64,000 bases of DNA from Schaalia sp. ZJ405. GTDB lineage: Bacteria > Actinomycetota > Actinomycetes > Actinomycetales > Actinomycetaceae. Positions 1-64,000 of the stretch are shown piece by piece. The stretch's first letter is position 1. Every line of letters starts with the position of its first letter. Location of the stretch: assembly GCF_011038885.2 (NCBI RefSeq), contig NZ_CP064952.1, forward strand, positions 1,426,001-1,490,000. Reading direction: 5' to 3'. The notes beneath the pieces were generated by a model that saw nothing but the letters and a program-made list of their open reading frames with translations, was not told where the DNA came from and made no database searches. Both the position numbers and the translations under genes were made by a program.

Positions 1-163
1 GCGCAGCCCATTCGAGGAGCTCTCGTGCCTCAATATGACCATTGACCTCGCCGATCGCACTCAGCTGCATCCTTGCCCAGCGCAGCAGTGAGGCAACCGT
101 TGTTCCGGGATTGTCGTCCTCGTCTGGCTGACCGTCACCGACGAAGGTCCGCCGCTCAGCCAT
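1..163 (-). CDS. prmC: Release factor glutamine methyltransferase PrmC, N-terminal part (cut by window edge)
   Basis: Only the first ~54 codons are visible. PrmC methylates the glutamine of the GGQ motif in release factors, using S-adenosylmethionine. The visible part reads as the helical N-terminal substrate-binding domain of the family (LLRWARMQL...EARELLEWA). The ATG lies inside the end of prfA, so the two genes overlap by 8 bp and are probably translationally coupled. This is the usual prfA-prmC order. An acidic stretch near the start (residues ~14-18, PDEDD) is encoded by a copy of the dispersed ACGAGGACGA repeat at 114-123. The methyltransferase domain lies beyond the window. Confidence 0.8.
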
Positions 164-1262
164 TCGCCGCGGATGCCAGGCGCTCGGCCTCGTCAACTTC
201 CTGAAGCGAGGCAATGACATCGGTGAGCGCCCCAGCAAGTACCTGGTCGAGATTGTGGGCTTTGTATCCCGTTCGGTGATCAGTGATCCGATTCTCAGGG
301 AAGTTATACGTCCGAATACGTTCCGAACGGTCGACCGTGCGCACCTGCGACCTGCGCTGAGCGGATGCTTCCTCTTCTTTGCGTGTCCGAGCCTCTGCCG
401 CCAGACGTGACGCGAGGACGCGCAGTGCCGCCTCTTTGTTCTGCAATTGCGACTTCTCGTTCTGCATCGACACGACAATTCCTGAGGGCAGGTGCGTGAT
501 ACGAACCGCAGAATCCGTTGTGTTCACGGACTGTCCGCCGGGGCCCGAGGACCGATACACGTCAATGCGCAGGTCATTGGGGTCAATGACGATTTCGCCC
601 TCGTCCTCGATCTCAGGCATGACAAAAACTCCGGCGGCGCTGGTGTGGATGCGTCCTTGAGATTCCGTCACAGGAACGCGCTGCACGCGGTGAACCCCAC
701 CCTCAAATTTCAGATGTGCCCACACGCCCTGGTCAGGTGCAGGAGTCCCTTTTGCTCGAATCGCTAGGGTGATGTCTTTATAGCCGCCGAGTTCCGTGTG
801 GGTCGCCGACAGCTCCGTGACGCTCCACCCCTGTGTCTCGGCGTATCGCGCATACATTCGGGCCAGATCCGACGCGAAAAGCGCCGACTCTTCTCCCCCC
901 TCGCCCGCTTTGATTTCGAGAATAGTGTCGAGGGCGTCCTCGGGATCACGGGGAGCAAGGATCGTCATTAACGCATCGTGGGCGTTGTCGAGTTCATTTT
1001 CGAGGGCGGGGATCTCTTCAGCGAAACTGGAATCCTCATCGGCGAGTTCCCGGGCCGCTCCCAGGTCATCACGGGCCGCAGTGAAACGATCAGCCGCAGC
1101 CTTGATACGTCCCAGCTCGGCGTAACGACGCCCGACCTTACGCATGAGCGAAGGATCAGCCAGGGTCTGCGGGGCAGACATCTGCGCCTCAACCTCACGG
1201 TATTCGTTGAGAATGGGGCCGAGAGCCGAAAGCTCGTCGTCCGCAGGATTTTCAGAAGTCAT
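156..1262 (-). CDS. prfA: Peptide chain release factor 1
   Basis: RF1 recognises UAA and UAG stop codons in the ribosomal A site and triggers release of the finished peptide. The 368-aa product has the normal family length. The RF1-type anticodon tripeptide is seen as PVT at residues 197-199, followed by the ESQGRIHTS stretch, and the catalytic GGQ at 242-244. RF2 would have SPF instead of PxT. The ATG has a GGAG ribosome-binding site (minus-strand TTGGAGACAACCCG). It overlaps prmC downstream. In related genomes rpmE lies directly upstream; here an insertion sequence sits in that spacer, so prfA may now be cut off from read-through out of rpmE. Confidence 0.97.
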
Positions 1263-1339
1263 CGGGTTGTCTCCAACTCACAGGGTCGTCACCGGCACAC
1301 ACAGGTCTGTCGGTCGAAAGAAAGCCTAGCGAAGATGTG

Positions 1340-1365
1340 GGGTTATTGGCCAAAACGTGTTGGTT
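1340..1365 (+). repeat. IS left terminal inverted repeat
   Basis: Outer end of the IS1249-type element, beginning GGGTTATTGGCC and running through CGTGTTGG. It pairs with the right end at 2646-2671. The outermost 12 bp recur exactly at 55080-55091. Confidence 0.9.
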
Positions 1366-1370
1366 TTGTG

Positions 1371-2492
1371 TTAGTAGGTTTCGTGCCAGGTGCCGTTGTG
1401 GTGGAAGTCGGTCCAGTTAACGCCAGTGCCCCAGTGTTCGATTTGGGTTTGTGCGTTTGCTCGGTGTCTGGTGGTTTCGAACAGGTTGATGATCTGTTGG
1501 TCGGTGATCGTGTGCTTAAGGATGTGGGCTGGTGTGCCGGGATATTCGGTGTGCAGGTAGCACCACCACAAGGCGGTTTTGACTTGGTGATCAAGGCTCA
1601 TCCCCCGATGAACACGCAGCAAGGCCCTCAGTTGGGCGTTAATCCCTCCCTCGATCAGATTCGAAGTCCTAGGAATGGGATCAGCATCGACATGGAGTCT
1701 GGGGTCAAGATAGGTAAACAGAGTGCCTTTCTTGACCAGCGTGTTCAGCGAGTTCTTCGCCTGGATCAACCGGGCGTGGGTGGGAACCCACCGGCCGTTA
1801 GGTAGGCGCGTCTGCTGGGCGAGGAACGTCTTATACGCGTTGTTCCAGTGGGCAAGATGGCTCATCCATTGAGTTGCCTGATCGAGTGTGTCAATCCTTA
1901 AGAGGGCTTTAGCCAGGGCATACAGGTCAACACCTGCCTGGGTGCGAGGCCGGGTCGTGGTCTTACGCTTGACCGCGCTAAAAGCATGAAACGTGCAGCG
2001 TTGAATCCGGGTTCCAGGCCAAGTAGCGGCGACAGCACTGGCGATTCCCTGCCCACCATCACAGACCATAACATCTGGGGGTGCAATACGAGACATCAAA
2101 GACTGCCAGGCGCGGGTGGTTTCACCCTTGGCCACATACCAGCCAAGAACATGAGTTTTCGTGCAAGCAATGAGGATCACGAGCTTGTGGGACAGATAGA
2201 TCCCGTCAACAAACACCACATGACAAACCTCATCAACGAGGGGACTAACCGGCCACAAACACCAAAACGGCTCGTTACGCCGCCGCAGTGTACGAGCCTG
2301 TCCACCGTGATCAGCCAGAGTGTACTTACCCGTAACAAAGTCCAAAAACGCTGCGAAATCACGGGCCCGAACGTCACTACTCCGCGACTGGCTTGCCCTG
2401 CACATCCGACACCGAAATCGTGGCCTACCAGCTTGCGTTGAACCCCATTTTTGCGTTACGCCACCACAGATCTTGCATCGAGGATTTCCCAT
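1371..2492 (-). CDS. IS1249-type DDE transposase
   Basis: Cuts and rejoins the IS ends. From the chosen ATG the protein is ~373 aa. An N-terminal zinc ribbon (CKICGG...CRMC) is followed by a DDE core: the first Asp in FVDGIY, the second in VCDGGQG, and the Glu in NLIEGGINAQLR. The open frame extends upstream to 2654, but that would begin inside the terminal repeat and add ~54 hydrophobic residues unlike a transposase, so the internal ATG at 2492 is preferred. Its ribosome-binding site is weak (a G-run close to the ATG). The stop lies 31 bp from the left end. No frameshift is visible, so it could be active. Confidence 0.88.
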   Translation of the reverse strand: MGNPRCKICGGVTQKWGSTQAGRPRFRCRMCRASQSRSSDVRARDFAAFLDFVTGKYTLADHGGQARTLRRRNEPFWCLWPVSPLVDEVCHVVFVDGIYLSHKLVILIACTKTHVLGWYVAKGETTRAWQSLMSRIAPPDVMVCDGGQGIASAVAATWPGTRIQRCTFHAFSAVKRKTTTRPRTQAGVDLYALAKALLRIDTLDQATQWMSHLAHWNNAYKTFLAQQTRLPNGRWVPTHARLIQAKNSLNTLVKKGTLFTYLDPRLHVDADPIPRTSNLIEGGINAQLRALLRVHRGMSLDHQVKTALWWCYLHTEYPGTPAHILKHTITDQQIINLFETTRHRANAQTQIEHWGTGVNWTDFHHNGTWHETY

Positions 2493-2645
2493 CCCCCAAT
2501 CCAAGCCGACTCCAACACCGAATTTGCCCCGTAATATCAATAAAAAACCAGGATAAAACCAACACGAAATGGCCAACCAAAAACTCGAGCCGAAACGAGT
2601 CCAACACCCACTTTCCCCCGCCATACCAACGAAAAACAACCCAAA

Positions 2646-2671
2646 AACCAACACGCTTTGGCCAATAGGCC
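2646..2671 (-). repeat. IS right terminal inverted repeat
   Basis: Right end of the IS1249-type element. Its outer 12 bp on the plus strand, GGCCAATAGGCC, recur exactly at 55088-55099. A diverged relative of the whole end lies at 55579-55605. Confidence 0.9.
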
Positions 2672-2681
2672 AAGATGTGCA

Positions 2682-2713
2682 ATGGCGCCGGTGACTGGCA
2701 TCACCGGCGCCAT
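2682..2713 (-). terminator. Perfect hairpin downstream of rpmE
   Basis: A perfect 13-bp inverted repeat (ATGGCGCCGGTGA, 6-nt loop, complement) lies 32 bp past the rpmE stop and directly beside the IS target duplication. No long T-run follows on the minus strand, so it could be a weak terminator or an mRNA-stabilising hairpin in the original rpmE-prfA spacer. Confidence 0.6.
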
Positions 2714-2745
2714 CAACGAAACCTCATTCACGCAGTGAACTCAGC

Positions 2746-2967
2746 TCACTTCGACGGGCGAACACGCTTGCCGTAGCGAGCCTCGAACTTCGCAACACGA
2801 CCACCGGTATCGAGGATCTTCTGCTTGCCCGTGTAGAACGGGTGGCAGGCCGAGCACACGTCAACGCGCATCTCGCCGGTGGTGATTGTCGAACGTGTCT
2901 GGAACGAGTTGCCGCAGGTACAGGTCACAACCGTGTCCACGTATTCAGGGTGAATACCCTTCTTCAT
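2746..2967 (-). CDS. rpmE: 50S ribosomal protein L31 (zinc-binding form)
   Basis: L31 bridges the large and small ribosomal subunits. The 73-aa product has the family length and begins MKKGIHPEY. It keeps all four zinc-ligand cysteines (C16, C18, C38, C41), which makes it the C+ form usual under zinc-replete conditions. A GGAG ribosome-binding site precedes the ATG. The gene lies between rho (upstream, with its own terminator) and prfA (downstream, now separated by the IS). Confidence 0.98.
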
Positions 2968-3286
2968 TTTGACTCCTGGTTCGTTGAGTGCCCCGGGTCC
3001 GGATTCGTCAATCGCTCCATATCCGATGATGCGTATTGTTCCGTCAGGGGCGCACCCCTCGGCGACGAACCGGTGAACCGGAAACCGACCGGGATATTAT
3101 GCCAATTTTCTCAGCGAATAGAAACCCGAACTGAGGATATCGGCGGGTGACATGGCAGACACCCGCAGGGCCAGCTATCCCTTAAGACCCCTGCGAGCCA
3201 AAACTACCCTGCCATTTCCGCAATCGAAAACCCCGGTGGAGAGGCTAAGAATGAACCGCTCCACCGGGGAATTCTGAATATCACTG
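2968..3286. other. Spacer between rho and rpmE
   Basis: This ~320-bp gap holds the rho terminator (3231-3269) and must hold the rpmE promoter, since that terminator separates the genes. No convincing open frame or RNA gene is seen. Confidence 0.6.
3231..3269 (-). terminator. Rho-gene intrinsic terminator
   Basis: An 11-bp perfect stem (CCCCGGTGGAG/CTCCACCGGGG) with a 17-nt loop, followed on the minus strand by TTTT, 18 bp after the rho stop codon. It ends the rho transcript before rpmE. Confidence 0.8.
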
Positions 3287-5140
3287 TCAGTCAGTTCCGG
3301 GTGTCGTCTTCTGAACGAGCATGAGGAACTCAGCATTCGACTGGGTTTCTTTGAGTTTTTCAAGAACCAGTTCGAGGCCGGACTGCTGATCCAGCGTTCC
3401 CAGAACGCGGCGCAGCTTCCACATGATCCGCAGTTCTTCCGGCTTGAACAGCATCTCTTCGCGGCGAGTACCCGATGCGTTGACATCGATGGCCGGGAAG
3501 ATGCGACGATCTGCCAGTTGACGCGACAGTCGCAGCTCCATGTTGCCGGTGCCCTTGAATTCCTCGAAGATCACTTCGTCCATCTTCGATCCCGTTTCAA
3601 CGAGGGCGGATGCGATAATTGTCAGCGATCCACCTTCCTTGAGGTTACGGGCACCACCGAAGAACTTCTTCGGCGGGTAGAGCGCTGAGGCATCAACACC
3701 ACCGGAAAGAATTCGACCCGACGCCGGAGCAGCAAGGTTGTATGCACGGGACAGACGCGTGAGGGAATCAAGAAGAACAACAACATCCTGTCCCAGCTCA
3801 ACAAGACGCTTCGCGCGCTCAATAGCAAGCTCCGCGACAATCGTATGGTCGGATGCTGGACGGTCGAAGGTTGAGGCAATGACCTCACCATTGACAATCG
3901 AGCGCATATCCGTGACTTCTTCGGGACGCTCGTCAACGAGGACAACCATGAGGTGTACCTCGGGATTATTGACTTCGATCGCCTTGGCAATCTGCTGAAT
4001 GACCATCGTCTTGCCGGCCTTCGGAGGCGAGACAATGAGCCCGCGCTGTCCCTTACCAATCGGGGCAACAAGGTCAATGACGCGAGGAGTGTACGCCTTC
4101 GCCGAGGTTTCCAAACGCAGCTGCTCCGTTGGGTACAGCGGCGTCAACTTGCCGAATTCACGTCGCGCCTGCGCATCCTCAACGGTCATGCCGTTAACGG
4201 AGTCAACGCGAACAAGCGCGTTGTACTTTTGACGCTGACGTTCTCCCTCGCGAGGGAGGCGAACTGCTCCGGCAACTGCATCTCCCGCGCGCAGTCCCCA
4301 CCGACGCACATTCCCCAGGGTGACATAGACGTCATTAGGGCCGGGCAGGTAGCCTGACGTGCGCACAAAGGCGTGGTTGTCTTGCACATCGAGGATGCCG
4401 GCGATGGGCGCGAGCTGCTGCTCATCGAGGGGCTGCTCGTCGCGACCATTGTGGCGTTCACGCCGGTCGCGGTTATTCCCCCGATCGCCCCGGTCTCCAC
4501 GATCGTTACGCTCGCCGCGATCATTGCGGTCGTTCCTGTTACGGTCACGACGCCGGTTGCGGTCACGACGATTGCGTCCGCGGCTATCGAAATCGTCACC
4601 TTCAGGCAGTTCAATCGAATCGAGGCCACGACTTGAACGAGGTTGACGCGCAGCCTCGTCACCGGCATTGTCTGAGGTTTCGCTTGGCGTGGCCGAGCGA
4701 ATGGGTTCCGGAAGTTCGATGGTCACCTGCGAGGGTTCACTTGGTTCGGAAACGGCAGCACGACGGCGAGTCCGACGTTTCGGAGCCGCACTGGGTTCGG
4801 CCTGCTGCGTGGAGGATTCTGCTGTTTCAACGGCCGCATCGACGGGGAGCTGATCAGTTGGTGTTTCCTCGGAAGTCTGTGCGACGCGCCGGGCGGGGCG
4901 TCCGCGACGAGCAGCGGATCGTTCCCGCTGCTGCGATTCGTTCGTGGTCTTCTGGGATGCCGAGGCCGCTGGGCGGGAAGCCGGGGGTTGCACCGATGCG
5001 CTCAATGCTTCCACGAGCTCGGATTTACGCATCTTTGATTTGCCTTTGATCCCGACCCGCGAAGCGAGAGCTTGAAGTTCGGCGAGCTTCATTGTCGAAA
5101 GCGACTCTCGTGTCACTTCAGCATCTTGTTGGTTGCTCAC
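3287..5140 (-). CDS. rho: Transcription termination factor Rho with long basic/acidic insert
   Basis: Hexameric RNA helicase that ends transcription at untranslated RNA. The 617-aa product is much longer than E. coli Rho (419 aa). Residues ~1-50 form the Rho N-terminal helical domain. Residues ~50-240 are low-complexity: Ala/Ser/Pro/Glu first, then an Arg/Asp/Asn-rich tract at ~186-234. The RNA-binding cold-shock fold begins ~245, and the Walker A motif SPPKAGKT is at 371-378, with the usual [13 protein letters not shown] later. Such inserts are known in high-GC actinobacterial Rho proteins and add RNA affinity. The start is GTG with AAGGA upstream. The gene has its own terminator. Confidence 0.97.
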
Positions 5141-5393
5141 TCATTTTCCTTACTGGAAATGCCCACAATGGGCGGAATTGGATTCCCGTAAATTCGGGGT
5201 GATACGCGGCGGACTTGATGCCGTCACACGTTGATCAGGATGCCGCGCGAGACGGCTGGTCACGTGGACCGTTGTGTTGATAGTAGCAACTCTTCGCCTC
5301 GCATCCACTCCGATAGCGAAGAATTTTCCCTCCGTGCGCCTTAAATCACACGACCGGGGTGGAGTGCACAGATCTTTCCCCTCCTCTTCATTG

Positions 5394-5405
5394 ACGAGGA
5401 CGAGC
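5394..5405 (+). repeat. Dispersed ACGAGGACGA repeat, intergenic copy
   Basis: Lies in the ~294-bp gap between thrB and rho. The context CTTCATTGACGAGGACGAGC shares its upstream flank with the copies at 41764 and 52271 (CATTAACGAGGACGAC), so the similarity reaches beyond the core. Apart from this copy and the presumed rho promoter, nothing else is recognised in 5141-5434. Confidence 0.75.
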
Positions 5406-5434
5406 GCGCGTCTTCCCCTGTGAACGAGGGTCAG

Positions 5435-6388
5435 CTAGTCCGCAGTTCCCGTTGGTCCCGCCAAACGACCACGGGTAATTCGCACGCCGGCCCCAGACAC
5501 CTTCAGGGGAACAACACGCCATCCGGCTCCCTCAGCCTGGCGAATGATCGTCGCTGACACGGGTTCCAGAGACAGCACTGTTGGTCCTGCTCCGGAGATC
5601 ACGGCAGCAAGGCCCGCACTGCGAAGCCAATCAACGAGTGCCGCAGAGGACTCCATCGATGAACGACGATATTCCTGGTGAAGTCGATCCTTAGTGGCAT
5701 CCATGAGGAGATCATGGAATGACGACCCCTCGGGGATTTCGGCGGCCCCCGACAGGAGCCCAGAAAGCAGCGCCGAGCGAGCAACGTTAAATCGCGCATC
5801 ACTGTGACTGACGGATTGAGGAAGAGCGGCACGCGCCGACGTTGTTGATAACTCAAATCCGGGGATGAACACCACCGGTTGAATACCGGCCGGAGGAGTC
5901 ATCTGGATCGCACCGACGCGTTCATTGTCTGCCCACGCAATCGTGACCCCGCCGAAGACGGCCGGAGCAACGTTATCGGGGTGTCCCTCGATGTGCGTTC
6001 CGATTTCCAACTGATCCTGAGCGCACAGAACCTCGTCCTCGCCAATCAGGGCGCGCGCCAGCGCCACTCCCGCAACAATCGCTGAAGCTGATGACCCGAG
6101 ACCACGCGAATGCGGGATGCGGTTACGGCAACGCATCCGGATCCCGACCTGCGGAGCCCCCACGTGATCTAAGGCGAGACGCAGCGATGAGACAACGAGG
6201 TTCGTGTCGTCGACTGCAACTGTGCCCGCACCTTCCCCTTCAACGACAACGGATGTTGGTCCGGCGGTTGCATGAACCGCGATCTCATCCCACAGGTCCA
6301 ACGCCATGCCCATGCAGTCGAAGCCCGGCCCGAGATTGGCCGTGGTTGCGGGCACCTTCACCGCAACGAAGTCATCACGCAGACGCAC
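5435..6388 (-). CDS. thrB: Homoserine kinase
   Basis: Phosphorylates homoserine with ATP, the step before threonine synthase. It is a GHMP-family kinase of 317 aa from the chosen start. The N-terminal VPATTANLGPGFDCMG stretch and the phosphate-binding loop RGLGSSASA are visible, with the C-terminal ISGAGPTVL motif. The GTG at 6388 is preferred because GGGGAG lies just upstream inside the end of hom; the longer open frame runs back through hom in another frame and is not real coding. It starts 5 bp after the hom stop, so the two form a threonine operon. No thrC or lysC is in the window. Confidence 0.95.
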   Translation of the reverse strand: MRLRDDFVAVKVPATTANLGPGFDCMGMALDLWDEIAVHATAGPTSVVVEGEGAGTVAVDDTNLVVSSLRLALDHVGAPQVGIRMRCRNRIPHSRGLGSSASAIVAGVALARALIGEDEVLCAQDQLEIGTHIEGHPDNVAPAVFGGVTIAWADNERVGAIQMTPPAGIQPVVFIPGFELSTTSARAALPQSVSHSDARFNVARSALLSGLLSGAAEIPEGSSFHDLLMDATKDRLHQEYRRSSMESSAALVDWLRSAGLAAVISGAGPTVLSLEPVSATIIRQAEGAGWRVVPLKVSGAGVRITRGRLAGPTGTAD

Positions 6389-6393
6389 AGTGA

Positions 6394-7701
6394 CTACTCC
6401 CCTTCTACGCGTATCGCCGAGGTGACTTCTCGGACCGCATCGGATTGTCCGAGTGCGTTGACGACGGCGCGAAGATCGGCTTCGCGGGCGAGGTGCGTTG
6501 TTGCGATGATGACGCATGCTCCGGGTTCTTTGTCGTCACGCTGGTGAACGGATTGGATCGACACTCCGTGGCGCGCAAAAATTCCCGCGACGTCGGAGAG
6601 GACGCCGAGTCTGTCTTCGACTTGCATCCGAATCTGGTAGCGGGTTTTCGCTGTGCCGGGGTCAAGGATGGGGAGGTGGGCGTAGACGGATTCACGCGGG
6701 GCGTGACCGCCGTATGCCCGGTGATGAGCAGCGGCAACGAGGTCGGAAAGAACGGCGGATGCTGTGGGAGCTCCCCCGGCTCCCTGGCCGTAGAACATCA
6801 GGCGGCCAGCGGCTTCACCTTCGACGAGGATCGCGTTGAATGCCTCGTCAACGGCAGCCAGTGGATGATCCAGTGGAACGAGGGTGGGGTGGACGCGCAT
6901 GGACACGCCTTCGCGCCCGTCCTCGCCGATTCGACGTTCCGCGATGGCCAGGAGCTTAATCGTCCGATGGAAGTAGGCGGCCTCGCTCATGTCCTCGGCG
7001 GTAATTGAGGTGATTCCTTCAACGGCAACGTCTTCGATTCCCACGCGCGTGTGGAATGCGAGCGAGGCAAGGATCGAACACTTTGCCGCCGCATCGAGTC
7101 CGTCAACATCTGCGCTGGGATCGGCTTCGGCAAATCCGAGGTCCTGCGCCTTCTTTAAGGCGTCCTCGTAGGTCATGCCCTGGCTGTTCATCGCGCCGAG
7201 GATAAAGTTCGTTGTCCCGTTGACGATTCCCATGACCTTCGTGATGCGGTCTCCCGCAAGCGACTCACGCAGGCCATACACCACCGGAACAGCACCTGCC
7301 ACGGCTGCTTCGTAGTACAGGTCGGCTCCCGATTCGGCTGCCGCGGCGTAAAGCTCTGGTCCGTGAGCGGCGAGCAGCGCCTTGTTACCTGTGACCACGG
7401 AGATTCCGTCGTTGAGCGCGCGAAGAACTAGGGTGCGTGCTGGCTCAATTCCGCCGATGAGTTCAACAACGATATCCATGCCCGTGATTGCCTCATCCGG
7501 GGAGGTTGTGAGCAATGCGGGGTCAATGGGGGCATCTCGCCTCGCGTCAACATTCCTCACGAGGACGCGCGCAACTTCCATGCGTGCTCCCGAACGCGCA
7601 GCGAAGTCGTCGGATTGCTCGGTGAGCATCCGGATGACCTGCGATCCGACGGTTCCGGCTCCGAGGACACCAACCTTGAGGGAGGGGTAGCGTGAATCCA
7701 C
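6394..7701 (-). CDS. hom: Homoserine dehydrogenase with ACT domain
   Basis: Reduces aspartate semialdehyde to homoserine, the branch point to threonine and methionine. The 435-aa length fits the monofunctional form with a C-terminal regulatory domain. The Rossmann motif GAGTVG is at residues 14-19. The catalytic domain contains GIVNGTTNFIL and EADPSADVDGLDAAAK. The last ~80 residues (QIRMQVEDRLGVLSDVAGIFARHGVSIQSV) are an ACT domain, which in this family senses threonine. The thrB start lies directly behind the stop. Confidence 0.97.
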   Translation of the reverse strand: MDSRYPSLKVGVLGAGTVGSQVIRMLTEQSDDFAARSGARMEVARVLVRNVDARRDAPIDPALLTTSPDEAITGMDIVVELIGGIEPARTLVLRALNDGISVVTGNKALLAAHGPELYAAAAESGADLYYEAAVAGAVPVVYGLRESLAGDRITKVMGIVNGTTNFILGAMNSQGMTYEDALKKAQDLGFAEADPSADVDGLDAAAKCSILASLAFHTRVGIEDVAVEGITSITAEDMSEAAYFHRTIKLLAIAERRIGEDGREGVSMRVHPTLVPLDHPLAAVDEAFNAILVEGEAAGRLMFYGQGAGGAPTASAVLSDLVAAAHHRAYGGHAPRESVYAHLPILDPGTAKTRYQIRMQVEDRLGVLSDVAGIFARHGVSIQSVHQRDDKEPGACVIIATTHLAREADLRAVVNALGQSDAVREVTSAIRVEGE

Positions 7702-8069
7702 TGTTGTTCTCCGTTGTCGTGGGACGTGATGACGCGAGGATGCGTCTGCGCCATTTTATGGGGCACTGCGCTGCTCCTCGACATGAGTCCGGCCCGTGGC
7801 CACATCGACGCAGCATCATCGTGTCGTGCCGTTGAAGACTCAATCGTTTCCACAGTGGCCAATACCACGTTCACGGGGTGATATAAACCGCGAAATGTTG
7901 AGCGTTCACATCCATTGAGAGAAAATACATACAGCATCTTTGAGCACGTCGATGGTCGTTTAGTCCTATCCGCGTGACAATGGACGCGATGCCTATCCGG
8001 CACAACAACGGAGTTGCTCCGTACTACCGAAGCCCCCATCGGGGAACGGATCATTCGAGAAGAGGAAAG
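7702..8069. other. Divergent spacer between hom and the pyruvate formate-lyase body
   Basis: A 368-bp gap that must hold promoters for both hom (leftward) and pfl (rightward). An imperfect inverted element, TGTTGAGCGTTCACA, lies near 7890. It loosely resembles a redox-repressor (Rex) half-site pair, but the match is too weak to call. No supported gene is present; the frames running through it lack ribosome-binding sites and similarity. Confidence 0.5.
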
Positions 8070-10196
8070 ATGACGACTGAGCAGACCGTTTCTGACGCCC
8101 ACACAACGGACGCCTGGGACGGATTCAACACAGGAAATTGGGACCGTGAGATCGATGTCCGCGATTTCATTCAACGGAACTACACCCCCTACGAAGGTGA
8201 TGCGTCATTCCTCTCAGGCCCAACCGATAAAACTCTGCGTGTCTGGGACACCCTGGAGAAGACCTACCTCTCCGAAGAGCGCAAGGTCCGCATCCTCGAT
8301 GTCGACACTCACACTCCCGCCGACATCGATGCGTTTAAGCCCGGCTACATTAGCGAGGACGACGACGTCATTGTCGGTCTCCAAACGGATGCTCCACTCA
8401 AGCGCGCGATGATGCCCAACGGTGGCTGGCGCATGGTTGAGACCGCGATCAAGGAGGCCGGCAAAGAGGTCGACCCCGAAGTGAAGAAGATCTTCACCAA
8501 GTACCGCAAAACTCACAACGACGCAGTCTTCGACATCTACACTCCCCGTATTCGCGCGGCTCGCTCCTCCCACATCATCACCGGTCTTCCGGATGCTTAT
8601 GGGCGCGGCCGAATCATTGGTGACTACCGACGCGTTGCCCTCTACGGCGTTGACCGCCTGATTGAAGACAAGCAGGCAGCGAAGGACCGGTACGCAGATC
8701 AGCCGTTCTCTGAGCACTGGGCGCGCTACCGCGAGGAACACTCCGAGCAGATCAAGGCCCTCAAGAAACTCAAGACGATGGCCGCAGACTACGGCTTCGA
8801 CATCTCCGGTCCCGCGCGTAACGCGAAGGAAGCCGTCCAGTGGACGTACTTCGGCTACCTCGCATCCGTGAAGTCTCAGGATGGCGCGGCCATGTCGATC
8901 GGTCGTCTTTCGGGTTTCCTCGACATCTACTTTGAGCGCGATCTCGCCAAGGGCCTCATCACCGAGGAAGACGCTCAGGAGATCATCGATGCGCTGGTTA
9001 TCAAGCTGCGCATCACGCGATTCCTGCGCACCATCGACTACGATCAGATTTTCTCCGGTGACCCCTACTGGGCCACGTGGTCCGACGCCGGGTTTGGTGA
9101 CGATGGACGCACGCTCGTCACCAAGACGTCTTTCCGTTTGCTTCAGACCCTGCGCAATCTTGGTCCCGCACCCGAGCCGAACATCACGATCTTCTGGGAT
9201 GAGGCTTTGCCGAAGGGATACAAGGATTTCTGTGCCGCCATTTCTATCGAAACCTCGTCCATTCAGTACGAGTCCGACGGCCAGATCCGCGAGCACTGGG
9301 GCGACGACGCTGCGATTGCCTGCTGTGTTTCCCCGATGCGTGTGGGCAAGCAAATGCAGTTCTTCGGCGCGCGCGTCAACGCTGCAAAGTCCCTGCTCTA
9401 CGCGATCAACGGTGGCCGCGACGAAATGTCGGGCAAGCAGATCGTCACCGGCCTGTCCGGGATCGAGGGCGACGGCCCGCTTGACTTCGACGAGGTGTGG
9501 GCAAAGTACGAGGACATGCTCGATTGGGTTGTCGGCACCTATGTTGAAGCCTTGAACATCATCCACTACTGCCACGACCGTTATGCGTACGAGTCCGTTG
9601 AGATGGCTCTGCATGACTCCGAGATCATTCGGACGATGGGCTGCGGTATCGCCGGTCTGTCGATCGTTGCCGACTCACTCTCGGCGATCAAGTACGCCAA
9701 GGTCACGCCCGTTCGTGATGAGACCGGCCTCGTTGTCGATTACATTACCGAGGGCAACTTCCCGACCTACGGCAATGACGATGACCGCGCCGACGATATC
9801 GCCGCAACAATCGTTCACACGATTATGGACAAGATCCGCGCGATCCCGATGTACCGCGATGCCATTCCCACGCAGTCGGTCCTGACGATCACGTCGAATG
9901 TTGTGTACGGAAAGGCCACGGGTTCTTTCCCCTCGGGTCACAAGGCCGGAACGCCTTTCGCTCCGGGTGCTAACCCTGAGAACGGCATCGACACGCACGG
10001 CATGGTTGCCTCGATGTTGTCGGTCGGCAAGCTCGATTACAACGATGCTCTCGACGGCATTTCTCTGACCAACACGATCACCCCGTCCGGTCTGGGACGC
10101 ACGAAGGATGAGCAGATCGAGAACCTCGTGGGCATCCTCGACGCCGGATTCGTTCCGGATGATTCTTGCGACGTCCCCGTCACAGTTGGCAACTAA
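8070..10196 (+). CDS. pflB: Pyruvate formate-lyase, body subunit lacking the glycyl-radical domain
   Basis: Cleaves pyruvate with CoA to acetyl-CoA and formate in anaerobic fermentation. From the ATG at 8070 (GAGGAAAG just upstream) the product is 708 aa. The catalytic pair is C418-C419 in AIACCVSP, the same numbers as in E. coli PflB. It ends after THGMVASMLSVGKL...LVGILDAGF, where E. coli PflB continues for ~60 residues into the radical-bearing RVSGYAV segment. That segment is encoded instead by the next gene. The enzyme must therefore obtain its radical from the separate subunit. A longer start at 7974 is possible but has no ribosome-binding site. Confidence 0.95.
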   Translation: MTTEQTVSDAHTTDAWDGFNTGNWDREIDVRDFIQRNYTPYEGDASFLSGPTDKTLRVWDTLEKTYLSEERKVRILDVDTHTPADIDAFKPGYISEDDDVIVGLQTDAPLKRAMMPNGGWRMVETAIKEAGKEVDPEVKKIFTKYRKTHNDAVFDIYTPRIRAARSSHIITGLPDAYGRGRIIGDYRRVALYGVDRLIEDKQAAKDRYADQPFSEHWARYREEHSEQIKALKKLKTMAADYGFDISGPARNAKEAVQWTYFGYLASVKSQDGAAMSIGRLSGFLDIYFERDLAKGLITEEDAQEIIDALVIKLRITRFLRTIDYDQIFSGDPYWATWSDAGFGDDGRTLVTKTSFRLLQTLRNLGPAPEPNITIFWDEALPKGYKDFCAAISIETSSIQYESDGQIREHWGDDAAIACCVSPMRVGKQMQFFGARVNAAKSLLYAINGGRDEMSGKQIVTGLSGIEGDGPLDFDEVWAKYEDMLDWVVGTYVEALNIIHYCHDRYAYESVEMALHDSEIIRTMGCGIAGLSIVADSLSAIKYAKVTPVRDETGLVVDYITEGNFPTYGNDDDRADDIAATIVHTIMDKIRAIPMYRDAIPTQSVLTITSNVVYGKATGSFPSGHKAGTPFAPGANPENGIDTHGMVASMLSVGKLDYNDALDGISLTNTITPSGLGRTKDEQIENLVGILDAGFVPDDSCDVPVTVGN

Positions 10197-10221
10197 GACA
10201 CAGCAAATATCCCCACAGCGT

Positions 10222-10255
10222 GTGGTCGCAAGGGACCTCACATCCCGTTGACCAC
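10222..10255 (+). promoter_or_regulatory. Nested hairpin between the two pyruvate formate-lyase cistrons
   Basis: In the 87-bp gap, an outer stem GTGGTC/GACCAC encloses an inner stem GGGA/TCCC. No T-run follows, so it is not a clear terminator. It may stabilise mRNA or set the ratio of the two subunits. The latter is inference. Confidence 0.45.
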
Positions 10256-10283
10256 GCAGTGACCACCATTTAAGGAGAAGAAC

Positions 10284-10535
10284 ATGGCTACGAAAACCTA
10301 CGAAGAACGTCTCGCCTCGATGAAAGCTGCTCGCGCGGAACGCGGCCAGTCCGATGCTCTCTACCATGCGAACATCAACGTCCTTGACCGCGCCACCCTC
10401 GAGGACGCGATCGATCACCCGGAGAAGTACCCGAACCTCACCGTTCGCGTCTCCGGCTACGCGGTGAACTTCGTTAAGCTCACCCGTGAGCAGCAGCTGG
10501 ACGTTCTGTCCCGGACCTTCCACCACTCGGCCTGA
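10284..10535 (+). CDS. grcA: Separate glycyl-radical subunit of pyruvate formate-lyase (GrcA-like)
   Basis: An 83-aa protein that matches the C-terminal tail of PflB (ITNV-type strand, [30 protein letters not shown]). The radical glycine is G58 in RVSGYAV. E. coli has a similar stand-alone protein, GrcA/YfiD, as a spare part for oxygen-damaged PflB, but there PflB keeps its own glycine. Here the body subunit lacks that domain, so this gene should be essential for activity. It has a strong TAAGGAG ribosome-binding site and its own ~25-residue charged N-terminal extension. It lies between the body gene and pflA, as expected for one functional unit. Confidence 0.93.
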
Positions 10536-10626
10536 TTAACGACAACTCTCGGGTGTGTGGGACTGCGAGGTCTCACGCCCCGAGGCGGCGTTTAACGCCG
10601 TTGTCTGCGTCAGGGCGGGCAGTTCG

Positions 10627-10658
10627 GGGGCGCAGAGCCGTCAGGGGTTCTGCGCCCC
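10627..10658 (+). promoter_or_regulatory. Hairpin between the glycyl-radical subunit and pflA
   Basis: A 10-bp stem GGGGCGCAGA/TCTGCGCCCC. On the plus strand it is followed by AAAAAT rather than a T-run, so it is not a classical terminator of the pfl transcript. It may attenuate or process the message ahead of pflA. Confidence 0.45.
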
Positions 10659-10693
10659 AAAAATATCCGATGACAGGACCTTTTCGACGACAT

Positions 10694-11635
10694 ATGACCA
10701 GTTCTTTGAGCGTTGCTCCCGTGGGTGACGGCACCTCGCTGATCCACATGGGCCCACGCAGTAGCTCCGACTCCGACGCTGAGACGCGCGATTCAGATTT
10801 CGATGCGCCCGCGGTTCGGACCATCGGTCAGGGGGTTGCGGGTCTGACGGAACTCACCGATCTCGAACGTTCCGAACGTCTTGCGATGATGCGCGAGGGA
10901 ACCCTCGGATCGGTCCACTCGTGGGAACTTGTGACGGCGGTTGACGGTCCCGGAACGCGCTTGACGGTGTTCCTCAACGGGTGCCCGTTGCGTTGCCTGT
11001 ACTGTCACAACCCCGACACCTTCCTCATGAAGAATGGTGCCCCGGTCACCGACACGGAGTTACTGGCGAAAATTCGCCGTTATCGACGGGTTTTCCGTGC
11101 CAGCGGCGGCGGAATCACCCTGTCGGGCGGCGAGGTCCTCATGCAGCCCGCGTTTGTCCGCCGGATCCTGCGCGGTGCAAAAGAACTCGGGGTTCATACG
11201 TGCATTGACACCTCGGGTTTCCTCGGTGCCAACTGTGATGATGACATGCTTGACGATATTGACCTGGTGCTGCTGGATGTGAAGTCCGGCGATCCGGAGA
11301 CGTACACGAAGGTCACGGGGCGTCAGTTGCAGCCGACAATCGATTTCGGGGATCGAATTGCTGCTCGCGGTGGATCCACGCGTATCTGGATTCGTTTCGT
11401 TTTGGTTCCCGGGCTCACGGATGATGGAGAGAACATCGCCCGCGTTGGTGAGATTATTTCTCGGTGGCGATCAGTTATCGACCGAGTCGAGGTTTTGCCT
11501 TTCCATCAGCTGGGCCGTGACAAGTGGGCAGCGCTGGGCATTGACTACGCATTAGAGGAGACAAAACCCCCGTCGGTTGAAGCCACTGAGAAGGTCCGAG
11601 AGTACTTCAGATCCCTCGGGTTCCAGACCCACTGA
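10694..11635 (+). CDS. pflA: Pyruvate formate-lyase activating enzyme (radical SAM)
   Basis: Uses an iron-sulfur cluster and S-adenosylmethionine to place the radical on the glycine of pyruvate formate-lyase. The radical-SAM cysteines C97, C101 and C104 form CPLRCLYC, followed by HNPDT as in PflA. The TVDGPG-like segment VDGPGTRL and the GGE motif (SGGEVLMQ) are present. At 313 aa it is ~65 residues longer than E. coli PflA because of an N-terminal extension. The ATG at 10694 is chosen; another ATG at 10670 is possible and neither has a strong ribosome-binding site. The substrate here is expected to be the separate 83-aa subunit. Confidence 0.94.
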   Translation: MTSSLSVAPVGDGTSLIHMGPRSSSDSDAETRDSDFDAPAVRTIGQGVAGLTELTDLERSERLAMMREGTLGSVHSWELVTAVDGPGTRLTVFLNGCPLRCLYCHNPDTFLMKNGAPVTDTELLAKIRRYRRVFRASGGGITLSGGEVLMQPAFVRRILRGAKELGVHTCIDTSGFLGANCDDDMLDDIDLVLLDVKSGDPETYTKVTGRQLQPTIDFGDRIAARGGSTRIWIRFVLVPGLTDDGENIARVGEIISRWRSVIDRVEVLPFHQLGRDKWAALGIDYALEETKPPSVEATEKVREYFRSLGFQTH

Positions 11636-11751
11636 CGCCTTGCCTCACCCCACACGAAAGAGGCCTGCGGATCACCGATTGCGGATGCGTAGACATCACC
11701 GCACTAACGGCTACACACTCAGGATAGCCTCTGCCACGTCACGCTCATCAG

Positions 11752-12540
11752 CTATGCGGCAATCTGCCTCTGAGCTGCATCGAGAGTCGCGGGTTCCTGA
11801 TGGAGCCTGGACATCCGAAGATATTCGAGGATCGCTTCCAGGTCCCCTATCGGGGCCGCGGGGTCTTCGGGATGCCATTGCACTCCGAGGATCGGCAGGC
11901 GTGTGTGCTCAATTGCCTCGACGATGCCGTCCTCAGCGCGAGCACTCACCGCAAGATCTGTTCCCAGTTCCTCGACACATTGGTGATGGGCGGAGGAAAC
12001 GTCGAGTCGTTCATGGCCGGGATAGATGGACGCAAGCTGTGTATTCTGCGCAATCGTCACCGGATGGCGAACGAATATGCGATCCTCAAGGATCAACGGG
12101 TTGTTGTGCTCACCTGATTCAATATGTTGGGTGAGGGTCCCACCGAAAGCAACGTTGAGAATCTGCATTCCGCGACAGATCCCCACAAGCGGCGTGTTCG
12201 TGGCTGCGGCGTAGCGCGCGAGAGCCAGTTGAGCGTGGTCTGCGCGAAGCCAGTGGCGTCCTTCGTCTTCGTATCCCTGGCTTTTGCCGTAGCAGGACGG
12301 GTGCACGTCCTCGCCACCCATGACGATGATTGCGTCAGCCTCATGGGCTCGTAGGGGGATTCCCTCAGGGCCGTCGAGTTGGGCGTATTCCCGGATGATG
12401 TTCCACGAGGACGAGGCGGCGGTGATGATACGTTCCCACAGGCACATGATGAGTGCGTCATACATCGGATCTCCTGGTCGGCTTGGCAGGACATTCGAGA
12501 TGAGCAACGTCGGCTTGTGGGCTGTCATAATCGCCATCAT
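11752..12540 (-). CDS. Class I glutamine amidotransferase-like hydrolase (peptidase C26, PuuD type)
   Basis: A 262-aa protein resembling gamma-glutamyl-gamma-aminobutyrate hydrolase. The nucleophile cysteine sits in VGICRGMQ and the catalytic His-Glu in VQWHPED. VMGGEDVHPSCYG is the family's substrate-loop motif. PuuD releases GABA in putrescine breakdown, but no other putrescine genes are nearby, so the substrate is unknown. Two in-frame ATGs lie near the start (12540, 12528) and neither has a clear ribosome-binding site. It converges on pflA. A copy of the dispersed repeat (12405-12414) encodes the Ser-rich ASSSW segment. Confidence 0.85.
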   Translation of the reverse strand: MMAIMTAHKPTLLISNVLPSRPGDPMYDALIMCLWERIITAASSSWNIIREYAQLDGPEGIPLRAHEADAIIVMGGEDVHPSCYGKSQGYEDEGRHWLRADHAQLALARYAAATNTPLVGICRGMQILNVAFGGTLTQHIESGEHNNPLILEDRIFVRHPVTIAQNTQLASIYPGHERLDVSSAHHQCVEELGTDLAVSARAEDGIVEAIEHTRLPILGVQWHPEDPAAPIGDLEAILEYLRMSRLHQEPATLDAAQRQIAA

Positions 12541-12798
12541 GACAGCCCGATTTATGCGAAGATCGCAGCGTTCGCAACGTGGACAACTGTGACGCCCCTA
12601 CGGAACATTCTGTTGTTTGTTCTCCCCTCTGCCCCATCTTCTCCGGCGCGGCATCCACGCCACATGACCACAGACCATCCGTGACGGATAGTGAACGTCA
12701 ACATCCGCTGTCGTGAATACGTCGATTCGAGCCGGCGAGAACTAGACTTGGTGCAGCTGCCAACCGCAGGAACTCGACGACGACGAAGAGGACACGCT

Positions 12799-13704
12799 GT
12801 GAAGCATTCGAAGATGTCAGGAACTGAAATCACCCTTCAATCCGGGGACTACACCGCGCGGATTGTCACCGTTGGAGCCGGACTCGCCGGCCTCACTCTC
12901 CAGGGACACGACCTGATTATCGGCCATTCAGTTGATGAGCTTCCTCCCTCATACCTGGGCAAGACACTCATGCCGTGGCCAAATCGTATCAGCCGTGGAA
13001 CCTACACGTGGGAAGGGCAAACCTATGAGGTTCCCGTCAATGAATTCTCAACGGGAGCGGCTCTTCACGGCTTCATGTGCTGGGAAGACTGGAGAGTCGT
13101 CCACGCCGATCATGATTCTGCAACGCTGGGCGCACTCATCTCGCCGCGCTACGGGTATCCGTGGGCGTTGGAAGCGTGGGTCACCTACGCTGTGCACTCA
13201 ACGCGCGGACTCACGGTGACACTTTCGGCGAAGAATGTTGGCTCCGAACCCGCACCCTACGGCGTGTCCTCCCACCCCTACCTCAGTGTTGACGGCAAGA
13301 CGGTTGATCAATGCGAGCTCACCGTTCCCGCTGATCTCGTTCTCGAGGTCGATGAGAACCTCGCTCCCGTTGCAACCCGCTCTGTCACCGATCTCGACGT
13401 GGATTTCCGTTCGTCGCACACGATTGACGCACGCCGGATCGATCATGCGTTCACCGGCCTTCCCGACACCGAATGGACCGTCAGTCTGCGCGATCCAGAC
13501 ACGGGCCTGACGTCCTCGCTGTCAGCAAACGTCCCGTGGGTTCAGGTGTTCTCCGGTGATCATCCAGCACTTGCGCGTAGCGGCGCTGCTGTCGAACCGA
13601 TGACCTGCCCACCCGATGCCTTTAATTCAGGTGAGGACGTCATTGTGTTGGCCCCCGGCGAGTCACATACGCTGACCTTCACAATTTCTGGATCACTGGC
13701 CTAG
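12799..13704 (+). CDS. Aldose 1-epimerase family protein
   Basis: Probably interconverts the alpha and beta anomers of a sugar or sugar phosphate. The 301-aa product has the galactose-mutarotase fold signals: LMPWPNRISRGTYTW near the N-terminus, ALHGF with a candidate catalytic His, and GVSSHPYLSV with a second His. The GTG at 12799 is chosen because GAAGAGGA lies a few bases upstream. It stands alone between a divergent amidotransferase gene and a convergent rsmE. No galactose operon genes are adjacent, so substrate specificity is open. Confidence 0.88.
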   Translation: MKHSKMSGTEITLQSGDYTARIVTVGAGLAGLTLQGHDLIIGHSVDELPPSYLGKTLMPWPNRISRGTYTWEGQTYEVPVNEFSTGAALHGFMCWEDWRVVHADHDSATLGALISPRYGYPWALEAWVTYAVHSTRGLTVTLSAKNVGSEPAPYGVSSHPYLSVDGKTVDQCELTVPADLVLEVDENLAPVATRSVTDLDVDFRSSHTIDARRIDHAFTGLPDTEWTVSLRDPDTGLTSSLSANVPWVQVFSGDHPALARSGAAVEPMTCPPDAFNSGEDVIVLAPGESHTLTFTISGSLA

Positions 13705-13763
13705 GCGCCACATCGCTGGTCTAAATCCACGCAGCTTGGCGCTCCTGGGCCACAACACGCGTC

Positions 13764-13796
13764 GCGATGAACGCAAACAATGTCTGCGTTCATCGC
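13764..13796. terminator. Bidirectional terminator-like hairpin
   Basis: A perfect 12-bp stem GCGATGAACGCA/TGCGTTCATCGC with a 9-nt loop, in the gap between the convergent epimerase gene and rsmE. Its position suits termination from both sides. No strong T-run adjoins it. Confidence 0.65.
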
Positions 13797-13829
13797 AGCA
13801 TGCGTCGAAAAAACGAGCACGATCTGCGA

Positions 13830-14660
13830 TCAGTCGAAACGGCCGGCGTGCGCTCCAATGAGTGTCATTGCGACCGCGCCGGCCGTTGACGCTCGAAGAA
13901 CATTGGTGCCCAGAAGAACCTTGATGGCTCCCGCCGCTTCAAGGTCCGCGCTTTCCTGCGGATCGATTCCGCCCTCGGGCCCAACAATCACCGCGATTCC
14001 CCCGCGGAAAACACCTGAATCCCCGGTGTCTGCGTCACGCACAGCGATGTCGGCGACAACCTGTGTCAGAGGGAGCGTCGCCTCCTCATGGCACATGACG
14101 ACAGCCCCGCCCTCGTCAATGAAGCTGCGCACCCACCGGGTCAGTTCCGCCGAGTCACACACCTGACCAACCCGAGGAATACGCGCGCGACGCGCCTGCT
14201 TTGCTGCGCTGCGGACAACGGATCTCCACTTGTCGTGTCCCTTGTCACGCTTTGGGCCCGACCAGCGAACGATCGCGCGATTCGACTGCCACGGGATCAC
14301 CTGATCAACGCCGATTTCCGTGCACACCTCAACGGCAAGCTCGTCACGGCCACCTTTGGACAGCGCCTGGACAAGGGTCAATGGGACGAGCGGGGGCTGC
14401 TCGGCGATGGTCTCATTCACACGGAGATCAAGGCCGTTCTTATCGGAAGAAATAACCTGGCAGACCAGGCGAAACCCATCCCCATCAACGAGGTCGACGC
14501 TCTCGCTCTCGCCAAGCCGTTTGACGGTGCCTGCGTGACGTCCCTCTGCTCCGCGGAGACGCACATGCGTCCCAACACTCACGCGAGCAAGGACCGTGCG
14601 GTCCGAGAGCGCTCCCGCGTCGCTGAGAGCGTCTTCAGCGAAGAAAACCGGCCTCGTCAT
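13830..14660 (-). CDS. rsmE: 16S rRNA m3U1498 methyltransferase
   Basis: Methylates N3 of U1498 in 16S rRNA using S-adenosylmethionine. The 276-aa product has family length. The N-terminal PUA-like part (MTRPVFFAED...LRGAEGRHAGTVKR) is followed by the SPOUT knot region with KGGRDELAVEVCTEIGV, VGPEGGIDPQE and LGTNVLRASTAG, all diagnostic. Its ATG overlaps the dnaJ stop by 4 bp, so it is the last gene of the hrcA-dnaJ-rsmE operon. Confidence 0.95.
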   Translation of the reverse strand: MTRPVFFAEDALSDAGALSDRTVLARVSVGTHVRLRGAEGRHAGTVKRLGESESVDLVDGDGFRLVCQVISSDKNGLDLRVNETIAEQPPLVPLTLVQALSKGGRDELAVEVCTEIGVDQVIPWQSNRAIVRWSGPKRDKGHDKWRSVVRSAAKQARRARIPRVGQVCDSAELTRWVRSFIDEGGAVVMCHEEATLPLTQVVADIAVRDADTGDSGVFRGGIAVIVGPEGGIDPQESADLEAAGAIKVLLGTNVLRASTAGAVAMTLIGAHAGRFD

Positions 14661-15793
14661 TGCCCTGCGAAAGTTTCACGGAGTTTCCCGAAGAACCCCG
14701 AGTCCTTGCGGTGAGGTTCGAGGCGCGACTCTTTGCGAATCGACGCCAATTCCTCAAGGAGCGCGCGAGAACGATCGTCAAGTTTCTTGGGCACTTCAAC
14801 GTCGATATGAACGTGCATGTCACCGCGACCGGGGCGCTGGAGGCGACCGACACCCAGTCCTCGCAGTGTGATATCCGCGTTCGGCTGAGTTCCCGGTTCA
14901 ATGGTCACGGTCTTTTTACCGTCAAGAGTGTCGAGCTCAAAGTCAGTGCCCAACGCCGCCGTCGTCATGGGGATCGTGATCCACGTATGGATGTCGTCGC
15001 CACGTCGATCAAAAACCGCGTGCTTCTTTTCGCGGATGACCACGTACAGATCCCCTTGAGGGCCGCCACCGGTTCCGACTTCAGCTTCACCGGAAATACG
15101 AATCTGCGTCCCCTCGTCCGCACCCGCGGGAATGGTGATGCTCAGAGAACGACGCGTATGAACACGCCCCTGTCCAGCACAGTCGGGGCACGGTTCAGCG
15201 ATGGTCGTTCCGTATCCTTGGCACGTCGAACACGTTGTCTGGGTACGCATCGCACCGAAGAGCGGGTGATTGACCTGGCGAATCGTTGAGCCCGTGCCGT
15301 GACACGCCGAGCAGGTTTCGGGCTTCGTCCCGGGCTTCGTCATCTGACCACCGCACGTTTCGCAGCGGATATACGTCCCAAATTTCACGGTCTTTGACGC
15401 ACCGAAGGTGGCCTCTTCGAGAGTGATGTCCACGCCGATGCGCTGGTCACGACCACGCTGGCGTCTGGATGCTGGACCCGAGGAACCACCGGAGAATCCC
15501 GTGGAGAAACCCCCGCCGAACATCGCGTCAAAAATATCGGAGAATCCACCGGCTCCACCTGCGAAGGGTGTGCCTCCTGATTGGACTGCTTCGGGACCGC
15601 CAACGTCATAAAGCTGGCGTTTTTGCGGATCTGAAAGAGTTTCGTAGGCAACCGACAGGTCCTTGAATGCGTCCTCCGACTCAGGTCCGGCATAGTCGGG
15701 GTGGAGCTTGCGCGCCATCTTCCGATAAGCCTTCTTGATGTCCTCTTGACTCGCGTCGCGGGAAACACCCAAGATCTCGTAGTAGTCGTTCAC
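14657..15793 (-). CDS. dnaJ: Chaperone DnaJ
   Basis: Hsp40 co-chaperone that delivers unfolded proteins to DnaK and stimulates its ATPase. The 378-aa protein has a J domain with HPD (KLHPDYAG), a Gly/Phe-rich linker (~70-115) and the zinc region. Three CxxCxGxG-type repeats are clear (CSACHGTG, CSTCQGYG, CPDCAGQG). The first is CETCGGQM, keeping its cysteines but not the last Gly. The start is GTG. It lies 94 bp downstream of hrcA, the arrangement usual for the second, HrcA-linked DnaJ of Actinobacteria. Confidence 0.95.
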   Translation of the reverse strand: MNDYYEILGVSRDASQEDIKKAYRKMARKLHPDYAGPESEDAFKDLSVAYETLSDPQKRQLYDVGGPEAVQSGGTPFAGGAGGFSDIFDAMFGGGFSTGFSGGSSGPASRRQRGRDQRIGVDITLEEATFGASKTVKFGTYIRCETCGGQMTKPGTKPETCSACHGTGSTIRQVNHPLFGAMRTQTTCSTCQGYGTTIAEPCPDCAGQGRVHTRRSLSITIPAGADEGTQIRISGEAEVGTGGGPQGDLYVVIREKKHAVFDRRGDDIHTWITIPMTTAALGTDFELDTLDGKKTVTIEPGTQPNADITLRGLGVGRLQRPGRGDMHVHIDVEVPKKLDDRSRALLEELASIRKESRLEPHRKDSGFFGKLRETFAGQ

Positions 15794-15887
15794 TCGCTGC
15801 TATCCCCTAGTGTGTTGTTGCGGTTGTCGTGTTCATGCGCAGATTCTGGCGTGGCGCGTCTATTTCCTGTGTCAGCGTCGACGGTTC

Positions 15888-16910
15888 TCACTGGCTGAGG
15901 AACCTCGACAGGTATGCGGCGACAGCCCTGACGTAGGACATTGTTTTGGCGTAGTCCATGCGTGTTGGGCCGACAACCCCCAGGTGTGCGCGCGCCGCGA
16001 ATGGTGAATCCGTGGTCCGGTAGGTCCCGGTGACAACGGATGTTTGAGTAAGCGCGTCGTGCGGGTTTTCCTCACCGATCGTCACATGCACATCGTCATC
16101 TTGGTTGAGTTCGGAGAACAGTCGCATGAGGACGACCTGTTCCTCAAGGGCGTCAAGCACGGGTGCAATGTCACCGAAGTCAACGGCTCCGCGGGCAAGG
16201 TTCGAGATCCCCGCAAGAACGATTCGTGATTCCGCGGTGGATTCCAGGAGATCACTCACGGCCTCGGTCATCATCATCACCCCGTCTCGCAGGTGCGCGG
16301 GGGCCTCGTCAGCAAGGGTGTCAAAGGCTTCGTGCACCTCGGTGACGTCGCGGCCTTCAGCTACCGCGTTCACTCGGCTTCGCACCCAGTTGAGGTCCTC
16401 AGCGGAGAAAGGATGAACGAGGACGAGCGTGCGCTGTTCAACGCGCCCAGACTCAGTGACAACGATGACAAGGATATTCGTGGGCGCAAGGTCAACGAAC
16501 TCAACTCTGCGGAGTTTTTCGCGTACCAACGCAGGGTATTCAACGACGGCGACTTGGCGAGTCACCTGGGACAGCAGACGCACCGTCCGTGTGACAACGT
16601 CGTCGAGGTTGTCACTTTGAGAAAGGAAGGATTCAACGGCCTTGCGTTCGGGCAGGCTCATCGGTTTGAGGGTGCGAAGTTGATCAACGAAAACGCGGTA
16701 TCCCTTGTCTGTGGGGACGCGACCGGCGCTCGTGTGCGGCTGGTAGATCAGCTCAGCTTCTTCAAGGACAGCCATGTCGTTGCGGATCGTTGCCGAGGAC
16801 ACCCCGAGGTCGTGGGACTGCGCAATGACTTTTGAGCCAACGGGTTCACGAGTGTGGACGTACTCGGTGACAATGGCGCGCAGCACGTCAAGTCTGCGGT
16901 CATTACTCAT
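15888..16910 (-). CDS. hrcA: Heat-inducible transcription repressor HrcA
   Basis: Represses heat-shock operons by binding CIRCE elements and is tuned by GroEL. The 340-aa product has family length. It starts with a winged helix (RRLDVLRAIVTEYV...SVATIRND-type SSATIRNDM) and continues into the IRD and GAF-like regions (HTSAGRVPTDKGYRVFVD). The ATG has a perfect AAGGAGG site. A CIRCE element lies ~120 bp upstream, so hrcA-dnaJ-rsmE should be autoregulated. Confidence 0.97.
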   Translation of the reverse strand: MSNDRRLDVLRAIVTEYVHTREPVGSKVIAQSHDLGVSSATIRNDMAVLEEAELIYQPHTSAGRVPTDKGYRVFVDQLRTLKPMSLPERKAVESFLSQSDNLDDVVTRTVRLLSQVTRQVAVVEYPALVREKLRRVEFVDLAPTNILVIVVTESGRVEQRTLVLVHPFSAEDLNWVRSRVNAVAEGRDVTEVHEAFDTLADEAPAHLRDGVMMMTEAVSDLLESTAESRIVLAGISNLARGAVDFGDIAPVLDALEEQVVLMRLFSELNQDDDVHVTIGEENPHDALTQTSVVTGTYRTTDSPFAARAHLGVVGPTRMDYAKTMSYVRAVAAYLSRFLSQ

Positions 16911-17030
16911 CGCACGCCTCCTTCGCTGTGACCGTTGCGATCGCCCCGTGAATTCACCCAGACGCGACGCGTTCTTCGGATGAATCAGGCTCTCGCCATG
17001 TCGGGACTCTCACTGAGAGTGTCCGGTAGC

Positions 17031-17055
17031 TGGCACTCATCTCTTCTGAGTGCCA
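17031..17055 (-). promoter_or_regulatory. CIRCE operator (HrcA-binding site)
   Basis: TGGCACTC-N9-GAGTGCCA, an 8-bp inverted repeat with the exact 9-nt spacer of the CIRCE consensus TTAGCACTC-N9-GAGTGCTAA. It sits ahead of hrcA and ~120 bp before the divergent DUF3097 gene. Confidence 0.93.
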
Positions 17056-17174
17056 ATGGTACTCCCCTCTCCCTTCGCTTTCCCGTCCGCATTCTGTGTC
17101 TTTTCGTTCATTGAGCGCCACATTCACTCTCGGCGTATTTTCTTTCATCACGGTGCTCACCTAAAGTTACGGCC

Positions 17175-18083
17175 GTGACTGTGACACCAATTGATCCCTA
17201 CGGGACGAATATCTTCGCCCACGACCCGCATCGCGAGGGGCCCAATGCGCGTCGTCCTCGTTCCCGTGACGTCGCCGTTGAATACGGGATGGTTCTCGAG
17301 GACGTGACCACAGGTTGGGTGGGCGCGGTCACCCGGGTTGAAAAGTCCGCAGGCGTGTACCTCATCGAACTTGAGGACCGTCACGGACGCACCCGTTCTT
17401 TCCCTCTTGGCCCAGGCTTTTGGCTTGACGGAGAACCCATTAACGCCTGCCCTCCACGCCCCCGGTCAGCACCACCGGATCATTTAGCTGCGACAACCCC
17501 GATGGGCCGTCGCGTAACCAATTCCGGGTCGATCGCTGTTCCTCACGCCCCAGCCCGCATCGCCAAGGCCTCGCGTATCTGGGTGGAGGGACGACACGAC
17601 GCTGAACTTGTTGAACACATGTGGGGCGAGGACCTCGGCCTCGAAGGAATCGTCGTTGAACTCCTTGAAGGAGTGGACAATCTCGAAGAAATTCTTGAAG
17701 AATTCACCCCGACCACCAGCGCCCGAGCCGGCATCCTCATCGACCATGCCGTTGCCGGATCAAAAGAGTCGCGCATCGCCGACGCCGTCATGCGTCGCTG
17801 GGGCGAGAGCGTCCTCGTGGTCGGCCATCCCTTCGTTGACATTTGGCAGGCCGTTAAACCCGAACGCCTGGGCCTGACGAAATGGCCTGATATTCCCCGC
17901 GGAACGGACATCAAAGTTGGGACCCTCACTCACCTTGGCTGGCCCCACGACACCCAGGCCGACATCGCCCGCGGATGGAAAAGAATTCTCGCGACCGTGC
18001 GCACATACCGCGACCTTGAGCCTGCTCTCCTTGGACGCGTCGAAGAACTCATCGACTTCGTCACCGCGCCCGGTATTCAGTGA
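17175..18083 (+). CDS. DUF3097 family protein
   Basis: A 302-aa protein of unknown function found in Actinobacteria. It starts with VTVTPIDPYG (GTG). A small beta-rich segment (~40-80: EYGMVLEDVTTGWVGAVTRVEKSAG) resembles an SH3-like barrel. From ~130 there is a TOPRIM-like pattern (RIWVEGRHDAELVEHMWGEDL...GILIDHAVAGSKESRIAD), which suggests a nucleic-acid-linked role; that is inference. The early Arg-rich stretch RRPRSRD is encoded by a dispersed repeat copy (17252-17261). It is divergent from hrcA, with little visible ribosome-binding site. Confidence 0.87.
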   Translation: MTVTPIDPYGTNIFAHDPHREGPNARRPRSRDVAVEYGMVLEDVTTGWVGAVTRVEKSAGVYLIELEDRHGRTRSFPLGPGFWLDGEPINACPPRPRSAPPDHLAATTPMGRRVTNSGSIAVPHAPARIAKASRIWVEGRHDAELVEHMWGEDLGLEGIVVELLEGVDNLEEILEEFTPTTSARAGILIDHAVAGSKESRIADAVMRRWGESVLVVGHPFVDIWQAVKPERLGLTKWPDIPRGTDIKVGTLTHLGWPHDTQADIARGWKRILATVRTYRDLEPALLGRVEELIDFVTAPGIQ

Positions 18084-18099
18084 CACTGGCAGATCGTTT

Positions 18100-19359
18100 T
18101 TAGCCGTCGTATCCCATGAGAGTGCGCGTGACGAGGTCGGCGAGCAAACGGCCTCTGAGCGTGAGAACGATCTGACCTCGAAGCGCTGACACAGGATCTA
18201 CCAGCCCATCGGCGATGAGTCTGGCAACGCGGTCCGGGCGTTGATGCTCAGACAGCGTGGCACCGTCGGCCGTGCGCACCGACAGCATCACCCGTTCAAG
18301 TTCACGCTCGGTGCTTCCCAGGATTTCACCTGCTGCCCCAGGCGACATTCCCCCCGCTAATCGCCCCGCGTAAGCGCGCGGATGTTTGACGTTCCACCAG
18401 CGCAGACGCCCGATGTGGGAGTGCGCCCCCGGGCCGAAACCCCACCAGTCCCAGTCGCGCCAATAGGCTAAATTATGGCAGGATGCGTGACGAAGACTCG
18501 TGGAAGCACACTCGTCCTCGTCCCCTTCAACGCGCGCAAAATTGGAGATCTCATACCAGCGGTATCCCGCTGCGCCTAAGAGTTCGTCGGCAAGTTCGTA
18601 CTTCGTCGCTTCATCGTCTGGGTCGGGAAGAGGCAGATCTCCGCGCGCAACCTGAGCGGCCATCTTGGTGCCTTCCTCAATGACCAAGGCATAGGCACTG
18701 ATATGGTCGGGACGCATCCCAATTGCCGCTTCCACACTCAAGCGCCACTGGTCAACAGTTTCACCGGGAGTGCCATAGATCAGGTCAAGTGAGGTATCAA
18801 GCCCGACCTCACGTGCCGCTGCAACAACAACGGGCACACGCTCGGGGGTGTGCGTGCGGTCAAGGGTGCGAAGAACACTGGGGACTGCCGACTGCATGCC
18901 AAAGGATACGCGCGTCACTCCCGTGTCTTTGAGAGCCTTCAACCGCTGGGCATCCACAGTTTCCGGGTTTGCCTCGACGGTGATCTCACAGTCGTCGGCT
19001 AAACCGATATGCGAACGAATACCGTGAAGGATTGCCGCGATACTCCGGGTGTCCAGCAGCGTTGGCGTCCCTCCGCCGAAGAACACGGTTCGCGCTGGTC
19101 TGCGCGCAAAGCCAGCATCGTTGAGGATCGAGGCGGCCATCCGTACTTCACTGACAACGGACTCATGGTAGGACGTGAGGTCGGCTCCCTGGCCGAACTG
19201 TGCGGTGTACGTGTTGAAGTCGCAGTAGCCGCACCTCACCCGGCAAAACGGAACATGAACGTAGACGCTCAGCGGGCGTGATTGCTCCACCTCGGCGCAG
19301 GCCGGATCGATCCTGCCGTCCGTTGGCCAGGTGATCCCATCGGGTTGGTGTGGGCTCAT
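18100..19359 (-). CDS. hemW: HemW-like heme chaperone (radical SAM)
   Basis: Related to oxygen-independent coproporphyrinogen oxidase. HemW proteins bind heme and insert it into respiratory enzymes rather than oxidising coproporphyrinogen. The 419-aa protein has the radical-SAM cysteines in CRVRCGYCDF, GGGTPTLL, and the HemW-type HNLAYWRDWDWWGFGPGAHS segment. Its ATG overlaps the stop of the upstream MFS gene by 4 bp, so it ends a lepA-trmB-MFS-hemW operon. A dispersed repeat copy (18512-18521) encodes the acidic GDEDEC stretch just before the HN motif. Confidence 0.92.
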   Translation of the reverse strand: MSPHQPDGITWPTDGRIDPACAEVEQSRPLSVYVHVPFCRVRCGYCDFNTYTAQFGQGADLTSYHESVVSEVRMAASILNDAGFARRPARTVFFGGGTPTLLDTRSIAAILHGIRSHIGLADDCEITVEANPETVDAQRLKALKDTGVTRVSFGMQSAVPSVLRTLDRTHTPERVPVVVAAAREVGLDTSLDLIYGTPGETVDQWRLSVEAAIGMRPDHISAYALVIEEGTKMAAQVARGDLPLPDPDDEATKYELADELLGAAGYRWYEISNFARVEGDEDECASTSLRHASCHNLAYWRDWDWWGFGPGAHSHIGRLRWWNVKHPRAYAGRLAGGMSPGAAGEILGSTERELERVMLSVRTADGATLSEHQRPDRVARLIADGLVDPVSALRGQIVLTLRGRLLADLVTRTLMGYDG

Positions 19360-20618
19360 CGTAAGTCCCAGTCTCGGTCAACGGTGTCGAGTACCTCCAG
19401 CCCCAGGGGGCGGCGCGACACAATGAATGCTGACACAGTCATGAGCGTGAGCGAAGCGGTGAGAATGACGAAGGGAATCCGCCACGATCCACTCCACGTG
19501 TGCACCCACCCAATGGAGATGGGGCCGATTGCGGCAACGATGTAGCCGATGCTTTGCACGAAAGACACGACACGTCGGTTGATGTCGAGCGACGGAGATT
19601 GCTCGATGACCGTTGTGAAGAGCACCGTGAAAAATCCGCCGTGTCCGATGCCGCACAGAGTGCACCACAGCGCCCAGATCGCGGGGGCACACAGAAGTCC
19701 CAGCGGCATTGACAGCCAGCATGCGCAGACGAGGGCAAGTGTTGCGCGCTGACTCCATTTGAGCACCCCGAAGGTCAATGACGGCAGCAGTGATCCGAGG
19801 ATTCCGCAGACGTGGAACAGTGATGTTGCTGTTCCCGCCTGGGATGCGCTCATGTCGAGGATGTCTTCAAGCATCGTCGGAAGCCACGAGGCGAGGGAAA
19901 AGAACGCGTAGGTGTGTGCGCCGAACGCCACCGCGAGAAGCACCACTGAAGGCACAGACCTCAGGGAACGAGGACGAGCCTGCGTTTTCCTGTGGATTTC
20001 TCCTGGGAGCGCAGGTGAGTGCGCGCCTCGTCCTCGTCCCCTGATCTGTGGAGGAAACACGAACTGCCATGCGGTAAGGATGATGATGCCGGGAATTGCG
20101 ACCCATAGGAATGTTGACCATCGCCACCCCACGTGGGAGGCCGTGGGAACAGCGGCGATCGTGACAGCCGCAACCCCCAGGTTCGTTGACACCGTGTACA
20201 GACCCGTCATGAGGGAAGCACGGAAGGGGAAGTCTCGACCGATGAGCAGGGGAATAACGACATTGCCGAGGGTCATGCCAAAACCAATGATGACCGTGCC
20301 CACGAAAAGGAACGCAGCTGGACCGACGGAGCGGATCGCAGCCCCGATCACAATGAGGACGAGGCACACCATGCCTCCCGCGTTCGGTCCTAGTCGACGA
20401 AGCAGACTCGAACCTGCGGGGGTCAGCAGACCGAAACACACAATGGGAACGGAAGTGAGCGCGCCAAGGGCAACGGCATCAAGGGCCTGGCTCTCGCCGA
20501 TGTCTCGCAGTAGCGGGGGGATCACGGAAATCGGGGACCGCAGGAGCAGCGCGAGGCTCAGGAGAACGAGCGCGCTGATCAGGGTTGCGTGTGCGCTCTG
20601 ACGAGCTTGTGTACTCAC
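19356..20618 (-). CDS. MFS transporter, CynX/NimT-like
   Basis: A 420-aa membrane protein with about 12 hydrophobic segments, resembling the cyanate/nitroimidazole transporter branch of the major facilitator superfamily. The substrate cannot be told from sequence. It starts with GTG overlapping the trmB stop, and its stop overlaps hemW. The central cytoplasmic loop (~205-235) is unusually Arg-rich (RGRGRG, RPRSLR). This loop is encoded by two oppositely oriented copies of the dispersed repeat (19968 and 20028), read in different frames. An efflux or uptake gene inside an otherwise housekeeping operon is unexpected. Confidence 0.85.
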   Translation of the reverse strand: MSTQARQSAHATLISALVLLSLALLLRSPISVIPPLLRDIGESQALDAVALGALTSVPIVCFGLLTPAGSSLLRRLGPNAGGMVCLVLIVIGAAIRSVGPAAFLFVGTVIIGFGMTLGNVVIPLLIGRDFPFRASLMTGLYTVSTNLGVAAVTIAAVPTASHVGWRWSTFLWVAIPGIIILTAWQFVFPPQIRGRGRGAHSPALPGEIHRKTQARPRSLRSVPSVVLLAVAFGAHTYAFFSLASWLPTMLEDILDMSASQAGTATSLFHVCGILGSLLPSLTFGVLKWSQRATLALVCACWLSMPLGLLCAPAIWALWCTLCGIGHGGFFTVLFTTVIEQSPSLDINRRVVSFVQSIGYIVAAIGPISIGWVHTWSGSWRIPFVILTASLTLMTVSAFIVSRRPLGLEVLDTVDRDWDLR

Positions 20619-21562
20619 CGAGAGTCACCACAAGGGACGTTTTCCGAGGGCCCGTCTACTGTGGGACGTGGAAGCCGAACTCCGACGATGTCGTGAGCCC
20701 TGCGCCCCGCATCGATCCCTCGGGTCTCGAAATGTGTGATGATGCGTCCCTGAAAACGCGGGGCAAAGCCGCCGCGCTCAGGTTCGGGGTCCTCAGGATC
20801 GGGTCGCTCACCTTCGTAGGGGTTGGCGAGAAGATCGCAGGATTCAACGACGTCACGCATCTGCCACGCATAGTCATCCCAGTCCGTAGCCAAACGCCAC
20901 AGCCCACCGTCTTGGAGGATCCGTGCGATCTCGCGGGCAAAGGAATCGGATACGAGGCGGCGTTTGCGGTGACGGGCCTTGCGCCACGGGTCAGGGAAGA
21001 ACGTCCACACTTCTGCAACCGATGCATCCTTCAGGAGGATGGGCAGAGCTTGGGCGGCGTCAGCTTCAAGAACGCGGATATTCGATACGTCTGCGGCTGC
21101 GGCCTTCGAGATGAGTTTCGCAATCCCAGGGACCCACACTTCAAGCGCCAAGTAGTCGCGGTCTGGGTGCGAGGCGGCCGCTGCAACGATCTGTTCCCCG
21201 GTTCCTGAGCCGATCTCAACCGTCACTGGGGCGCTGCGGCCAAACTCTTGGGCAATATCGAGGTGGAAATCCTCAGCGATCGTGGTGAATCCGATGCCGC
21301 GTCGAGGCTCAATGACGTAGCGGTCACCGTGGGTCGCCCATGTGCGTTGAAGACCGATGGGAAGATCACGGGATCGACGAGTGAACGACTTTGTGCGCGC
21401 CATGTACACGTCAGGGGAACCGGGCGTTCCGGGGGCTTTCTTGCCCCCGGGTTGAGCATCATTCGTATGCAATGGGGCCGAGGACGAGGACGAAGACGAA
21501 GACGAAGACGAAGTATTCTGCCCCGCCGCGTCGTGACCGTGGGAAGCGTCGGCGTTGCTCAT
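20615..21562 (-). CDS. trmB: tRNA (guanine-N7-)-methyltransferase
   Basis: Makes m7G46 in tRNA variable loops. The 315-aa protein is longer than E. coli TrmB (239 aa) owing to a ~60-residue N-terminal extension with a run of about 13 serines (~18-30). The SAM-binding motif is [11 protein letters not shown], and [15 protein letters not shown] is the family's tRNA-binding signature. The poly-Ser run is encoded by GAGGACGAGGACGAAGACGA-type DNA that contains the dispersed repeat core. It overlaps lepA upstream and the MFS gene downstream, by 4 bp each. Confidence 0.95.
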
Positions 21563-23415
21563 TTCTTCCCCGTGGGAACATCCGATGTCAACGCCGCAAT
21601 GAAAGCCTCCTGCGGCACGTCAACGCGGCCGATGGACTTCATCCGCTTCTTGCCCTCTTTCTGCTTCTCCAGCAGCTTACGTTTACGCGAAATATCGCCT
21701 CCGTAGCACTTCGCCAGCATGTCTTTGCGCAAAGCCTTGATTGTCTCTCGCGCGATCACACGCGCACCCACGGCCGCTTGAACGGGAATCTCAAATTGCT
21801 GCCGAGGAATGAGTTCTTTCAAGCGCTTGGTCATGCGCTGACCGTAGGAGTAGGCCGCATCCTTGTGAACAATCGCGCTGAACGCATCAACCCGGTCACC
21901 GTTGAGAAGGATGTCAACCTTGACGAGGTCGGCAACCTGCTGCCCGGCTTCCTGATAGTCAAGCGAGGCATAGCCCCGGGTTCGTGACTTCAACTGGTCG
22001 AAGAAGTCGAAGACAATTTCCGCCATCGGCAACGCGTAGTGGAGTTCGACGCGTTCCTCACTGAGATAGTCCATGCCTTTCATAGTTCCGCGGCGCTCCT
22101 GGCACAGCTCCATAATTGTGCCGGTGAATTCCGTGGGCGTCAGGATCGTCGCGTTGACCAGCGGCTCACGGACCTCGCGAATTTTGCCTTCGGGATATTC
22201 CGACGGATTATCAACGCGCACGCTGGTTCCGTCCTCGGTAATGACCTGGTAGACAACGTTCGGTGCCGTGGCGATGAGATCGAGGTTGAACTCGCGTTCG
22301 AGGCGCTCGCGAATGATCTCCAAGTGAAGGAGACCGAGGAAGCCGCAGCGGAACCCAAATCCCAGGGCGGCAGACGACTCCGGCTCAAATGTCAAGGCCG
22401 CATCGTTGAGTTGGAGGCGTTCCAACGCATCACGCAGATCTGGGAAGTCTGTGCCGTCAACCGGGTAGATTCCAGAAAACACCATCGGTTGCGGATCCTG
22501 GTAACCATCAAGCGGTTGCTCAGCTCCTTTGGTTGCTGAGGTCACCGTGTCGCCAACTCGTGACTGACGCACGTCTTTCACGCCGGTAATGAGATAGCCG
22601 ACCTCACCTGCTCCGATTCCTGCAGATGGCACGGCCTCGGGTGAGATCACACCAAGTTCAAGCAGCTCATGCGCTGTTCCAGTGGACATCATGCGAATAC
22701 GTTCACGCGTGTTCAACGTGCCATCAACCACGCGGACGTAGGTCACAACGCCCCTGTATGTGTCGTACACGGAATCGAAAATCATCGCGCGCGTCGCGCC
22801 GTCAGGATCTCCTTCAGGTGCGGGAACGGTGCGGACAATGGTGTCAAGAAGATCTGCGACGCCTTCACCTGTTTTCCCCGACACCTTGAGAACGTCGGAT
22901 TCGTCAACTCCGATGAGTTGAGCGACCTCGTGCGCATATTTTTCTGGCTGCGCACCCGGCAGGTCGATCTTGTTGAGAACTGGGATAATTGCCAGGTCGT
23001 TTTCCAAAGCAAGGTAAAGGTTCGCAAGGGTCTGCGCTTCGATGCCCTGAGCAGCGTCAATAAGCAGCACCGCGCCCTCACAGGCGGCGAGCGAACGCGA
23101 CACCTCGTAGGTGAAGTCAACGTGTCCGGGGGTGTCAATCATGTTAAGCGCGTACGGCTGACCATCAACGGCCCACGGCATGCGGACCGCCTGAGATTTA
23201 ATCGTGATTCCACGTTCGCGCTCGATGTCCATGCGGTCGAGGTATTGCGCACGCATATCGCGTTGTTCAACGACTCCGGTGAGCTGAAGCATTCGGTCAG
23301 CAAGAGTCGATTTGCCGTGGTCGATGTGGGCAATGATGCAGAAATTCCGAATCCGCGACTGGCTGGTCTTCGCCGGCTGAATCAGCGCACTTTGCTCTGA
23401 CGTGGGGATGGGCAC
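21559..23415 (-). CDS. lepA: Elongation factor 4 (LepA)
   Basis: Ribosome-bound GTPase linked to translation fidelity and 30S assembly. It is about 618 aa from the chosen start. The P-loop is AHIDHGKS, the G2/G3 region reads [11 protein letters not shown] and DTPGHVDF, and NKID is G4. The C-terminal LepA-specific domain ends in [21 protein letters not shown] at 23415 with GGAGG five bases upstream is preferred; a TTG at 23427 is also in frame. It is the first gene of lepA-trmB-MFS-hemW. Confidence 0.96.
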
Positions 23416-23640
23416 AGGTTCCTCCAACAGGTTCTAACTCCCCTATCGTCCCATTATCGGGCCCTTCATGGCGAACCAGGACGTGCCGTTTCCCCCACAT
23501 CTGGACGTCATCGATCCTTGACATCGGCATACGCACGCGCCGGGTGTTTTTCCATCGTCCATCTCTGAAGCATTCCTATCGGAGCTAATGCCCCAAAAGC
23601 CCATCCCCTTGCTTGCCCGCTCTCCATTGTCGATGCGCTC

Positions 23641-24693
23641 CTAGGCGCTCAGACGCCTCTGACTGATTTTTTGTTCAATATCTGCCATGACATCGTGAAA
23701 TAGCGCGCGCTCGTCCTCGTCCCACTCCTGCGGAGCCACCGCGAGAATCTTCTGACACCACAGCGCCGCCTGATCCCACTCCTGGTGATCCATAGCAAAG
23801 GTCATCTGGATGACCATCTGAGTGACGGTACGCGGGTCACTGGGACCAAATGTCTCCTCGAATCGGTCTGCGAGATCATTCCATAGGTTTTCTGCTCCCC
23901 ACGAGTCCCCACTGAGGTAGGTCATCCGAGCCAAGCAATGACGGACCCTCAAAGTCCGATGATCATCGGCACCGAAACAGTCGGTGAGAATAGTGAGCAA
24001 CGCGGAATACTCTTCGATGGCTTCGTCAAAACGTTCAGCCTCACCCAGTGCTTCAGCGAAATTATCCCGCACCGCCAGGTACAGGACGTCCGACTTCTCG
24101 CAGCGCACAGACATGTCCTCTCGCAAGTTCCGATAGATCTCGATTGCACGCTCCCAGTCCCCCGATAGTTTCGACGGCATCGCGGAATTATTCTCCACCG
24201 CCCACACCAAGGGATCGTTGTCACCACATACTCTGCGAACATCCTGACGAAGCTCGTTGAATTGGCTGTCCAGGTTGCTGTAACCGCACATGCAGGCCCA
24301 ATACAGAGTGGCATTGCGCATCGTCAGAGTTTCGTGACTATCTGCTCCCTTGACGAGCGTGGAATGAATACTGCCGATCGTTGCCCATGCAAGCGCGACA
24401 TTCGGCCGATCCATTTGTCCGTTCCACGTGATCAGCAGTCGAAGAATCGCCAGTGTGTCCTGCGAATTTGTTGCCGGGTGGATCACGGCTCTTTCAGCTT
24501 GAGACACCGCCTTCTCATAATCTCCTTGGGTTGCGGTTTCAATTGCTTCCTCGATCAGTTCGGCTGGAGTGCATAGTTCCTCCTCCGACTGACCTCCGTC
24601 TCCCCCTCGCGAAGGCACCGCCACCAAAGGCAGGTCCATCACTGTCAACAGGCTCGTCGTGCGGGGTTTCACCGTTGTGCAGGGTTTCATCAT
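23641..24693 (-). CDS. Tetratricopeptide-repeat protein of unknown function
   Basis: A 350-aa soluble protein. From ~45 on it is built of TPR-like helix pairs (GDYEKAVSQAERAV, GDWERAIEIYRNL, ERFDEAIEEYSALL, DSWGAENLWNDLADRFEETFG, EWDQAALWCQKIL), as in the tetratricopeptide proteins that mediate protein contacts. There is no signal peptide or catalytic domain. The codon pattern is more relaxed than in neighbouring housekeeping genes, which hints at accessory status. The ATG pair at its start has AAGGAG upstream. A dispersed repeat copy (23711-23720) encodes EWDEDERA near the C-terminus. No partner is evident. Confidence 0.75.
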   Translation of the reverse strand: MMKPCTTVKPRTTSLLTVMDLPLVAVPSRGGDGGQSEEELCTPAELIEEAIETATQGDYEKAVSQAERAVIHPATNSQDTLAILRLLITWNGQMDRPNVALAWATIGSIHSTLVKGADSHETLTMRNATLYWACMCGYSNLDSQFNELRQDVRRVCGDNDPLVWAVENNSAMPSKLSGDWERAIEIYRNLREDMSVRCEKSDVLYLAVRDNFAEALGEAERFDEAIEEYSALLTILTDCFGADDHRTLRVRHCLARMTYLSGDSWGAENLWNDLADRFEETFGPSDPRTVTQMVIQMTFAMDHQEWDQAALWCQKILAVAPQEWDEDERALFHDVMADIEQKISQRRLSA

Positions 24694-25135
24694 TGGCTCC
24701 TTAAATCATCGCGCTTTCGGAGTCGTCTCCTTGCGCGGGTCGTCGTTTCTGTTTTCCGCTCACGTATATGGCGGCGGGCAGCACCTACGCCCCTTGCTCA
24801 CGCGGGGGCTTGGGTGAGTGAGTGCGCTCATCATGTCAGTTGGTATTGAGAAAACACAGGGACGAGGACGAGCCTGTGGATAACCGCGTCCAGCTGTCGA
24901 AACACACCTATTTTCACGAGTATTCCGCTTAATCGTGAGGGTCTTCACGTTGTTTTCTGCTGGACGAGATGGCACATAAAAGGGCCATACTGGTAAAGTC
25001 GGTGGTCGGACTCCCAGCCTGGTCGGGCAGGGGGTCTGGTTGAAGTCGCTCGCGGATGTCCCCATGTCCCAGTCCCGGCTTTGACACAGCCCTCACCGAC
25101 CCTGAACGTTTCCAAAAACAAGGAGTTACCCGACT
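24694..25135. other. Spacer between the TPR gene and rpsT, with a repeat copy and a DnaA-box match
   Basis: This 442-bp divergent gap carries a long-form dispersed repeat (CAGGGACGAGGACGAGCCTG at 24858-24877) directly followed by TGTGGATAA (24875-24883), the complement of the DnaA-box consensus TTATCCACA. It must also hold promoters for both neighbours. The open frame across it has no supporting features. Confidence 0.6.
24862..24873 (+). repeat. Dispersed ACGAGGACGA repeat, intergenic copy
   Basis: A full-consensus copy, GGGACGAGGACGAGCCTG, closely matching that at 19968 (GGAACGAGGACGAGCCTG). It lies outside any gene. Confidence 0.8.
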
Positions 25136-25399
25136 GTGGCGAACATTAAGTCTCAGATCAAGCGGATCCGCACAAACGAAAAGCGCCGCCTGCGCAATCA
25201 GGCAGTGAAGTCTGAACTCAAGACCCTGGTTCGTAAGGCTCGCGAGGCCGTTGAAGCTGGCGACAAGGAAGCGGCAACCGAGGCACTGCGCGTTGCTTCA
25301 CGTAAGCTCGACAAGGCCGTGTCGAAGGGCGTCATTCACAAGAATCAGGCCGCGAACCGCAAGTCCAAGCTGGCCAAGCGCGTTGCTTCACTCGACTGA
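25136..25399 (+). CDS. rpsT: 30S ribosomal protein S20
   Basis: Binds 16S rRNA early in small-subunit assembly. The 87-aa Lys/Arg-rich product starts with [20 protein letters not shown] and ends with [14 protein letters not shown], as usual for S20. The start is GTG behind AAGGAG. It is monocistronic, with a strong terminator 16 bp past the stop. In many Actinobacteria rpsT lies next to holA, which is also true here apart from a small unknown gene. Confidence 0.98.
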
Positions 25400-25414
25400 T
25401 TTTTCAGACCTGAC

Positions 25415-25447
25415 GTGGGGGCCGTCCCGATTCGGGACGGCCCCCAC
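25415..25447 (+). terminator. rpsT intrinsic terminator
   Basis: GTGGGGGCCGTCCC pairs with its complement around a 5-nt loop and is followed by TTTTCTC. A textbook rho-independent terminator. Confidence 0.95.
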
Positions 25448-25538
25448 TTTTCTCGTGGTCAGCTAAGAGCCCCAATAAGTCCCCGACGACCACCCGCACA
25501 GGGGTAGCCGCAGGGCCACACGGAGCGTCTAAAACCGG

Positions 25539-25835
25539 TTAGACGTTGAGGAGTTTCTTGGACGCTTCGTAGACAACTTGGCGTCCAATGTCGTCGATCT
25601 GTTCTGGTGTCATGTCCCGCCAGTCAGAAAGCGTGATCTCGACCAGAGTCTCCTCGTCGTCCAGCGCCTCCACGTACCTGCACGCTCTGACGAATAACAG
25701 GTCTTTGTCGCCGCCGCTTCGTTGAAGCTCAGTAGAAACAGGGTTTGTCGGGTCGATCAGGTGTCCGAGCTTCCTCAGCAGAACTCCTGCGGTGGAATTG
25801 ATTGTGCTGAACTTCTTCAGGTCTACACTTGGCAT
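25539..25835 (-). CDS. Small protein of unknown function
   Basis: A 98-aa soluble protein that I do not recognise. It has a clear AGGGGG ribosome-binding site 9 bases before the ATG, so it is probably real. It is acidic in the second half (EALDDEETLVEITLSDWRDMTPEQIDDIG) and likely alpha-helical, with no membrane segment or signal. It lies between rpsT (convergent) and holA, transcribed like holA but separated from it by ~150 bp. Its base composition is lower in GC than the flanking genes. Confidence 0.65.
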   Translation of the reverse strand: MPSVDLKKFSTINSTAGVLLRKLGHLIDPTNPVSTELQRSGGDKDLLFVRACRYVEALDDEETLVEITLSDWRDMTPEQIDDIGRQVVYEASKKLLNV

Positions 25836-25986
25836 TGTTGGTGTCCCCCTTCATGGAAACATGGGTGAATTGGTTGTTTGTCTCACCTAGTCGTCTTAAC
25901 TTGGCACTCAATGGTCGATGGGTGATTCTGCGCATTCTCACAAATCGGTGAACGCTATCGGACACTCCGGTTTATACGACGCTCCG

Positions 25987-26979
25987 TTATCGCCGGTAAC
26001 GACGCAGTCGGCATATCTGAATAACTGCTTTTTCAACGGCGCGTTCAGGATCGCGAGATAGACCTTTCGTTTCCTCGTCAGCCACTGCGAGAGCCGAAAT
26101 AGCTGCGGCGAGCGATGCATCCGACCATCCACGCAGCTGGCGTCTGACGGTGTCAAGCTGTCGCGGACTCAGCGCGATCCGGGGCATATTGGCGTTACCC
26201 ATAACCTGAACCTTTGCCAAGTTACGCACCTTATAGGCGAGTGCCCCAACGAGCGCAATCGGGGATGCCCCCGTTGCTAAAGCATGGCGCAGGAGCATGA
26301 GTGCGCGCACCGAATCTCCGTCGATCGCTGCATCGGCTACCTCAAAGCCGGTGGCTTCCACACGCCCCGATTGGCTTCGCCGCACATCTTCAACGGTGAT
26401 TCGCCCGTGAATGTCAAAGAACAGCTGATTGAGCGCCGCACACATGGATCGCACGTCGTTTCCCAAGGCATCGACGAGGGCTTGAAGTGCCTCGGGATCA
26501 ACGTGGCGCCGTGCGCGACGTGCGTCGTCGCGTAAGAGCGTGAGTTTGTCCGAGTCGTATTGCAGGGGCTGCGCGGGAATCACGGGGTACTTTGCCTTGA
26601 CGATCGCATCAAGGACTTTCTTGCCGCGCGCATTCCCCCCGGGATGAACAAGGATGATCCACGTGTCAGGTGATGGCTGGGGAAGATATTCCAGAAGATC
26701 CTGAGCGAAACCATCCGTCATTGTTTCCAGGTCGCGGACAATAATGAGCCGCGATTCTCCAAAAAGCGACGGCGATGTTAATGCCGCCATCTCCCCTGGG
26801 GAGTACGTGGCAACATTCAGTTCTGTGAGTTCAACCGCCGGATCGGCTGCACGAGCCTGATCTTTGAGTTGTCCGAGAGCGCGATCAACCAGAAGACCCT
26901 CTGAGCCTTTAATGAGGACAACGGGGGCAAGCGTGGCCTCAACAGGGGTGAAGCGTTGGTAGCTTCCACGTGCCGTCAT
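25987..26979 (-). CDS. holA: DNA polymerase III delta subunit
   Basis: Opens the sliding clamp within the clamp-loader complex. The product is 330 aa from the ATG at 26979, which has GAGAGGA upstream; the longer open frame lacks support. Family features are LIKGSEGLLVDRALGQL near the N-terminus, LIIVRDLE, and the C-terminal helical region (LRHALATGASPIALVGALAYKVRNL...EETKGLSRDPERAVEKAVIQIC). It follows comEC, the usual comEA-comEC-holA order. Confidence 0.93.
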   Translation of the reverse strand: MTARGSYQRFTPVEATLAPVVLIKGSEGLLVDRALGQLKDQARAADPAVELTELNVATYSPGEMAALTSPSLFGESRLIIVRDLETMTDGFAQDLLEYLPQPSPDTWIILVHPGGNARGKKVLDAIVKAKYPVIPAQPLQYDSDKLTLLRDDARRARRHVDPEALQALVDALGNDVRSMCAALNQLFFDIHGRITVEDVRRSQSGRVEATGFEVADAAIDGDSVRALMLLRHALATGASPIALVGALAYKVRNLAKVQVMGNANMPRIALSPRQLDTVRRQLRGWSDASLAAAISALAVADEETKGLSRDPERAVEKAVIQICRLRRYRR

Positions 26980-27098
26980 GAAATGTGTCCTCTCGATGAG
27001 ATGCGTGAGCCAGCCGCGGGTTCCTTGCCCCGGGATCGGTGTCTTCAGTATCCCATGCCCCACTGACAATATGGTCCAGCTTCTGCCTCGTCCCCGGT

Positions 27099-28667
27099 CT
27101 ACGACACAGCAATCATTCCGCGAGATCGTACATGCACCCACAGCGTCCCCATCACAACAACTGCATAGACAGCAAGAACCGTGAGACTTCCCCCGGGGAT
27201 TGCCCAGTGCGCACCGGGCAGGTCATTCATCCATCGAGCAACCCCAGCAATCCAGCCGGTGAAGATCTGTGCAGCCTGGGCGAGAAGGTGCGCTAATTGA
27301 GGGAATTCAGGGGCAATCAGCGCGGTTGCCATTGACAGTACCGTCGCCGGTGCCACGGAAGGAGCAACGGCAACATTTGCCATAACCGACCAGATCGACA
27401 CGGTGTCGCTCAACAGCAAGAGGATCGGAAGAACCATGATCTGACATGTCAGTGGGATCGCTACCACCGCGAGGATGCGGCGCATGATCTTCCCCGTCAC
27501 CGTGTCGTCCCGCACCCGTGTTTTCATCCACCGAAGAAGGGCCGTCGATGGACCAAGTACTCCGAGTGTTGCCGCAACGGACAGAGCAAACCCCAACGAT
27601 TGTGCAGCCCAGGGGTCAACAAGGATGACAACGGTAACGATAGTGCACAGCGCTGAGATCCCCTGCCCGGTCCGCCCCAACACCAAGCCGGCAACGCCGA
27701 CGCTAGCTGTGGACACGGAACGAAGAACCGACGGCTCCGGTCCAACGAGCGCAAGAATGATCAGAAGAACCGCAGTTGTCACTCCTGCTCGCAGGCGACG
27801 CGTCCCAGGCGTCACCGAGACGACAACTGCCAAAAGAATGGCAATATGCGATCCGGACACTGCCGTGAGGTGAGTCAGGGAGCTCGAGCGCATTGCTTGC
27901 TTAAGATCGCGACTCATCGCCCGATCATCACCAACGGACATTCCCGGAACCAGAGCCTTCCCCTGATCACTCAGTCCCATCGTCGCATGACTGAGAGCTC
28001 GGCGAGTCACCCGGGCCCATGCCAGCCAGCCACCGGGACGTTCAATGACCCGAGGATCATTCGCGCGCAGCGTGCCAACAAAGGGAGGATCGCCACGAAA
28101 GGTGCTGTTGATTCGTCCACTGACCTGCACAACGTCCCCGCGGCTGAGATCTGACCACCCCTTTCCGGTGATGTACAGCATGATGGACGAGGACGACTCC
28201 CCGTCGGGGCCACGGAATTTTTCGACTCGGGCGTTGACTCCGTAGCGCCCGGACGAGGCTCCTGGATGCATCGGTTGAGGATCATTCACAAGACGAACAA
28301 CAGCACTGATCTGCGTTTCCTTTGAGTTCATCACGACCCGGGTCAGTGGATCGCAGTTGTAGACGATGCGCGCTGCGTTCGATGTCAGGAGCGCCGCGGC
28401 GGCGGCAATCGTTATCGCGCAGAGTGCGAGCCGGAGGGAGCCAACGGGTGTGAGGGCGTGGACCGGGTCACTGCGTCTGGGATGCTGAGAACGAACCCAC
28501 CACAAGAACAGTCCAACTCCGAGGGTGAGAAGGATGACGGCTACACAGACGGTGACAGCTGCGGGCACATCCGCTCGGCTGATCAGTAGTGACACGCACC
28601 AAACGGTCGTGGCCACAGGAAGGAGACGAAGGTCAACCATACGAGGAGCGATGCGCGATACCTCCAC
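27099..28667 (-). CDS. comEC: ComEC-type DNA uptake channel protein, without metallo-beta-lactamase domain
   Basis: Polytopic membrane protein predicted to carry single-stranded DNA across the membrane during transformation. At 522 aa it has the N-terminal membrane/OB region (KGWSDLSRGDVVQVSGRIN) and the competence domain (SSLTHLTAVSGSHIAILLAVV). It ends at the last membrane segments, so the C-terminal hydrolase domain of B. subtilis ComEC is absent, as in some relatives. The GTG start follows a perfect AGGAGG, partly formed by a near-copy of the dispersed repeat. A full copy (28187-28196) encodes ESSSSI. It lies 43 bp after comEA. Confidence 0.9.
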   Translation of the reverse strand: MEVSRIAPRMVDLRLLPVATTVWCVSLLISRADVPAAVTVCVAVILLTLGVGLFLWWVRSQHPRRSDPVHALTPVGSLRLALCAITIAAAAALLTSNAARIVYNCDPLTRVVMNSKETQISAVVRLVNDPQPMHPGASSGRYGVNARVEKFRGPDGESSSSIMLYITGKGWSDLSRGDVVQVSGRINSTFRGDPPFVGTLRANDPRVIERPGGWLAWARVTRRALSHATMGLSDQGKALVPGMSVGDDRAMSRDLKQAMRSSSLTHLTAVSGSHIAILLAVVVSVTPGTRRLRAGVTTAVLLIILALVGPEPSVLRSVSTASVGVAGLVLGRTGQGISALCTIVTVVILVDPWAAQSLGFALSVAATLGVLGPSTALLRWMKTRVRDDTVTGKIMRRILAVVAIPLTCQIMVLPILLLLSDTVSIWSVMANVAVAPSVAPATVLSMATALIAPEFPQLAHLLAQAAQIFTGWIAGVARWMNDLPGAHWAIPGGSLTVLAVYAVVVMGTLWVHVRSRGMIAVS

Positions 28668-28710
28668 CTCGTCCTCCTGAGCCTCGAGACTGCCTCACGC
28701 AACGCGCGGA

Positions 28711-29601
28711 TCAGATACAGGCATCCGGGCGAATTTTGTCAAGGACTGCCGGCCCGATACCTGAGACTTCATCAAGCTGATCCACAGACGTGAACCTGCC
28801 GTTACTCTTGCGAAAATTAACGATTCGCTGGGCAAGAGCAGGCCCCACACCGTCAAGTTCCTGGAGCTGCTCAACCGATGCAGCATTGATATTGACGCAA
28901 CCTCCGCGTTGTGTTCCGGGACCATCCGATGCCCCCGGACTTGCTCGGATCGGCGTGTCTGTGGCCACCCCTCCTGTCTGACTGCCCGCGAGCGCGTGAG
29001 CTTCCTGGGCATTGGGAACGTAGATCTGTTCTCCATCTTCAACACGTCGCGCAAGATTGATCGCTGTTAGCGCTGCCTCTGGCCGAGCACCACCCGCCGA
29101 TTCGATCGCATCGGCGACGCGCGCCGTTTCTGGCAGTTCATAGACCCCTGGTGCTGCCACTTCACCGGCAACATGAACCACAAGTTTCTGCCCGTTATTC
29201 GGCGGTGTTGTTCCTCCAGAAGCACCAGATGCGCGTCGATCGGAATCGTGGCCTTGACCACGACCTGCCCGTCCCGATTGGTCACCATATCCCGTTGAGC
29301 TGCGTTCTTGCCCGTTGTGACCTCCCGCGGGCGTGCTCGCGTGAGCAGAGGCGTTATCAAACTCCGGGTGCACGACGGGACGTGCAGACATGCGCCACAG
29401 GGAGATGCCTGCAACAAGAACAAGAAGGACAACCAAGGCAATCACCATTCGACTCGAAGGAAGCGCACGGATCAGTCCCGTGCGCGCAACATCATCCCCT
29501 TCATCTTCGTCGGTGAACACCTCACGTGTCATCCGCTTGAGCGTTGCGCGTTGCCAAGAATCCATAGTTGCGAGGCTAGAGATGATCTTCTTCCTCGGCA
29601 C
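28711..29601 (-). CDS. comEA: ComEA-type DNA-binding competence protein
   Basis: Membrane-anchored receptor that binds incoming double-stranded DNA. The 296-aa protein has one membrane segment (~54-70, VIALVVLLVLVAGISLW), a disordered Gly/Ser/His-rich linker, a SLBB fold (KLVVHVAGEVAAPGVYELPETARVADAIE) and a C-terminal double helix-hairpin-helix (VNINAASVEQLQELDGVGPALAQRIV...VSGIGPAVLDKI). The start is GTG; an ATG 12 codons later is an alternative. It is immediately upstream of comEC. Together they suggest a natural-transformation system, although pilus genes are not in this window. Confidence 0.93.
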   Translation of the reverse strand: MPRKKIISSLATMDSWQRATLKRMTREVFTDEDEGDDVARTGLIRALPSSRMVIALVVLLVLVAGISLWRMSARPVVHPEFDNASAHASTPAGGHNGQERSSTGYGDQSGRAGRGQGHDSDRRASGASGGTTPPNNGQKLVVHVAGEVAAPGVYELPETARVADAIESAGGARPEAALTAINLARRVEDGEQIYVPNAQEAHALAGSQTGGVATDTPIRASPGASDGPGTQRGGCVNINAASVEQLQELDGVGPALAQRIVNFRKSNGRFTSVDQLDEVSGIGPAVLDKIRPDACI

Positions 29602-29912
29602 TCACCCGCAGGGGACCTGTGGAAAACTCAGCTCCTCAAGCCAACCTGTGGATCCGTGAGAACTCATACGCAGCATGGAAAATATGGCCCTGTTTTTCGT
29701 CACATATAGGGTGTCACCTGCGCCTGAACACGCAGGATGTGGTGAGTGCAGCTTCGTCCTCGTCCCCATGTATCCCATACCAATCCACAGGAAACGTGCC
29801 CCGGGGCTGACGACGCCGACTCTGGCGGCTAAATTAAGACCCAAACGCTCGGTGCTCGCAGCGATACCCCCGCGCGCTCGCGCCAACGCTGCTCAACGCT
29901 TTGGAGGAATGA
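29602..29912. other. Divergent spacer comEA/proC with a repeat copy
   Basis: A 311-bp gap holding promoters for both sides. A dispersed repeat copy in reverse orientation (CTTCGTCCTCGTCCCCATG, core 29754-29763) lies in it. No gene or RNA is recognised. Confidence 0.6.
29754..29763 (-). repeat. Dispersed ACGAGGACGA repeat, intergenic copy
   Basis: On the minus strand it reads GGGGACGAGGACGAAGC, an exact core match with one change from the usual following G. It lies ~150 bp upstream of comEA. Confidence 0.75.
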
Positions 29913-30737
29913 ATGACCATCGGTTTCATTGGCACAGGATCTATGGTGTCGGCAATCGCCCTCGGCGCAGCAGCACACGGAGTGGACACCAGCGGGTGGA
30001 TTCTCTCCAACCGAACCCCCGCAAAAGCCGAGGAGCTGGCGAAGAAGCTGAACGCACGTTCGGGCTCCAACCTCGACGTCGCGGCGCACGCTGACGTCAT
30101 TGTCCTCGGAGTCAAACCCCAAATGCACAGCGGAGTGATCCATCAGATCACTCCGACGCTGAATTCTCGGCGCAACGTCGTCATTGTCTCCCTTGCTGCG
30201 GGACGATCAACCGCGACGATCCGCAGTGATTTTGAGGATGCTGGACTGACGTGGGCGTCCTCTCTCCCGATTATTCGCGTGATGCCCAATGTCAATGCCC
30301 ACATCGGTCAGTCAGTGACGGGAATTTGCGCCGATGGAGCCAGCGATGACGACATTGCAGCGGTGGTTCATCTCATGGACTCTGTCGGGATGACGGTGAC
30401 ATTGGAAGAAAAGAACTTCCCCGTCTTTTCTGCTCTGGCAGGATGTTCACCCGCATGGATGTACGAGATCATTGAATCACTCGCACGTGCGGGCGTGAAA
30501 CATGGACTCACGAAGGATGTTGCCGTGTCCGTTGTGGCTCAGGCGATGAAAGGATCGGCCGCCCTCGTTCTTGATCGATCCTCTTGCGGGATCGTTCCAG
30601 CACAGCTCGTTGACCAGGTCACGAGCCCCGGTGGAACAACGATTGCGGGCCTGCTCGCAGCCCAACGTGAGGGACTCCCAGCGGCACTTGTCGCTGCTGT
30701 GGATGCCGCCGTCGAGCGAGATCAGGCGCTGAGCTAA
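29913..30737 (+). CDS. proC: Pyrroline-5-carboxylate reductase
   Basis: Last step of proline synthesis, reducing pyrroline-5-carboxylate with NAD(P)H. The 274-aa protein has family length. The Rossmann motif GFIGTGSM starts at residue 4, ADVIVLGVKPQ and RVMPNVNAHIG follow, and the C-terminal LVDQVTSPGGTTIAGL signature is diagnostic. The ATG follows a strong GGAGG. It stands alone, divergent from comEA. Confidence 0.97.
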   Translation: MTIGFIGTGSMVSAIALGAAAHGVDTSGWILSNRTPAKAEELAKKLNARSGSNLDVAAHADVIVLGVKPQMHSGVIHQITPTLNSRRNVVIVSLAAGRSTATIRSDFEDAGLTWASSLPIIRVMPNVNAHIGQSVTGICADGASDDDIAAVVHLMDSVGMTVTLEEKNFPVFSALAGCSPAWMYEIIESLARAGVKHGLTKDVAVSVVAQAMKGSAALVLDRSSCGIVPAQLVDQVTSPGGTTIAGLLAAQREGLPAALVAAVDAAVERDQALS

Positions 30738-31034
30738 CTGAGAATCCTCACCTGAACCTGTCAGCGTGTCACCGACAGCTGCGCTCTTGCCTCTGCTCCC
30801 AATTCCTCCCAATTCCCTGGGTTCTCACTGCCACGCTGCCATCCCTTGACGGGACCGTCATTCCCGTTGCATCCGATGCGGATTCTCATTGACATTCTCA
30901 TCTACCGCACACATGTGCGCGCAATAGTTCAGATCGCCTAGAGTATTCGCGTCTCTCAACGCTCACCGGCACAGTCAGACCCACTGACCAGCTGCCGATG
31001 GTCGCCCCCATCAGGCAATCGATTCCGAGGTCTT

Positions 31035-32384
31035 ATGAACGCGGTCGTTATCTCCGTCCTCATCATGCTCATTCTGTCAATCGCGCGAGTGCATGTTGTT
31101 CTCTCCCTTTTCATCGCAGCCCTCGTTGCCGGTCTCACCGCCGGCATGGGTCTCCAAGACACGATGGTGACTTTCCAGGAAGGGCTCTCGGGCGGAGCAC
31201 GGATCGCGCTGTCCTACGCACTCCTTGGCGCTTTCGCAATGGCTGTGGCAAATTCTGGGCTTCCTCAGTTGCTCGCGGATATCCTTGTCAAGCGCATGAA
31301 CTCCGCTGACCCGGAAAAGTCTCAGCGCGTTGCCCTGTGGACAAAATGGGGAATGATCTCCATGATCGTCGCAATGGGAGTCATGAGCCAAAACCTCATC
31401 CCCATTCACATTGCGTTCATCCCGCTGATCGTTCCCCCGCTGATTTCCGTGATGAATCGGCTCAACCTGGATCGTCGCGCCGTTGCCTGTGCAATCACAT
31501 TCGGCATCGTCACAACGTACATGTTCCTCCCCATCGGCTTTGGACGGATCTACCTTCACGACATCCTGTTCAGCAACATCGAGAAAGCGGGGATGGATCT
31601 GACCGGAATTAGTCCGACCGTCGCGATGGCGATCCCAGCGGCCTCAATGTTCATCGGCTTACTGACGGCGCTGTTCTTTTCCTACCGCAAGCCCCGCGAG
31701 TATGCCCAGGCTGAATCGTCCTACGTGTCCCACGTTGAATCCATCAACATGTTGAAAGTGTGGGGCGCGATCGCGGCAATTATTGTGTGCTTCGTTATCC
31801 AGACGTGGCTGACGATCATTGATTCCCAAGCTGACCCACTTCTCATCGGTGCCCTCGTGGGCCTGTCCATGCTCCTGATGATGCGTGTTGTCCCGTGGGG
31901 GCAGGCAGATGATGTCTTCTCAGGTGGGATGAAGATGATGTCCCTCATCGGGCTCATCATGATCACGGCACAGGGCTACGCTTCGGTTCTCAACGCCTCC
32001 GGTTCGATCGAGCCTCTCGTTGAACACACCGCCGCTCTTTTCGCTGGTTCCAAAGCCCTCGCGTCACTGGCGATGCTCGTTGTTGGCCTCCTCATCACGA
32101 TGGGCATTGGCTCGTCCTTCTCGACGATCCCGATCCTCGCGGCGATCTACGTGCCGTTGTGCTCCACCCTCGGTTTTTCACCGCTGGCGACGGTGGCGTT
32201 GATCGGCACCGCGGGTGCCCTGGGCGATGCTGGCTCCCCTGCGTCGGATTCAACCCTTGGCCCGACAACCGGGTTGAATGTCGACGGCCAGCACGATCAC
32301 GTCCGTGACACCGTGATCCCGACGTTCCTCCACTACAACATTCCGCTGACCATCGGGGGCTGGATCGCCGCGATGGTGCTCTAA
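31035..32384 (+). CDS. Na+/H+ antiporter family membrane protein
   Basis: A 449-aa protein with about 11-12 membrane segments, resembling the NhaC-like Na+/H+ antiporter family (Bacillus YuiF group). Some relatives move amino acids, so the substrate is not certain. Conserved-looking features are the N-terminal VHVVLSLFIAALVAGLTAGMGL, the polar TKWGMISMIVAMGVMSQNLIPIHIAF, and ALGDAGSPASDSTLGPT near the end. GAGG precedes the ATG. It converges on the ClC gene, with a 7-bp gap and no visible terminator between. Confidence 0.85.
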   Translation: MNAVVISVLIMLILSIARVHVVLSLFIAALVAGLTAGMGLQDTMVTFQEGLSGGARIALSYALLGAFAMAVANSGLPQLLADILVKRMNSADPEKSQRVALWTKWGMISMIVAMGVMSQNLIPIHIAFIPLIVPPLISVMNRLNLDRRAVACAITFGIVTTYMFLPIGFGRIYLHDILFSNIEKAGMDLTGISPTVAMAIPAASMFIGLLTALFFSYRKPREYAQAESSYVSHVESINMLKVWGAIAAIIVCFVIQTWLTIIDSQADPLLIGALVGLSMLLMMRVVPWGQADDVFSGGMKMMSLIGLIMITAQGYASVLNASGSIEPLVEHTAALFAGSKALASLAMLVVGLLITMGIGSSFSTIPILAAIYVPLCSTLGFSPLATVALIGTAGALGDAGSPASDSTLGPTTGLNVDGQHDHVRDTVIPTFLHYNIPLTIGGWIAAMVL

Positions 32385-32391
32385 AATCGCC

Positions 32392-33705
32392 TCAATTCAC
32401 CTCGGGTGACGCTTCGCCCTGTTGTTTCTTTAACAATCGCGCAAGGAGCGCGTCATAGATCGGCGGCGTACGCAACGCATCAGCCGTGAAAATCGCCAGA
32501 ATGACGACGGTGGCAACGGGCAGAAGATACGTCAAGGTCCCGCTCATTTCGGCGGTCAAAAGAATCGAGGTCAGCGGGGTTCGCACCGAGGCGGCAAGCA
32601 CCCCAGCCATCCCGCAAATAGCCAACAGGGCGTGGGCATGAGCAGACGCACCCGCGAGCTGCAATGTGAGGGCGTAGGCCGCTCCTGTCAGCGCCCCGAT
32701 TGCCAGGATCGGCATGAAAATTCCGCCCGGGGTTCCAGATCCGAAGCTCACTGCTGTCAGGGCGATTTTGGCCGCAAGGACGAGAACGACGAGTCCCAGT
32801 CCTGCCTCAGCATGCTCGGCCCACGATACGAGATGTTCTCCCCCACCCAAGAGCGCCGGATAGATCAAACCGAAGACTGTGGCCAGCATGAGCGCGGTGA
32901 TGATTCCGAGGGGACCGGGAAGACTCCCCAGACGTTGGGATGCCAGGAGAAGATGATTGACCAAGGCACCGACGATTCCGGCGAGCACTCCCAGCGGGAG
33001 AATCATCCACATTGATGACATTGCCAGGGGACCCACCGGGGCGAAAGCGAGGATCGGTCGGCTTCCAAAAAGGAGCGTCGAAATCGCACTCGCCGATAGA
33101 GCACCAGCTGCTGCTGATGCGATGGCGAGCGGAGAGAACGTCTTGTGAAGACCTTCAAGACCGAAGAGAATCCCCGATACGGGGGCGTTGAACGCGGCGG
33201 CAAGACCCGCCGAGGCACCGCTGGTAACGAGCTGGCGCTGTTCCTCCGGTGTGGCCTTGAGGGGAGTTGCAAGTAGCTGCGCTCCCGACGCACCCAGGTG
33301 AATGGACGGGCCTTCACGCCCAAGGGACAGTCCGCAGAACGCTCCGAGTGTTCCCCCTGCGATCCGCACGGCGATCACAGGTAAGGGCCTGATCGACATT
33401 TTCCCAGCGATCACTCCCTTGACCTGCGGAATACCTGAGCCTGATGCCTGGGGTTCCCATTTCAGGGCCAGCCAAATCAGAGTTCCAATCAGGGGGACGA
33501 GGACGAGCCACCCAATAATCGCCACCGGATGCTCCGCAATAAATGCGTAGGCATCAACGGCGAATTCCGTTCCTCGTTCAATGCTCAGGCGATAGACCAG
33601 CGCGAGGGATCCGCCGACGATTCCCGCGATCAGCCCATTTCGGGTGACACGCCACCGGCGCGAGCCAGCCAGCTGTTGGACGCGCTGAATGAGTCTTGAC
33701 CACAC
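32392..33705 (-). CDS. ClC-family chloride channel/antiporter
   Basis: Moves Cl- across the membrane, often in exchange for H+. The 437-aa protein shows the selectivity-filter motifs GSGIPQ (~92), GREGPSIH (~128) and GTPGGIFMP (~320), with the expected membrane helices. The glutamate in GREGP is the gating residue of this family. The start is GTG. One membrane-adjacent segment, WLVLVPL, is encoded by a dispersed repeat copy (33497-33506). A role in acid or ionic homeostasis beside the antiporter gene is plausible. Confidence 0.92.
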   Translation of the reverse strand: MWSRLIQRVQQLAGSRRWRVTRNGLIAGIVGGSLALVYRLSIERGTEFAVDAYAFIAEHPVAIIGWLVLVPLIGTLIWLALKWEPQASGSGIPQVKGVIAGKMSIRPLPVIAVRIAGGTLGAFCGLSLGREGPSIHLGASGAQLLATPLKATPEEQRQLVTSGASAGLAAAFNAPVSGILFGLEGLHKTFSPLAIASAAAGALSASAISTLLFGSRPILAFAPVGPLAMSSMWMILPLGVLAGIVGALVNHLLLASQRLGSLPGPLGIITALMLATVFGLIYPALLGGGEHLVSWAEHAEAGLGLVVLVLAAKIALTAVSFGSGTPGGIFMPILAIGALTGAAYALTLQLAGASAHAHALLAICGMAGVLAASVRTPLTSILLTAEMSGTLTYLLPVATVVILAIFTADALRTPPIYDALLARLLKKQQGEASPEVN

Positions 33706-33846
33706 GGCGTGTTTTCTCTCCCGATGTTGAGCGAAGCTGGAGTTTCACGGTGTCAACCGCTAAGCCCAATGGTAGCCGGTCGATTGCTTCATCCTCCGAC
33801 CGTGGTGACCGCGTCGGGAATCACCATTCGCATAGGCCCTGGGTGC

Positions 33847-34977
33847 TCAGCCAACCAGGAGCGCTGCGCGGTGTGGCTCTCGCTCGTCCTCGGACCACTG
33901 CGCCACATTCCACAGCACCTGCGGCTCAACGGCAACGGTATGCGTCTCAACCCATGATTCGCCCCACGCCTCATCGCTCCACGGATCGTGAACGAGGTAG
34001 GCCCCCTCAGTTCGTCCCCAGACAAGGATCCAGTGGGGAACCTCCTCGCCGGTAATGTCGTGAAGATCAACGAGGAGGACAACGACCTGCCCGTCATCTA
34101 ACGCCCGATCAATGTCAACGAGTGAGAACTCCCCGATCCGCTCGGTCACTCCGGCGTTGAGTGCCCGTTTGTGGTGATCGTTGAAAATGTACTGTCGCTG
34201 CGACCCGGGGATCAAAGCGCACGACCCTGACATTCCAATGAGAGGGCCGGCAACATCTGCGAGAACGTCAACTCGTGCGCCTCGGTCAGCCAGTGACAGG
34301 GCGAGGCCGAAGTGGTCCGAACCCCCGAAGTACGTGGCCTCACGCCAGATACTCAACTCCGCGTCGATTCCGTCCGTGGGCTGATGACCCTGAGCATCAA
34401 GCGCCATGATTCCCGCAGCGGGACCGCATGTGAACTCCGTTTTTTGTCGTTCGTAGCGAGGTGATGTTGTCACGTCCAGTTCGCCACCGTCCGCGCGGCG
34501 CACCCATCCGGAAATCTCATGAAAATTGAATTGCTCCGGCGCATCGAAGGAAACTCCTCCGCTCGGAGTGTCGAGCTTGCCAAAGCCGCGCGATATCAGG
34601 GTGTCCTCAAGGGCGTCGTCATCCCCCCGGGTTTGTGCCTTGACGAGGACGGACCCGGCCTGACGTGCCTGCGCGATCACTGCGTCAACCAACGCATCGA
34701 GGATGATCCTCAGCTGCGCGGGATCGATGTGCGCTCCCCCATCTGCGATCGTCCAATCAGCGATGCGTCGCTGACTTGCTGCTCGACGGTGAACCTCCCA
34801 CATGAGGACACATACCCGAGAATCAGCCTCGTCGCGTGCCACGTAGAGAGAGCATTCTTCAAGCCCTGCAACGCATGACCACAGTTCAGCCGATGATTGC
34901 GGCACTCCTACCCCGAGAAGTTCCGAGCACAGGGAATCCCCAGAGGGTGGCGTGAGTGTCGTGATCGTCACTGTCAT
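33847..34977 (-). CDS. GNAT-like domain fused to C39-type cysteine peptidase
   Basis: A 376-aa soluble protein. Residues ~1-145 look like an acetyltransferase fold (LRIILDALVDAVIAQARQAGSVLVKAQT...ISRGFGKLDT). Residues ~170-376 match a C39-like papain fold, with nucleophile C184 in EFTCGPAAG, H315 in PHWILVWG and D331 in VHDPW. C39 peptidases elsewhere cut leader peptides, but stand-alone members occur without known substrates. The ATG overlaps the stop of the ABC ATPase by 4 bp and has AGGAG upstream, so it belongs to the peptide-transporter operon. A role in peptide modification or breakdown is inference. There is no signal peptide. Confidence 0.75.
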   Translation of the reverse strand: MTVTITTLTPPSGDSLCSELLGVGVPQSSAELWSCVAGLEECSLYVARDEADSRVCVLMWEVHRRAASQRRIADWTIADGGAHIDPAQLRIILDALVDAVIAQARQAGSVLVKAQTRGDDDALEDTLISRGFGKLDTPSGGVSFDAPEQFNFHEISGWVRRADGGELDVTTSPRYERQKTEFTCGPAAGIMALDAQGHQPTDGIDAELSIWREATYFGGSDHFGLALSLADRGARVDVLADVAGPLIGMSGSCALIPGSQRQYIFNDHHKRALNAGVTERIGEFSLVDIDRALDDGQVVVLLVDLHDITGEEVPHWILVWGRTEGAYLVHDPWSDEAWGESWVETHTVAVEPQVLWNVAQWSEDEREPHRAALLVG

Positions 34978-36677
34978 CGGTGGTCTCCTGAACTGCTGAG
35001 CGGAGAAGTATCAACGCCGGGCACGGCCGCTAAAAGCCTCTGCGTGTATTCAACGCGAGGAGATGAGAGAAGCTGCGCCGTCTTTCCTTCCTCAACGATG
35101 TACCCGTCTTTCATGACGATCAGCCGGTCGCTCATCTGGCGGGCAACGGCAAGATCGTGGGTGATGAATAGTAAAGCGAAGCCTTCAATCTGCTGGAGGC
35201 GGCATAGGAGCCTGAGGATCTGCGCTTGAACCGACACGTCGAGGGCGGAGACGGCCTCGTCACAAATGAGCAGCTCCGGTTGGGTAGCGATCGCCCGAGC
35301 AATCGCAATGCGTTGGCGTTCTCCCCCCGATAGTTCCGAGGGGAAGCGTTTGAGATAGTCAACCGGCAAGTCAACCTGCTCAAGGAGGTCACCGGCACGT
35401 GCTCCATCTCGTCCTGCGGCCCCTAAAGCCTCGGTCAGTGACTGTTCAATGCGCAGCGCCGGGTTGAGCGCAGAGTAAGGATTCTGGAACACAATGCCCA
35501 CTGGACCGGCGGTGCGTCGCCGCCCACGTCCACTCGCCTTCGACGAGGAATCTGAGAGCAACGACCGCGAGGGCTGGATTCTCAGGCTTCCGCCGTCAGG
35601 GGTTTCCAAACCAATGAGGCATCGTGCCAAGGTTGTTTTCCCTGATCCGGATTCGCCGACGATACCAACGGACTCCCCCGCCTGAATGTCGAGGGAGACG
35701 CCATCAAGAGCGACGTGGGCGTCGCGACTGCGTGCCGATCTGAAGATTTTGACGAGGTTTTCAACAACCGCGATCGGGGGCCTGGGAGGATTCGCGGTGG
35801 TGACGCCGCCCTCGTCCTCGTGAATATCGGAACTTTTCTCGGTGTCAGGTAGGGGGGATTCACGCACGTCACCGCAGGAGTGAGCACGTGGGTCGGGTCC
35901 GTCGATGCGCGGCTCAGCCTGAGCGAGAGCCTTCGTGTATTCGGCACGAGGATGAACGAGGACGAGGCCGACATGACCTGATTCAACGACTTCCCCGGCC
36001 CGCATCACCACAATGTCATCGCCAAATTCACGAGCAAGCGCGAGATCGTGCGTGATGAGAACAAGCGCCATGTGTCGCTTCGAGCGAAGATCGGTCAGGA
36101 GCGTGAGGATGTCGCGTTGCGTTGTCACATCCAAAGCGGTTGTTGGCTCATCCGCAATGAGGACGGATGGCTCAGCGTCAAGAGCTGCACCAATGGCAAC
36201 TCGCTGACGCATACCGCCAGACAGCTCATGCGGGAACGCTCGACGCACCCGCTCATCAAGACCCACCTCGGTTAAACGTTCCCGAATCCGTTTTTCTTTG
36301 TCCACGCGCCGGCGGATTCTGTGCGCCAGCATCTGATCGCCAGCCCGCTGCGTTGGTGACAGTGACGTGAAGGGATCCTGCGGGAGCCACACGATCCCTG
36401 AACCCCGAAGGGAGCGCAGTTTCTCAACCGGATCGGCAAGGTCAATGGTTTCGCCGTGGATGGTGACGATCCCTGAGTGTTCGAGGCCAACGGGAGTTAA
36501 CCCGCAGATCGTGCGGGCAAGCATCGACTTCCCCGCGCCGGATTCTCCAACGATGACAAGGGTGCGACCGGCATATGCGGTGATGTCCACATCGGACACG
36601 AGGGCACGCTCAGCGCCGGGAACACGAACGGTAACATGCGAGGCCGCTAGAGCAGGGACCGAGGACGATGAGTTCAT
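34974..36677 (-). CDS. Dipeptide/oligopeptide-type ABC transporter, two fused ATPase domains
   Basis: Energises peptide import. The 567-aa product joins two nucleotide-binding domains usually encoded separately (DppD plus DppF). Domain 1 has Walker A GESGAGKS and signature LSGGMRQRVAIG; domain 2 has GESGSGKT and LSGGERQRIAIARA. The linker (~255-305) is disordered. Two oppositely oriented repeat copies lie at 35812 (in the linker) and 35956 (near the end of domain 1). The ATG at 36677 follows AAAGGA and overlaps the permease stop; the longer frame is not favoured. Confidence 0.93.
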   Translation of the reverse strand: MNSSSSVPALAASHVTVRVPGAERALVSDVDITAYAGRTLVIVGESGAGKSMLARTICGLTPVGLEHSGIVTIHGETIDLADPVEKLRSLRGSGIVWLPQDPFTSLSPTQRAGDQMLAHRIRRRVDKEKRIRERLTEVGLDERVRRAFPHELSGGMRQRVAIGAALDAEPSVLIADEPTTALDVTTQRDILTLLTDLRSKRHMALVLITHDLALAREFGDDIVVMRAGEVVESGHVGLVLVHPRAEYTKALAQAEPRIDGPDPRAHSCGDVRESPLPDTEKSSDIHEDEGGVTTANPPRPPIAVVENLVKIFRSARSRDAHVALDGVSLDIQAGESVGIVGESGSGKTTLARCLIGLETPDGGSLRIQPSRSLLSDSSSKASGRGRRRTAGPVGIVFQNPYSALNPALRIEQSLTEALGAAGRDGARAGDLLEQVDLPVDYLKRFPSELSGGERQRIAIARAIATQPELLICDEAVSALDVSVQAQILRLLCRLQQIEGFALLFITHDLAVARQMSDRLIVMKDGYIVEEGKTAQLLSSPRVEYTQRLLAAVPGVDTSPLSSSGDHR

Positions 36678-37564
36678 TGCGCGATCCTTTCTGCTGATCG
36701 TGATGACCACCAGTCACCCGCAATGTTGATGGCTGTTGCAGCACCGATGATGAAAAGACCGGGAACCACGCACGCCGCCGGATTCTGGAAAATGAAGGCA
36801 CGGCCATCGGCAAGCTGGCGACCCCAGTCAGCCGCCTGAGCGGACACTCCGAAACCGAGGTAAGAGAGCCCGGAGATGGACACGAGGGCGAAGGCAACGT
36901 TGACGAAGAGGTTCGCCCAGACAATCGGGAGGACGTTCGGGAGAAGGTGGACACGAAGAATCCGCGGGGTTGACAGGCCTAGGACACGCGCGGACTCCAA
37001 GTAGGGTTTGGGCATCTGCTGGAGAGCTGCGGCGCGAATCATCCGAATATCCGAGGGAGCAAAGAGCACAACGAGCACAGCAACTGTCACCCAGTAGGAG
37101 CCCCCGAGGATTCCGGCAACAACGATGGCCAGGAGAGTCACCGGTACGGAGAGAAGAATCTCACTGGTTCGCGAAACGATGGCGTCCCACCAACCGCCAA
37201 ACCACGCTGCTGTCAAGCCGAAGACGATGCCGAGGATCATTGAGCCCAGGGCAATGACCAGCGGACCAACCAGTGCCGAACGTGTGCCCGCAATCGTCAG
37301 GGCAAGGACGTCACGTCCGAGGGTGTCGGTCCCCAGGAAATGTCCGGGGGTGCCCGCCGGAGTCACACCGATCCCCAGGTCCTGTGATAGCGCGTTGGGA
37401 ACAAGAAGTTCGGGAATCGCTGCCCACACGGCAAGGACCGTGAGGATGATGAGCGAGAGTGTCACTGAGAATGGGATGGTCCGCAGGAGGCGACCAAGCC
37501 TGAGCCAACGCGAGCGGATCGGCCCATGAGGAATTGGCTCATCACGAACGGGAGGGATGCTCAT
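36674..37564 (-). CDS. Peptide ABC transporter permease, DppC type
   Basis: A 296-aa inner-membrane subunit with a cytoplasmic N-terminus and about six membrane segments. The family motif region EILLSVPVTLLAIVVAGILG and the loop AALQQMPKPYLESARVLGLSTPRILRVHLLPN (which contacts the ATPase) are clear. The DppC-type N-terminal extension with GTDTLGRDVLA is present. It overlaps its DppB partner upstream and the ATPase gene downstream, by 4 bp each. Confidence 0.94.
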   Translation of the reverse strand: MSIPPVRDEPIPHGPIRSRWLRLGRLLRTIPFSVTLSLIILTVLAVWAAIPELLVPNALSQDLGIGVTPAGTPGHFLGTDTLGRDVLALTIAGTRSALVGPLVIALGSMILGIVFGLTAAWFGGWWDAIVSRTSEILLSVPVTLLAIVVAGILGGSYWVTVAVLVVLFAPSDIRMIRAAALQQMPKPYLESARVLGLSTPRILRVHLLPNVLPIVWANLFVNVAFALVSISGLSYLGFGVSAQAADWGRQLADGRAFIFQNPAACVVPGLFIIGAATAINIAGDWWSSRSAERIAQ

Positions 37565-38523
37565 ACGATCCTCCTCGAATGGTTCGCCCCGAGGTTTTGA
37601 GTGGGGTCGAGGACGGCGGCGAGCAGGTCCACGACGAATGTCACCGTGATGATGACGAGGGCGATGAGCAGTGCGAGTGCTTGAACAACTGGGACATCCT
37701 TAAAGGTGATGGAATCAGCGAGCAATTGCCCAAGACCGGGCAGGGAAAACGCCTCCTCCACGAGAATTGTCGCGCCGAAAAGCGATCCGAGAATCAACCC
37801 GGCGGACGTGATGATGGGAATTGCCGCGTTCTTCATGTACATTCCCGTGATGCGTCTGCGGCTCAGGCCACGCGACTGAGCGAAGGTCACGTAGTCCTGG
37901 GTGAGTTCACGGGCAACAGATGCCCGGGTAATACGGATGATCGTTGCCGCCGTTCCCGTTGCTAACGCAATCGCCGGCAGCGTCAGATGCCACAGGGTGT
38001 CAAGGAATGATCCCCCGGTTCCATACGTTGGGAACCATCCGAGCATCACGGCGAAAACATAGAGCAGAACCATTCCCAGGGCGAATCCGGGGGCGCTGAT
38101 TCCAACAACAGCCCAGCCAACGATTGCGCGATCAACGCGGCTATCGATTTTACGTGCGGCAAGAAGCCCCAGAGGGATACCAACCCCAAGTGCAATGACG
38201 AACGCTAAGAAAGTCAGTTCGAGCGTCAGTGGGAGTCGCTGTCCGATGACCTGTGTCACCGGTGTTCCCGAACGGATCGACGTGCCGAAATCCGCGTGCA
38301 GCGCCCGACCGAGCCAGTCAACGTATTGCACGATGAACGGGTCATCAAGATGATACTGGGCGGTGATTGCCTGGCGAACTTCAGGGGTTACCTGGCGGTT
38401 TCCCACGAGAATTTTCACCAGGTCGCCGGGCACCAGGTAAAGCAAAGAGAAGATGAGAAACGAGAGAACAAGGAGGACTCCGATGAATTGGAGGAGCCGT
38501 GAGAGCACGTATCGTGCACGCAT
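37561..38523 (-). CDS. Peptide ABC transporter permease, DppB type
   Basis: A 320-aa inner-membrane subunit starting RARYVLSRLLQFIGVLLVLSF, with LYLVPGD as in DppB/OppB. The ATPase-contact loop is REL-TQDYVTFAQSRGLSRRRI. The ATG at 38523 has AAAGGA upstream; the open frame extends further without a ribosome-binding site. It lies 75 bp after the binding-protein gene; a GTGCCGGGGACG/CGTCCCCGGCAC hairpin in that gap (about 38553-38585) could shield the abundant binding-protein message. Confidence 0.93.
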   Translation of the reverse strand: MRARYVLSRLLQFIGVLLVLSFLIFSLLYLVPGDLVKILVGNRQVTPEVRQAITAQYHLDDPFIVQYVDWLGRALHADFGTSIRSGTPVTQVIGQRLPLTLELTFLAFVIALGVGIPLGLLAARKIDSRVDRAIVGWAVVGISAPGFALGMVLLYVFAVMLGWFPTYGTGGSFLDTLWHLTLPAIALATGTAATIIRITRASVARELTQDYVTFAQSRGLSRRRITGMYMKNAAIPIITSAGLILGSLFGATILVEEAFSLPGLGQLLADSITFKDVPVVQALALLIALVIITVTFVVDLLAAVLDPTQNLGANHSRRIV

Positions 38524-38598
38524 CCCCGTTCCTTTCTCCGCGTGTTCTTTTCCGATGTGCCGGGGACGGTATCGTCCCCGGCACATCCCACGAACTGA

Positions 38599-40194
38599 TT
38601 ATTCAGCGATGTCGAGGCTCACGGCCCACGGGGTCATGAAGTAGAAGGACGTGTAGTCCTTCGGTGACACCGTCGAAGCGAAAGCCGTTGATGCCTTACC
38701 CCACCACACAGGTGAGTAGATGACATTTTCCTGGGCAATTTTATTCGCCTCGATGATCTGTTCAGCTCGCTTGTGTGGATCAGTTTCCGCATTGGACGCG
38801 GCAATGAGGTCCTGGACTTCGGTGTTCTCATAGCGAGCAGGGTTCTGCGGTCCAAGCAACCATCCGGGGATTTCAGCGGCATCACCCGTGGTCGGCGTGT
38901 ACGACATCCAGTTAAGGCCGTACTGACCGGTCCCCAAGGTGGTGATCCACTCTTCAACCGGCTTGGAGGTGACGGTGAGGTTGATTCCCAGTTCCTTGAG
39001 GTTGTCGGCAATCGCCAGGGCAGCTGTTCCCAGCTGTGGGACCGAGGACGGGTAGAGAAGCTCCGCATCGAAACCCTCGGGAACGGATGATTGCTTGAGT
39101 TCCTTCACTGCGGCTTCCATATCGAACGTGTAGTTCGGCAGGTCGCTCAGGAGTTTTCCAGCCGCTTCAACGCCGATCTGAGTGCCCAACTGATCAGCCG
39201 GTTCCAACCCGGTTGCAACCGTTCCTGATCCTGAGAGAACGGAGGAAACGATCGATTCACGATCAACGGCGTGGGCAATGGCTTTGCGCACGTGGATGTC
39301 ATTGAACGGTTCAACACCGGCGTCAAATGTCAGCCCAACATAGGAACGATCGGATTCCGTTTTGATCGTGGTTCCAGCAACAGCCTCGTACTGATCAAGG
39401 TGGTTCGTTGGAACTTGCAGAGCGATATCAAGAGCACCCGATTGCAGAGCAAAGAGTCGCGTGTTTTCATCGGCAAAGAAATCGAATTGAATTGTCTCGG
39501 CCTCGAGTTTACCACCCCACCACGTGTCAACTTTCTTGAGTGTCACATGCGAGTCTGGCTGAAATTCAGTGACCTGGTAAGGGCCGGTTCCCATGATGAG
39601 GTCCTGCGAAGAACCGTAGGTTGAGGCTGCCTCGTAGAACGACTTCTCAGTGATCCACAGTCCACCGTTGGCGGTGACCGTCCACCCGAAGTTCTGTGCG
39701 GCGGCGGGAAGAGTGATCGTCACTTCCCAATCGCCGGTTTGTTCAACTGTGGCATCGCTGGGCCAATACACGGCCGACGACGGGGACTTTTCCGGGTCTT
39801 TGCCGAGGTTGATCGAGAAGAGCACGTCTTCCATCGTCACGGGGTTTCCATCGTGGAACTTCGCATCTTGACGGATCTGGAACGTCCAGGTCACGCCGTC
39901 GTCGGTGTTCCATGACTGTGCGATCGCGGGGATCAGTTCACCCTGGGCGTTGACGGCGAGAAGCCCCTCGGATGTCACCTGGGCAATGTAGTAGTTGAGG
40001 ATTCCGGTCTCGTGGGAAATATCGAGCGTCGAGACGGAACCAGAGAGGCCGACGTTGACGACCCCGTCGAAAGCACCTTCTGTTCCTGAGGATTGGGATG
40101 CTTGCTGGGGTGCACACGCCGCCAATCCGACCAGCGCAGCAGTGCTGAGCACGGCGATCGCCGTGTTCTTCACATATCGTCGGTTCATCAGCAT
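38599..40194 (-). CDS. Peptide ABC transporter substrate-binding lipoprotein
   Basis: A 531-aa secreted lipoprotein of the DppA/OppA type (SBP family 5). The signal peptide ends in a lipobox LAAC with C27 as the lipidated residue. Family hallmarks include ESLLAV-like SEGLLAVNAQGELIPAIAQSW, TFQIRQDAKFHDGNPVTMEDVLFSI and VRKAIAHAVDRESIV. It would capture peptides outside the membrane for the DppBC permease. The start at 40194 has GGAGG four bases away. An inverted repeat GTTCT-CT-AGAAC lies ~25 bp upstream and may be an operator or promoter element. Confidence 0.94.
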   Translation of the reverse strand: MLMNRRYVKNTAIAVLSTAALVGLAACAPQQASQSSGTEGAFDGVVNVGLSGSVSTLDISHETGILNYYIAQVTSEGLLAVNAQGELIPAIAQSWNTDDGVTWTFQIRQDAKFHDGNPVTMEDVLFSINLGKDPEKSPSSAVYWPSDATVEQTGDWEVTITLPAAAQNFGWTVTANGGLWITEKSFYEAASTYGSSQDLIMGTGPYQVTEFQPDSHVTLKKVDTWWGGKLEAETIQFDFFADENTRLFALQSGALDIALQVPTNHLDQYEAVAGTTIKTESDRSYVGLTFDAGVEPFNDIHVRKAIAHAVDRESIVSSVLSGSGTVATGLEPADQLGTQIGVEAAGKLLSDLPNYTFDMEAAVKELKQSSVPEGFDAELLYPSSVPQLGTAALAIADNLKELGINLTVTSKPVEEWITTLGTGQYGLNWMSYTPTTGDAAEIPGWLLGPQNPARYENTEVQDLIAASNAETDPHKRAEQIIEANKIAQENVIYSPVWWGKASTAFASTVSPKDYTSFYFMTPWAVSLDIAE

Positions 40195-40309
40195 GAAGCC
40201 TCCATTTCGCCAAAGTGAACGTTCTCTAGAACGCAGAACTCACCCTAAATACGGCTCAGCTAATTTTCAGGATGTAGCTACCTGGTGAGCGACTGTGACA
40301 TTGGAGCTC

Positions 40310-41683
40310 TTAGAGCCTGAGAAAATCCCGGACGACATCCCCCAGGGCGCGGACGGTGAGTGCGACATCTTCAAGTGCCATGTGCTCGTCATGGGCGTGA
40401 AGCTGCGAATAAACGGCCCCGAGGGTGCGCTCTGAGGCGTGCGATCCGAATCCGTAACCCACTCCCCCACGCTGTCGCGCAGCCCTGAGATCTGTGCCCC
40501 CGGGGAACAACACAGGCACGATCCGTGAATCGGAATGTTGCGTTTTTAACACCCGAGAAATGCTCTCAAAGAGCCGCGTTGTGGCGGGGCTCTCAGAGGC
40601 TGGATCACTCAGGAGCCTCTCGATCGACACACAGTGCGCGAGGTCGCCGAGCGCACGGCGAATCTCAGCGTCCACGTCGTCGTCGGTGACTCCTGGAAGA
40701 GTTCGGATATCCATCTCCAGGTACGCCGATGACGGGATCACGTTGATCGGCCCGCCGGCCCGCATGACGGTCTGCGCGAAAGTGACATGGGAGATCGCGT
40801 GGGCGTAGGCCGCTAGTTCACCGAACTCAGAAAAGTCTCCGTCGTAGGTCCCCTCAACGAGATCGTGACGCACGTCAGCATCGAAACCGAAAGCATCAAC
40901 AAAGCTCTCCCACAGAGGCGACGGAACAATTGCCCTCCCCGCGTCACGCAATCGACGCGACACTTCGACGATCGCCTCAAGAGCCGAATGTTTCCCGAAA
41001 GGGACCGACCCGTGGCCGGGATCACCGTGGACATGGATTCGGCGCTGAGCCGCACCCTTTTCTCCGACGATGACGACGACGCTATCTTTTCCGTCCGCTG
41101 CGTGGATGTGCGCACCTCCCATTTCAGACAGGCAGTTCTGCCACGGGATGGCGTCAGGATGTTCACGCGCAATCCACGGAATCCCCAGTCCCCCACGAGC
41201 TTCCTCATCGGCCGCGGCAACGAAGGTCAAAGTTCCCGCAGGCTTGGGGCCGGTTGCAATCCGTCGGGTTGTCGCGGCCATCGCAGAGGTCAGGGTGAGC
41301 ATGTCAACGGTCCCTCGCCCCCAGATCGCACCCTGGGCAATCTCAGCTGCAAACGGGTCACGGCTCCATCGGTCCTCATCAACCGGCACGACGTCAAGGT
41401 GTCCCATGAGTGTCAGGCTTGGCGCCCCAGGGTCATATCCAGCGACGGTGACAACGAGCGTTGTGCGTCCGGGGTGAGCTTCGATACGGCGTAGGGTGAC
41501 GGGAGTGTCACGAAAGTACTCTTCGAGAGTTTCCACGGAGCGTGCTTCACTGCCCGAATCGGGAGTGAGGTCGTTGACGCAGGCGTTGCGCACGAGCTGG
41601 GTCAGCAGGTCAAGAGTTTCTCTTTCGAGGCTGCCCGCAGCGAAGTCATCTCTTGTCCACTCGTGATCCTTGGTGTTCGTCAC
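40310..41683 (-). CDS. M20-family metallopeptidase
   Basis: A 457-aa zinc peptidase of the dipeptidase/carboxypeptidase/deacylase group. Metal-binding residues are seen in MGHLDVVP, WGRGTVDM and AAADEEARGG (catalytic Glu). It carries the usual inserted dimerisation domain (~190-300). The GTG at 41683 follows AAGGAGG at good distance; the GTG two codons earlier lies on top of that site. It is the upstream neighbour of the peptide transporter, 115 bp from the binding protein, and would fit breakdown of imported peptides. Confidence 0.92.
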   Translation of the reverse strand: MTNTKDHEWTRDDFAAGSLERETLDLLTQLVRNACVNDLTPDSGSEARSVETLEEYFRDTPVTLRRIEAHPGRTTLVVTVAGYDPGAPSLTLMGHLDVVPVDEDRWSRDPFAAEIAQGAIWGRGTVDMLTLTSAMAATTRRIATGPKPAGTLTFVAAADEEARGGLGIPWIAREHPDAIPWQNCLSEMGGAHIHAADGKDSVVVIVGEKGAAQRRIHVHGDPGHGSVPFGKHSALEAIVEVSRRLRDAGRAIVPSPLWESFVDAFGFDADVRHDLVEGTYDGDFSEFGELAAYAHAISHVTFAQTVMRAGGPINVIPSSAYLEMDIRTLPGVTDDDVDAEIRRALGDLAHCVSIERLLSDPASESPATTRLFESISRVLKTQHSDSRIVPVLFPGGTDLRAARQRGGVGYGFGSHASERTLGAVYSQLHAHDEHMALEDVALTVRALGDVVRDFLRL

Positions 41684-41763
41684 GCGCACCTCCTTGGGGT
41701 GTGGGGTGACCTCGTAGGCACCCTCCGTTGTCTAAGTTCTGTCATCCACGCTACGCCACATTA

Positions 41764-41775
41764 ACGAGGACGACG
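41764..41775 (+). repeat. Dispersed ACGAGGACGA repeat, intergenic copy, beside a DnaA-box match
   Basis: The context CATTAACGAGGACGACGCC shares 16 bp with the copy at 52271. About 20 bp further, CCTGTGGATAACG (41791-41803) contains TGTGGATAA, the complement of the DnaA-box consensus. Nothing else is recognised in the ~275-bp gap between the M20 gene and valS, which must hold both promoters. Confidence 0.7.
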
Positions 41776-41959
41776 CCGCTTCGTCACCGGCCTGTGGATA
41801 ACGAGCCGTGGTGACGAATGCTGTGGATATCTCCACGACCCACACCCGCCTGTGTATTGCAGGCCTCATATTTCGACATGCGGGTGTATTGGTGTCACAG
41901 GCTGCTGGCTCGTAGGCTTAGGTGCGTATATGTCCACGACTCGGATGGAGAACATGCAC

Positions 41960-44692
41960 ATGGGCGAGCGTCCCGACCTGACCCCTACGACCGTTCCAGC
42001 ACCCGTGGTCCCTGACCGCGTCGGCGCCGAAGGCCTCGAAGCCAAGTGGGGTGAGCAGTGGGAAACCCAGGGAACCTACGATTTTGATCGCACGGCGACG
42101 CGCGAGGATGTCTACTCGATTGATACTCCTCCGCCTACGGTATCCGGTTCTCTCCACGTCGGTCACGTCTTCTCCTACACGCACACCGACGTTATCGCTC
42201 GCTATCAGCGCATGCTCGGCAAGTCCGTGTTCTACCCGATGGGCTGGGATGACAACGGCCTGCCAACGGAACGCCGCGTCCAGAACTACTACGGTGTTCG
42301 CGTTGATCCCACGCTTGCGTACGAGGAAAATTTTGTTCCCCCGCACGAGGGCGGCGAAGGAAAATCCATTAAAGCCCGCGACCAGAAACCGATCTCACGG
42401 AAGAACTTTGTTGAACTGTGTGAGCGTCTGACCGTTGAGGATGAGGCCCAGTTTGAGTCCCTGTGGCGTTACCTTGGCCTGTCCGTTGACTGGAAACAGC
42501 ACTATCAGACGATCGGTACGCGTGCCCGCAAGGTTGCACAGGCCGCGTTCTTGCGCAACCTCGCTCGAGGTGAGGCCTACCAGAGCGAAGCACCTGGACT
42601 GTGGGACATCACCTTCCAGACGGCCGTTGCGCAAGCGGAACTCGAATCGCGTGAATACCCGGGCTTTTACCATCGCATTGCTTTCCATGTGACGGATGCG
42701 GATGCTGCCGCTCAGGCACGGGCCGCAGGTGCCCCCATTGAAGGCGACGTTGATGTCTGCATCGAGACCACGCGTCCTGAGCTTCTGGCGGCCTGCGTCG
42801 CCCTCGTTGCCCATCCCGATGATGAGCGCTACAAGCCGCTCTTTGGGACAACCGTGGCTTCACCCGTGTACGGGGTTGAGGTTCCCGTCCTCGCTCATCC
42901 CGAAGCTGAAATGGACAAGGGTGCTGGCATCGCCATGTGCTGTACCTTCGGTGACACAACCGACATTGACTGGTGGCGTGACCTGGATCTGCCGCTGCGT
43001 GCGATCCTGCGCAAAGACGGACGTATTCTCACCGATACCCCCGAGTGGATCACCACACCGGAGGGCATTGCCGCATACGAGGCAATCGCCGGTAAAACCA
43101 CGTTCTCTGCCCGTGAGTTGGTTGTTGCCGCTCTTAGGGAATCCGGTGAGCTTAAAGGCGAACCAACGAAGACCCTGCGTCAGACAAACTTCTTTGAGAA
43201 AGGCGACAAGCCGCTTGAGATCGTCACCTCACGCCAGTGGTATATCCGCAACGGCGGGAAGACGTGGGATCACCCGGTCTCGGGAGTAAACCTTAACGAC
43301 GAACTCATTGAGCGGGGGCGCGAACTGAAGTTCCACCCTGAATTCATGCGCGTGCGCTATGAAAACTGGGTCAAGGGACTCAACAACGACTGGCTGATTT
43401 CGCGTCAGCGTTTCTTCGGTGTCCCCTTCCCGCTGTGGTACAAGATTCGTCAGGACGGCGAGGTTGATTACTCCGCGGTCATTACCCCCAGTGAGGATGC
43501 TCTTCCGGTTGATCCGTCAACCGATGTTCCCGCGGGCTATACCGAGGCACAGCGCGGAGTTCCCGGCGGATTCGCAGCCGAACTCGACATTATGGACACC
43601 TGGGCAACCTCGTCTCTCTCCCCTGAAATTGCCACGGGATGGCTTGACGACGAGGACCTGTTCTCCCGGACTTTCCCAATGGATTTGCGTCCGCAGGGTC
43701 AGGACATTATTCGCACGTGGCTGTTCTCCACCGTTGTGCGCTCTCACCTTGAGTTCCGTTCTCTCCCGTGGAAGCACGCGGGAATTTCCGGATGGATCCT
43801 TGACCCCGACCATAAGAAGATGTCGAAGTCGAAGGGCAACGTCGTTACCCCGATGGATTTGCTCGTCAAGTACGGGTCTGACGCGGTGCGTTACTGGGCG
43901 ACATCCGCACGTCTTGGCTTGGATGCCACTTTCGATGAGCAGCAGATGAAGATCGGGCGTCGCCTGGCAATCAAGGTTCTCAACGCCTCAAAGTTCGCCC
44001 TGACGATGGGCGGTGAAGATGCCAGCCTCGACCTTGATCCCTCGCACGTCACCTGTGACTTAGACCGTTCCGTTATCGCACAGCTGCGGGAGGTCATTGA
44101 AACCGCAACCAGCGCCCTGGCAACCTACGATCATTCACGCGCCCTTGAGGTCACGGAAACCTTCTTCTGGACTTTCTGTGATGACTACCTTGAGCTGGTC
44201 AAGGAACGTGCCTACAACCGTGAGGGCACATGGAACGAGGACGAGGCCGCGTCCGCACGCGCTGCCCTTGCCATCGTTATTGATCACGTCGTTCGGCTTT
44301 TGGCACCCTACCTGCCGTATGTCACCGAAGAAGTGTGGTCCTGGTATCGCACCGGCTCGATCCACGTTGCGCCGTGGCCAACAACAAGCGCTCTTGAGGG
44401 AGTTGGCGGTGACCGGGAGGTCCTCGCTCAAGCATCGGGTGCCCTCATTGCGCTGCGCCGGGTGAAGTCCGAAGCGAAGGTGTCACCGCGCACCCCCTAC
44501 CTTGCTGTGACGCTTGAGGCTCCCAAGGCGGCACTTGCTCACCTTGAGTCCGTTCGCCCTGACCTCTCTGCCGCATCAAAGGTCGAGGGCGAGCTTGTGC
44601 TCAAGGCAGCTCCCACCTCTCAAGACGGTGAAGCTGCCGTGCGGGTTGCGAGCTTCGAGCTGGGCGAGGCACCCGCCCGCAAGAAGAACTAA
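41960..44692 (+). CDS. valS: Valyl-tRNA synthetase
   Basis: Charges tRNA-Val and edits mischarged threonine. It is ~910 aa from the chosen ATG, which has GGAG nine bases upstream; in-frame ATGs at 41930, 41945 and 41954 are alternatives. The class I signatures are HVGH (SGSLHVGHVFSYTHTD) and KMSKSKGN. The variant GWDDNGLPTERRVQNYYGVR differs from the LDHAG-type segment of E. coli ValS and suggests the second, archaeal-like ValS type found in some Actinobacteria. A dispersed repeat copy (44235-44244) encodes WNEDEAAS in the anticodon-binding domain. Confidence 0.95.
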   Translation: MGERPDLTPTTVPAPVVPDRVGAEGLEAKWGEQWETQGTYDFDRTATREDVYSIDTPPPTVSGSLHVGHVFSYTHTDVIARYQRMLGKSVFYPMGWDDNGLPTERRVQNYYGVRVDPTLAYEENFVPPHEGGEGKSIKARDQKPISRKNFVELCERLTVEDEAQFESLWRYLGLSVDWKQHYQTIGTRARKVAQAAFLRNLARGEAYQSEAPGLWDITFQTAVAQAELESREYPGFYHRIAFHVTDADAAAQARAAGAPIEGDVDVCIETTRPELLAACVALVAHPDDERYKPLFGTTVASPVYGVEVPVLAHPEAEMDKGAGIAMCCTFGDTTDIDWWRDLDLPLRAILRKDGRILTDTPEWITTPEGIAAYEAIAGKTTFSARELVVAALRESGELKGEPTKTLRQTNFFEKGDKPLEIVTSRQWYIRNGGKTWDHPVSGVNLNDELIERGRELKFHPEFMRVRYENWVKGLNNDWLISRQRFFGVPFPLWYKIRQDGEVDYSAVITPSEDALPVDPSTDVPAGYTEAQRGVPGGFAAELDIMDTWATSSLSPEIATGWLDDEDLFSRTFPMDLRPQGQDIIRTWLFSTVVRSHLEFRSLPWKHAGISGWILDPDHKKMSKSKGNVVTPMDLLVKYGSDAVRYWATSARLGLDATFDEQQMKIGRRLAIKVLNASKFALTMGGEDASLDLDPSHVTCDLDRSVIAQLREVIETATSALATYDHSRALEVTETFFWTFCDDYLELVKERAYNREGTWNEDEAASARAALAIVIDHVVRLLAPYLPYVTEEVWSWYRTGSIHVAPWPTTSALEGVGGDREVLAQASGALIALRRVKSEAKVSPRTPYLAVTLEAPKAALAHLESVRPDLSAASKVEGELVLKAAPTSQDGEAAVRVASFELGEAPARKKN

Positions 44693-44706
44693 CAAGCACA
44701 CACATT

Positions 44707-44734
44707 CGGGCCGGCCCACCTCAGGGCCGGCCCG
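44707..44734 (+). terminator. valS hairpin
   Basis: A perfect 11-bp stem CGGGCCGGCCC with a 6-nt loop, 14 bp after the valS stop. The following bases are not T-rich, so its termination efficiency is uncertain. The remaining gap to fadD shows nothing else. Confidence 0.7.
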
Positions 44735-44983
44735 ATCTCCAGTAGTCAGACAGCGATTGCCGATCAGGCACACAATAGTTGAATCGTTGCCTTGTTCCTT
44801 ACGTCGAGGGTCATCTCTCCTCTAATCTAAGGTCACCCGCCTCGTGGCGTTTCGGCGCCGCTGGGAGGATGGGAGATTCATCCCCCACCTACGGGAGTCA
44901 CATCGTCGCCTATCCTGGCGAAGAGTTGAACATCCCGAAGGATTAGACTGATAGTTCATTCCACGCAACATAAGGTCGTTCAC

Positions 44984-47026
44984 ATGACTTCTCCACGCGA
45001 AGACACCCCGAAGGAAACATCCGATAAGGAAATATCTGACTCGGTGCAGGCCGACCTCGTCCTCGTCAATGAGAACGACAAGGACGCAACCCAGGCCACT
45101 GGCTCCTCCCCCGCCCAGGATGGGCAAGCGACACCGGAAACTGACATCGCTGCCGACAGCGCCACCGCTGACGCCCTCGACGAACTCGGGGAAAACGGTG
45201 CGACCACGGCGTTGGAATGGCATGCTCCCGTGTTGGTCCGCACTGATGAGCACACAACAATTCCGGAACTCCTTAAACGCCGCGTCCAACGCTCGCCGCG
45301 GCACTCACTGATTTTACGCAAGCAAACGATCTCTGATTCGTGGATTCCCGTGACCGCACGCGACTTCTACGCCGAAGTCCAAGCTGTGGCTGCCGGACTC
45401 ATTGCCTTGGGCCTTCACGCCGGTGAACGTATCGCCATCATGTCGCACACCCGCTACGAGTGGACGCTCCTTGACTTTGCCTCGTGGACCGCCGGGTTGG
45501 TTCCCGTGCCGATCTACGAAACTTCCTCGATTGACCAGTGCAGCTACGTTCTGCGTGATGCGCAAGCACGCGTGGTGTTCACGGAAACAATCACGATGGC
45601 CGAAGTGGCTAAAGCCGCTGCTGAAAGAGCCGGGCTGGATGATGTTCGCGTTCATTCCTTTGACTCCGAAGCTATTGAAACCCTCATTGATCAGGGGGCA
45701 ACGACGCCGCGCTCCGAAGTCTCTGCCCGAACCAACGGCCTGACCACGGATGACATTGCGACCATTGTTTACACGTCCGGCACCACAGGCGAACCCAAAG
45801 GGACCGTCATCACGCACGGAAACTTCACCGAACTCTGCGTCAACGCCCACGCGTGGATGCCGGAGATCGCGATGTTCCCCGAATCACGGCTGCTGCTTTT
45901 CCTCCCCCTCGCGCACGTCTTTGCTCGGTTCCTTGAAGTTTTCCAGATCGCCTCCGAGGGCGTTCTCGGCCTCTCCCCTGACACGAAGAATCTCCTGCCC
46001 GACCTGGCAACCTTCAAGCCAACGTACCTGCTTGTTGTGCCGCGCGTACTGGAGAAAATCTATAACTCAGCCGATGCCAAAGCCTCTGCCGGGGGCACGC
46101 GCAAGATCTTCCGCTGGGCCGCTGACGTCGCGATCCGCTATTCCAAAGCCCTCGACACTGAGGAAGGACCGTCCCGGTCCCTCAAAGCACAGCGAGCCGT
46201 GGCCGACAAACTCGTCTACCAGAAAATTCTCAAACTCGTTGGCGGGAATGTTGGCTATATCGTCTCCGGTGGCGCTCCCCTGTCCACGTACCTTGGGCAC
46301 TTCTACCGAGGCCTGGGAATCCCCGTGCTCGAAGGATATGGCCTCACCGAAACCGTTGGTCCCGTTTCCGTTGGCACGCCGCGTCTGTCGAAAATCGGTA
46401 CCGTGGGATGCCCGCTCCCCCCGATGTCCGTTCGTATTTCTGACGAGGGCGAGGTTCTCCTCAAAGGTCCGTCCGTATTCGCCGGATATAACAATAAGCC
46501 CGAAGCAACCGCTGCCGCTTTCACCGAGGACGGGTGGTTTAAGACCGGCGATCTTGGCTCACTTGACCGTGACGGTTATCTGACGATCTCCGGGAGAGCG
46601 AAAGAAATCATCGTTACCGCCGGTGGGAAGAACGTTGCCCCCACCGCTTTGGAGGATCCGCTGCGCGCGCACCCCCTTATTTCTCAGGTCATCGTTGTGG
46701 GAGAAAAGCGCCCCTTCATTTCTGCTCTCATCACTCTTGACGCTGAGATGCTTCCCCTGTGGCTCAAGGCCCACAGCATGGGGACGATGTCGGTTGCCGA
46801 GGCAGCGAACAATATCGAAGTTCTTGCGTCTTTGGAACGAGCCGTTGCATCTGCCAACGAGCATGTCTCACGTGCCGAATCGATCCGCAAAATCAAAGTT
46901 CTCACCACCGATTTTACCGAGGCTAACGGCCTGCTCACCCCGTCCTTGAAAGTGAAACGGAACGTTGCGCTCAAGCGTTTTGCTTCGGTCATTGACGAGA
47001 TCTACGGTGGTCCCGTTGAGGACTAA
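44984..47026 (+). CDS. Long-chain acyl-CoA synthetase (AMP-forming)
   Basis: Activates fatty acids to acyl-CoA through an acyl-adenylate. The 680-aa protein is FadD15-like. The first ~80 residues are an acidic, Ala/Thr-rich, probably disordered tail. AMP-binding motifs are YTSGTTGEPKG and GYGLTETVGP, followed by WFKTGDLGSLDRDGYLTISGRAKE and the C-terminal lysine-bearing GKNVAPTALE. The dispersed repeat copy at 45057-45066 encodes DLVLVNEN within the tail. The stop of this gene is ~50 bp before the chorismate mutase gene, with no terminator between. Confidence 0.93.
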   Translation: MTSPREDTPKETSDKEISDSVQADLVLVNENDKDATQATGSSPAQDGQATPETDIAADSATADALDELGENGATTALEWHAPVLVRTDEHTTIPELLKRRVQRSPRHSLILRKQTISDSWIPVTARDFYAEVQAVAAGLIALGLHAGERIAIMSHTRYEWTLLDFASWTAGLVPVPIYETSSIDQCSYVLRDAQARVVFTETITMAEVAKAAAERAGLDDVRVHSFDSEAIETLIDQGATTPRSEVSARTNGLTTDDIATIVYTSGTTGEPKGTVITHGNFTELCVNAHAWMPEIAMFPESRLLLFLPLAHVFARFLEVFQIASEGVLGLSPDTKNLLPDLATFKPTYLLVVPRVLEKIYNSADAKASAGGTRKIFRWAADVAIRYSKALDTEEGPSRSLKAQRAVADKLVYQKILKLVGGNVGYIVSGGAPLSTYLGHFYRGLGIPVLEGYGLTETVGPVSVGTPRLSKIGTVGCPLPPMSVRISDEGEVLLKGPSVFAGYNNKPEATAAAFTEDGWFKTGDLGSLDRDGYLTISGRAKEIIVTAGGKNVAPTALEDPLRAHPLISQVIVVGEKRPFISALITLDAEMLPLWLKAHSMGTMSVAEAANNIEVLASLERAVASANEHVSRAESIRKIKVLTTDFTEANGLLTPSLKVKRNVALKRFASVIDEIYGGPVED

Positions 47027-47077
47027 GAACAGGTGCGAGGCAGTGTCTCGCACGCGCAGCAACACTGGGAATATGAA

Positions 47078-47509
47078 ATGACAGCGAAGGACAACATGGT
47101 GAGGGCAGGTTTAGAGGATCGTGCGGGGGCTGAGACTTCTCACGTACTCACGGGGGCAGCCGGTCCCGCTGATCCACCCGAACTCGCGATCCCTGCGGAG
47201 CTTGCCGCCGCCCGCGCAACTATCGACAACATCGATGCCGCGCTCATTCACATCCTCGCTGAGCGTTTTCGGTGTACGCAGAGAGTTGGCCACATCAAGG
47301 CCGTTCATCATCTCCCCCCGGCCGACCCTGAACGTGAAGGTCGTCAGATTTCTCGCCTCCGTGCTCTTGCGGAGCAGTCGGGCTTAGACCCTGACTTTGC
47401 TGAGAAGTTCCTGTCTTTCATGGTCACCGAGGTGATCCGCCATCATGAGGATATTCGGGCCGAATACCACGCGGGCACGCCCGACGCCGATGAGTCAGGT
47501 GTCTCATAG
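47078..47509 (+). CDS. Chorismate mutase (AroQ class)
   Basis: Converts chorismate to prephenate for phenylalanine and tyrosine. From the ATG at 47078 (GGGAA upstream) it is 143 aa. After a ~40-residue tail comes the all-helical AroQ fold: LAAARATIDNIDAALIHILAERFRCTQRVGHIKA, then PPADPEREGRQISRLRALAEQSGLDPDFAEKFLSFMVTEVIRHH. Arg and Lys residues in these helices match the active site of the family. There is no prephenate dehydratase fusion. It probably shares the fadD transcript. Confidence 0.9.
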   Translation: MTAKDNMVRAGLEDRAGAETSHVLTGAAGPADPPELAIPAELAAARATIDNIDAALIHILAERFRCTQRVGHIKAVHHLPPADPEREGRQISRLRALAEQSGLDPDFAEKFLSFMVTEVIRHHEDIRAEYHAGTPDADESGVS

Positions 47510-47626
47510 AGCAAGCGCGCGGCTTTCTCCTGTAGAGCAAAGGTCCAACCTTCAGGAACTGTCAGGTTAGCGCGCCCGGAGCGCCGAAAAACGCTCAGCG
47601 CCAAACGCACCTGCCAGAACGCACCC

Positions 47627-48883
47627 TTAGGCAGTCTGGGCGGTCTCGTTGGTGGACGGATAAAGTTCAGCCTCGCCGGTGCCTTCGACGTGGTCGCGCG
47701 TAACGACGACGCGGGCAACATCATCTCGGCTTGGCAGCTCAAACATCAGGTCGGACAAAGTTTCTTCCATGATCGACGAGAGCCCACGAGCACCGGTTTT
47801 ACGTGCATTTGCTTTCGCGGCGATTGCCAGTAGTGCCTCGCGGGTGAACTCCAGGTCAATTCCATCGAGGTCGAAGAGGTGCTGATATTGATGAACCAAA
47901 GAATTCTGCGGCTCGGTGAGGACCCGCACCAGGTCTTCTTCAGTGAGTTCTTTCGTTGATGTCAGGATCGGCAGTCGTCCAATGAATTCGGGGATCATGC
48001 CGAACTTGTGCAGGTCCTCAGCGGTGACGGACTCGTAAAGATCACCCATTTCGGCGGTGGAACGCAACTCGGAACCAAATCCCGTTGAGCGCCGCCCCAT
48101 TCGTGCCTTGACGATCTCTTCGATTCCAGCGAAAGCTCCGGCTGCGATGAAGAGGATGCCGGAGGTGTCGATCTCTAGGAACTGCTGGTGAGGGTGTTTG
48201 CGTCCGCCCTGTGGTGGCACGGACGCAACCGTTCCTTCGATGATCTTCAAGAGCGCCTGCTGTACGCCTTCACCGGAAACGTCACGCGTGATGGAGGCGT
48301 TCTCTCCCTTACGTCCGATCTTGTCGATTTCGTCAACGTAGATGATGCCGCGTTCAGCTTTCTTGATGTCGCCGTCGGCCTCTTGGATCAAGCGCAAGAG
48401 GATGTTCTCCACGTCCTCGCCAACGTAGCCAGCTTCGGTCAGGGCGGTGGCGTCAACAATTGCGAAAGGAACTTTCAGCAGTCGGGCCAGGGAACGCGCG
48501 AGATGTGTTTTCCCGGTTCCAGTTGGACCCAGGAGAAGAATGTTGGATTTGGTGCCGAGCATGTCTTCGTCGTTGCCGGCTTCGCGTGAGCGCACACGCT
48601 TGTAGTGGTTGTACACGGCCACAGAGAGGGCGCGTTTAGCGCGATCCTGCCCGATGACCCAGGAGTCGAGGAATTCGTTGACTTCTTTAGGTTTAGGCAG
48701 CGGTGTCGACGTCTGCTCGGGTTCTTGTTTACCGAGCTCTTCCTCGATGATTTCGTTGCACAGGTCGATGCATTCGTCGCAGATGTACACACCGGATCCA
48801 CCGATGAGTTTGCGCACCTGCTTCTGGCTCTTCCCACAAAAAGAGCATTTGAGCAGTTCTGCACCATCTGTCAGCCGTGCCAC
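47627..48883 (-). CDS. clpX: ATP-dependent protease ATP-binding subunit ClpX
   Basis: Unfolds substrate proteins and feeds them to ClpP. The 418-aa protein has family length. The N-terminal zinc domain is CSFCGKSQ...CDECIDLC, Walker A is GPTGTGKT, and the IGF-type ClpP-docking loop reads STGFGSEL, so the tripeptide is TGF at the usual place. The GTG start follows AAAGGA. The order tig-clpP1-clpP2-clpX is conserved in Actinobacteria. The 228-bp gap before it shows nothing definite. Confidence 0.97.
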
Positions 48884-49111
48884 CGCGTGTCCTTTCTTAA
48901 CCTGCGCGGTTTTCCGCGCATAAACCTGTAAGTAACCCTATGTGAGGGAATGACGCGATGCCACTGGGCACGCTGATGGGAATAATGTCGCACCGACGCC
49001 TGCCCCGGGTGCATCCAGGCGCGCCTTCCCCGCATGATTTCAGTGAGGATACGCCGGCGCCCGGCCCTCATTGTCGAGGAACCGGGCGGATATCGCAGCC
49101 GACGCAGTCGC

Positions 49112-49756
49112 TTACTGGGCTTTGCGTGAGGCGAGCACCTGGTCAACCAGACCGTAGTCTGCTGCCTGCTGAGCGGTGAGGATCTTGTCGCGTTCAATAT
49201 CGCGCCGAATCTGCTCGGCAGGGGTTCCCGTGTGATGTGCGAGAGTGTCTTCAAGCCACACGCGCATGCGGTCAATTTCATCGGCGACAATCTGAATATC
49301 CGATGCCTGGCCTTGCATCCCCTCCATTGCCGGCTGATGAATGAGGATACGGGCGTTTGGCAGGGCAAGGCGTTTGCCGGGAGAACCCGCTGCCAGAAGC
49401 ACAGCGGCAGCCGAAGCCGCTTGACCAAGGCACACAGTCTGAATCTGGGGCTTGATGTACTGCATCGTGTCGTAGATCGCTGTGAGCGCTGTGAAGGAGC
49501 CGCCGGGCGAGTTGATGTACATGGTGATCAGCGAGTCTGGGTCCTGGGATTCCAAGACGAGCAGCTGAGCCATGACGTCATCAGCGGACGCGTCATCAAC
49601 CTGAACGCCCAGGAACACAATTCGGTCCTCGAAAAGTTTGGCGTAGGGATCCTGACGCTTAAAACCGTAGGCGGTGCGTTCCTCGAAGTTGGGCAGGACG
49701 TAGCGGGCCTGCGGCATTTGACGGGCAATTGCCTCGAAGTAGGGCTGTGTTGTCAT
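49112..49756 (-). CDS. clpP2: ClpP protease subunit (second paralogue)
   Basis: A serine peptidase subunit of 214 aa. The nucleophile Ser lies in [14 protein letters not shown] and the catalytic His in [12 protein letters not shown]. Actinobacteria need two different ClpP rings (ClpP1 and ClpP2) to form an active barrel. The ATG at 49756 shares its A with the TGA of the preceding gene (TGATG), implying coupled translation; GGAGAAGAG precedes it. A GTG one codon earlier is also in frame. Confidence 0.95.
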
Positions 49757-50379
49757 CACTCTTCTCCGTCCTGGGCGCGCTGGCCAACTTCTTCGGGGGA
49801 TTCAATGACGCGGTCAACGAAGCCGTATTCCAAGGCTTCGTAGGCGCTGAACCACTTGTCACGATCAGAGTCGACCTCGATCTGCTCGACAGATTTTCCG
49901 GTGCGTTCGGCGGTGATCTCTGCCAGTTCTTTCTTCATCTTGAGGATGAGGTCGGCGTTGATCCGAATATCCGTGGCAGAACCGCCTGCACCACCGGAAG
50001 GCTGATGCATGAGCACCCGCGTGTGCGGCGTAATGTAGCGCTTGCCCGGGGCTCCGGCAGTCAGCAGGAACTGGCCCATTGAAGCGGCGAGCCCCATAGC
50101 AACGGTGACGACATCGGGCTTGATGTATTGCATCGTGTCGTAGATCGCCATGCCGGCGGTGACGGATCCACCGGGGCTGTTGATGTAGAGATAGATGTCG
50201 CGGTCAGGGTCTTCGGCGGCAAGGAGGAGCAGCTGCGCGCAGATCGCATTGGCGTTCTCGTCTTGCACGGGGCCGCTTAACCAGATGATGCGTTCTTTCA
50301 GCAGCCGCTGGTAGACGGAATCACCGAGTCCCAGCGGAGCCTGCTGTCCGCCTGATCCTTGAATATGCACGTCGCTCAC
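49756..50379 (-). CDS. clpP1: ClpP protease subunit (first paralogue)
   Basis: A serine peptidase subunit of 207 aa. The nucleophile Ser lies in [14 protein letters not shown] and the catalytic His in [14 protein letters not shown]. It differs clearly from its neighbour (for example GQAASAAAV), so the pair is an ancient duplication and not a recent copy. The GTG start follows a perfect AAGGAGG. It precedes clpP2 and clpX in one likely transcript. Confidence 0.95.
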
Positions 50380-50772
50380 GTGCGCCTCCTTGTTCGAATG
50401 GGTTCGCCTCCCGAACCCTGCTGGCCACTAAACTATCGGGTTTCTGTGCGGCGAGGCATGTTTAATGGTGTCTTTTCGCTGTGGGCGCATCCGAATACCT
50501 CGCAGTCGGGGGTGCTGTTGCCCGAAGGCTATTTTGTGCCTCGACGCCGTGGCCCTCAGGGAAGGGACCACGCTGGCCCTCCCAGTAGGGCACACGCTCC
50601 CAGGCACCACGAAATGGCCGATACGCCCAGTTCTACACCGAGACCCTGAGGGCAGGGGCTCCCGGTGTTTTCTCTTACAGAAAATACCAGCGAGGGCCGG
50701 CGCTTTCGCGCCGACCCCCGCTCAGGTCATCTCCCCCAGTTCATCCGCTTATCGGAGCGAGGGATGAGTCAC
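50380..50772. other. Spacer between clpP1 and tig
   Basis: A 393-bp gap containing the tig terminator (50689-50722) and presumably the clpP promoter. A short inverted repeat TTTTCTCTTACAGAAAA lies beside the terminator. No gene is supported. Confidence 0.6.
50689..50722 (-). terminator. tig terminator hairpin with GAAA tetraloop
   Basis: On the minus strand, a 15-bp stem with a few mismatches is closed by a GAAA tetraloop (GGCGCGAAAGCGCC at its tip) and followed by GGTATTTTC. It lies ~50 bp past the tig stop. Confidence 0.75.
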
Positions 50773-52107
50773 TCACTGCGCAGATGCGGCCTCGTCGCTT
50801 TCCTCGCCGGCGTGACCTTCTGGGGCTTCGTCAGCCTCAGCCGCGGCCTCACCGAGGAATGCGGACAGATCAACGTCGTTACCGTCGGCATCCTGAACCT
50901 TAACCACGCGCAGCGCCTCAATGAGGGCCTTCGCACGTCCCAGGTCGGCCACAACGGATGCCATCTGCTGAGAGGAAGAGAACAGCTGGTTGATGTCCAT
51001 GCCGAAGTTCTGGGACATCTGGATCGCGTAGTCGATGAGTTCCTGCTGAGACACCTGAACATCAAGCTTCTTCGCGATGGCCTCGGACAGCAGCTCAGAA
51101 CGGTAGTCGCGCTCGATCTGGGCGCGAGCTTCCTTCTTTTCCTTCGGCTTGGCATCCTCGGACACGCGGTGGGACAGCTCGTGCTCAATAACGGACTCAG
51201 GCAGGAGGATCTCGGTCTTCTCCAGCAGGTGCTCAACCAGGTTGTCACGAGCCTGTAGCGCCTGCTGCGAGGTCTTCGAGGTAGCGGCCTGCTTGCGCAG
51301 ATCTTCCATGAGTTCGTCCATCGTGTCGAACTCGGAAACCATCTGAGCAAAATCATCGTCAGCTTCGGGCAGCTCACGCATCTTCATCGCTTTGACGGTG
51401 ATCTTGATGTCAGCTTCTTCGCCCTCGTGGTCTCCGCCCTTGAGCTTCGCGGTGAACTCGACCTCTTCACCGGCCTTGGTGCCGCGCAGAGCCTTGTCCT
51501 GTCCGTCAAGCATGTTGCCCGAGCCGATCTCGTAGGAGACATCGGAAACGGAATCAACCTCTTCACCGTCAATCGTTGCCACCATGTCGATGGTGGCGAA
51601 ATCACCGGTCTTGGCCTTGCGAGTGATTGTCTTGAGGGTGGCGAAGCGTCCGCGCAGCTCATCAAGTTCCTTCTGCACGTCCTCGTCAGTGACCTCAGCG
51701 GTGTCAACGGTGATGACGGTGTTTTCGTCGAACTCGGGCAGCTCGAAGTCGGGAACAACAGGCACCTCGGCAGTGAAGACCAGCTGTCCGCCGGGCTCTC
51801 CGGTGGTGTTCGGGATTTCGGTGACCTCAACTTCGGGCTGAGACATCGGACGGAGCTCGTTCTGTGCGACAGCGTCTGAGTAATGTCCGGGCAGGACCTC
51901 GTTGACAACCTGCTCGATAACGGCTGCGCGGCCGAAACGGCGATCAATGACGCGCGGCGGCACGTGGCCCTTGCGGAATCCGGGAATGGAGACCTGACCG
52001 GCGATGTCCTTGTACGCCTTGGTCATCTCGGATTCGAGTTCCTCGTAAGGAACCTCAACTGTCAGGCGAACCTTGGTGGGCTCTAGGGTCTCAACGGTGC
52101 TTTTCAC
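50773..52107 (-). CDS. tig: Trigger factor
   Basis: Ribosome-bound chaperone and prolyl isomerase. From the GTG at 52107 (TTGGAG nine bases upstream) it is 444 aa. The ribosome-docking signature GFRKGHVPP lies at ~43-51, and the FKBP-type domain (KTGDFATIDMVATIDGEEV...GQDKALRGTKAGEEVEF) is central. The C-terminal helical arms end in an acidic AEADEAPEGHAGEESDEAA tail common in Actinobacteria. The frame extends upstream to 52185 without support. Confidence 0.95.
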   Translation of the reverse strand: MKSTVETLEPTKVRLTVEVPYEELESEMTKAYKDIAGQVSIPGFRKGHVPPRVIDRRFGRAAVIEQVVNEVLPGHYSDAVAQNELRPMSQPEVEVTEIPNTTGEPGGQLVFTAEVPVVPDFELPEFDENTVITVDTAEVTDEDVQKELDELRGRFATLKTITRKAKTGDFATIDMVATIDGEEVDSVSDVSYEIGSGNMLDGQDKALRGTKAGEEVEFTAKLKGGDHEGEEADIKITVKAMKMRELPEADDDFAQMVSEFDTMDELMEDLRKQAATSKTSQQALQARDNLVEHLLEKTEILLPESVIEHELSHRVSEDAKPKEKKEARAQIERDYRSELLSEAIAKKLDVQVSQQELIDYAIQMSQNFGMDINQLFSSSQQMASVVADLGRAKALIEALRVVKVQDADGNDVDLSAFLGEAAAEADEAPEGHAGEESDEAASAQ

Positions 52108-52245
52108 GTGCGTGCACTCCAACGAATTTGGTATATGGGACGCCCATGCGGGCGCATGACAACTCGGCCAGTCTACGACAGGCAAGCAAAAGAGGGACAG
52201 TCACAAACGTCAACGTGGGGAAAATGCAGTGAATTCCACTCAGCC

Positions 52246-52280
52246 TCGTCCTCGTTCTCCTTCTTCATTAACGAGGACGA
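52246..52280. repeat. Inverted pair of the dispersed repeat forming a hairpin
   Basis: Two copies face each other in the tig/DUF1349 spacer. TCGTCCTCGTT (52246-52256) pairs perfectly with AACGAGGACGA (52270-52280) around a 13-nt loop, CTCCTTCTTCATT. The loop and right arm resemble the single copy at 5380-5405. The position between divergent genes suggests either a boundary hairpin or two promoter-proximal sites. Nothing else is recognised in 52108-52398. Confidence 0.8.
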
Positions 52281-52398
52281 CCCTGGCTTACCCACGCTCC
52301 TGCGCTAGGCTGGGGGCGTCGGGGGCTCGGGCGCTGACTGTTTCATCCCGCTCCCCGACTTTTCGCTCGTCGGCCGCGCTACGACACTTGGAGGCCCC

Positions 52399-52995
52399 GT
52401 GACTTCATCGCTGCCCACCGAGATCCCCTGGAACGACGGAACATGGACGAATGAGCCCGTAGAAACCCGAGTCGAGGGCGGGGACCTGGTTGTTACCGCA
52501 CGGGAAACCAGCGACGCGTGGCGCCTAACGTCCTACGGGTTTATTCACGACACCGAACACGGTCTGCTTGTTCCCTTCCGCCCGGGAACAGCCGTCGAAG
52601 TGGAGTTCACCGCAGATTTTTCCGAACAATTCGACCAGGCCGGAATTTTTATTCGCCGCGACGATGACCGCTGGGTGAAAGCCGCAACCGAATTCTCCGA
52701 CGGACAGCTCAACGCAGGAGCTGTCGTCACGAACGGCTACTCAGATTGGTCGCTTGCACGGGTCTCGCAGTGGCTCGGCAAGCGTGTCCTCATCCGCGCA
52801 AGCTGGGCGGATCACGCGTTAACGATTCGCGGGGGAATTGTGGGAGAGCCTCTTCGACTGCTGCGTGTTGCGCCTTTCGAGGAGTCCGACGACGTTATGG
52901 CCGGTCCCCTGATCTGCGCACCCACGCGATCGGGGCTGACGATTCGTTTCCATTCATGGCGGATCACCAAGGCCGATCAGGCGCTGCATCCGTAG
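52399..52995 (+). CDS. DUF1349 family protein
   Basis: A 198-aa soluble protein with the beta-rich, concanavalin-like DUF1349 pattern: PWNDGTWTNEPVETRVEGGDLVVTARETSDAWRLT early, then EFTADFSEQFDQAGIFIRRDDDRWVKAATEFSDG. Function is unknown; some relatives act near carbohydrate enzymes or regulators. The GTG start lies behind GGAGGCCCC. It is monocistronic, with only a weak hairpin (CCGAAA/TTTCGG) after it. Confidence 0.85.
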   Translation: MTSSLPTEIPWNDGTWTNEPVETRVEGGDLVVTARETSDAWRLTSYGFIHDTEHGLLVPFRPGTAVEVEFTADFSEQFDQAGIFIRRDDDRWVKAATEFSDGQLNAGAVVTNGYSDWSLARVSQWLGKRVLIRASWADHALTIRGGIVGEPLRLLRVAPFEESDDVMAGPLICAPTRSGLTIRFHSWRITKADQALHP

Positions 52996-53356
52996 ACACC
53001 GGGCTGTGGACAACGAGATATTTCCAACACCGAAACGCGGTGATTTCGGCTTACGAAGACCGAAAGAAAATTGCTAGCGTGCCACACGGCGTCAGCGTCC
53101 TCGTGCGCGAGAACACCGACAATGCCTGCACTGAACAGTCGCTTCGGGCCACCTCAACGCCGACACACGTTGGCAACCACGCCCACATGCGCGACAGAGC
53201 CGAGCAGCCAATTCGCACCACGTGCAACAAGCGACACCTCGTGTCACTGCGCTCACCACGGCTCAAGACCAGCAGGTCGCACAGACGTTCCATTCCGGAG
53301 GTACACACCGATGCGGAGTGGATGGGGCGCCACATGAAACGATGAAAGAGGCACAC
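52996..53356. other. Leader region before the MFS exporter
   Basis: A ~360-bp region holding the promoter and probably a long 5' leader of the exporter. A small hairpin CCGAAACGCGGTGATTTCGG lies at ~53030-53049. No known riboswitch pattern or convincing gene is seen, and no regulator gene is adjacent. Confidence 0.45.
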
Positions 53357-54931
53357 GTGTCCACCTCGACAGCCACGCGACAGGAAAAGACTGTCCCCAC
53401 TGTCCCCGAAAACCCCGCACACGCTCAATCCGGCGCTCATTCCCCCACGTCGGGACACCCACACGTTCACCGCCCGCACCTGGTCATGTCCGGGCTCTAC
53501 GTTGGCGCATTCCTGGGAATGCTCTCCGAAACTTCCATGAACATTGCGCTGCCCAGCCTCATGGACCACTTCAACATCAGCGCAGGAATCGCCCAGTGGA
53601 TGGTCGTGGGCTACATGCTCGCCATCGGCATCATCCTGCCGTTCGTCGGAATCCTCCTCAAATGGGTGAACGCGAAAACTCTCGCTCAGTGTGCAGCCGC
53701 GATGTTCTTCGTCGGCGCACTCATGTCAACACTCGCGCCGAACTTCGCGATCCTCCTCACAGGGCGCATGCTTCAAGGAATCGGCACAGGCATTGTGCTG
53801 CCCATCCTGTTCTCCGCGATCGTTCACGTGTTCCCACCTCACCTCATCGGCGCGGCAACCGGCATCGCCGGACTTGTCATCATGTTCGCGCCCGTCATCG
53901 GCCCGACTGCCGCAGGAATCCTCGTATCCGCGATTTCGTGGCGAGCTATTTTCGCACTCTTCGCGATCGTTGCCTGCGTATCTTTCGCGCTGCTCAGCGC
54001 ATTCTTCACGAACCCCTTCCAGCAGACCCGCCAGCCCGTTGACGCGATCTCCGTTGTCACCTCAATCGTCGGCTTCGGCGGCCTCGTGTGCGGCGTGTCC
54101 TTGCTGTCCGAGCAGGGTTTCTCGCCCGTGGTCATCGCCCTCATCGGCGTCGGAGTGATCGTCATCGGCATCTACGCGCAGCGTCAGCTGACAATTGCGC
54201 ACCCCGTCCTCGACCTCGCGATCCTTGGACGTCGCGACTTCCGTGCATCGGCGCTCATCGTCACCCTGTCATTCACCTGCACGCTCACCTGCATGTACAT
54301 CGTTCCTCTCGAGCTTCAGCGCGGCCTCAGCCTCGACTCCTCTGTCGTCGGCATGCTCATGCTTCCCGCGGGAATCATCAACGCCGTGTGCTCGATGCTC
54401 GCTGGTCGCCTGTTCGACAGATTTGGGGCCGCTCCCCTCGTTCGTTTCGGAGCGCTGCTCACGCTCATCGGCATCGTTCTTTTCACGATGATCGGGACCA
54501 CAACGAACGTGTTCTTCTTTATCGGAGCGCACGTGATCCTCATGGTCGGTATCCCGTTCATTCAGCAGCCCGCCCAGTCGGCGGCACTCTCCAGTCTGCC
54601 GCGTCAGGAGGCCTCTGACGGTTCAACGATCCTCAACACTCTTCAGCAGGTTGCCGGGGCCATCGGCACCGCGATTGCCACGTGCCTTATCGGCCTGGGG
54701 TCTGCGTCGAACACTGTCGATGCTGCTGGGGGATTTATCACGGGTTCGCGTTTTGCCTACGTGTTTGCTGCCGTCCTCGTTCTTGGAGCACTCGCAATTT
54801 CGCTGACGCACCGCTCGCGTTCAGCCGGTGATGATCGGGGCGAGGATCGTTCTCAGGCTCGTGCGAAGAACCGGGACTTAGCGGCTGATATCCAGGATGA
54901 TCTTCACGCAAAGGCCGGAGTTGAAGCCTGA
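53357..54931 (+). CDS. MFS drug-type exporter (DHA2 family, 14 membrane segments)
   Basis: Proton-driven efflux pump of the EmrB/QacA kind. The 524-aa protein has a His/Ser-rich cytoplasmic N-terminus (~40 residues), then about 14 membrane segments. Motifs include LSETSMNIALPSLMDHFNISAGIAQWMVVGYML in helices 1-2, LLTGRMLQGIGTGIVLP (motif B) and GPTAAGILVSAISWRAIFALFAIVA (motif C). The GTG at 53357 follows AAAGAGG; an ATG at 53342 is an alternative without spacing. Its charged C-terminal tail is ~50 residues. The substrate is unknown. It ends in a strong terminator. Confidence 0.9.
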   Translation: MSTSTATRQEKTVPTVPENPAHAQSGAHSPTSGHPHVHRPHLVMSGLYVGAFLGMLSETSMNIALPSLMDHFNISAGIAQWMVVGYMLAIGIILPFVGILLKWVNAKTLAQCAAAMFFVGALMSTLAPNFAILLTGRMLQGIGTGIVLPILFSAIVHVFPPHLIGAATGIAGLVIMFAPVIGPTAAGILVSAISWRAIFALFAIVACVSFALLSAFFTNPFQQTRQPVDAISVVTSIVGFGGLVCGVSLLSEQGFSPVVIALIGVGVIVIGIYAQRQLTIAHPVLDLAILGRRDFRASALIVTLSFTCTLTCMYIVPLELQRGLSLDSSVVGMLMLPAGIINAVCSMLAGRLFDRFGAAPLVRFGALLTLIGIVLFTMIGTTTNVFFFIGAHVILMVGIPFIQQPAQSAALSSLPRQEASDGSTILNTLQQVAGAIGTAIATCLIGLGSASNTVDAAGGFITGSRFAYVFAAVLVLGALAISLTHRSRSAGDDRGEDRSQARAKNRDLAADIQDDLHAKAGVEA

Positions 54932-54990
54932 GCAGAAGCTGAATTCCCAGCGGTGACGCTCAGTAGAACCGTCTGAATATCCACACACAT

Positions 54991-55022
54991 CCCGCGCCTC
55001 TGCCCCCACGCAGAGGCGCGGG
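54991..55022 (+). terminator. Exporter terminator
   Basis: A perfect 13-bp stem CCCGCGCCTCTGC with a 6-nt loop, followed by TTTGTTA, ~60 bp past the exporter stop. Confidence 0.9.
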
Positions 55023-55079
55023 TTTGTTATGGAATGGACATGAGATGACGCGCCGACAACGCCTTACCGGTGCGGTGCT

Positions 55080-55099
55080 GGGTTATTGGCCAATAGGCC
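55080..55099. repeat. Fused tips of the two IS1249-type ends
   Basis: GGGTTATTGGCCAATAGGCC joins the exact outer 12 bp of the left end of the IS at 1340 to the exact outer 12 bp of its right end, overlapping in GGCC. It is also nearly palindromic, so chance similarity is possible. Confidence 0.5.
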
Positions 55100-55215
55100 G
55101 CGGTGCTTCCCGAAAATCGTGGATGCCCGGGAGGTCGGTGTTGGCCGTCGATTCACTTGGCACACACACAAATACCCCAGGAAAAAACGGAACTATCGCC
55201 TGGGACATCACAAGG

Positions 55216-55289
55216 TCGGGGTGACAGGATTTGAACCTGCGACATCCTGCTCCCAAAGCAGGCGCGCTACCAAGCTGCGCTACACCCCG
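55216..55289 (-). tRNA. tRNA-Pro (anticodon TGG)
   Basis: A 74-nt cloverleaf. The acceptor stem CGGGGTG pairs with CACCCCG, the anticodon loop is TTTGGGA within CCTGC-GCAGG, and the T arm has GGTTCAAATCC. CCA is not encoded. Confidence 0.97.
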
Positions 55290-55405
55290 GTGCACCAACG
55301 GCGAAGATTCGCCGTTGCCACCATGACATCATAGTGGCAAGGAGCCTCGATTTCACAATCCGACAACTTTGCCGCTAGTATGTTCTTCGTTCCGAAAGGG
55401 ACCTT

Positions 55406-55476
55406 GCGGATGTAGCTCAATGGTAGAGCCTCTGCCTTCCAAGCAGATTACGCGGGTTCGATTCCCGTCATCCGCT
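55406..55476 (+). tRNA. tRNA-Gly (anticodon TCC)
   Basis: A 71-nt cloverleaf. The acceptor stem GCGGATG pairs with CATCCGC, the anticodon loop is CTTCCAA within CTGC-GCAG, and the T arm has GGGTTCGATTCCC. The discriminator is T and CCA follows in the DNA (55477-55479). Its 3' end borders the segment that looks acquired. Confidence 0.97.
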
Positions 55477-55578
55477 CCACTAGAACGTCACTTTGGATAC
55501 AAGGATTTCCGGCCACGCCGGGAAGTAGCCGGGGTGGCGTTTTCGCTGTTCTGGGGCGGTTTTCGGGGTGTTGGCTCT

Positions 55579-55605
55579 GGCCTATAGGTCAATTCGTGTT
55601 GGTTT
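55579..55605 (+). repeat. Diverged IS-end sequence
   Basis: GGCCTATAGGTCAATTCGTGTTGGTTT aligns with the right end of the IS1249-type element (GGCCTATTGGCCAAAGCGTG, then TTGGTTT), with about five differences. It stands 18 bp before the stop of a transposase fragment that belongs to a different family. Confidence 0.55.
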
Positions 55606-55622
55606 GGACTGAACCCTGTTTG

Positions 55623-55739
55623 TTAGACAGCGAGTTCGTATTGTTGTCGGCGTTTTAGTGGGCTGGCGTGTAGTCTGCTGACGATTCGTTGGGTGTTCCA
55701 CCAGTAGATGTATTCGGTGATGATTCGTAGGCAGGGCAT
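55623..55739 (-). pseudogene. IS3-family transposase, C-terminal fragment
   Basis: Read on the minus strand, 38 codons plus stop give IITEYIYWWNTQRIVSRLH and then SPLKRRQQYELAV. This is the end of the integrase core of IS3/IS150-type transposases (the YIxYYNxxRI...SPxxYR region). The rest of the gene is missing upstream of ~55740, so it is a dead remnant. It lies between tRNA-Gly and the sugar transporter. Confidence 0.8.
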
Positions 55740-55825
55740 ATCGTCACTGCGTCACGTTTTGATAACAAGATGTCGGATTGTTGCAATCTTCTTGGTCACG
55801 GGAGTAAATTGTCGCCATCAGGTTT

Positions 55826-55840
55826 TTTTCAATCTGAAAA
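55826..55840. promoter_or_regulatory. Candidate operator of the sugar-transport operon
   Basis: TTTTCA-ATC-TGAAAA, a perfect 6-bp inverted repeat with a 3-nt centre, 31 bp before the start of the binding-protein gene. The ROK regulator at the end of the cluster is a possible ligand; that pairing is inference. The rest of 55740-55871 is AT-rich promoter DNA. Confidence 0.5.
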
Positions 55841-55871
55841 TAAAGCATCGCAGATCAAAGGAGATTCACCG

Positions 55872-56945
55872 ATGGCTCGCAAGTTCCTCGGCGTCGCCGC
55901 AACCCTGGCCGCCTCAGCTTTGATGATCGCCGCATGTTCCACCCCAACCCCCAGCGGAAGCGACCAAAGCGCATCCGCATCAGGCAAAGCCCCCTGGACT
56001 ATCGGGGTATCAAACGGCTTCGTCGGCAGTGAATACCGCACCCAAATGATCGAGGACATCCAATCCGTCTTCGACGAATACAAGGAACAGGGACTAGTTG
56101 ATGACCTGATCCTTGAAAATGCCGATGTCGACGCAAACGGTCAGATTCAGCAAATCCGCAACCTGATCAACAAAGGCGTTGACGTCATCATCGTCGACCC
56201 AAACTCAGCAACTGCATTGAACGCAGTCTTCGAAGAAGCAGTCAGCCAAGGCATCAAGGTCTATGCCATTGACCAGGCCGTCGAATCTGAGAAAGTCACC
56301 AATATCGGAATCGACCAGCAAGAACTTGGCCATGCAAGCGCCGAATGGTTCGCCGAACAAGTAGGGAACAACGCAAAGATCGCTGTCGTCGCAGGCACCG
56401 CAGGAAACCCCGCGACCGAAGCCCGTTGGGCCGGTGCAAAAGAAGTTTTCGACGCCGCAGGCATCGAAGTTGTCGCAACAGCTGACGGCGGTTGGGACCA
56501 AGCAACCGGCCAAACAGTTGCCGCCGACCTGCTGGCAGCATACCCAGATATCAAGGGCATCTGGACATATGACGGCATGGCGCAGGGCGTCTTGCGCGCA
56601 GTCGAAGCAGCAGGAAAAACCGACTCTTTGGTCGTTGCCGGAGAGGCTCGCGTCGGATTCATGCGCATGTGGGCCGACAAGATCGACTCCGGCTTCAAAT
56701 CCGTCGGCATCGTGAACCAGCCAGGAACAGGCGGAACAGCGCTGCACTTTGCAATCAAAGAACTCCAGGGCAAGACCATCGACCCTTCGAAGATCACCGA
56801 CGGTCACACCGTCATTCTTCCCCTCGAACCAGCCCTAACCAACGATAACTTCGTCACAGAATGGGACAAAGTCAAAGACAAGGAAGACACCTACGTCCTT
56901 GATTCTGTCCTTACGTCGACCGAAGTTGACGCGTTCTTCAAGTAA
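55872..56945 (+). CDS. Sugar ABC transporter substrate-binding lipoprotein (RbsB-like)
   Basis: Captures a sugar or polyol for import. The 357-aa protein has a lipoprotein signal ending LMIAAC (C22), then a type-1 periplasmic binding fold (WTIGVSNGFVGSEYRTQMIEDI, NKGVDVIIVDPNS, AGTAGNPATEARWAGAKEVFDAAGIEVV, GIWTYDGMAQGVLRAVEAAG). The ligand cannot be told. The ATG at 55872 follows AAAGGAG; the open frame runs ~34 codons further back without support. It is the first gene of a transporter cluster whose codon use (many GCA, CAA and AAA codons) differs from the housekeeping genes. Confidence 0.93.
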   Translation: MARKFLGVAATLAASALMIAACSTPTPSGSDQSASASGKAPWTIGVSNGFVGSEYRTQMIEDIQSVFDEYKEQGLVDDLILENADVDANGQIQQIRNLINKGVDVIIVDPNSATALNAVFEEAVSQGIKVYAIDQAVESEKVTNIGIDQQELGHASAEWFAEQVGNNAKIAVVAGTAGNPATEARWAGAKEVFDAAGIEVVATADGGWDQATGQTVAADLLAAYPDIKGIWTYDGMAQGVLRAVEAAGKTDSLVVAGEARVGFMRMWADKIDSGFKSVGIVNQPGTGGTALHFAIKELQGKTIDPSKITDGHTVILPLEPALTNDNFVTEWDKVKDKEDTYVLDSVLTSTEVDAFFK

Positions 56946-57020
56946 ACCCTCCCGGTGGGGTTGGCCCGCCACCTCACGTGCCAACCCCACCCCACACCAG
57001 CCTTTGCGAACGGACCACCC

Positions 57021-58577
57021 ATGTCATTCCTCGAAATGACGGGCGTGGACAAACACTTCGGTGGTGTACACGCCCTCGCACACGCCTCACTTCATGTTGA
57101 AACGGGAGAAATTCACGGACTCCTAGGCCCCAACGGATCAGGAAAATCAACCCTGAACAAAATCCTTGCCGGAACAGTTCAGCCCGACGACGCTGCGATC
57201 CGCATCAACGGCAACACCGTCACCATCAAATCGCCAAGAGACGCGCATAAAGCAGGAATCGCCGCGGTGTACCAACAGCTGTCCGCAGTACCCGACCTGA
57301 CGATCGCACAGAACATCATGCTCGGCAGAGAACATTCGACAGCCGGTTTCCTCACCCCAAAAGCGGACAGGTGCGAAACTCAAGCGGTTTTTGACATCAT
57401 CAAACCCGGCCTTACCCCCGGAACGACGCTATCAACACCCCTCGCCAAACTGACACCCGGCGACCAACAGCTTGTCGAGTTCGCAAAGGCAATCGCACGC
57501 AAACCACGACTACTCATCCTCGACGAAGCCACCGCCTCGCTACGTTCCGATCAAGTCAAACTGGTATTCACTACCACGCGACAACTCGCGGACAGCGGAC
57601 TGGCAGTCATCTTCGTTTCGCACCGGATGGAAGAAATTCGTGAAATCTGCCAACGCGCAACCATCCTGCGATCCGGACGCACAATCACGTCGATTGATGT
57701 CCCATCGACAACAAACAATGAAATCGTCACGCTGATGGTCGGCCGAGAAACCAACGGCACAATCCGTCAAGCTATCCCCACAGAAACACGTAACGAACCG
57801 GCACTCGAGGTCGAACATCTCAGCGCCCCCTCATTCAGCGACATCTCATTCACGGCAGCACCCGGCGAGGTCATCGGCCTGGGAGGCCTCCAAGGCCAAG
57901 GCCAATCGGAACTCCTGCACGCCCTCTTCGGATCACAGACCGCAACCAGCGGACGTATCACGCTCAATGGAACAAGCGGACTTCCTCGCCGCCCCCACGA
58001 CGGAATGAAACGCTCAATAGCCCTGGTCCCGGGTGATCGAGACAAACAAGGCCTCATGGGCAAACGCTCAATCCTTGAAAACCTATCAATCGTCTCGCTT
58101 CGACACCGACTACGGTTCCGCCAATTCATTTCGATGAAACGCGAACGCGCCAATGCCAACCAGCAAATTCAAGCAATGTCCATCAAAGTCGGATCCGCCA
58201 CCGATCCAGTGACCAGCCTCTCGGGCGGAAATCAGCAAAAAGTTGTCCTCGGAAAATGGCTGGTCACTGACCCCCAACTCATCCTTCTCGATGACCCAAC
58301 CAAAGGTGTTGACATCGGTGCAAAAGAAGAGATCTACTCAATGATCAACCAAATGACATCCCGCGGCGCGGTTGTCATCCTCAATTCCAGCGATGACGAA
58401 GAACTTGTCGCGCTTTCCCACCGAGTCCTGGTCATGTTCGAAGGTCGAATCACCCGCGAACTCGAAGGCGACAACATCACCGCGACAAACCTCATCGAGG
58501 CTGCACTCGCGGGGCGAAATCCAGCGCACACGCAAACCTCCACACGTCCCACAGTTGCAGGAGGCAATAATGACTAG
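57021..58577 (+). CDS. Sugar ABC transporter ATPase, two domains (RbsA/MglA-like)
   Basis: Energises sugar import. The product is 518 aa from the ATG at 57021. Domain 1 has Walker A GPNGSGKS, a divergent signature LTPGDQQLVEF and Walker B LLILDEATASL. Domain 2 has the degenerate Walker A (GLGGLQGQGQSE) usual in this family and LSGGNQQKVVLGKWL with LLDDPTKGVD. The LTPGD signature in place of LSxGxxQ-type is somewhat unusual. The ribosome-binding site is weak (CGGACC). It overlaps the next permease gene by 8 bp. Confidence 0.94.
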   Translation: MSFLEMTGVDKHFGGVHALAHASLHVETGEIHGLLGPNGSGKSTLNKILAGTVQPDDAAIRINGNTVTIKSPRDAHKAGIAAVYQQLSAVPDLTIAQNIMLGREHSTAGFLTPKADRCETQAVFDIIKPGLTPGTTLSTPLAKLTPGDQQLVEFAKAIARKPRLLILDEATASLRSDQVKLVFTTTRQLADSGLAVIFVSHRMEEIREICQRATILRSGRTITSIDVPSTTNNEIVTLMVGRETNGTIRQAIPTETRNEPALEVEHLSAPSFSDISFTAAPGEVIGLGGLQGQGQSELLHALFGSQTATSGRITLNGTSGLPRRPHDGMKRSIALVPGDRDKQGLMGKRSILENLSIVSLRHRLRFRQFISMKRERANANQQIQAMSIKVGSATDPVTSLSGGNQQKVVLGKWLVTDPQLILLDDPTKGVDIGAKEEIYSMINQMTSRGAVVILNSSDDEELVALSHRVLVMFEGRITRELEGDNITATNLIEAALAGRNPAHTQTSTRPTVAGGNND

Positions 58578-59565
58578 TCTCCAACAGCGCAGCGCACATC
58601 ACCCCGCACGCGCTCTCCCTCGAATCTTCGGTGACCTACGAGGAACGTCAACCCTGGTCACATGGGGCCTGCTCATTGTCGCGGTTGTCCTTGCAGCGAT
58701 CCTCCAACCCAAGTTCTTCACGCTCTACTCCATCACCTCAAATTTCGCGACCTTCACTCCCCTGGTTTTCGCAGCGGTCGCACAAGCCGTCGTCATCCTG
58801 TCGGGTGGACTAGACCTGTCAGTCGGAGCAGTGATCGCCCTGAGCTCCGTCACCGCGCTCACCGTCATGAACGGTGACGACACAAAAATCGCACTGGGTT
58901 TCATCGTCGCGATCCTCACCGGAATCGGATGCGGAATCGTCAATGGAATCATCATTGGCGTGGTTCGTCTTCAACCGCTCATCGCAACCTTCGGCACACT
59001 GTCAATCTTCTCTGGGATCACATTGCTGGTACTCCCCCAACCCGGCGGAGCAGTCCCGCCAGCGCTCACCAGTGTCTACCGAATGGCCATTGGCCGACTT
59101 CCCATCTCGCTGCTGCTGGTCCTCAGCTGCGCCCTTCTGTGGTGGATCCTCTCGAAAACAGTGTTCGCCCGCCATGTCTATGCAGTCGGATCGAACGCCG
59201 AAAGCGCCTACGCGTCGCTTGTGCCCGTGACGGGGGTGAAGATCGGTGCTTACGCCACATGCGGTTTCTTTGCCGGACTTGCTGCGCTAGCAATTCTGTC
59301 GAATACCGGTTCCGGAGACCCCTTCATTGGAGAATCTATGGCAATGGACTCCATTGCTGCATGTGTTTTGGGTGGCATCGCTCTTTCGGGTGGTCGAGGC
59401 AGTGGTTACGGCGCCATAGCGGGTGCACTGATCCTCTCACTCACCTCGAACATCCTGTTCTTCATCGGGGTTCCTACAACATACCGCCAACTTGCTTCCG
59501 GCCTGGTCATCATCGCCGCCCTCGCATTGTCGGTCCTCTCACCTAAAGGAGGGAAAACACAATGA
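58570..59565 (+). CDS. Sugar ABC transporter permease 1 (RbsC-like)
   Basis: A 331-aa membrane subunit with about 9-10 hydrophobic segments. The RbsC/AraH hallmark VVILSGGLDLSVGAVIALSSV is followed later by CVLGGIALSGGRGSGYGAIAGALIL. The ATG sits inside the last codons of the ATPase gene, preceded by GGAGG, so translation is coupled. Its partner permease follows with a 4-bp overlap. Confidence 0.93.
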   Translation: MTSLQQRSAHHPARALPRIFGDLRGTSTLVTWGLLIVAVVLAAILQPKFFTLYSITSNFATFTPLVFAAVAQAVVILSGGLDLSVGAVIALSSVTALTVMNGDDTKIALGFIVAILTGIGCGIVNGIIIGVVRLQPLIATFGTLSIFSGITLLVLPQPGGAVPPALTSVYRMAIGRLPISLLLVLSCALLWWILSKTVFARHVYAVGSNAESAYASLVPVTGVKIGAYATCGFFAGLAALAILSNTGSGDPFIGESMAMDSIAACVLGGIALSGGRGSGYGAIAGALILSLTSNILFFIGVPTTYRQLASGLVIIAALALSVLSPKGGKTQ

Positions 59566-60590
59566 GCCAGACACCGTCACCTGCACCCACGGCCACGTCC
59601 CTCCCAACTCACGGAGAAGGTCGTTCATCGGCCTCGTCGCGACTGCTTGGCTTCGTCAAGAACCCGATAGCCGTGTCAGCTTTCCTCACCGTAGCCCTGC
59701 TCGTGGTAGGCAACATCATCGCACCAGGCTTCGCGGCGCCGTCACAGATCACGTCGATGCTGCGCGTCGCTTCGTTCCTCGGATTCATGGCGATCGGACA
59801 AACCATCGTCGTCCTCTCCGGTGGCGATGGAATCGATCTTTCAATCGGAAAAGTTGCGACTTTCAGCGCGATCATCGCAGCCCGGATCATGAACGGATCA
59901 GATTCCAATGTCGTCCTCGGGCTGGTACTCGCACTGCTCGCGGGAACACTGATCGGCCTAGCCAACGGCATGGGCATCGTATTTTTACAAATCCCCCCGT
60001 TCGTCATGACCCTCGGCATGATGGGAGTTGTTCAAGGGCTCGCACTGGCTTACACCGGTGGCGTGGCCGCCGGTCGAGCAGCACCAATGCTCACCGCACT
60101 GGTTGGGAAGGGATCATTCCTGGGGATCCCCGGAGTCCTGTGGGTGTGGCTCATCATCAGCATCCTGGTCATCGCGATCCTTCGACGCACCCGATTCGGC
60201 TGGGAACTCTACGCCGTCGGCGCGAACCGTGAAGCAGCGCGCCTGTCCGGCATCAACGTCAAAAGCAGGGTTCTCCAGGCATACGCAGCCTCCGGTTTCT
60301 TCGCGGCGCTCGGTGGAATCATGCTGGTTGGCTATACCGAATCCGTGTTCCTCAACTTAGCTGACGCCTATACCCTGTCCTCCGTTGCTGCGGTCATCAT
60401 TGGCGGAACTCTCGCATCTGGCGGCATCGGAGGCTATGCGGGAACCGCGATCGGAGCCATCGTTTTGACCGTCCTGAATTCTTTCCTCACGACGCGCGAT
60501 ATTCCCGAGGCCGTCCGCACAATCATCAACGGCGTCGTCCTCGTAGCTTTGCTTGCTGCTTACGGCAGGCAAAAACGACTGAGAAATTAG
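59562..60590 (+). CDS. Sugar ABC transporter permease 2 (RbsC-like)
   Basis: A 342-aa membrane subunit with VVLSGGDGIDLSIGKVATFSAI and AAVIIGGTLASGGIGGYAGTAIGAI. It is clearly different from permease 1, so the channel is probably a heterodimer, unlike the RbsC homodimer of E. coli. An AAAGGAGG site precedes the ATGA overlap. The single exact repeat core in the segment (60535-60544) encodes VVLVA and may be chance. Confidence 0.93.
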   Translation: MSQTPSPAPTATSLPTHGEGRSSASSRLLGFVKNPIAVSAFLTVALLVVGNIIAPGFAAPSQITSMLRVASFLGFMAIGQTIVVLSGGDGIDLSIGKVATFSAIIAARIMNGSDSNVVLGLVLALLAGTLIGLANGMGIVFLQIPPFVMTLGMMGVVQGLALAYTGGVAAGRAAPMLTALVGKGSFLGIPGVLWVWLIISILVIAILRRTRFGWELYAVGANREAARLSGINVKSRVLQAYAASGFFAALGGIMLVGYTESVFLNLADAYTLSSVAAVIIGGTLASGGIGGYAGTAIGAIVLTVLNSFLTTRDIPEAVRTIINGVVLVALLAAYGRQKRLRN

Positions 60591-60683
60591 CGCGGATGCT
60601 CATCGGTCACCCACGTAACCGGTGATCGCCACCGTATCCGCCCTCAAACATCACAAAATTCACCACACCCTACAGGAGTAACT

Positions 60684-61937
60684 ATGGAAAACAACAACCG
60701 ACTCGGCGTCGGAATCATTGGTGCCGGATTCATCGCAAAGTTCCACGCACGCTCGTGGGGCGGCGTACGCGACGGCGATATCGTCGCAGTGACCTCGCGG
60801 ACACAGGCGTCCGCAGAAAACCTTGCGCGCGAAGTTGAAGACCTTGGCGTTGGCACAAATGTTACTGTCCATGCGAATATCGCCTCACTGGTTCAAGATC
60901 CCCGAGTCGACGCGGTCTGGGTACTCACACCAAACTTTGCACGAATCGAAACCATCGAAGCGATCGTTGACGAAGTGAAAACCGGTCGCGCTTCACTTCG
61001 AGGAATCGCAATCGAAAAGCCGCTCGGACGCACCGTCGCCGAAGCGCGGCGAGTGCTCGAACTGGTGGAAAGCGCAGGACTGCTGCACGGCTACCTCGAA
61101 AATCAGGTTTTCGCTCCCGGAATCACCCGCCCCCACGAACTGCTGTGGACGCGTGCCGCAGGAATCGCCGGTTCTCCATATCTTGCGCGCGCCGCCGAAG
61201 AGCACTCCGGCCCCCACAACACGTGGTTCTGGAATGGAGTTGAAGAAGGTGGTGGTGTCCTGAACGACATGATGTGCCACTCCGTCGAGGCTGGCCGCTA
61301 TATGCTCACTCCCCCAGGTGTTGATCCAGCCGAATGGCTAACCCCCGTGTCGGTGAGCGCCTCGATCAACTCACTCAAATGGGGACGGACACGTTACGCG
61401 AGTGAACTCGAAGAGAAATATCCGGGTATCGTTGACTACACGAAGACACCATCCGAGGACTACGCCCATGCAGTCTTCGAGTTCCGTAACGGTGATGGTG
61501 AACCCGTGATCGTCGAGGCAACGACATCGTGGAGTTATGTTGGTGCCGGCCTTCGTTTGTCCTTCGAGCTGCTTGGCCCCGAATATTCGATGGATTCATC
61601 CACGCTGGCAACTGAGTCACGAGTATTCCTTTCGCGTAACCTTCAGCAAGAAGAGGGCGAAGACCTGATCGAAAAGCAAAACGCCGAGCAGGGCCTGATG
61701 CCGATAGTCTCCGACGAAGCGATGACCTACGGATACACGGGCGAAAACCAGGCATTCACGACTGATTTCCTTGCCGGTCGGCAGCCTCGTGAATCCCTCC
61801 ACAATGGTCTGCAAGTGATGGAGCTGCTGATGGCTGCCTATCACTCGGCGGAAACAGGGCGAACGGTGACATGGCCAGTGAACTTGGAAGATTTCGTTCC
61901 CGCGGTTGCGCGCGGAGAGTGGAACCCCCGCGGCTAA
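60684..61937 (+). CDS. Gfo/Idh/MocA-family oxidoreductase
   Basis: NAD(P)-dependent sugar or polyol dehydrogenase type. The 417-aa protein begins with a Rossmann fold (LGVGIIGAGFIAKFHARSWGG) and carries the catalytic-lysine motif IEKPLGRT. The C-terminal domain has HSVEAGRYML and the conserved GENQAFTTDFLAGRQPRESLHNGLQVMELLMAAY. AGGAG precedes the ATG. It follows the transporter by ~90 bp and ends in a terminator, so it is likely the catabolic enzyme for the imported compound. Inositol-like or aldose substrates are both possible. Confidence 0.92.
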   Translation: MENNNRLGVGIIGAGFIAKFHARSWGGVRDGDIVAVTSRTQASAENLAREVEDLGVGTNVTVHANIASLVQDPRVDAVWVLTPNFARIETIEAIVDEVKTGRASLRGIAIEKPLGRTVAEARRVLELVESAGLLHGYLENQVFAPGITRPHELLWTRAAGIAGSPYLARAAEEHSGPHNTWFWNGVEEGGGVLNDMMCHSVEAGRYMLTPPGVDPAEWLTPVSVSASINSLKWGRTRYASELEEKYPGIVDYTKTPSEDYAHAVFEFRNGDGEPVIVEATTSWSYVGAGLRLSFELLGPEYSMDSSTLATESRVFLSRNLQQEEGEDLIEKQNAEQGLMPIVSDEAMTYGYTGENQAFTTDFLAGRQPRESLHNGLQVMELLMAAYHSAETGRTVTWPVNLEDFVPAVARGEWNPRG

Positions 61938-62024
61938 GTGACCGAATCTGCAAACATCACACAAATGCCCGGTCACCAGAGCAATCAGTGGAGATCACAG
62001 CAACCAGCGTTTGTGTGAGAATAC

Positions 62025-62058
62025 GGCCGGGGAATGTTTGAAACTACTTTCCCCGGCC
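62025..62058 (+). terminator. Terminator after the oxidoreductase gene
   Basis: GGCCGGGGAA pairs with TTCCCCGGCC around a 14-nt loop and is followed by ATTTTCT. It separates the structural genes from the ROK regulator. Confidence 0.9.
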
Positions 62059-62082
62059 ATTTTCTGTCAGAATTGAGGCACT

Positions 62083-63237
62083 ATGGGTGTTTCGGAACTA
62101 TCTCGGCATAACAGTCTGCGGATTCTACGTTTTCTTTTTGCACAGGGGCCAGCAAGCCGTATTTCTTTAGGGAAGGAGCTCAAGCTTGCCCCCGCGACAG
62201 TGAATCGCTTATGCGCGCGTTTGCTTCAAGAGGGACTTCTTGTGGATCGCGGAATCAATGAAAATACGGGCGGTCGCCCGTCGATGGTTGTTGATTTCAA
62301 CGCAGCACGAGGCTGCCTGCTGGTTGCCGACATCGCCGATCACCGCACCGTGATCCGCCTGATCGATCTACGAGGTGCGATGCTGCGTGAGTGGATCCAC
62401 CCAACAGAGGGGGATGCGTCCGTTCGGTATCATCAGTTCTTTGAGCATATTGAACACGCATGGAACGAGGCTGCGGACCATCAGGTGATCGCCATCGGAG
62501 TGTCGGTGCCCGGACCTGTAAACGATGACGGGATCGTGCTTTTCGCACCGGCGTTCAATTGGAAAATGGTGCCTTTGAAGGCTGATCTGGAGAGTCGCTT
62601 CACGGTACCAATCGCTGTTGAGAACGATGCGAATCTCATCGCGATCGCGCAGGCGAGAGACAGTCATTGGGATTCGTATCGCTCGCTATTCGTTCTTGCA
62701 GTTTTTGATGGCATTGGCTCAGGAATCATTGAAAATAGGAGCATTTGGCGGGGTGCTGTAGGCGCTGCTGGTCAAGTTGGTCGTCTTTTGATGGGAAGTT
62801 CATCCCTGGTCAACGACTACTCCGGGTACGGCGATCTGGAATCTCATCTTGGCGCGTCTTCGATGGTGCGGCGTGCACTCGATGCCGGTCTGAATGTCGC
62901 AGAGGTTCCAGACGCGGATGCCATTTTCCGTCTTGCACAAAACGTCGATAGCCGCGCGGTTGAGCTGGTTGATGGATTCCTTGATGACTTTGCCCTGGCA
63001 CTGGTTAACGTGTGCGCGCTGTTGGCACCGGAGGTCATTCTTTTTGCGGGGCTTTTCGATCGGTGGTCGGAGTATGTTCTCCCCCGGTTGCAGTCCCGGC
63101 TCGAAGATCACGTTGTTCATGTGCCACTGCTTGCCCCAGTTCACGGTGGCGATACCGCTGCTCTACTGGGAGCACGATGGATTGCCTTTGATGCGGCGGG
63201 TGGGATCGAAGCGCTGCTGCACCATCATGATGTGTGA
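62083..63237 (+). CDS. ROK-family transcriptional regulator
   Basis: Probable repressor of the sugar operon. The 384-aa protein has an N-terminal winged helix (SLRILRFLFAQGPASRISLGKELKLAPATVNRLCARLLQEGLL) and a ROK domain (VSVPGPVNDDGIVLFAPAFNW, VENDANLIAIAQA). The zinc cluster CxCGxxGC of sugar kinases and NagC/Mlc-type proteins is absent: after AAGQVGRLL the sequence reads MGSSSLVNDYSGYGDLES. It may therefore bind its effector differently and lack kinase activity. GAGG precedes the ATG. It has its own transcription unit, behind the oxidoreductase terminator. Confidence 0.9.
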   Translation: MGVSELSRHNSLRILRFLFAQGPASRISLGKELKLAPATVNRLCARLLQEGLLVDRGINENTGGRPSMVVDFNAARGCLLVADIADHRTVIRLIDLRGAMLREWIHPTEGDASVRYHQFFEHIEHAWNEAADHQVIAIGVSVPGPVNDDGIVLFAPAFNWKMVPLKADLESRFTVPIAVENDANLIAIAQARDSHWDSYRSLFVLAVFDGIGSGIIENRSIWRGAVGAAGQVGRLLMGSSSLVNDYSGYGDLESHLGASSMVRRALDAGLNVAEVPDADAIFRLAQNVDSRAVELVDGFLDDFALALVNVCALLAPEVILFAGLFDRWSEYVLPRLQSRLEDHVVHVPLLAPVHGGDTAALLGARWIAFDAAGGIEALLHHHDV

Positions 63238-63446
63238 CGTTGATGAACTTTGATGCCACCACCCCGCTCATATCGTCGCGAGGAGTTTCGTGGGCTTTTA
63301 CGTCAGCCAATAAACCCTAGATTTTGGGGCTTATCCCCTTTTGCCAATGGGATTGTTGACTTTTATGTGCTTTGCGGTAAAGGCTTTGTTGGTGTGCTTA
63401 CGGCGTGCCAAAGGAGCCTGTCAAGTTTTTTGTGTGAGTGGTGGGT
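63238..63446. other. Spacer with an IS end
   Basis: No gene is seen. CTGTCAAGTTTTTTGTGTGA (~63418-63437) lies just outside the decayed transposase and looks like the terminal repeat of that IS256-family element. The partner end is outside the window. Confidence 0.5.
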
Positions 63447-64000
63447 TTATGTGGTGGGGAATCGGTTGGGGTAGTGGAGGGCAAGTTCGCCGAGGACGGT
63501 TTGCCGGGTGCTTTACGTGGACTGCCTTTGGGAAGGCCTGCTTCCTTGGCTCGTTCGCGTGGGCGTTTGTCTTCGATGTTCGTGAATTGCTAGCCATAAG
63601 AGTTTGACTGCGGCCGTGTCAGAGGGGAAATGGCCCCGGTTCTTCGTGATCTTACGAAGTTGATAGTTCAGTGACTCGATTGAGTTCGTGGTGTAGATAG
63701 CTTTTCGGGTGGCTGGCCAACGCCAAGAACGGAATAAACCGGCTCCCCTGGCGTTCTTCCAGGTGGCAACCGCAGCTGGATACTTCGCTGCCCAGGCAGA
63801 GGTTTCAAACGCGTCCAGTGCCTTAGAGGGCGGTGTCTTCGTTGACCGCGGTATAGATCGGTCGCAGAGCCGCGGCGAGGGGTTTACGATCCGTAGGCGA
63901 CGAACCTCATCGAGGCCCGGATCAAGTGCACCACACAGGTCTGGACCACTGCCCTGGACCAGGTCGCATTGATCGCTTCAGGAAACCCACTCAGCCCGTC
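63447..64000 (-). pseudogene. Decayed IS256-family (Mutator-type) transposase, partial
   Basis: Read leftward from the window edge, the segments [75 protein letters not shown] and AIYTTNSIESLNYQLRKITKNRG match consecutive parts of IS256-family transposases, but they lie in shifted frames. Breaks occur near 63887 and 63818. Further shifts follow after WLAIH and before the expected C-terminus, LGELALHYPNRFPTT, which ends at 63447. At least four frameshifts make it non-functional. The N-terminal part lies beyond the window. Confidence 0.85.

What the first reader, a model, noticed from the sequence alone, without database searches (positions are those of the whole stretch)
114..60544. Dispersed short repeat ACGAGGACGA in 22 exact copies, both strands
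Seen: exact cores (orientation) at 114(-), 5394(+), 12405(+), 16417(+), 17252(-), 18512(-), 19968(+), 20028(-), 21484(+), 23711(-), 24862(+), 28187(+), 29754(-), 33497(+), 35812(-), 35956(+), 41764(+), 44235(+), 45057(-), 52246(-), 52271(+), 60535(-), counted by eye. With ~60% GC a random 10-mer of this composition is expected about 0.15 times in 64 kb on both strands. Flanks extend it to RRACGAGGACGASSC. Six copies are intergenic. Copies in genes are read in several frames (DEDE, LVLV, RPRS, RGRG, SSSS) and fall mainly in linkers, loops or disordered tails, so selection is on DNA, not protein. No strand bias (12 versus 10) argues against Chi or KOPS. Known parallels are the uptake sequences of Neisseria and Pasteurellaceae; comEA and comEC are in this window. 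An uptake or other genome-wide signal role is inference, and I know of no such sequence described in Actinobacteria.
Basis: partly seen in the sequence, partly recalled or inferred. Interest (0 to 1): 0.88.

Follow-up and report, generated by a model that had tools for sequence, protein, structure and literature searches.

The report
DNA uptake-like tag in actinobacteria
This bacterium and most examined species of its genus carry a short DNA word in many copies, with spellings that differ between species, and it is nearly missing from two viruses lodged in the chromosome; it looks like a self-DNA tag for DNA uptake, a kind known so far only from two Gram-negative families.

Summary
The 10-mer is part of a broader motif whose core CGAGGACG has 1,837 copies (control 155), about one per 1.3 kb. 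In a 464-kb sample it ranks first of all 8-mers, and first in intergenic DNA. It has no leading/lagging bias (191/197) and exceeds synonymous-codon and codon-pair nulls. Relatives carry other middle bases (CGAGGCCG, CGAGGGCG or mixtures); some lack the word. Two prophages carry 1 and 3 copies where core density predicts about 30 and 29. comEA and comEC lie in the window; two Tad-type pilus loci lie elsewhere; no type IV pilin signature was found in 72 genomes of the family. Best reading: an independently evolved DNA uptake sequence system. Uptake, competence and receptor are not shown, and comEA/comEC also occur in species without the motif.

The parts
114..123 (-). motif copy, intergenic
5394..5403 (+). 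motif copy, intergenic, with the ATTG-type left flank
12405..12414 (+). motif copy, in a called gene
16417..16426 (+). motif copy, in a called gene (hrcA, opposite sense)
17252..17261 (-). motif copy, in the DUF3097 gene
18512..18521 (-). motif copy, in a radical SAM gene
19968..19977 (+). motif copy, left arm of an inverted pair with 20028, inside an MFS transporter gene
20028..20037 (-). motif copy, right arm of the inverted pair (single-strand DNA fold z -5.8)
21484..21493 (+). motif copy, between called genes, or in the 5' part of the methyltransferase frame 20615-21562 if its longest start is right
23711..23720 (-). motif copy, in a called gene
24862..24871 (+). motif copy, intergenic
28187..28196 (+). 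motif copy, inside comEC
29754..29763 (-). motif copy, intergenic, upstream of comEA
33497..33506 (+). motif copy, in the ClC-type channel gene
35812..35821 (-). motif copy, in an ABC transporter ATPase gene
35956..35965 (+). motif copy, in an ABC transporter ATPase gene
41764..41773 (+). motif copy, intergenic, upstream of valS
44235..44244 (+). motif copy, in valS
45057..45066 (-). motif copy, in an acyl-CoA ligase-like gene
52246..52255 (-). motif copy, left arm of an intergenic inverted pair
52271..52280 (+). motif copy, right arm of the inverted pair (single-strand DNA fold z -7.5)
60535..60544 (-). motif copy, in a called gene
27099..28667 (-). comEC (PF03772 Competence, E 1.4e-43), inner-membrane DNA channel of transformation
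28711..29601 (-). comEA (SLBB plus HHH_3), DNA-binding protein of transformation

Best explanation
The word is a DNA uptake sequence in the functional sense: a self-DNA tag. Proposed working (inferred): a surface receptor of the competence machinery prefers DNA holding (A/C)CGAGGnCG with the species' own middle base and flanks. DNA is drawn in by a Tad-type pilus, handed to ComEA, and enters as a single strand through ComEC. Recombination of preferentially taken-up fragments then seeds and keeps copies by drive, and the spelling drifts with the receptor, giving dialects. Shown here: abundance, position and strand pattern, independence from codons, differing spellings among relatives, and near-absence from two prophages. 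Inferred: receptor, uptake preference, competence, and use of Tad pili.
For: 1,837 CGAGGACG in 2.35 Mb against 155 for the reversed pattern; 664 of the 10-mer against 6. Rank 1 of 26,234 ranked 8-mers in my 464-kb sample and rank 1 of 6,043 in its intergenic DNA. Intergenic 74 against 3.35, or 60 against 3.05 with genes extended to their longest starts; coding 314 against 60.6 (synonymous shuffle) and 99.9 (codon-pair-aware shuffle). Strand 191/197. A CGAGGnCG word ranks 1st to 3rd in 17 of 21 sampled genomes, with different n. C dialect: G016 1282 against 111 and G024 1069 against 81, while their G form is at background and their A form at 1.7 and 1.4 times control. Extended pattern ATTNNCGAGGNCG at 20 or more copies and 10 or more times control: 31 of 35 genomes of the genus, 9 of 37 of other genera of the family, 0 of 46 of other families of the order (cut-off set after seeing the counts). 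On a ComEC tree the C dialect needs 3 changes against a shuffled mean of 11.4 (0 of 500 shuffles as low). Two prophages hold 1 and 3 CGAGGACG where core density predicts 30.2 and 29.3, and no 10-mer; they were identified by terminase, portal, head, tail and integrase genes. comEA and comEC in the window; two Tad loci.
Against: No experiment, no strain population data, no receptor. comEC was found in 113 of 118 genomes and comEA in 66 of 70, including motif-poor G032, G005 and G035, so these genes do not track the motif. No type IV pilin N_methyl match in any of the 72 genomes of the family, so a ComP-type receptor was not detected. The words are not concentrated in convergent gaps (0.63 per kb against 1.18 and 1.44) and only mildly paired, unlike the terminator pairs of Neisseria. 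By a fixed rule the G-dialect label is not clustered on the tree beyond shuffles (5 changes, mean 5.8, 113 of 500 as low) and 11 of 43 rows are 'mixed'. In GC-rich genomes of other families the forms are often 2 to 4 times, and up to 9.5 times, above the reversed control (G090: G 9.5, C 7.5, A 2.4), so simple counts there are not evidence. Within genes most copies sit in two codon phases (261 of 314). Each prophage integrase gene carries one copy.
Confidence: 0.66

Rival explanations
1. A Chi-like regulatory site for the double-strand-break repair helicase-nuclease, protecting self DNA and scarce in phages.
For: Hundreds of copies, nearly absent from two prophages, variable between lineages.
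Against: No leading-strand bias (191 against 197). A pair of large genes next to the second Tad locus has a PD-(D/E)XK nuclease domain in both products and a UvrD-type helicase match in one, which resembles AdnAB; from memory AdnAB does not respond to Chi. I did not search for RecBCD or AddAB.
Confidence: 0.1
2. Binding site of a chromosome-organising or nucleoid protein that must cover the whole chromosome.
For: Spread over all twenty 20-kb samples (10 to 24 copies of the 8-mer each) and both strands.
Against: Different spelling of about a thousand sites between species of one genus and background levels in G032 and G005 are hard for an essential factor. The motif is asymmetric. I found no partner, but did not search for one.
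Confidence: 0.1
3. HIP1-like oligonucleotide kept by an unknown mutation, repair or methylation process without a role in uptake.
For: HIP1 of cyanobacteria (recalled) is likewise abundant and of debated function.
Against: HIP1 is a palindrome (recalled); this is not. Prophages in the same chromosome have the motif near chance level, though recent arrival could explain that. Flank preferences extend it beyond the 10-mer.
Confidence: 0.1
4. Codon or codon-pair bias (Asp-Glu, Val-Leu, Ser-Ser runs in a GC-rich genome).
For: In genes most copies sit in two phases (132 sense, 129 antisense of 314). Many high-GC outgroups show excess of these words over the reversed control.
Against: Highest relative excess is intergenic (74 against 3.35; 60 against 3.05). 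Excess in all six phases over a codon-pair-aware null. Middle-base-specific dialects. In 80 loci of other actinobacteria the words rank 189th to 821st of 28,635.
Confidence: 0.03
5. Remains of a dispersed mobile repeat (REP or IS fragments).
For: Two inverted pairs in the window fold well.
Against: Little sequence similarity beyond about 6 bases on either side. Most sampled copies lie in genes (90 of 136 10-mers). One-base dialects across the family.
Confidence: 0.01

Closest known systems
DNA uptake sequence (DUS) of Neisseriaceae with receptor ComP
   Same: Many copies of a 10-12 bp asymmetric word, in genes and between them; species dialects around a fixed core; some relatives lack it (PMC3630211, abstract and passages seen).
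   Different: Unrelated sequence; core CGAGGnCG in place of CTG; no type IV pilin N_methyl match in the family; not enriched in convergent gaps; function untested.
Uptake signal sequence (USS) of Pasteurellaceae
   Same: Short genome-wide self tag with two dialects; its receptor was still called unknown in 2025 (PMC12616744, start of abstract and passages seen).
   Different: Different sequence and lineage; Pasteurellaceae use type IV pilus machinery (same passages), this family shows only Tad-type genes as far as tested.
Chi sites and KOPS
   Same: Frequent short oriented words (recalled).
   Different: No replication-strand bias here.
HIP1 of cyanobacteria (recalled)
   Same: Abundant octamer spread over the chromosome.
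   Different: HIP1 is palindromic (recalled); this motif is asymmetric with flanking preferences and differs in spelling between relatives.

Membership tests
DNA uptake sequences (DUS/USS, functional kind) | Hundreds to thousands of copies of a 9-12 bp word, far above composition | tested here: met
   664 (10-mer) and 1,837 (8-mer) copies; controls 6 and 155; rank 1
DNA uptake sequences (DUS/USS, functional kind) | Both strands, no replication-strand bias, spread over the genome | tested here: met
   191 leading, 197 lagging in 464 kb; 10 to 24 copies in each of twenty 20-kb samples
DNA uptake sequences (DUS/USS, functional kind) | Dialects among related species with a common core | tested here: met
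   CGAGGnCG, n differs between genomes; C label clustered on the ComEC tree, G label not beyond shuffles
DNA uptake sequences (DUS/USS, functional kind) | Rare in recently acquired foreign DNA | tested here: met
   Two prophages, 1 and 3 copies against about 30 and 29 at core density; only these two were examined
DNA uptake sequences (DUS/USS, functional kind) | Host is naturally competent | tested here: inconclusive
   comEA, comEC, Tad ATPase and inner-membrane genes present, but comEA and comEC are also in motif-poor relatives; DprA not searched; competence untested
DNA uptake sequences (DUS/USS, functional kind) | Word increases DNA binding, uptake or transformation | not testable with these tools
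   needs an uptake assay
Neisserial DUS proper | Receptor ComP, a type IV minor pilin | tested here: not met
   0 of 72 genomes of the family match PF07963 at E 0.001; 20 of 46 genomes of other families of the order do
Neisserial DUS proper | Frequent inverted pairs at gene ends as terminators | tested here: not met
   convergent gaps 0.63 per kb against 1.18 and 1.44; 23 opposite-strand and 21 same-strand neighbours within 100 bp among 367 neighbour pairs
Chi or KOPS | Leading-strand bias (recalled) | tested here: not met
   191 against 197
HIP1 | Palindromic octamer (recalled) | tested here: not met
   CGAGGACG is not its own reverse complement (seen directly)
REP or IS-derived repeats | Longer homologous unit around the copies | tested here: not met
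   information falls to at most about 0.15 bit beyond 6 bases on each side

The most novel reading that the evidence does not exclude
A third, independently evolved DNA-uptake-sequence system, the first in a Gram-positive lineage, with family-wide dialects of CGAGGnCG and a receptor that belongs to a Tad pilus or the ComEA/ComEC apparatus and not to a type IV pilus.
Probability: 0.58. Interest if true: 0.93.

Novelty: new variant of a known kind. Interest (0 to 1): 0.87.

Why it matters
[quoted passage not shown] A convergent system in an actinobacterial lineage with Tad pili would show that self-DNA tagging evolves repeatedly. It would give many natural dialects for finding the receptor by co-variation, imply natural transformation in a family for which the listings of my searches showed none, and offer a way to spot recently acquired DNA in these genomes by missing tags.

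Tried and rejected
Naming the organism failed. A genome-contig scan with ComEC found no relative. The family name Actinomycetaceae is therefore inference. Competence genes as a discriminator: ComEC in 113 of 118 genomes, ComEA in 66 of 70, T2SSE in 118 of 118, so no association with the motif. ComP-like pilins: no match in the family. Terminator association and strong pairing: not found. Simple 8-mer counts in GC-rich relatives are inflated and were supplemented by intergenic, codon-shuffle and extended-pattern tests. ComEC tree: 4 of 47 rows were dropped for want of a blastp match of the open frame taken (G007, G027, G012, G017). In the first tree I set the labels by hand, some on weak grounds (G001, G002, G008), and 10 of 43 rows had no label (8 changes, shuffled mean 16.0). 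Redone with a fixed rule for all 43 rows it gives 16 changes, shuffled mean 24.2, with C and 'none' clustered, G and 'mixed' not. The first prophage count (0 and 2) used bounds cut at flanking motif copies; with bounds set by genes it is 1 and 3, which I report. A look at the gap upstream of comEA in relatives was suggestive only and is not counted.
Full report
It is the commonest 10-mer of the window, and its centre CGAGGACG is the commonest 8-mer with 51 copies.

It is genome-wide. The window is bases 1,426,001-1,490,000 of a single 2,345,961-base contig. The contig holds 664 copies of the 10-mer, against 6 for the pattern read backwards, and 1,837 copies of CGAGGACG, against 155. There, CGAGGACG is 388 against 58.5 expected by an order-3 Markov model and the 10-mer 136 against 4.2. 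Of 26,234 8-mers ranked it is first, and first of 6,043 in intergenic DNA alone. A logo of 136 copies shows weak preferences from four bases before to five after the 10-mer (RKKR to the left, SSNSG to the right) and little beyond.

It is a DNA signal, not a protein one. By a simple gene finder of my own, intergenic DNA holds 74 CGAGGACG against 3.35 expected. My gene starts may be trimmed; with every gene extended to its longest start the count is 60 against 3.05 in 53.5 kb. Genes hold 314 against 60.6 when codons are shuffled among synonyms and 99.9 when codon pairs are respected, with an excess in all six codon phases, although two phases carry 261 of the 314 copies. Orientation to replication is even: 191 leading, 197 lagging, taking the terminus near 1.12 Mb from GC skew. 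Copies are not concentrated in convergent gaps, and neighbours within 100 bp are 23 opposite-strand and 21 same-strand of 367; so the terminator pairing of Neisseria is not a main theme, although two inverted pairs in the window fold well as single strands. The largest gap in the samples contains an rRNA operon.

Relatives differ in spelling. I counted CGAGGACG, CGAGGGCG and CGAGGCCG in 118 whole genomes (CGAGGTCG was counted only in samples). Some genomes of the same genus use only the C form: G016 has 1,282 C against a control of 111 with G at 167 against 178; G024 has 1,069 against 81. Others use G (G003 926 against 112 with C at 228 against 205; G039, another genus, 1,638 against 81) or A plus G (G060 1,741 against 51 and 1,559 against 67, with C 29 against 54). 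G032 is at background for all three. In many GC-rich genomes all forms exceed the reversed control, and one genome outside the family (G090) reaches 9.5 for G and 7.5 for C, so I rely there on other tests: intergenic counts (G010 C form 17 against 1.3; G013 G form 14 against 2.85; G014 18 G of 20 intergenic copies; with longest starts 12 against 1.05, 13 against 1.55 and 17 against 0.15) and an extended pattern, ATTNNCGAGGNCG. That pattern has 468 copies in the window's genome against 1, and reaches 20 copies and 10 times control in 31 of 35 genomes of the genus, 9 of 37 in other genera of the family and 0 of 46 in other families of the order (I set this cut-off after seeing the counts; G110 outside the family has 25 against 3, G094 18 against 0, G090 13 against 1). 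A CGAGGnCG word ranks first to third of all ranked 8-mers in 17 of 21 sampled genomes, which I had chosen for high, middle and low counts; the misses are G007, G013, G032 and G071. In 80 loci of other actinobacteria the words rank 189th to 821st of 28,635.

On a ComEC tree of 43 rows with labels set by a fixed rule, the C dialect needs 3 changes against a shuffled mean of 11.4 (0 of 500 as low) and the label 'none' 7 against 9.9 (8 of 500). The G label (5 against 5.8, 113 of 500) and 'mixed' are not clustered. Near-identical pairs such as G016 and G018 add to the clustering. The C rows lie in two parts of the tree.

Foreign DNA nearly lacks it. Two prophages were found through their integrases and confirmed by terminase, portal, head, tape-measure, endolysin and integrase families. 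With bounds set by genes, 36.1 and 35.0 kb hold 1 and 3 CGAGGACG, where core density predicts 30.2 and 29.3, and no 10-mer where 10.6 and 10.3 are predicted. One copy of each lies in the integrase gene. The sequences' own composition predicts about 2 each, so the prophages carry the word at about chance level. The left edge of the second was not located. Their GC (0.564, 0.561) is near that of the host sample (0.581).

Machinery. The window encodes comEC (27099-28667, minus) and comEA (28711-29601, minus). Elsewhere are two Tad-type loci with ATPase and inner-membrane genes. No genome of the family, 0 of 72, shows the type IV pilin signature PF07963 at E 0.001, while 20 of 46 in other families of the order do. 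ComEC is found in 113 of 118 and ComEA in 66 of 70 genomes, including motif-poor ones, so these genes do not by themselves explain where the motif is. That is the main weakness of the uptake reading.

Comparison with what is known. Neisserial DUS occur in thousands of copies, in eight dialects with an invariant CTG core, and five genomes of the family had no obvious DUS (PMC3630211, abstract and passages). A 2016 review names Pasteurellaceae and Neisseriaceae as the two families with such uptake (PMC5031613, passages), and a 2025 study calls them the only families known (PMC12616744, passages). Searches for uptake sequences with Actinobacteria, Actinomyces, Schaalia or Actinomycetaceae, and for the words themselves, showed no description in the rows listed (open-licence papers only; one search listed 25 of 1,824 and 12 of 133). 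The present motif shares the statistical hallmarks, the dialects and the scarcity in foreign DNA, but not the sequence, the pilus type or the terminator habit. I therefore say that it works like a DUS with probability about two thirds, and that membership in the functional class waits for an uptake assay.

Noticed in passing
L264-L265 (G000:C1:1,671,042-1,707,190) and L266-L267 (about 2,046,001-2,081,028): Two prophages with integrases at their right ends, recognisable by the scarcity of the motif; the left edge of the second was not located.
   Followed up: partly
window 27099-28667 (-): ComEC is short (522 aa); with Pfam at 1e-8 only the Competence domain is seen, while a number of relatives have open frames of 800 to 900 aa at their match.
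   Followed up: no
L179-L182 (relative G013): A second dispersed word, CGAAGTCCGCTC (AAGTCCGCTC 21 copies in 80 kb, 0.1 expected); its parts head the intergenic ranking.
   Followed up: no
L135-L138 (relative G007): Palindrome CGGATCCG 48 copies against 8.3 expected in 80 kb, in a genome with a weak CGAGGnCG signal.
   Followed up: no
G090 (another family of the order): CGAGGGCG and CGAGGCCG at 9.5 and 7.5 times the reversed control but CGAGGACG at 2.4, with only 13 copies of the extended pattern.
   Followed up: no
L238:11885-12730: A transposase-like gene lies behind the Tad pilin genes of the first Tad locus (judged from the start of its translation only).
   Followed up: no
L239:12188-18877: Two adjacent large genes next to the second Tad locus, one with UvrD helicase and nuclease domains, one with a nuclease domain at the cut-off used, resemble AdnA and AdnB.
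   Followed up: partly
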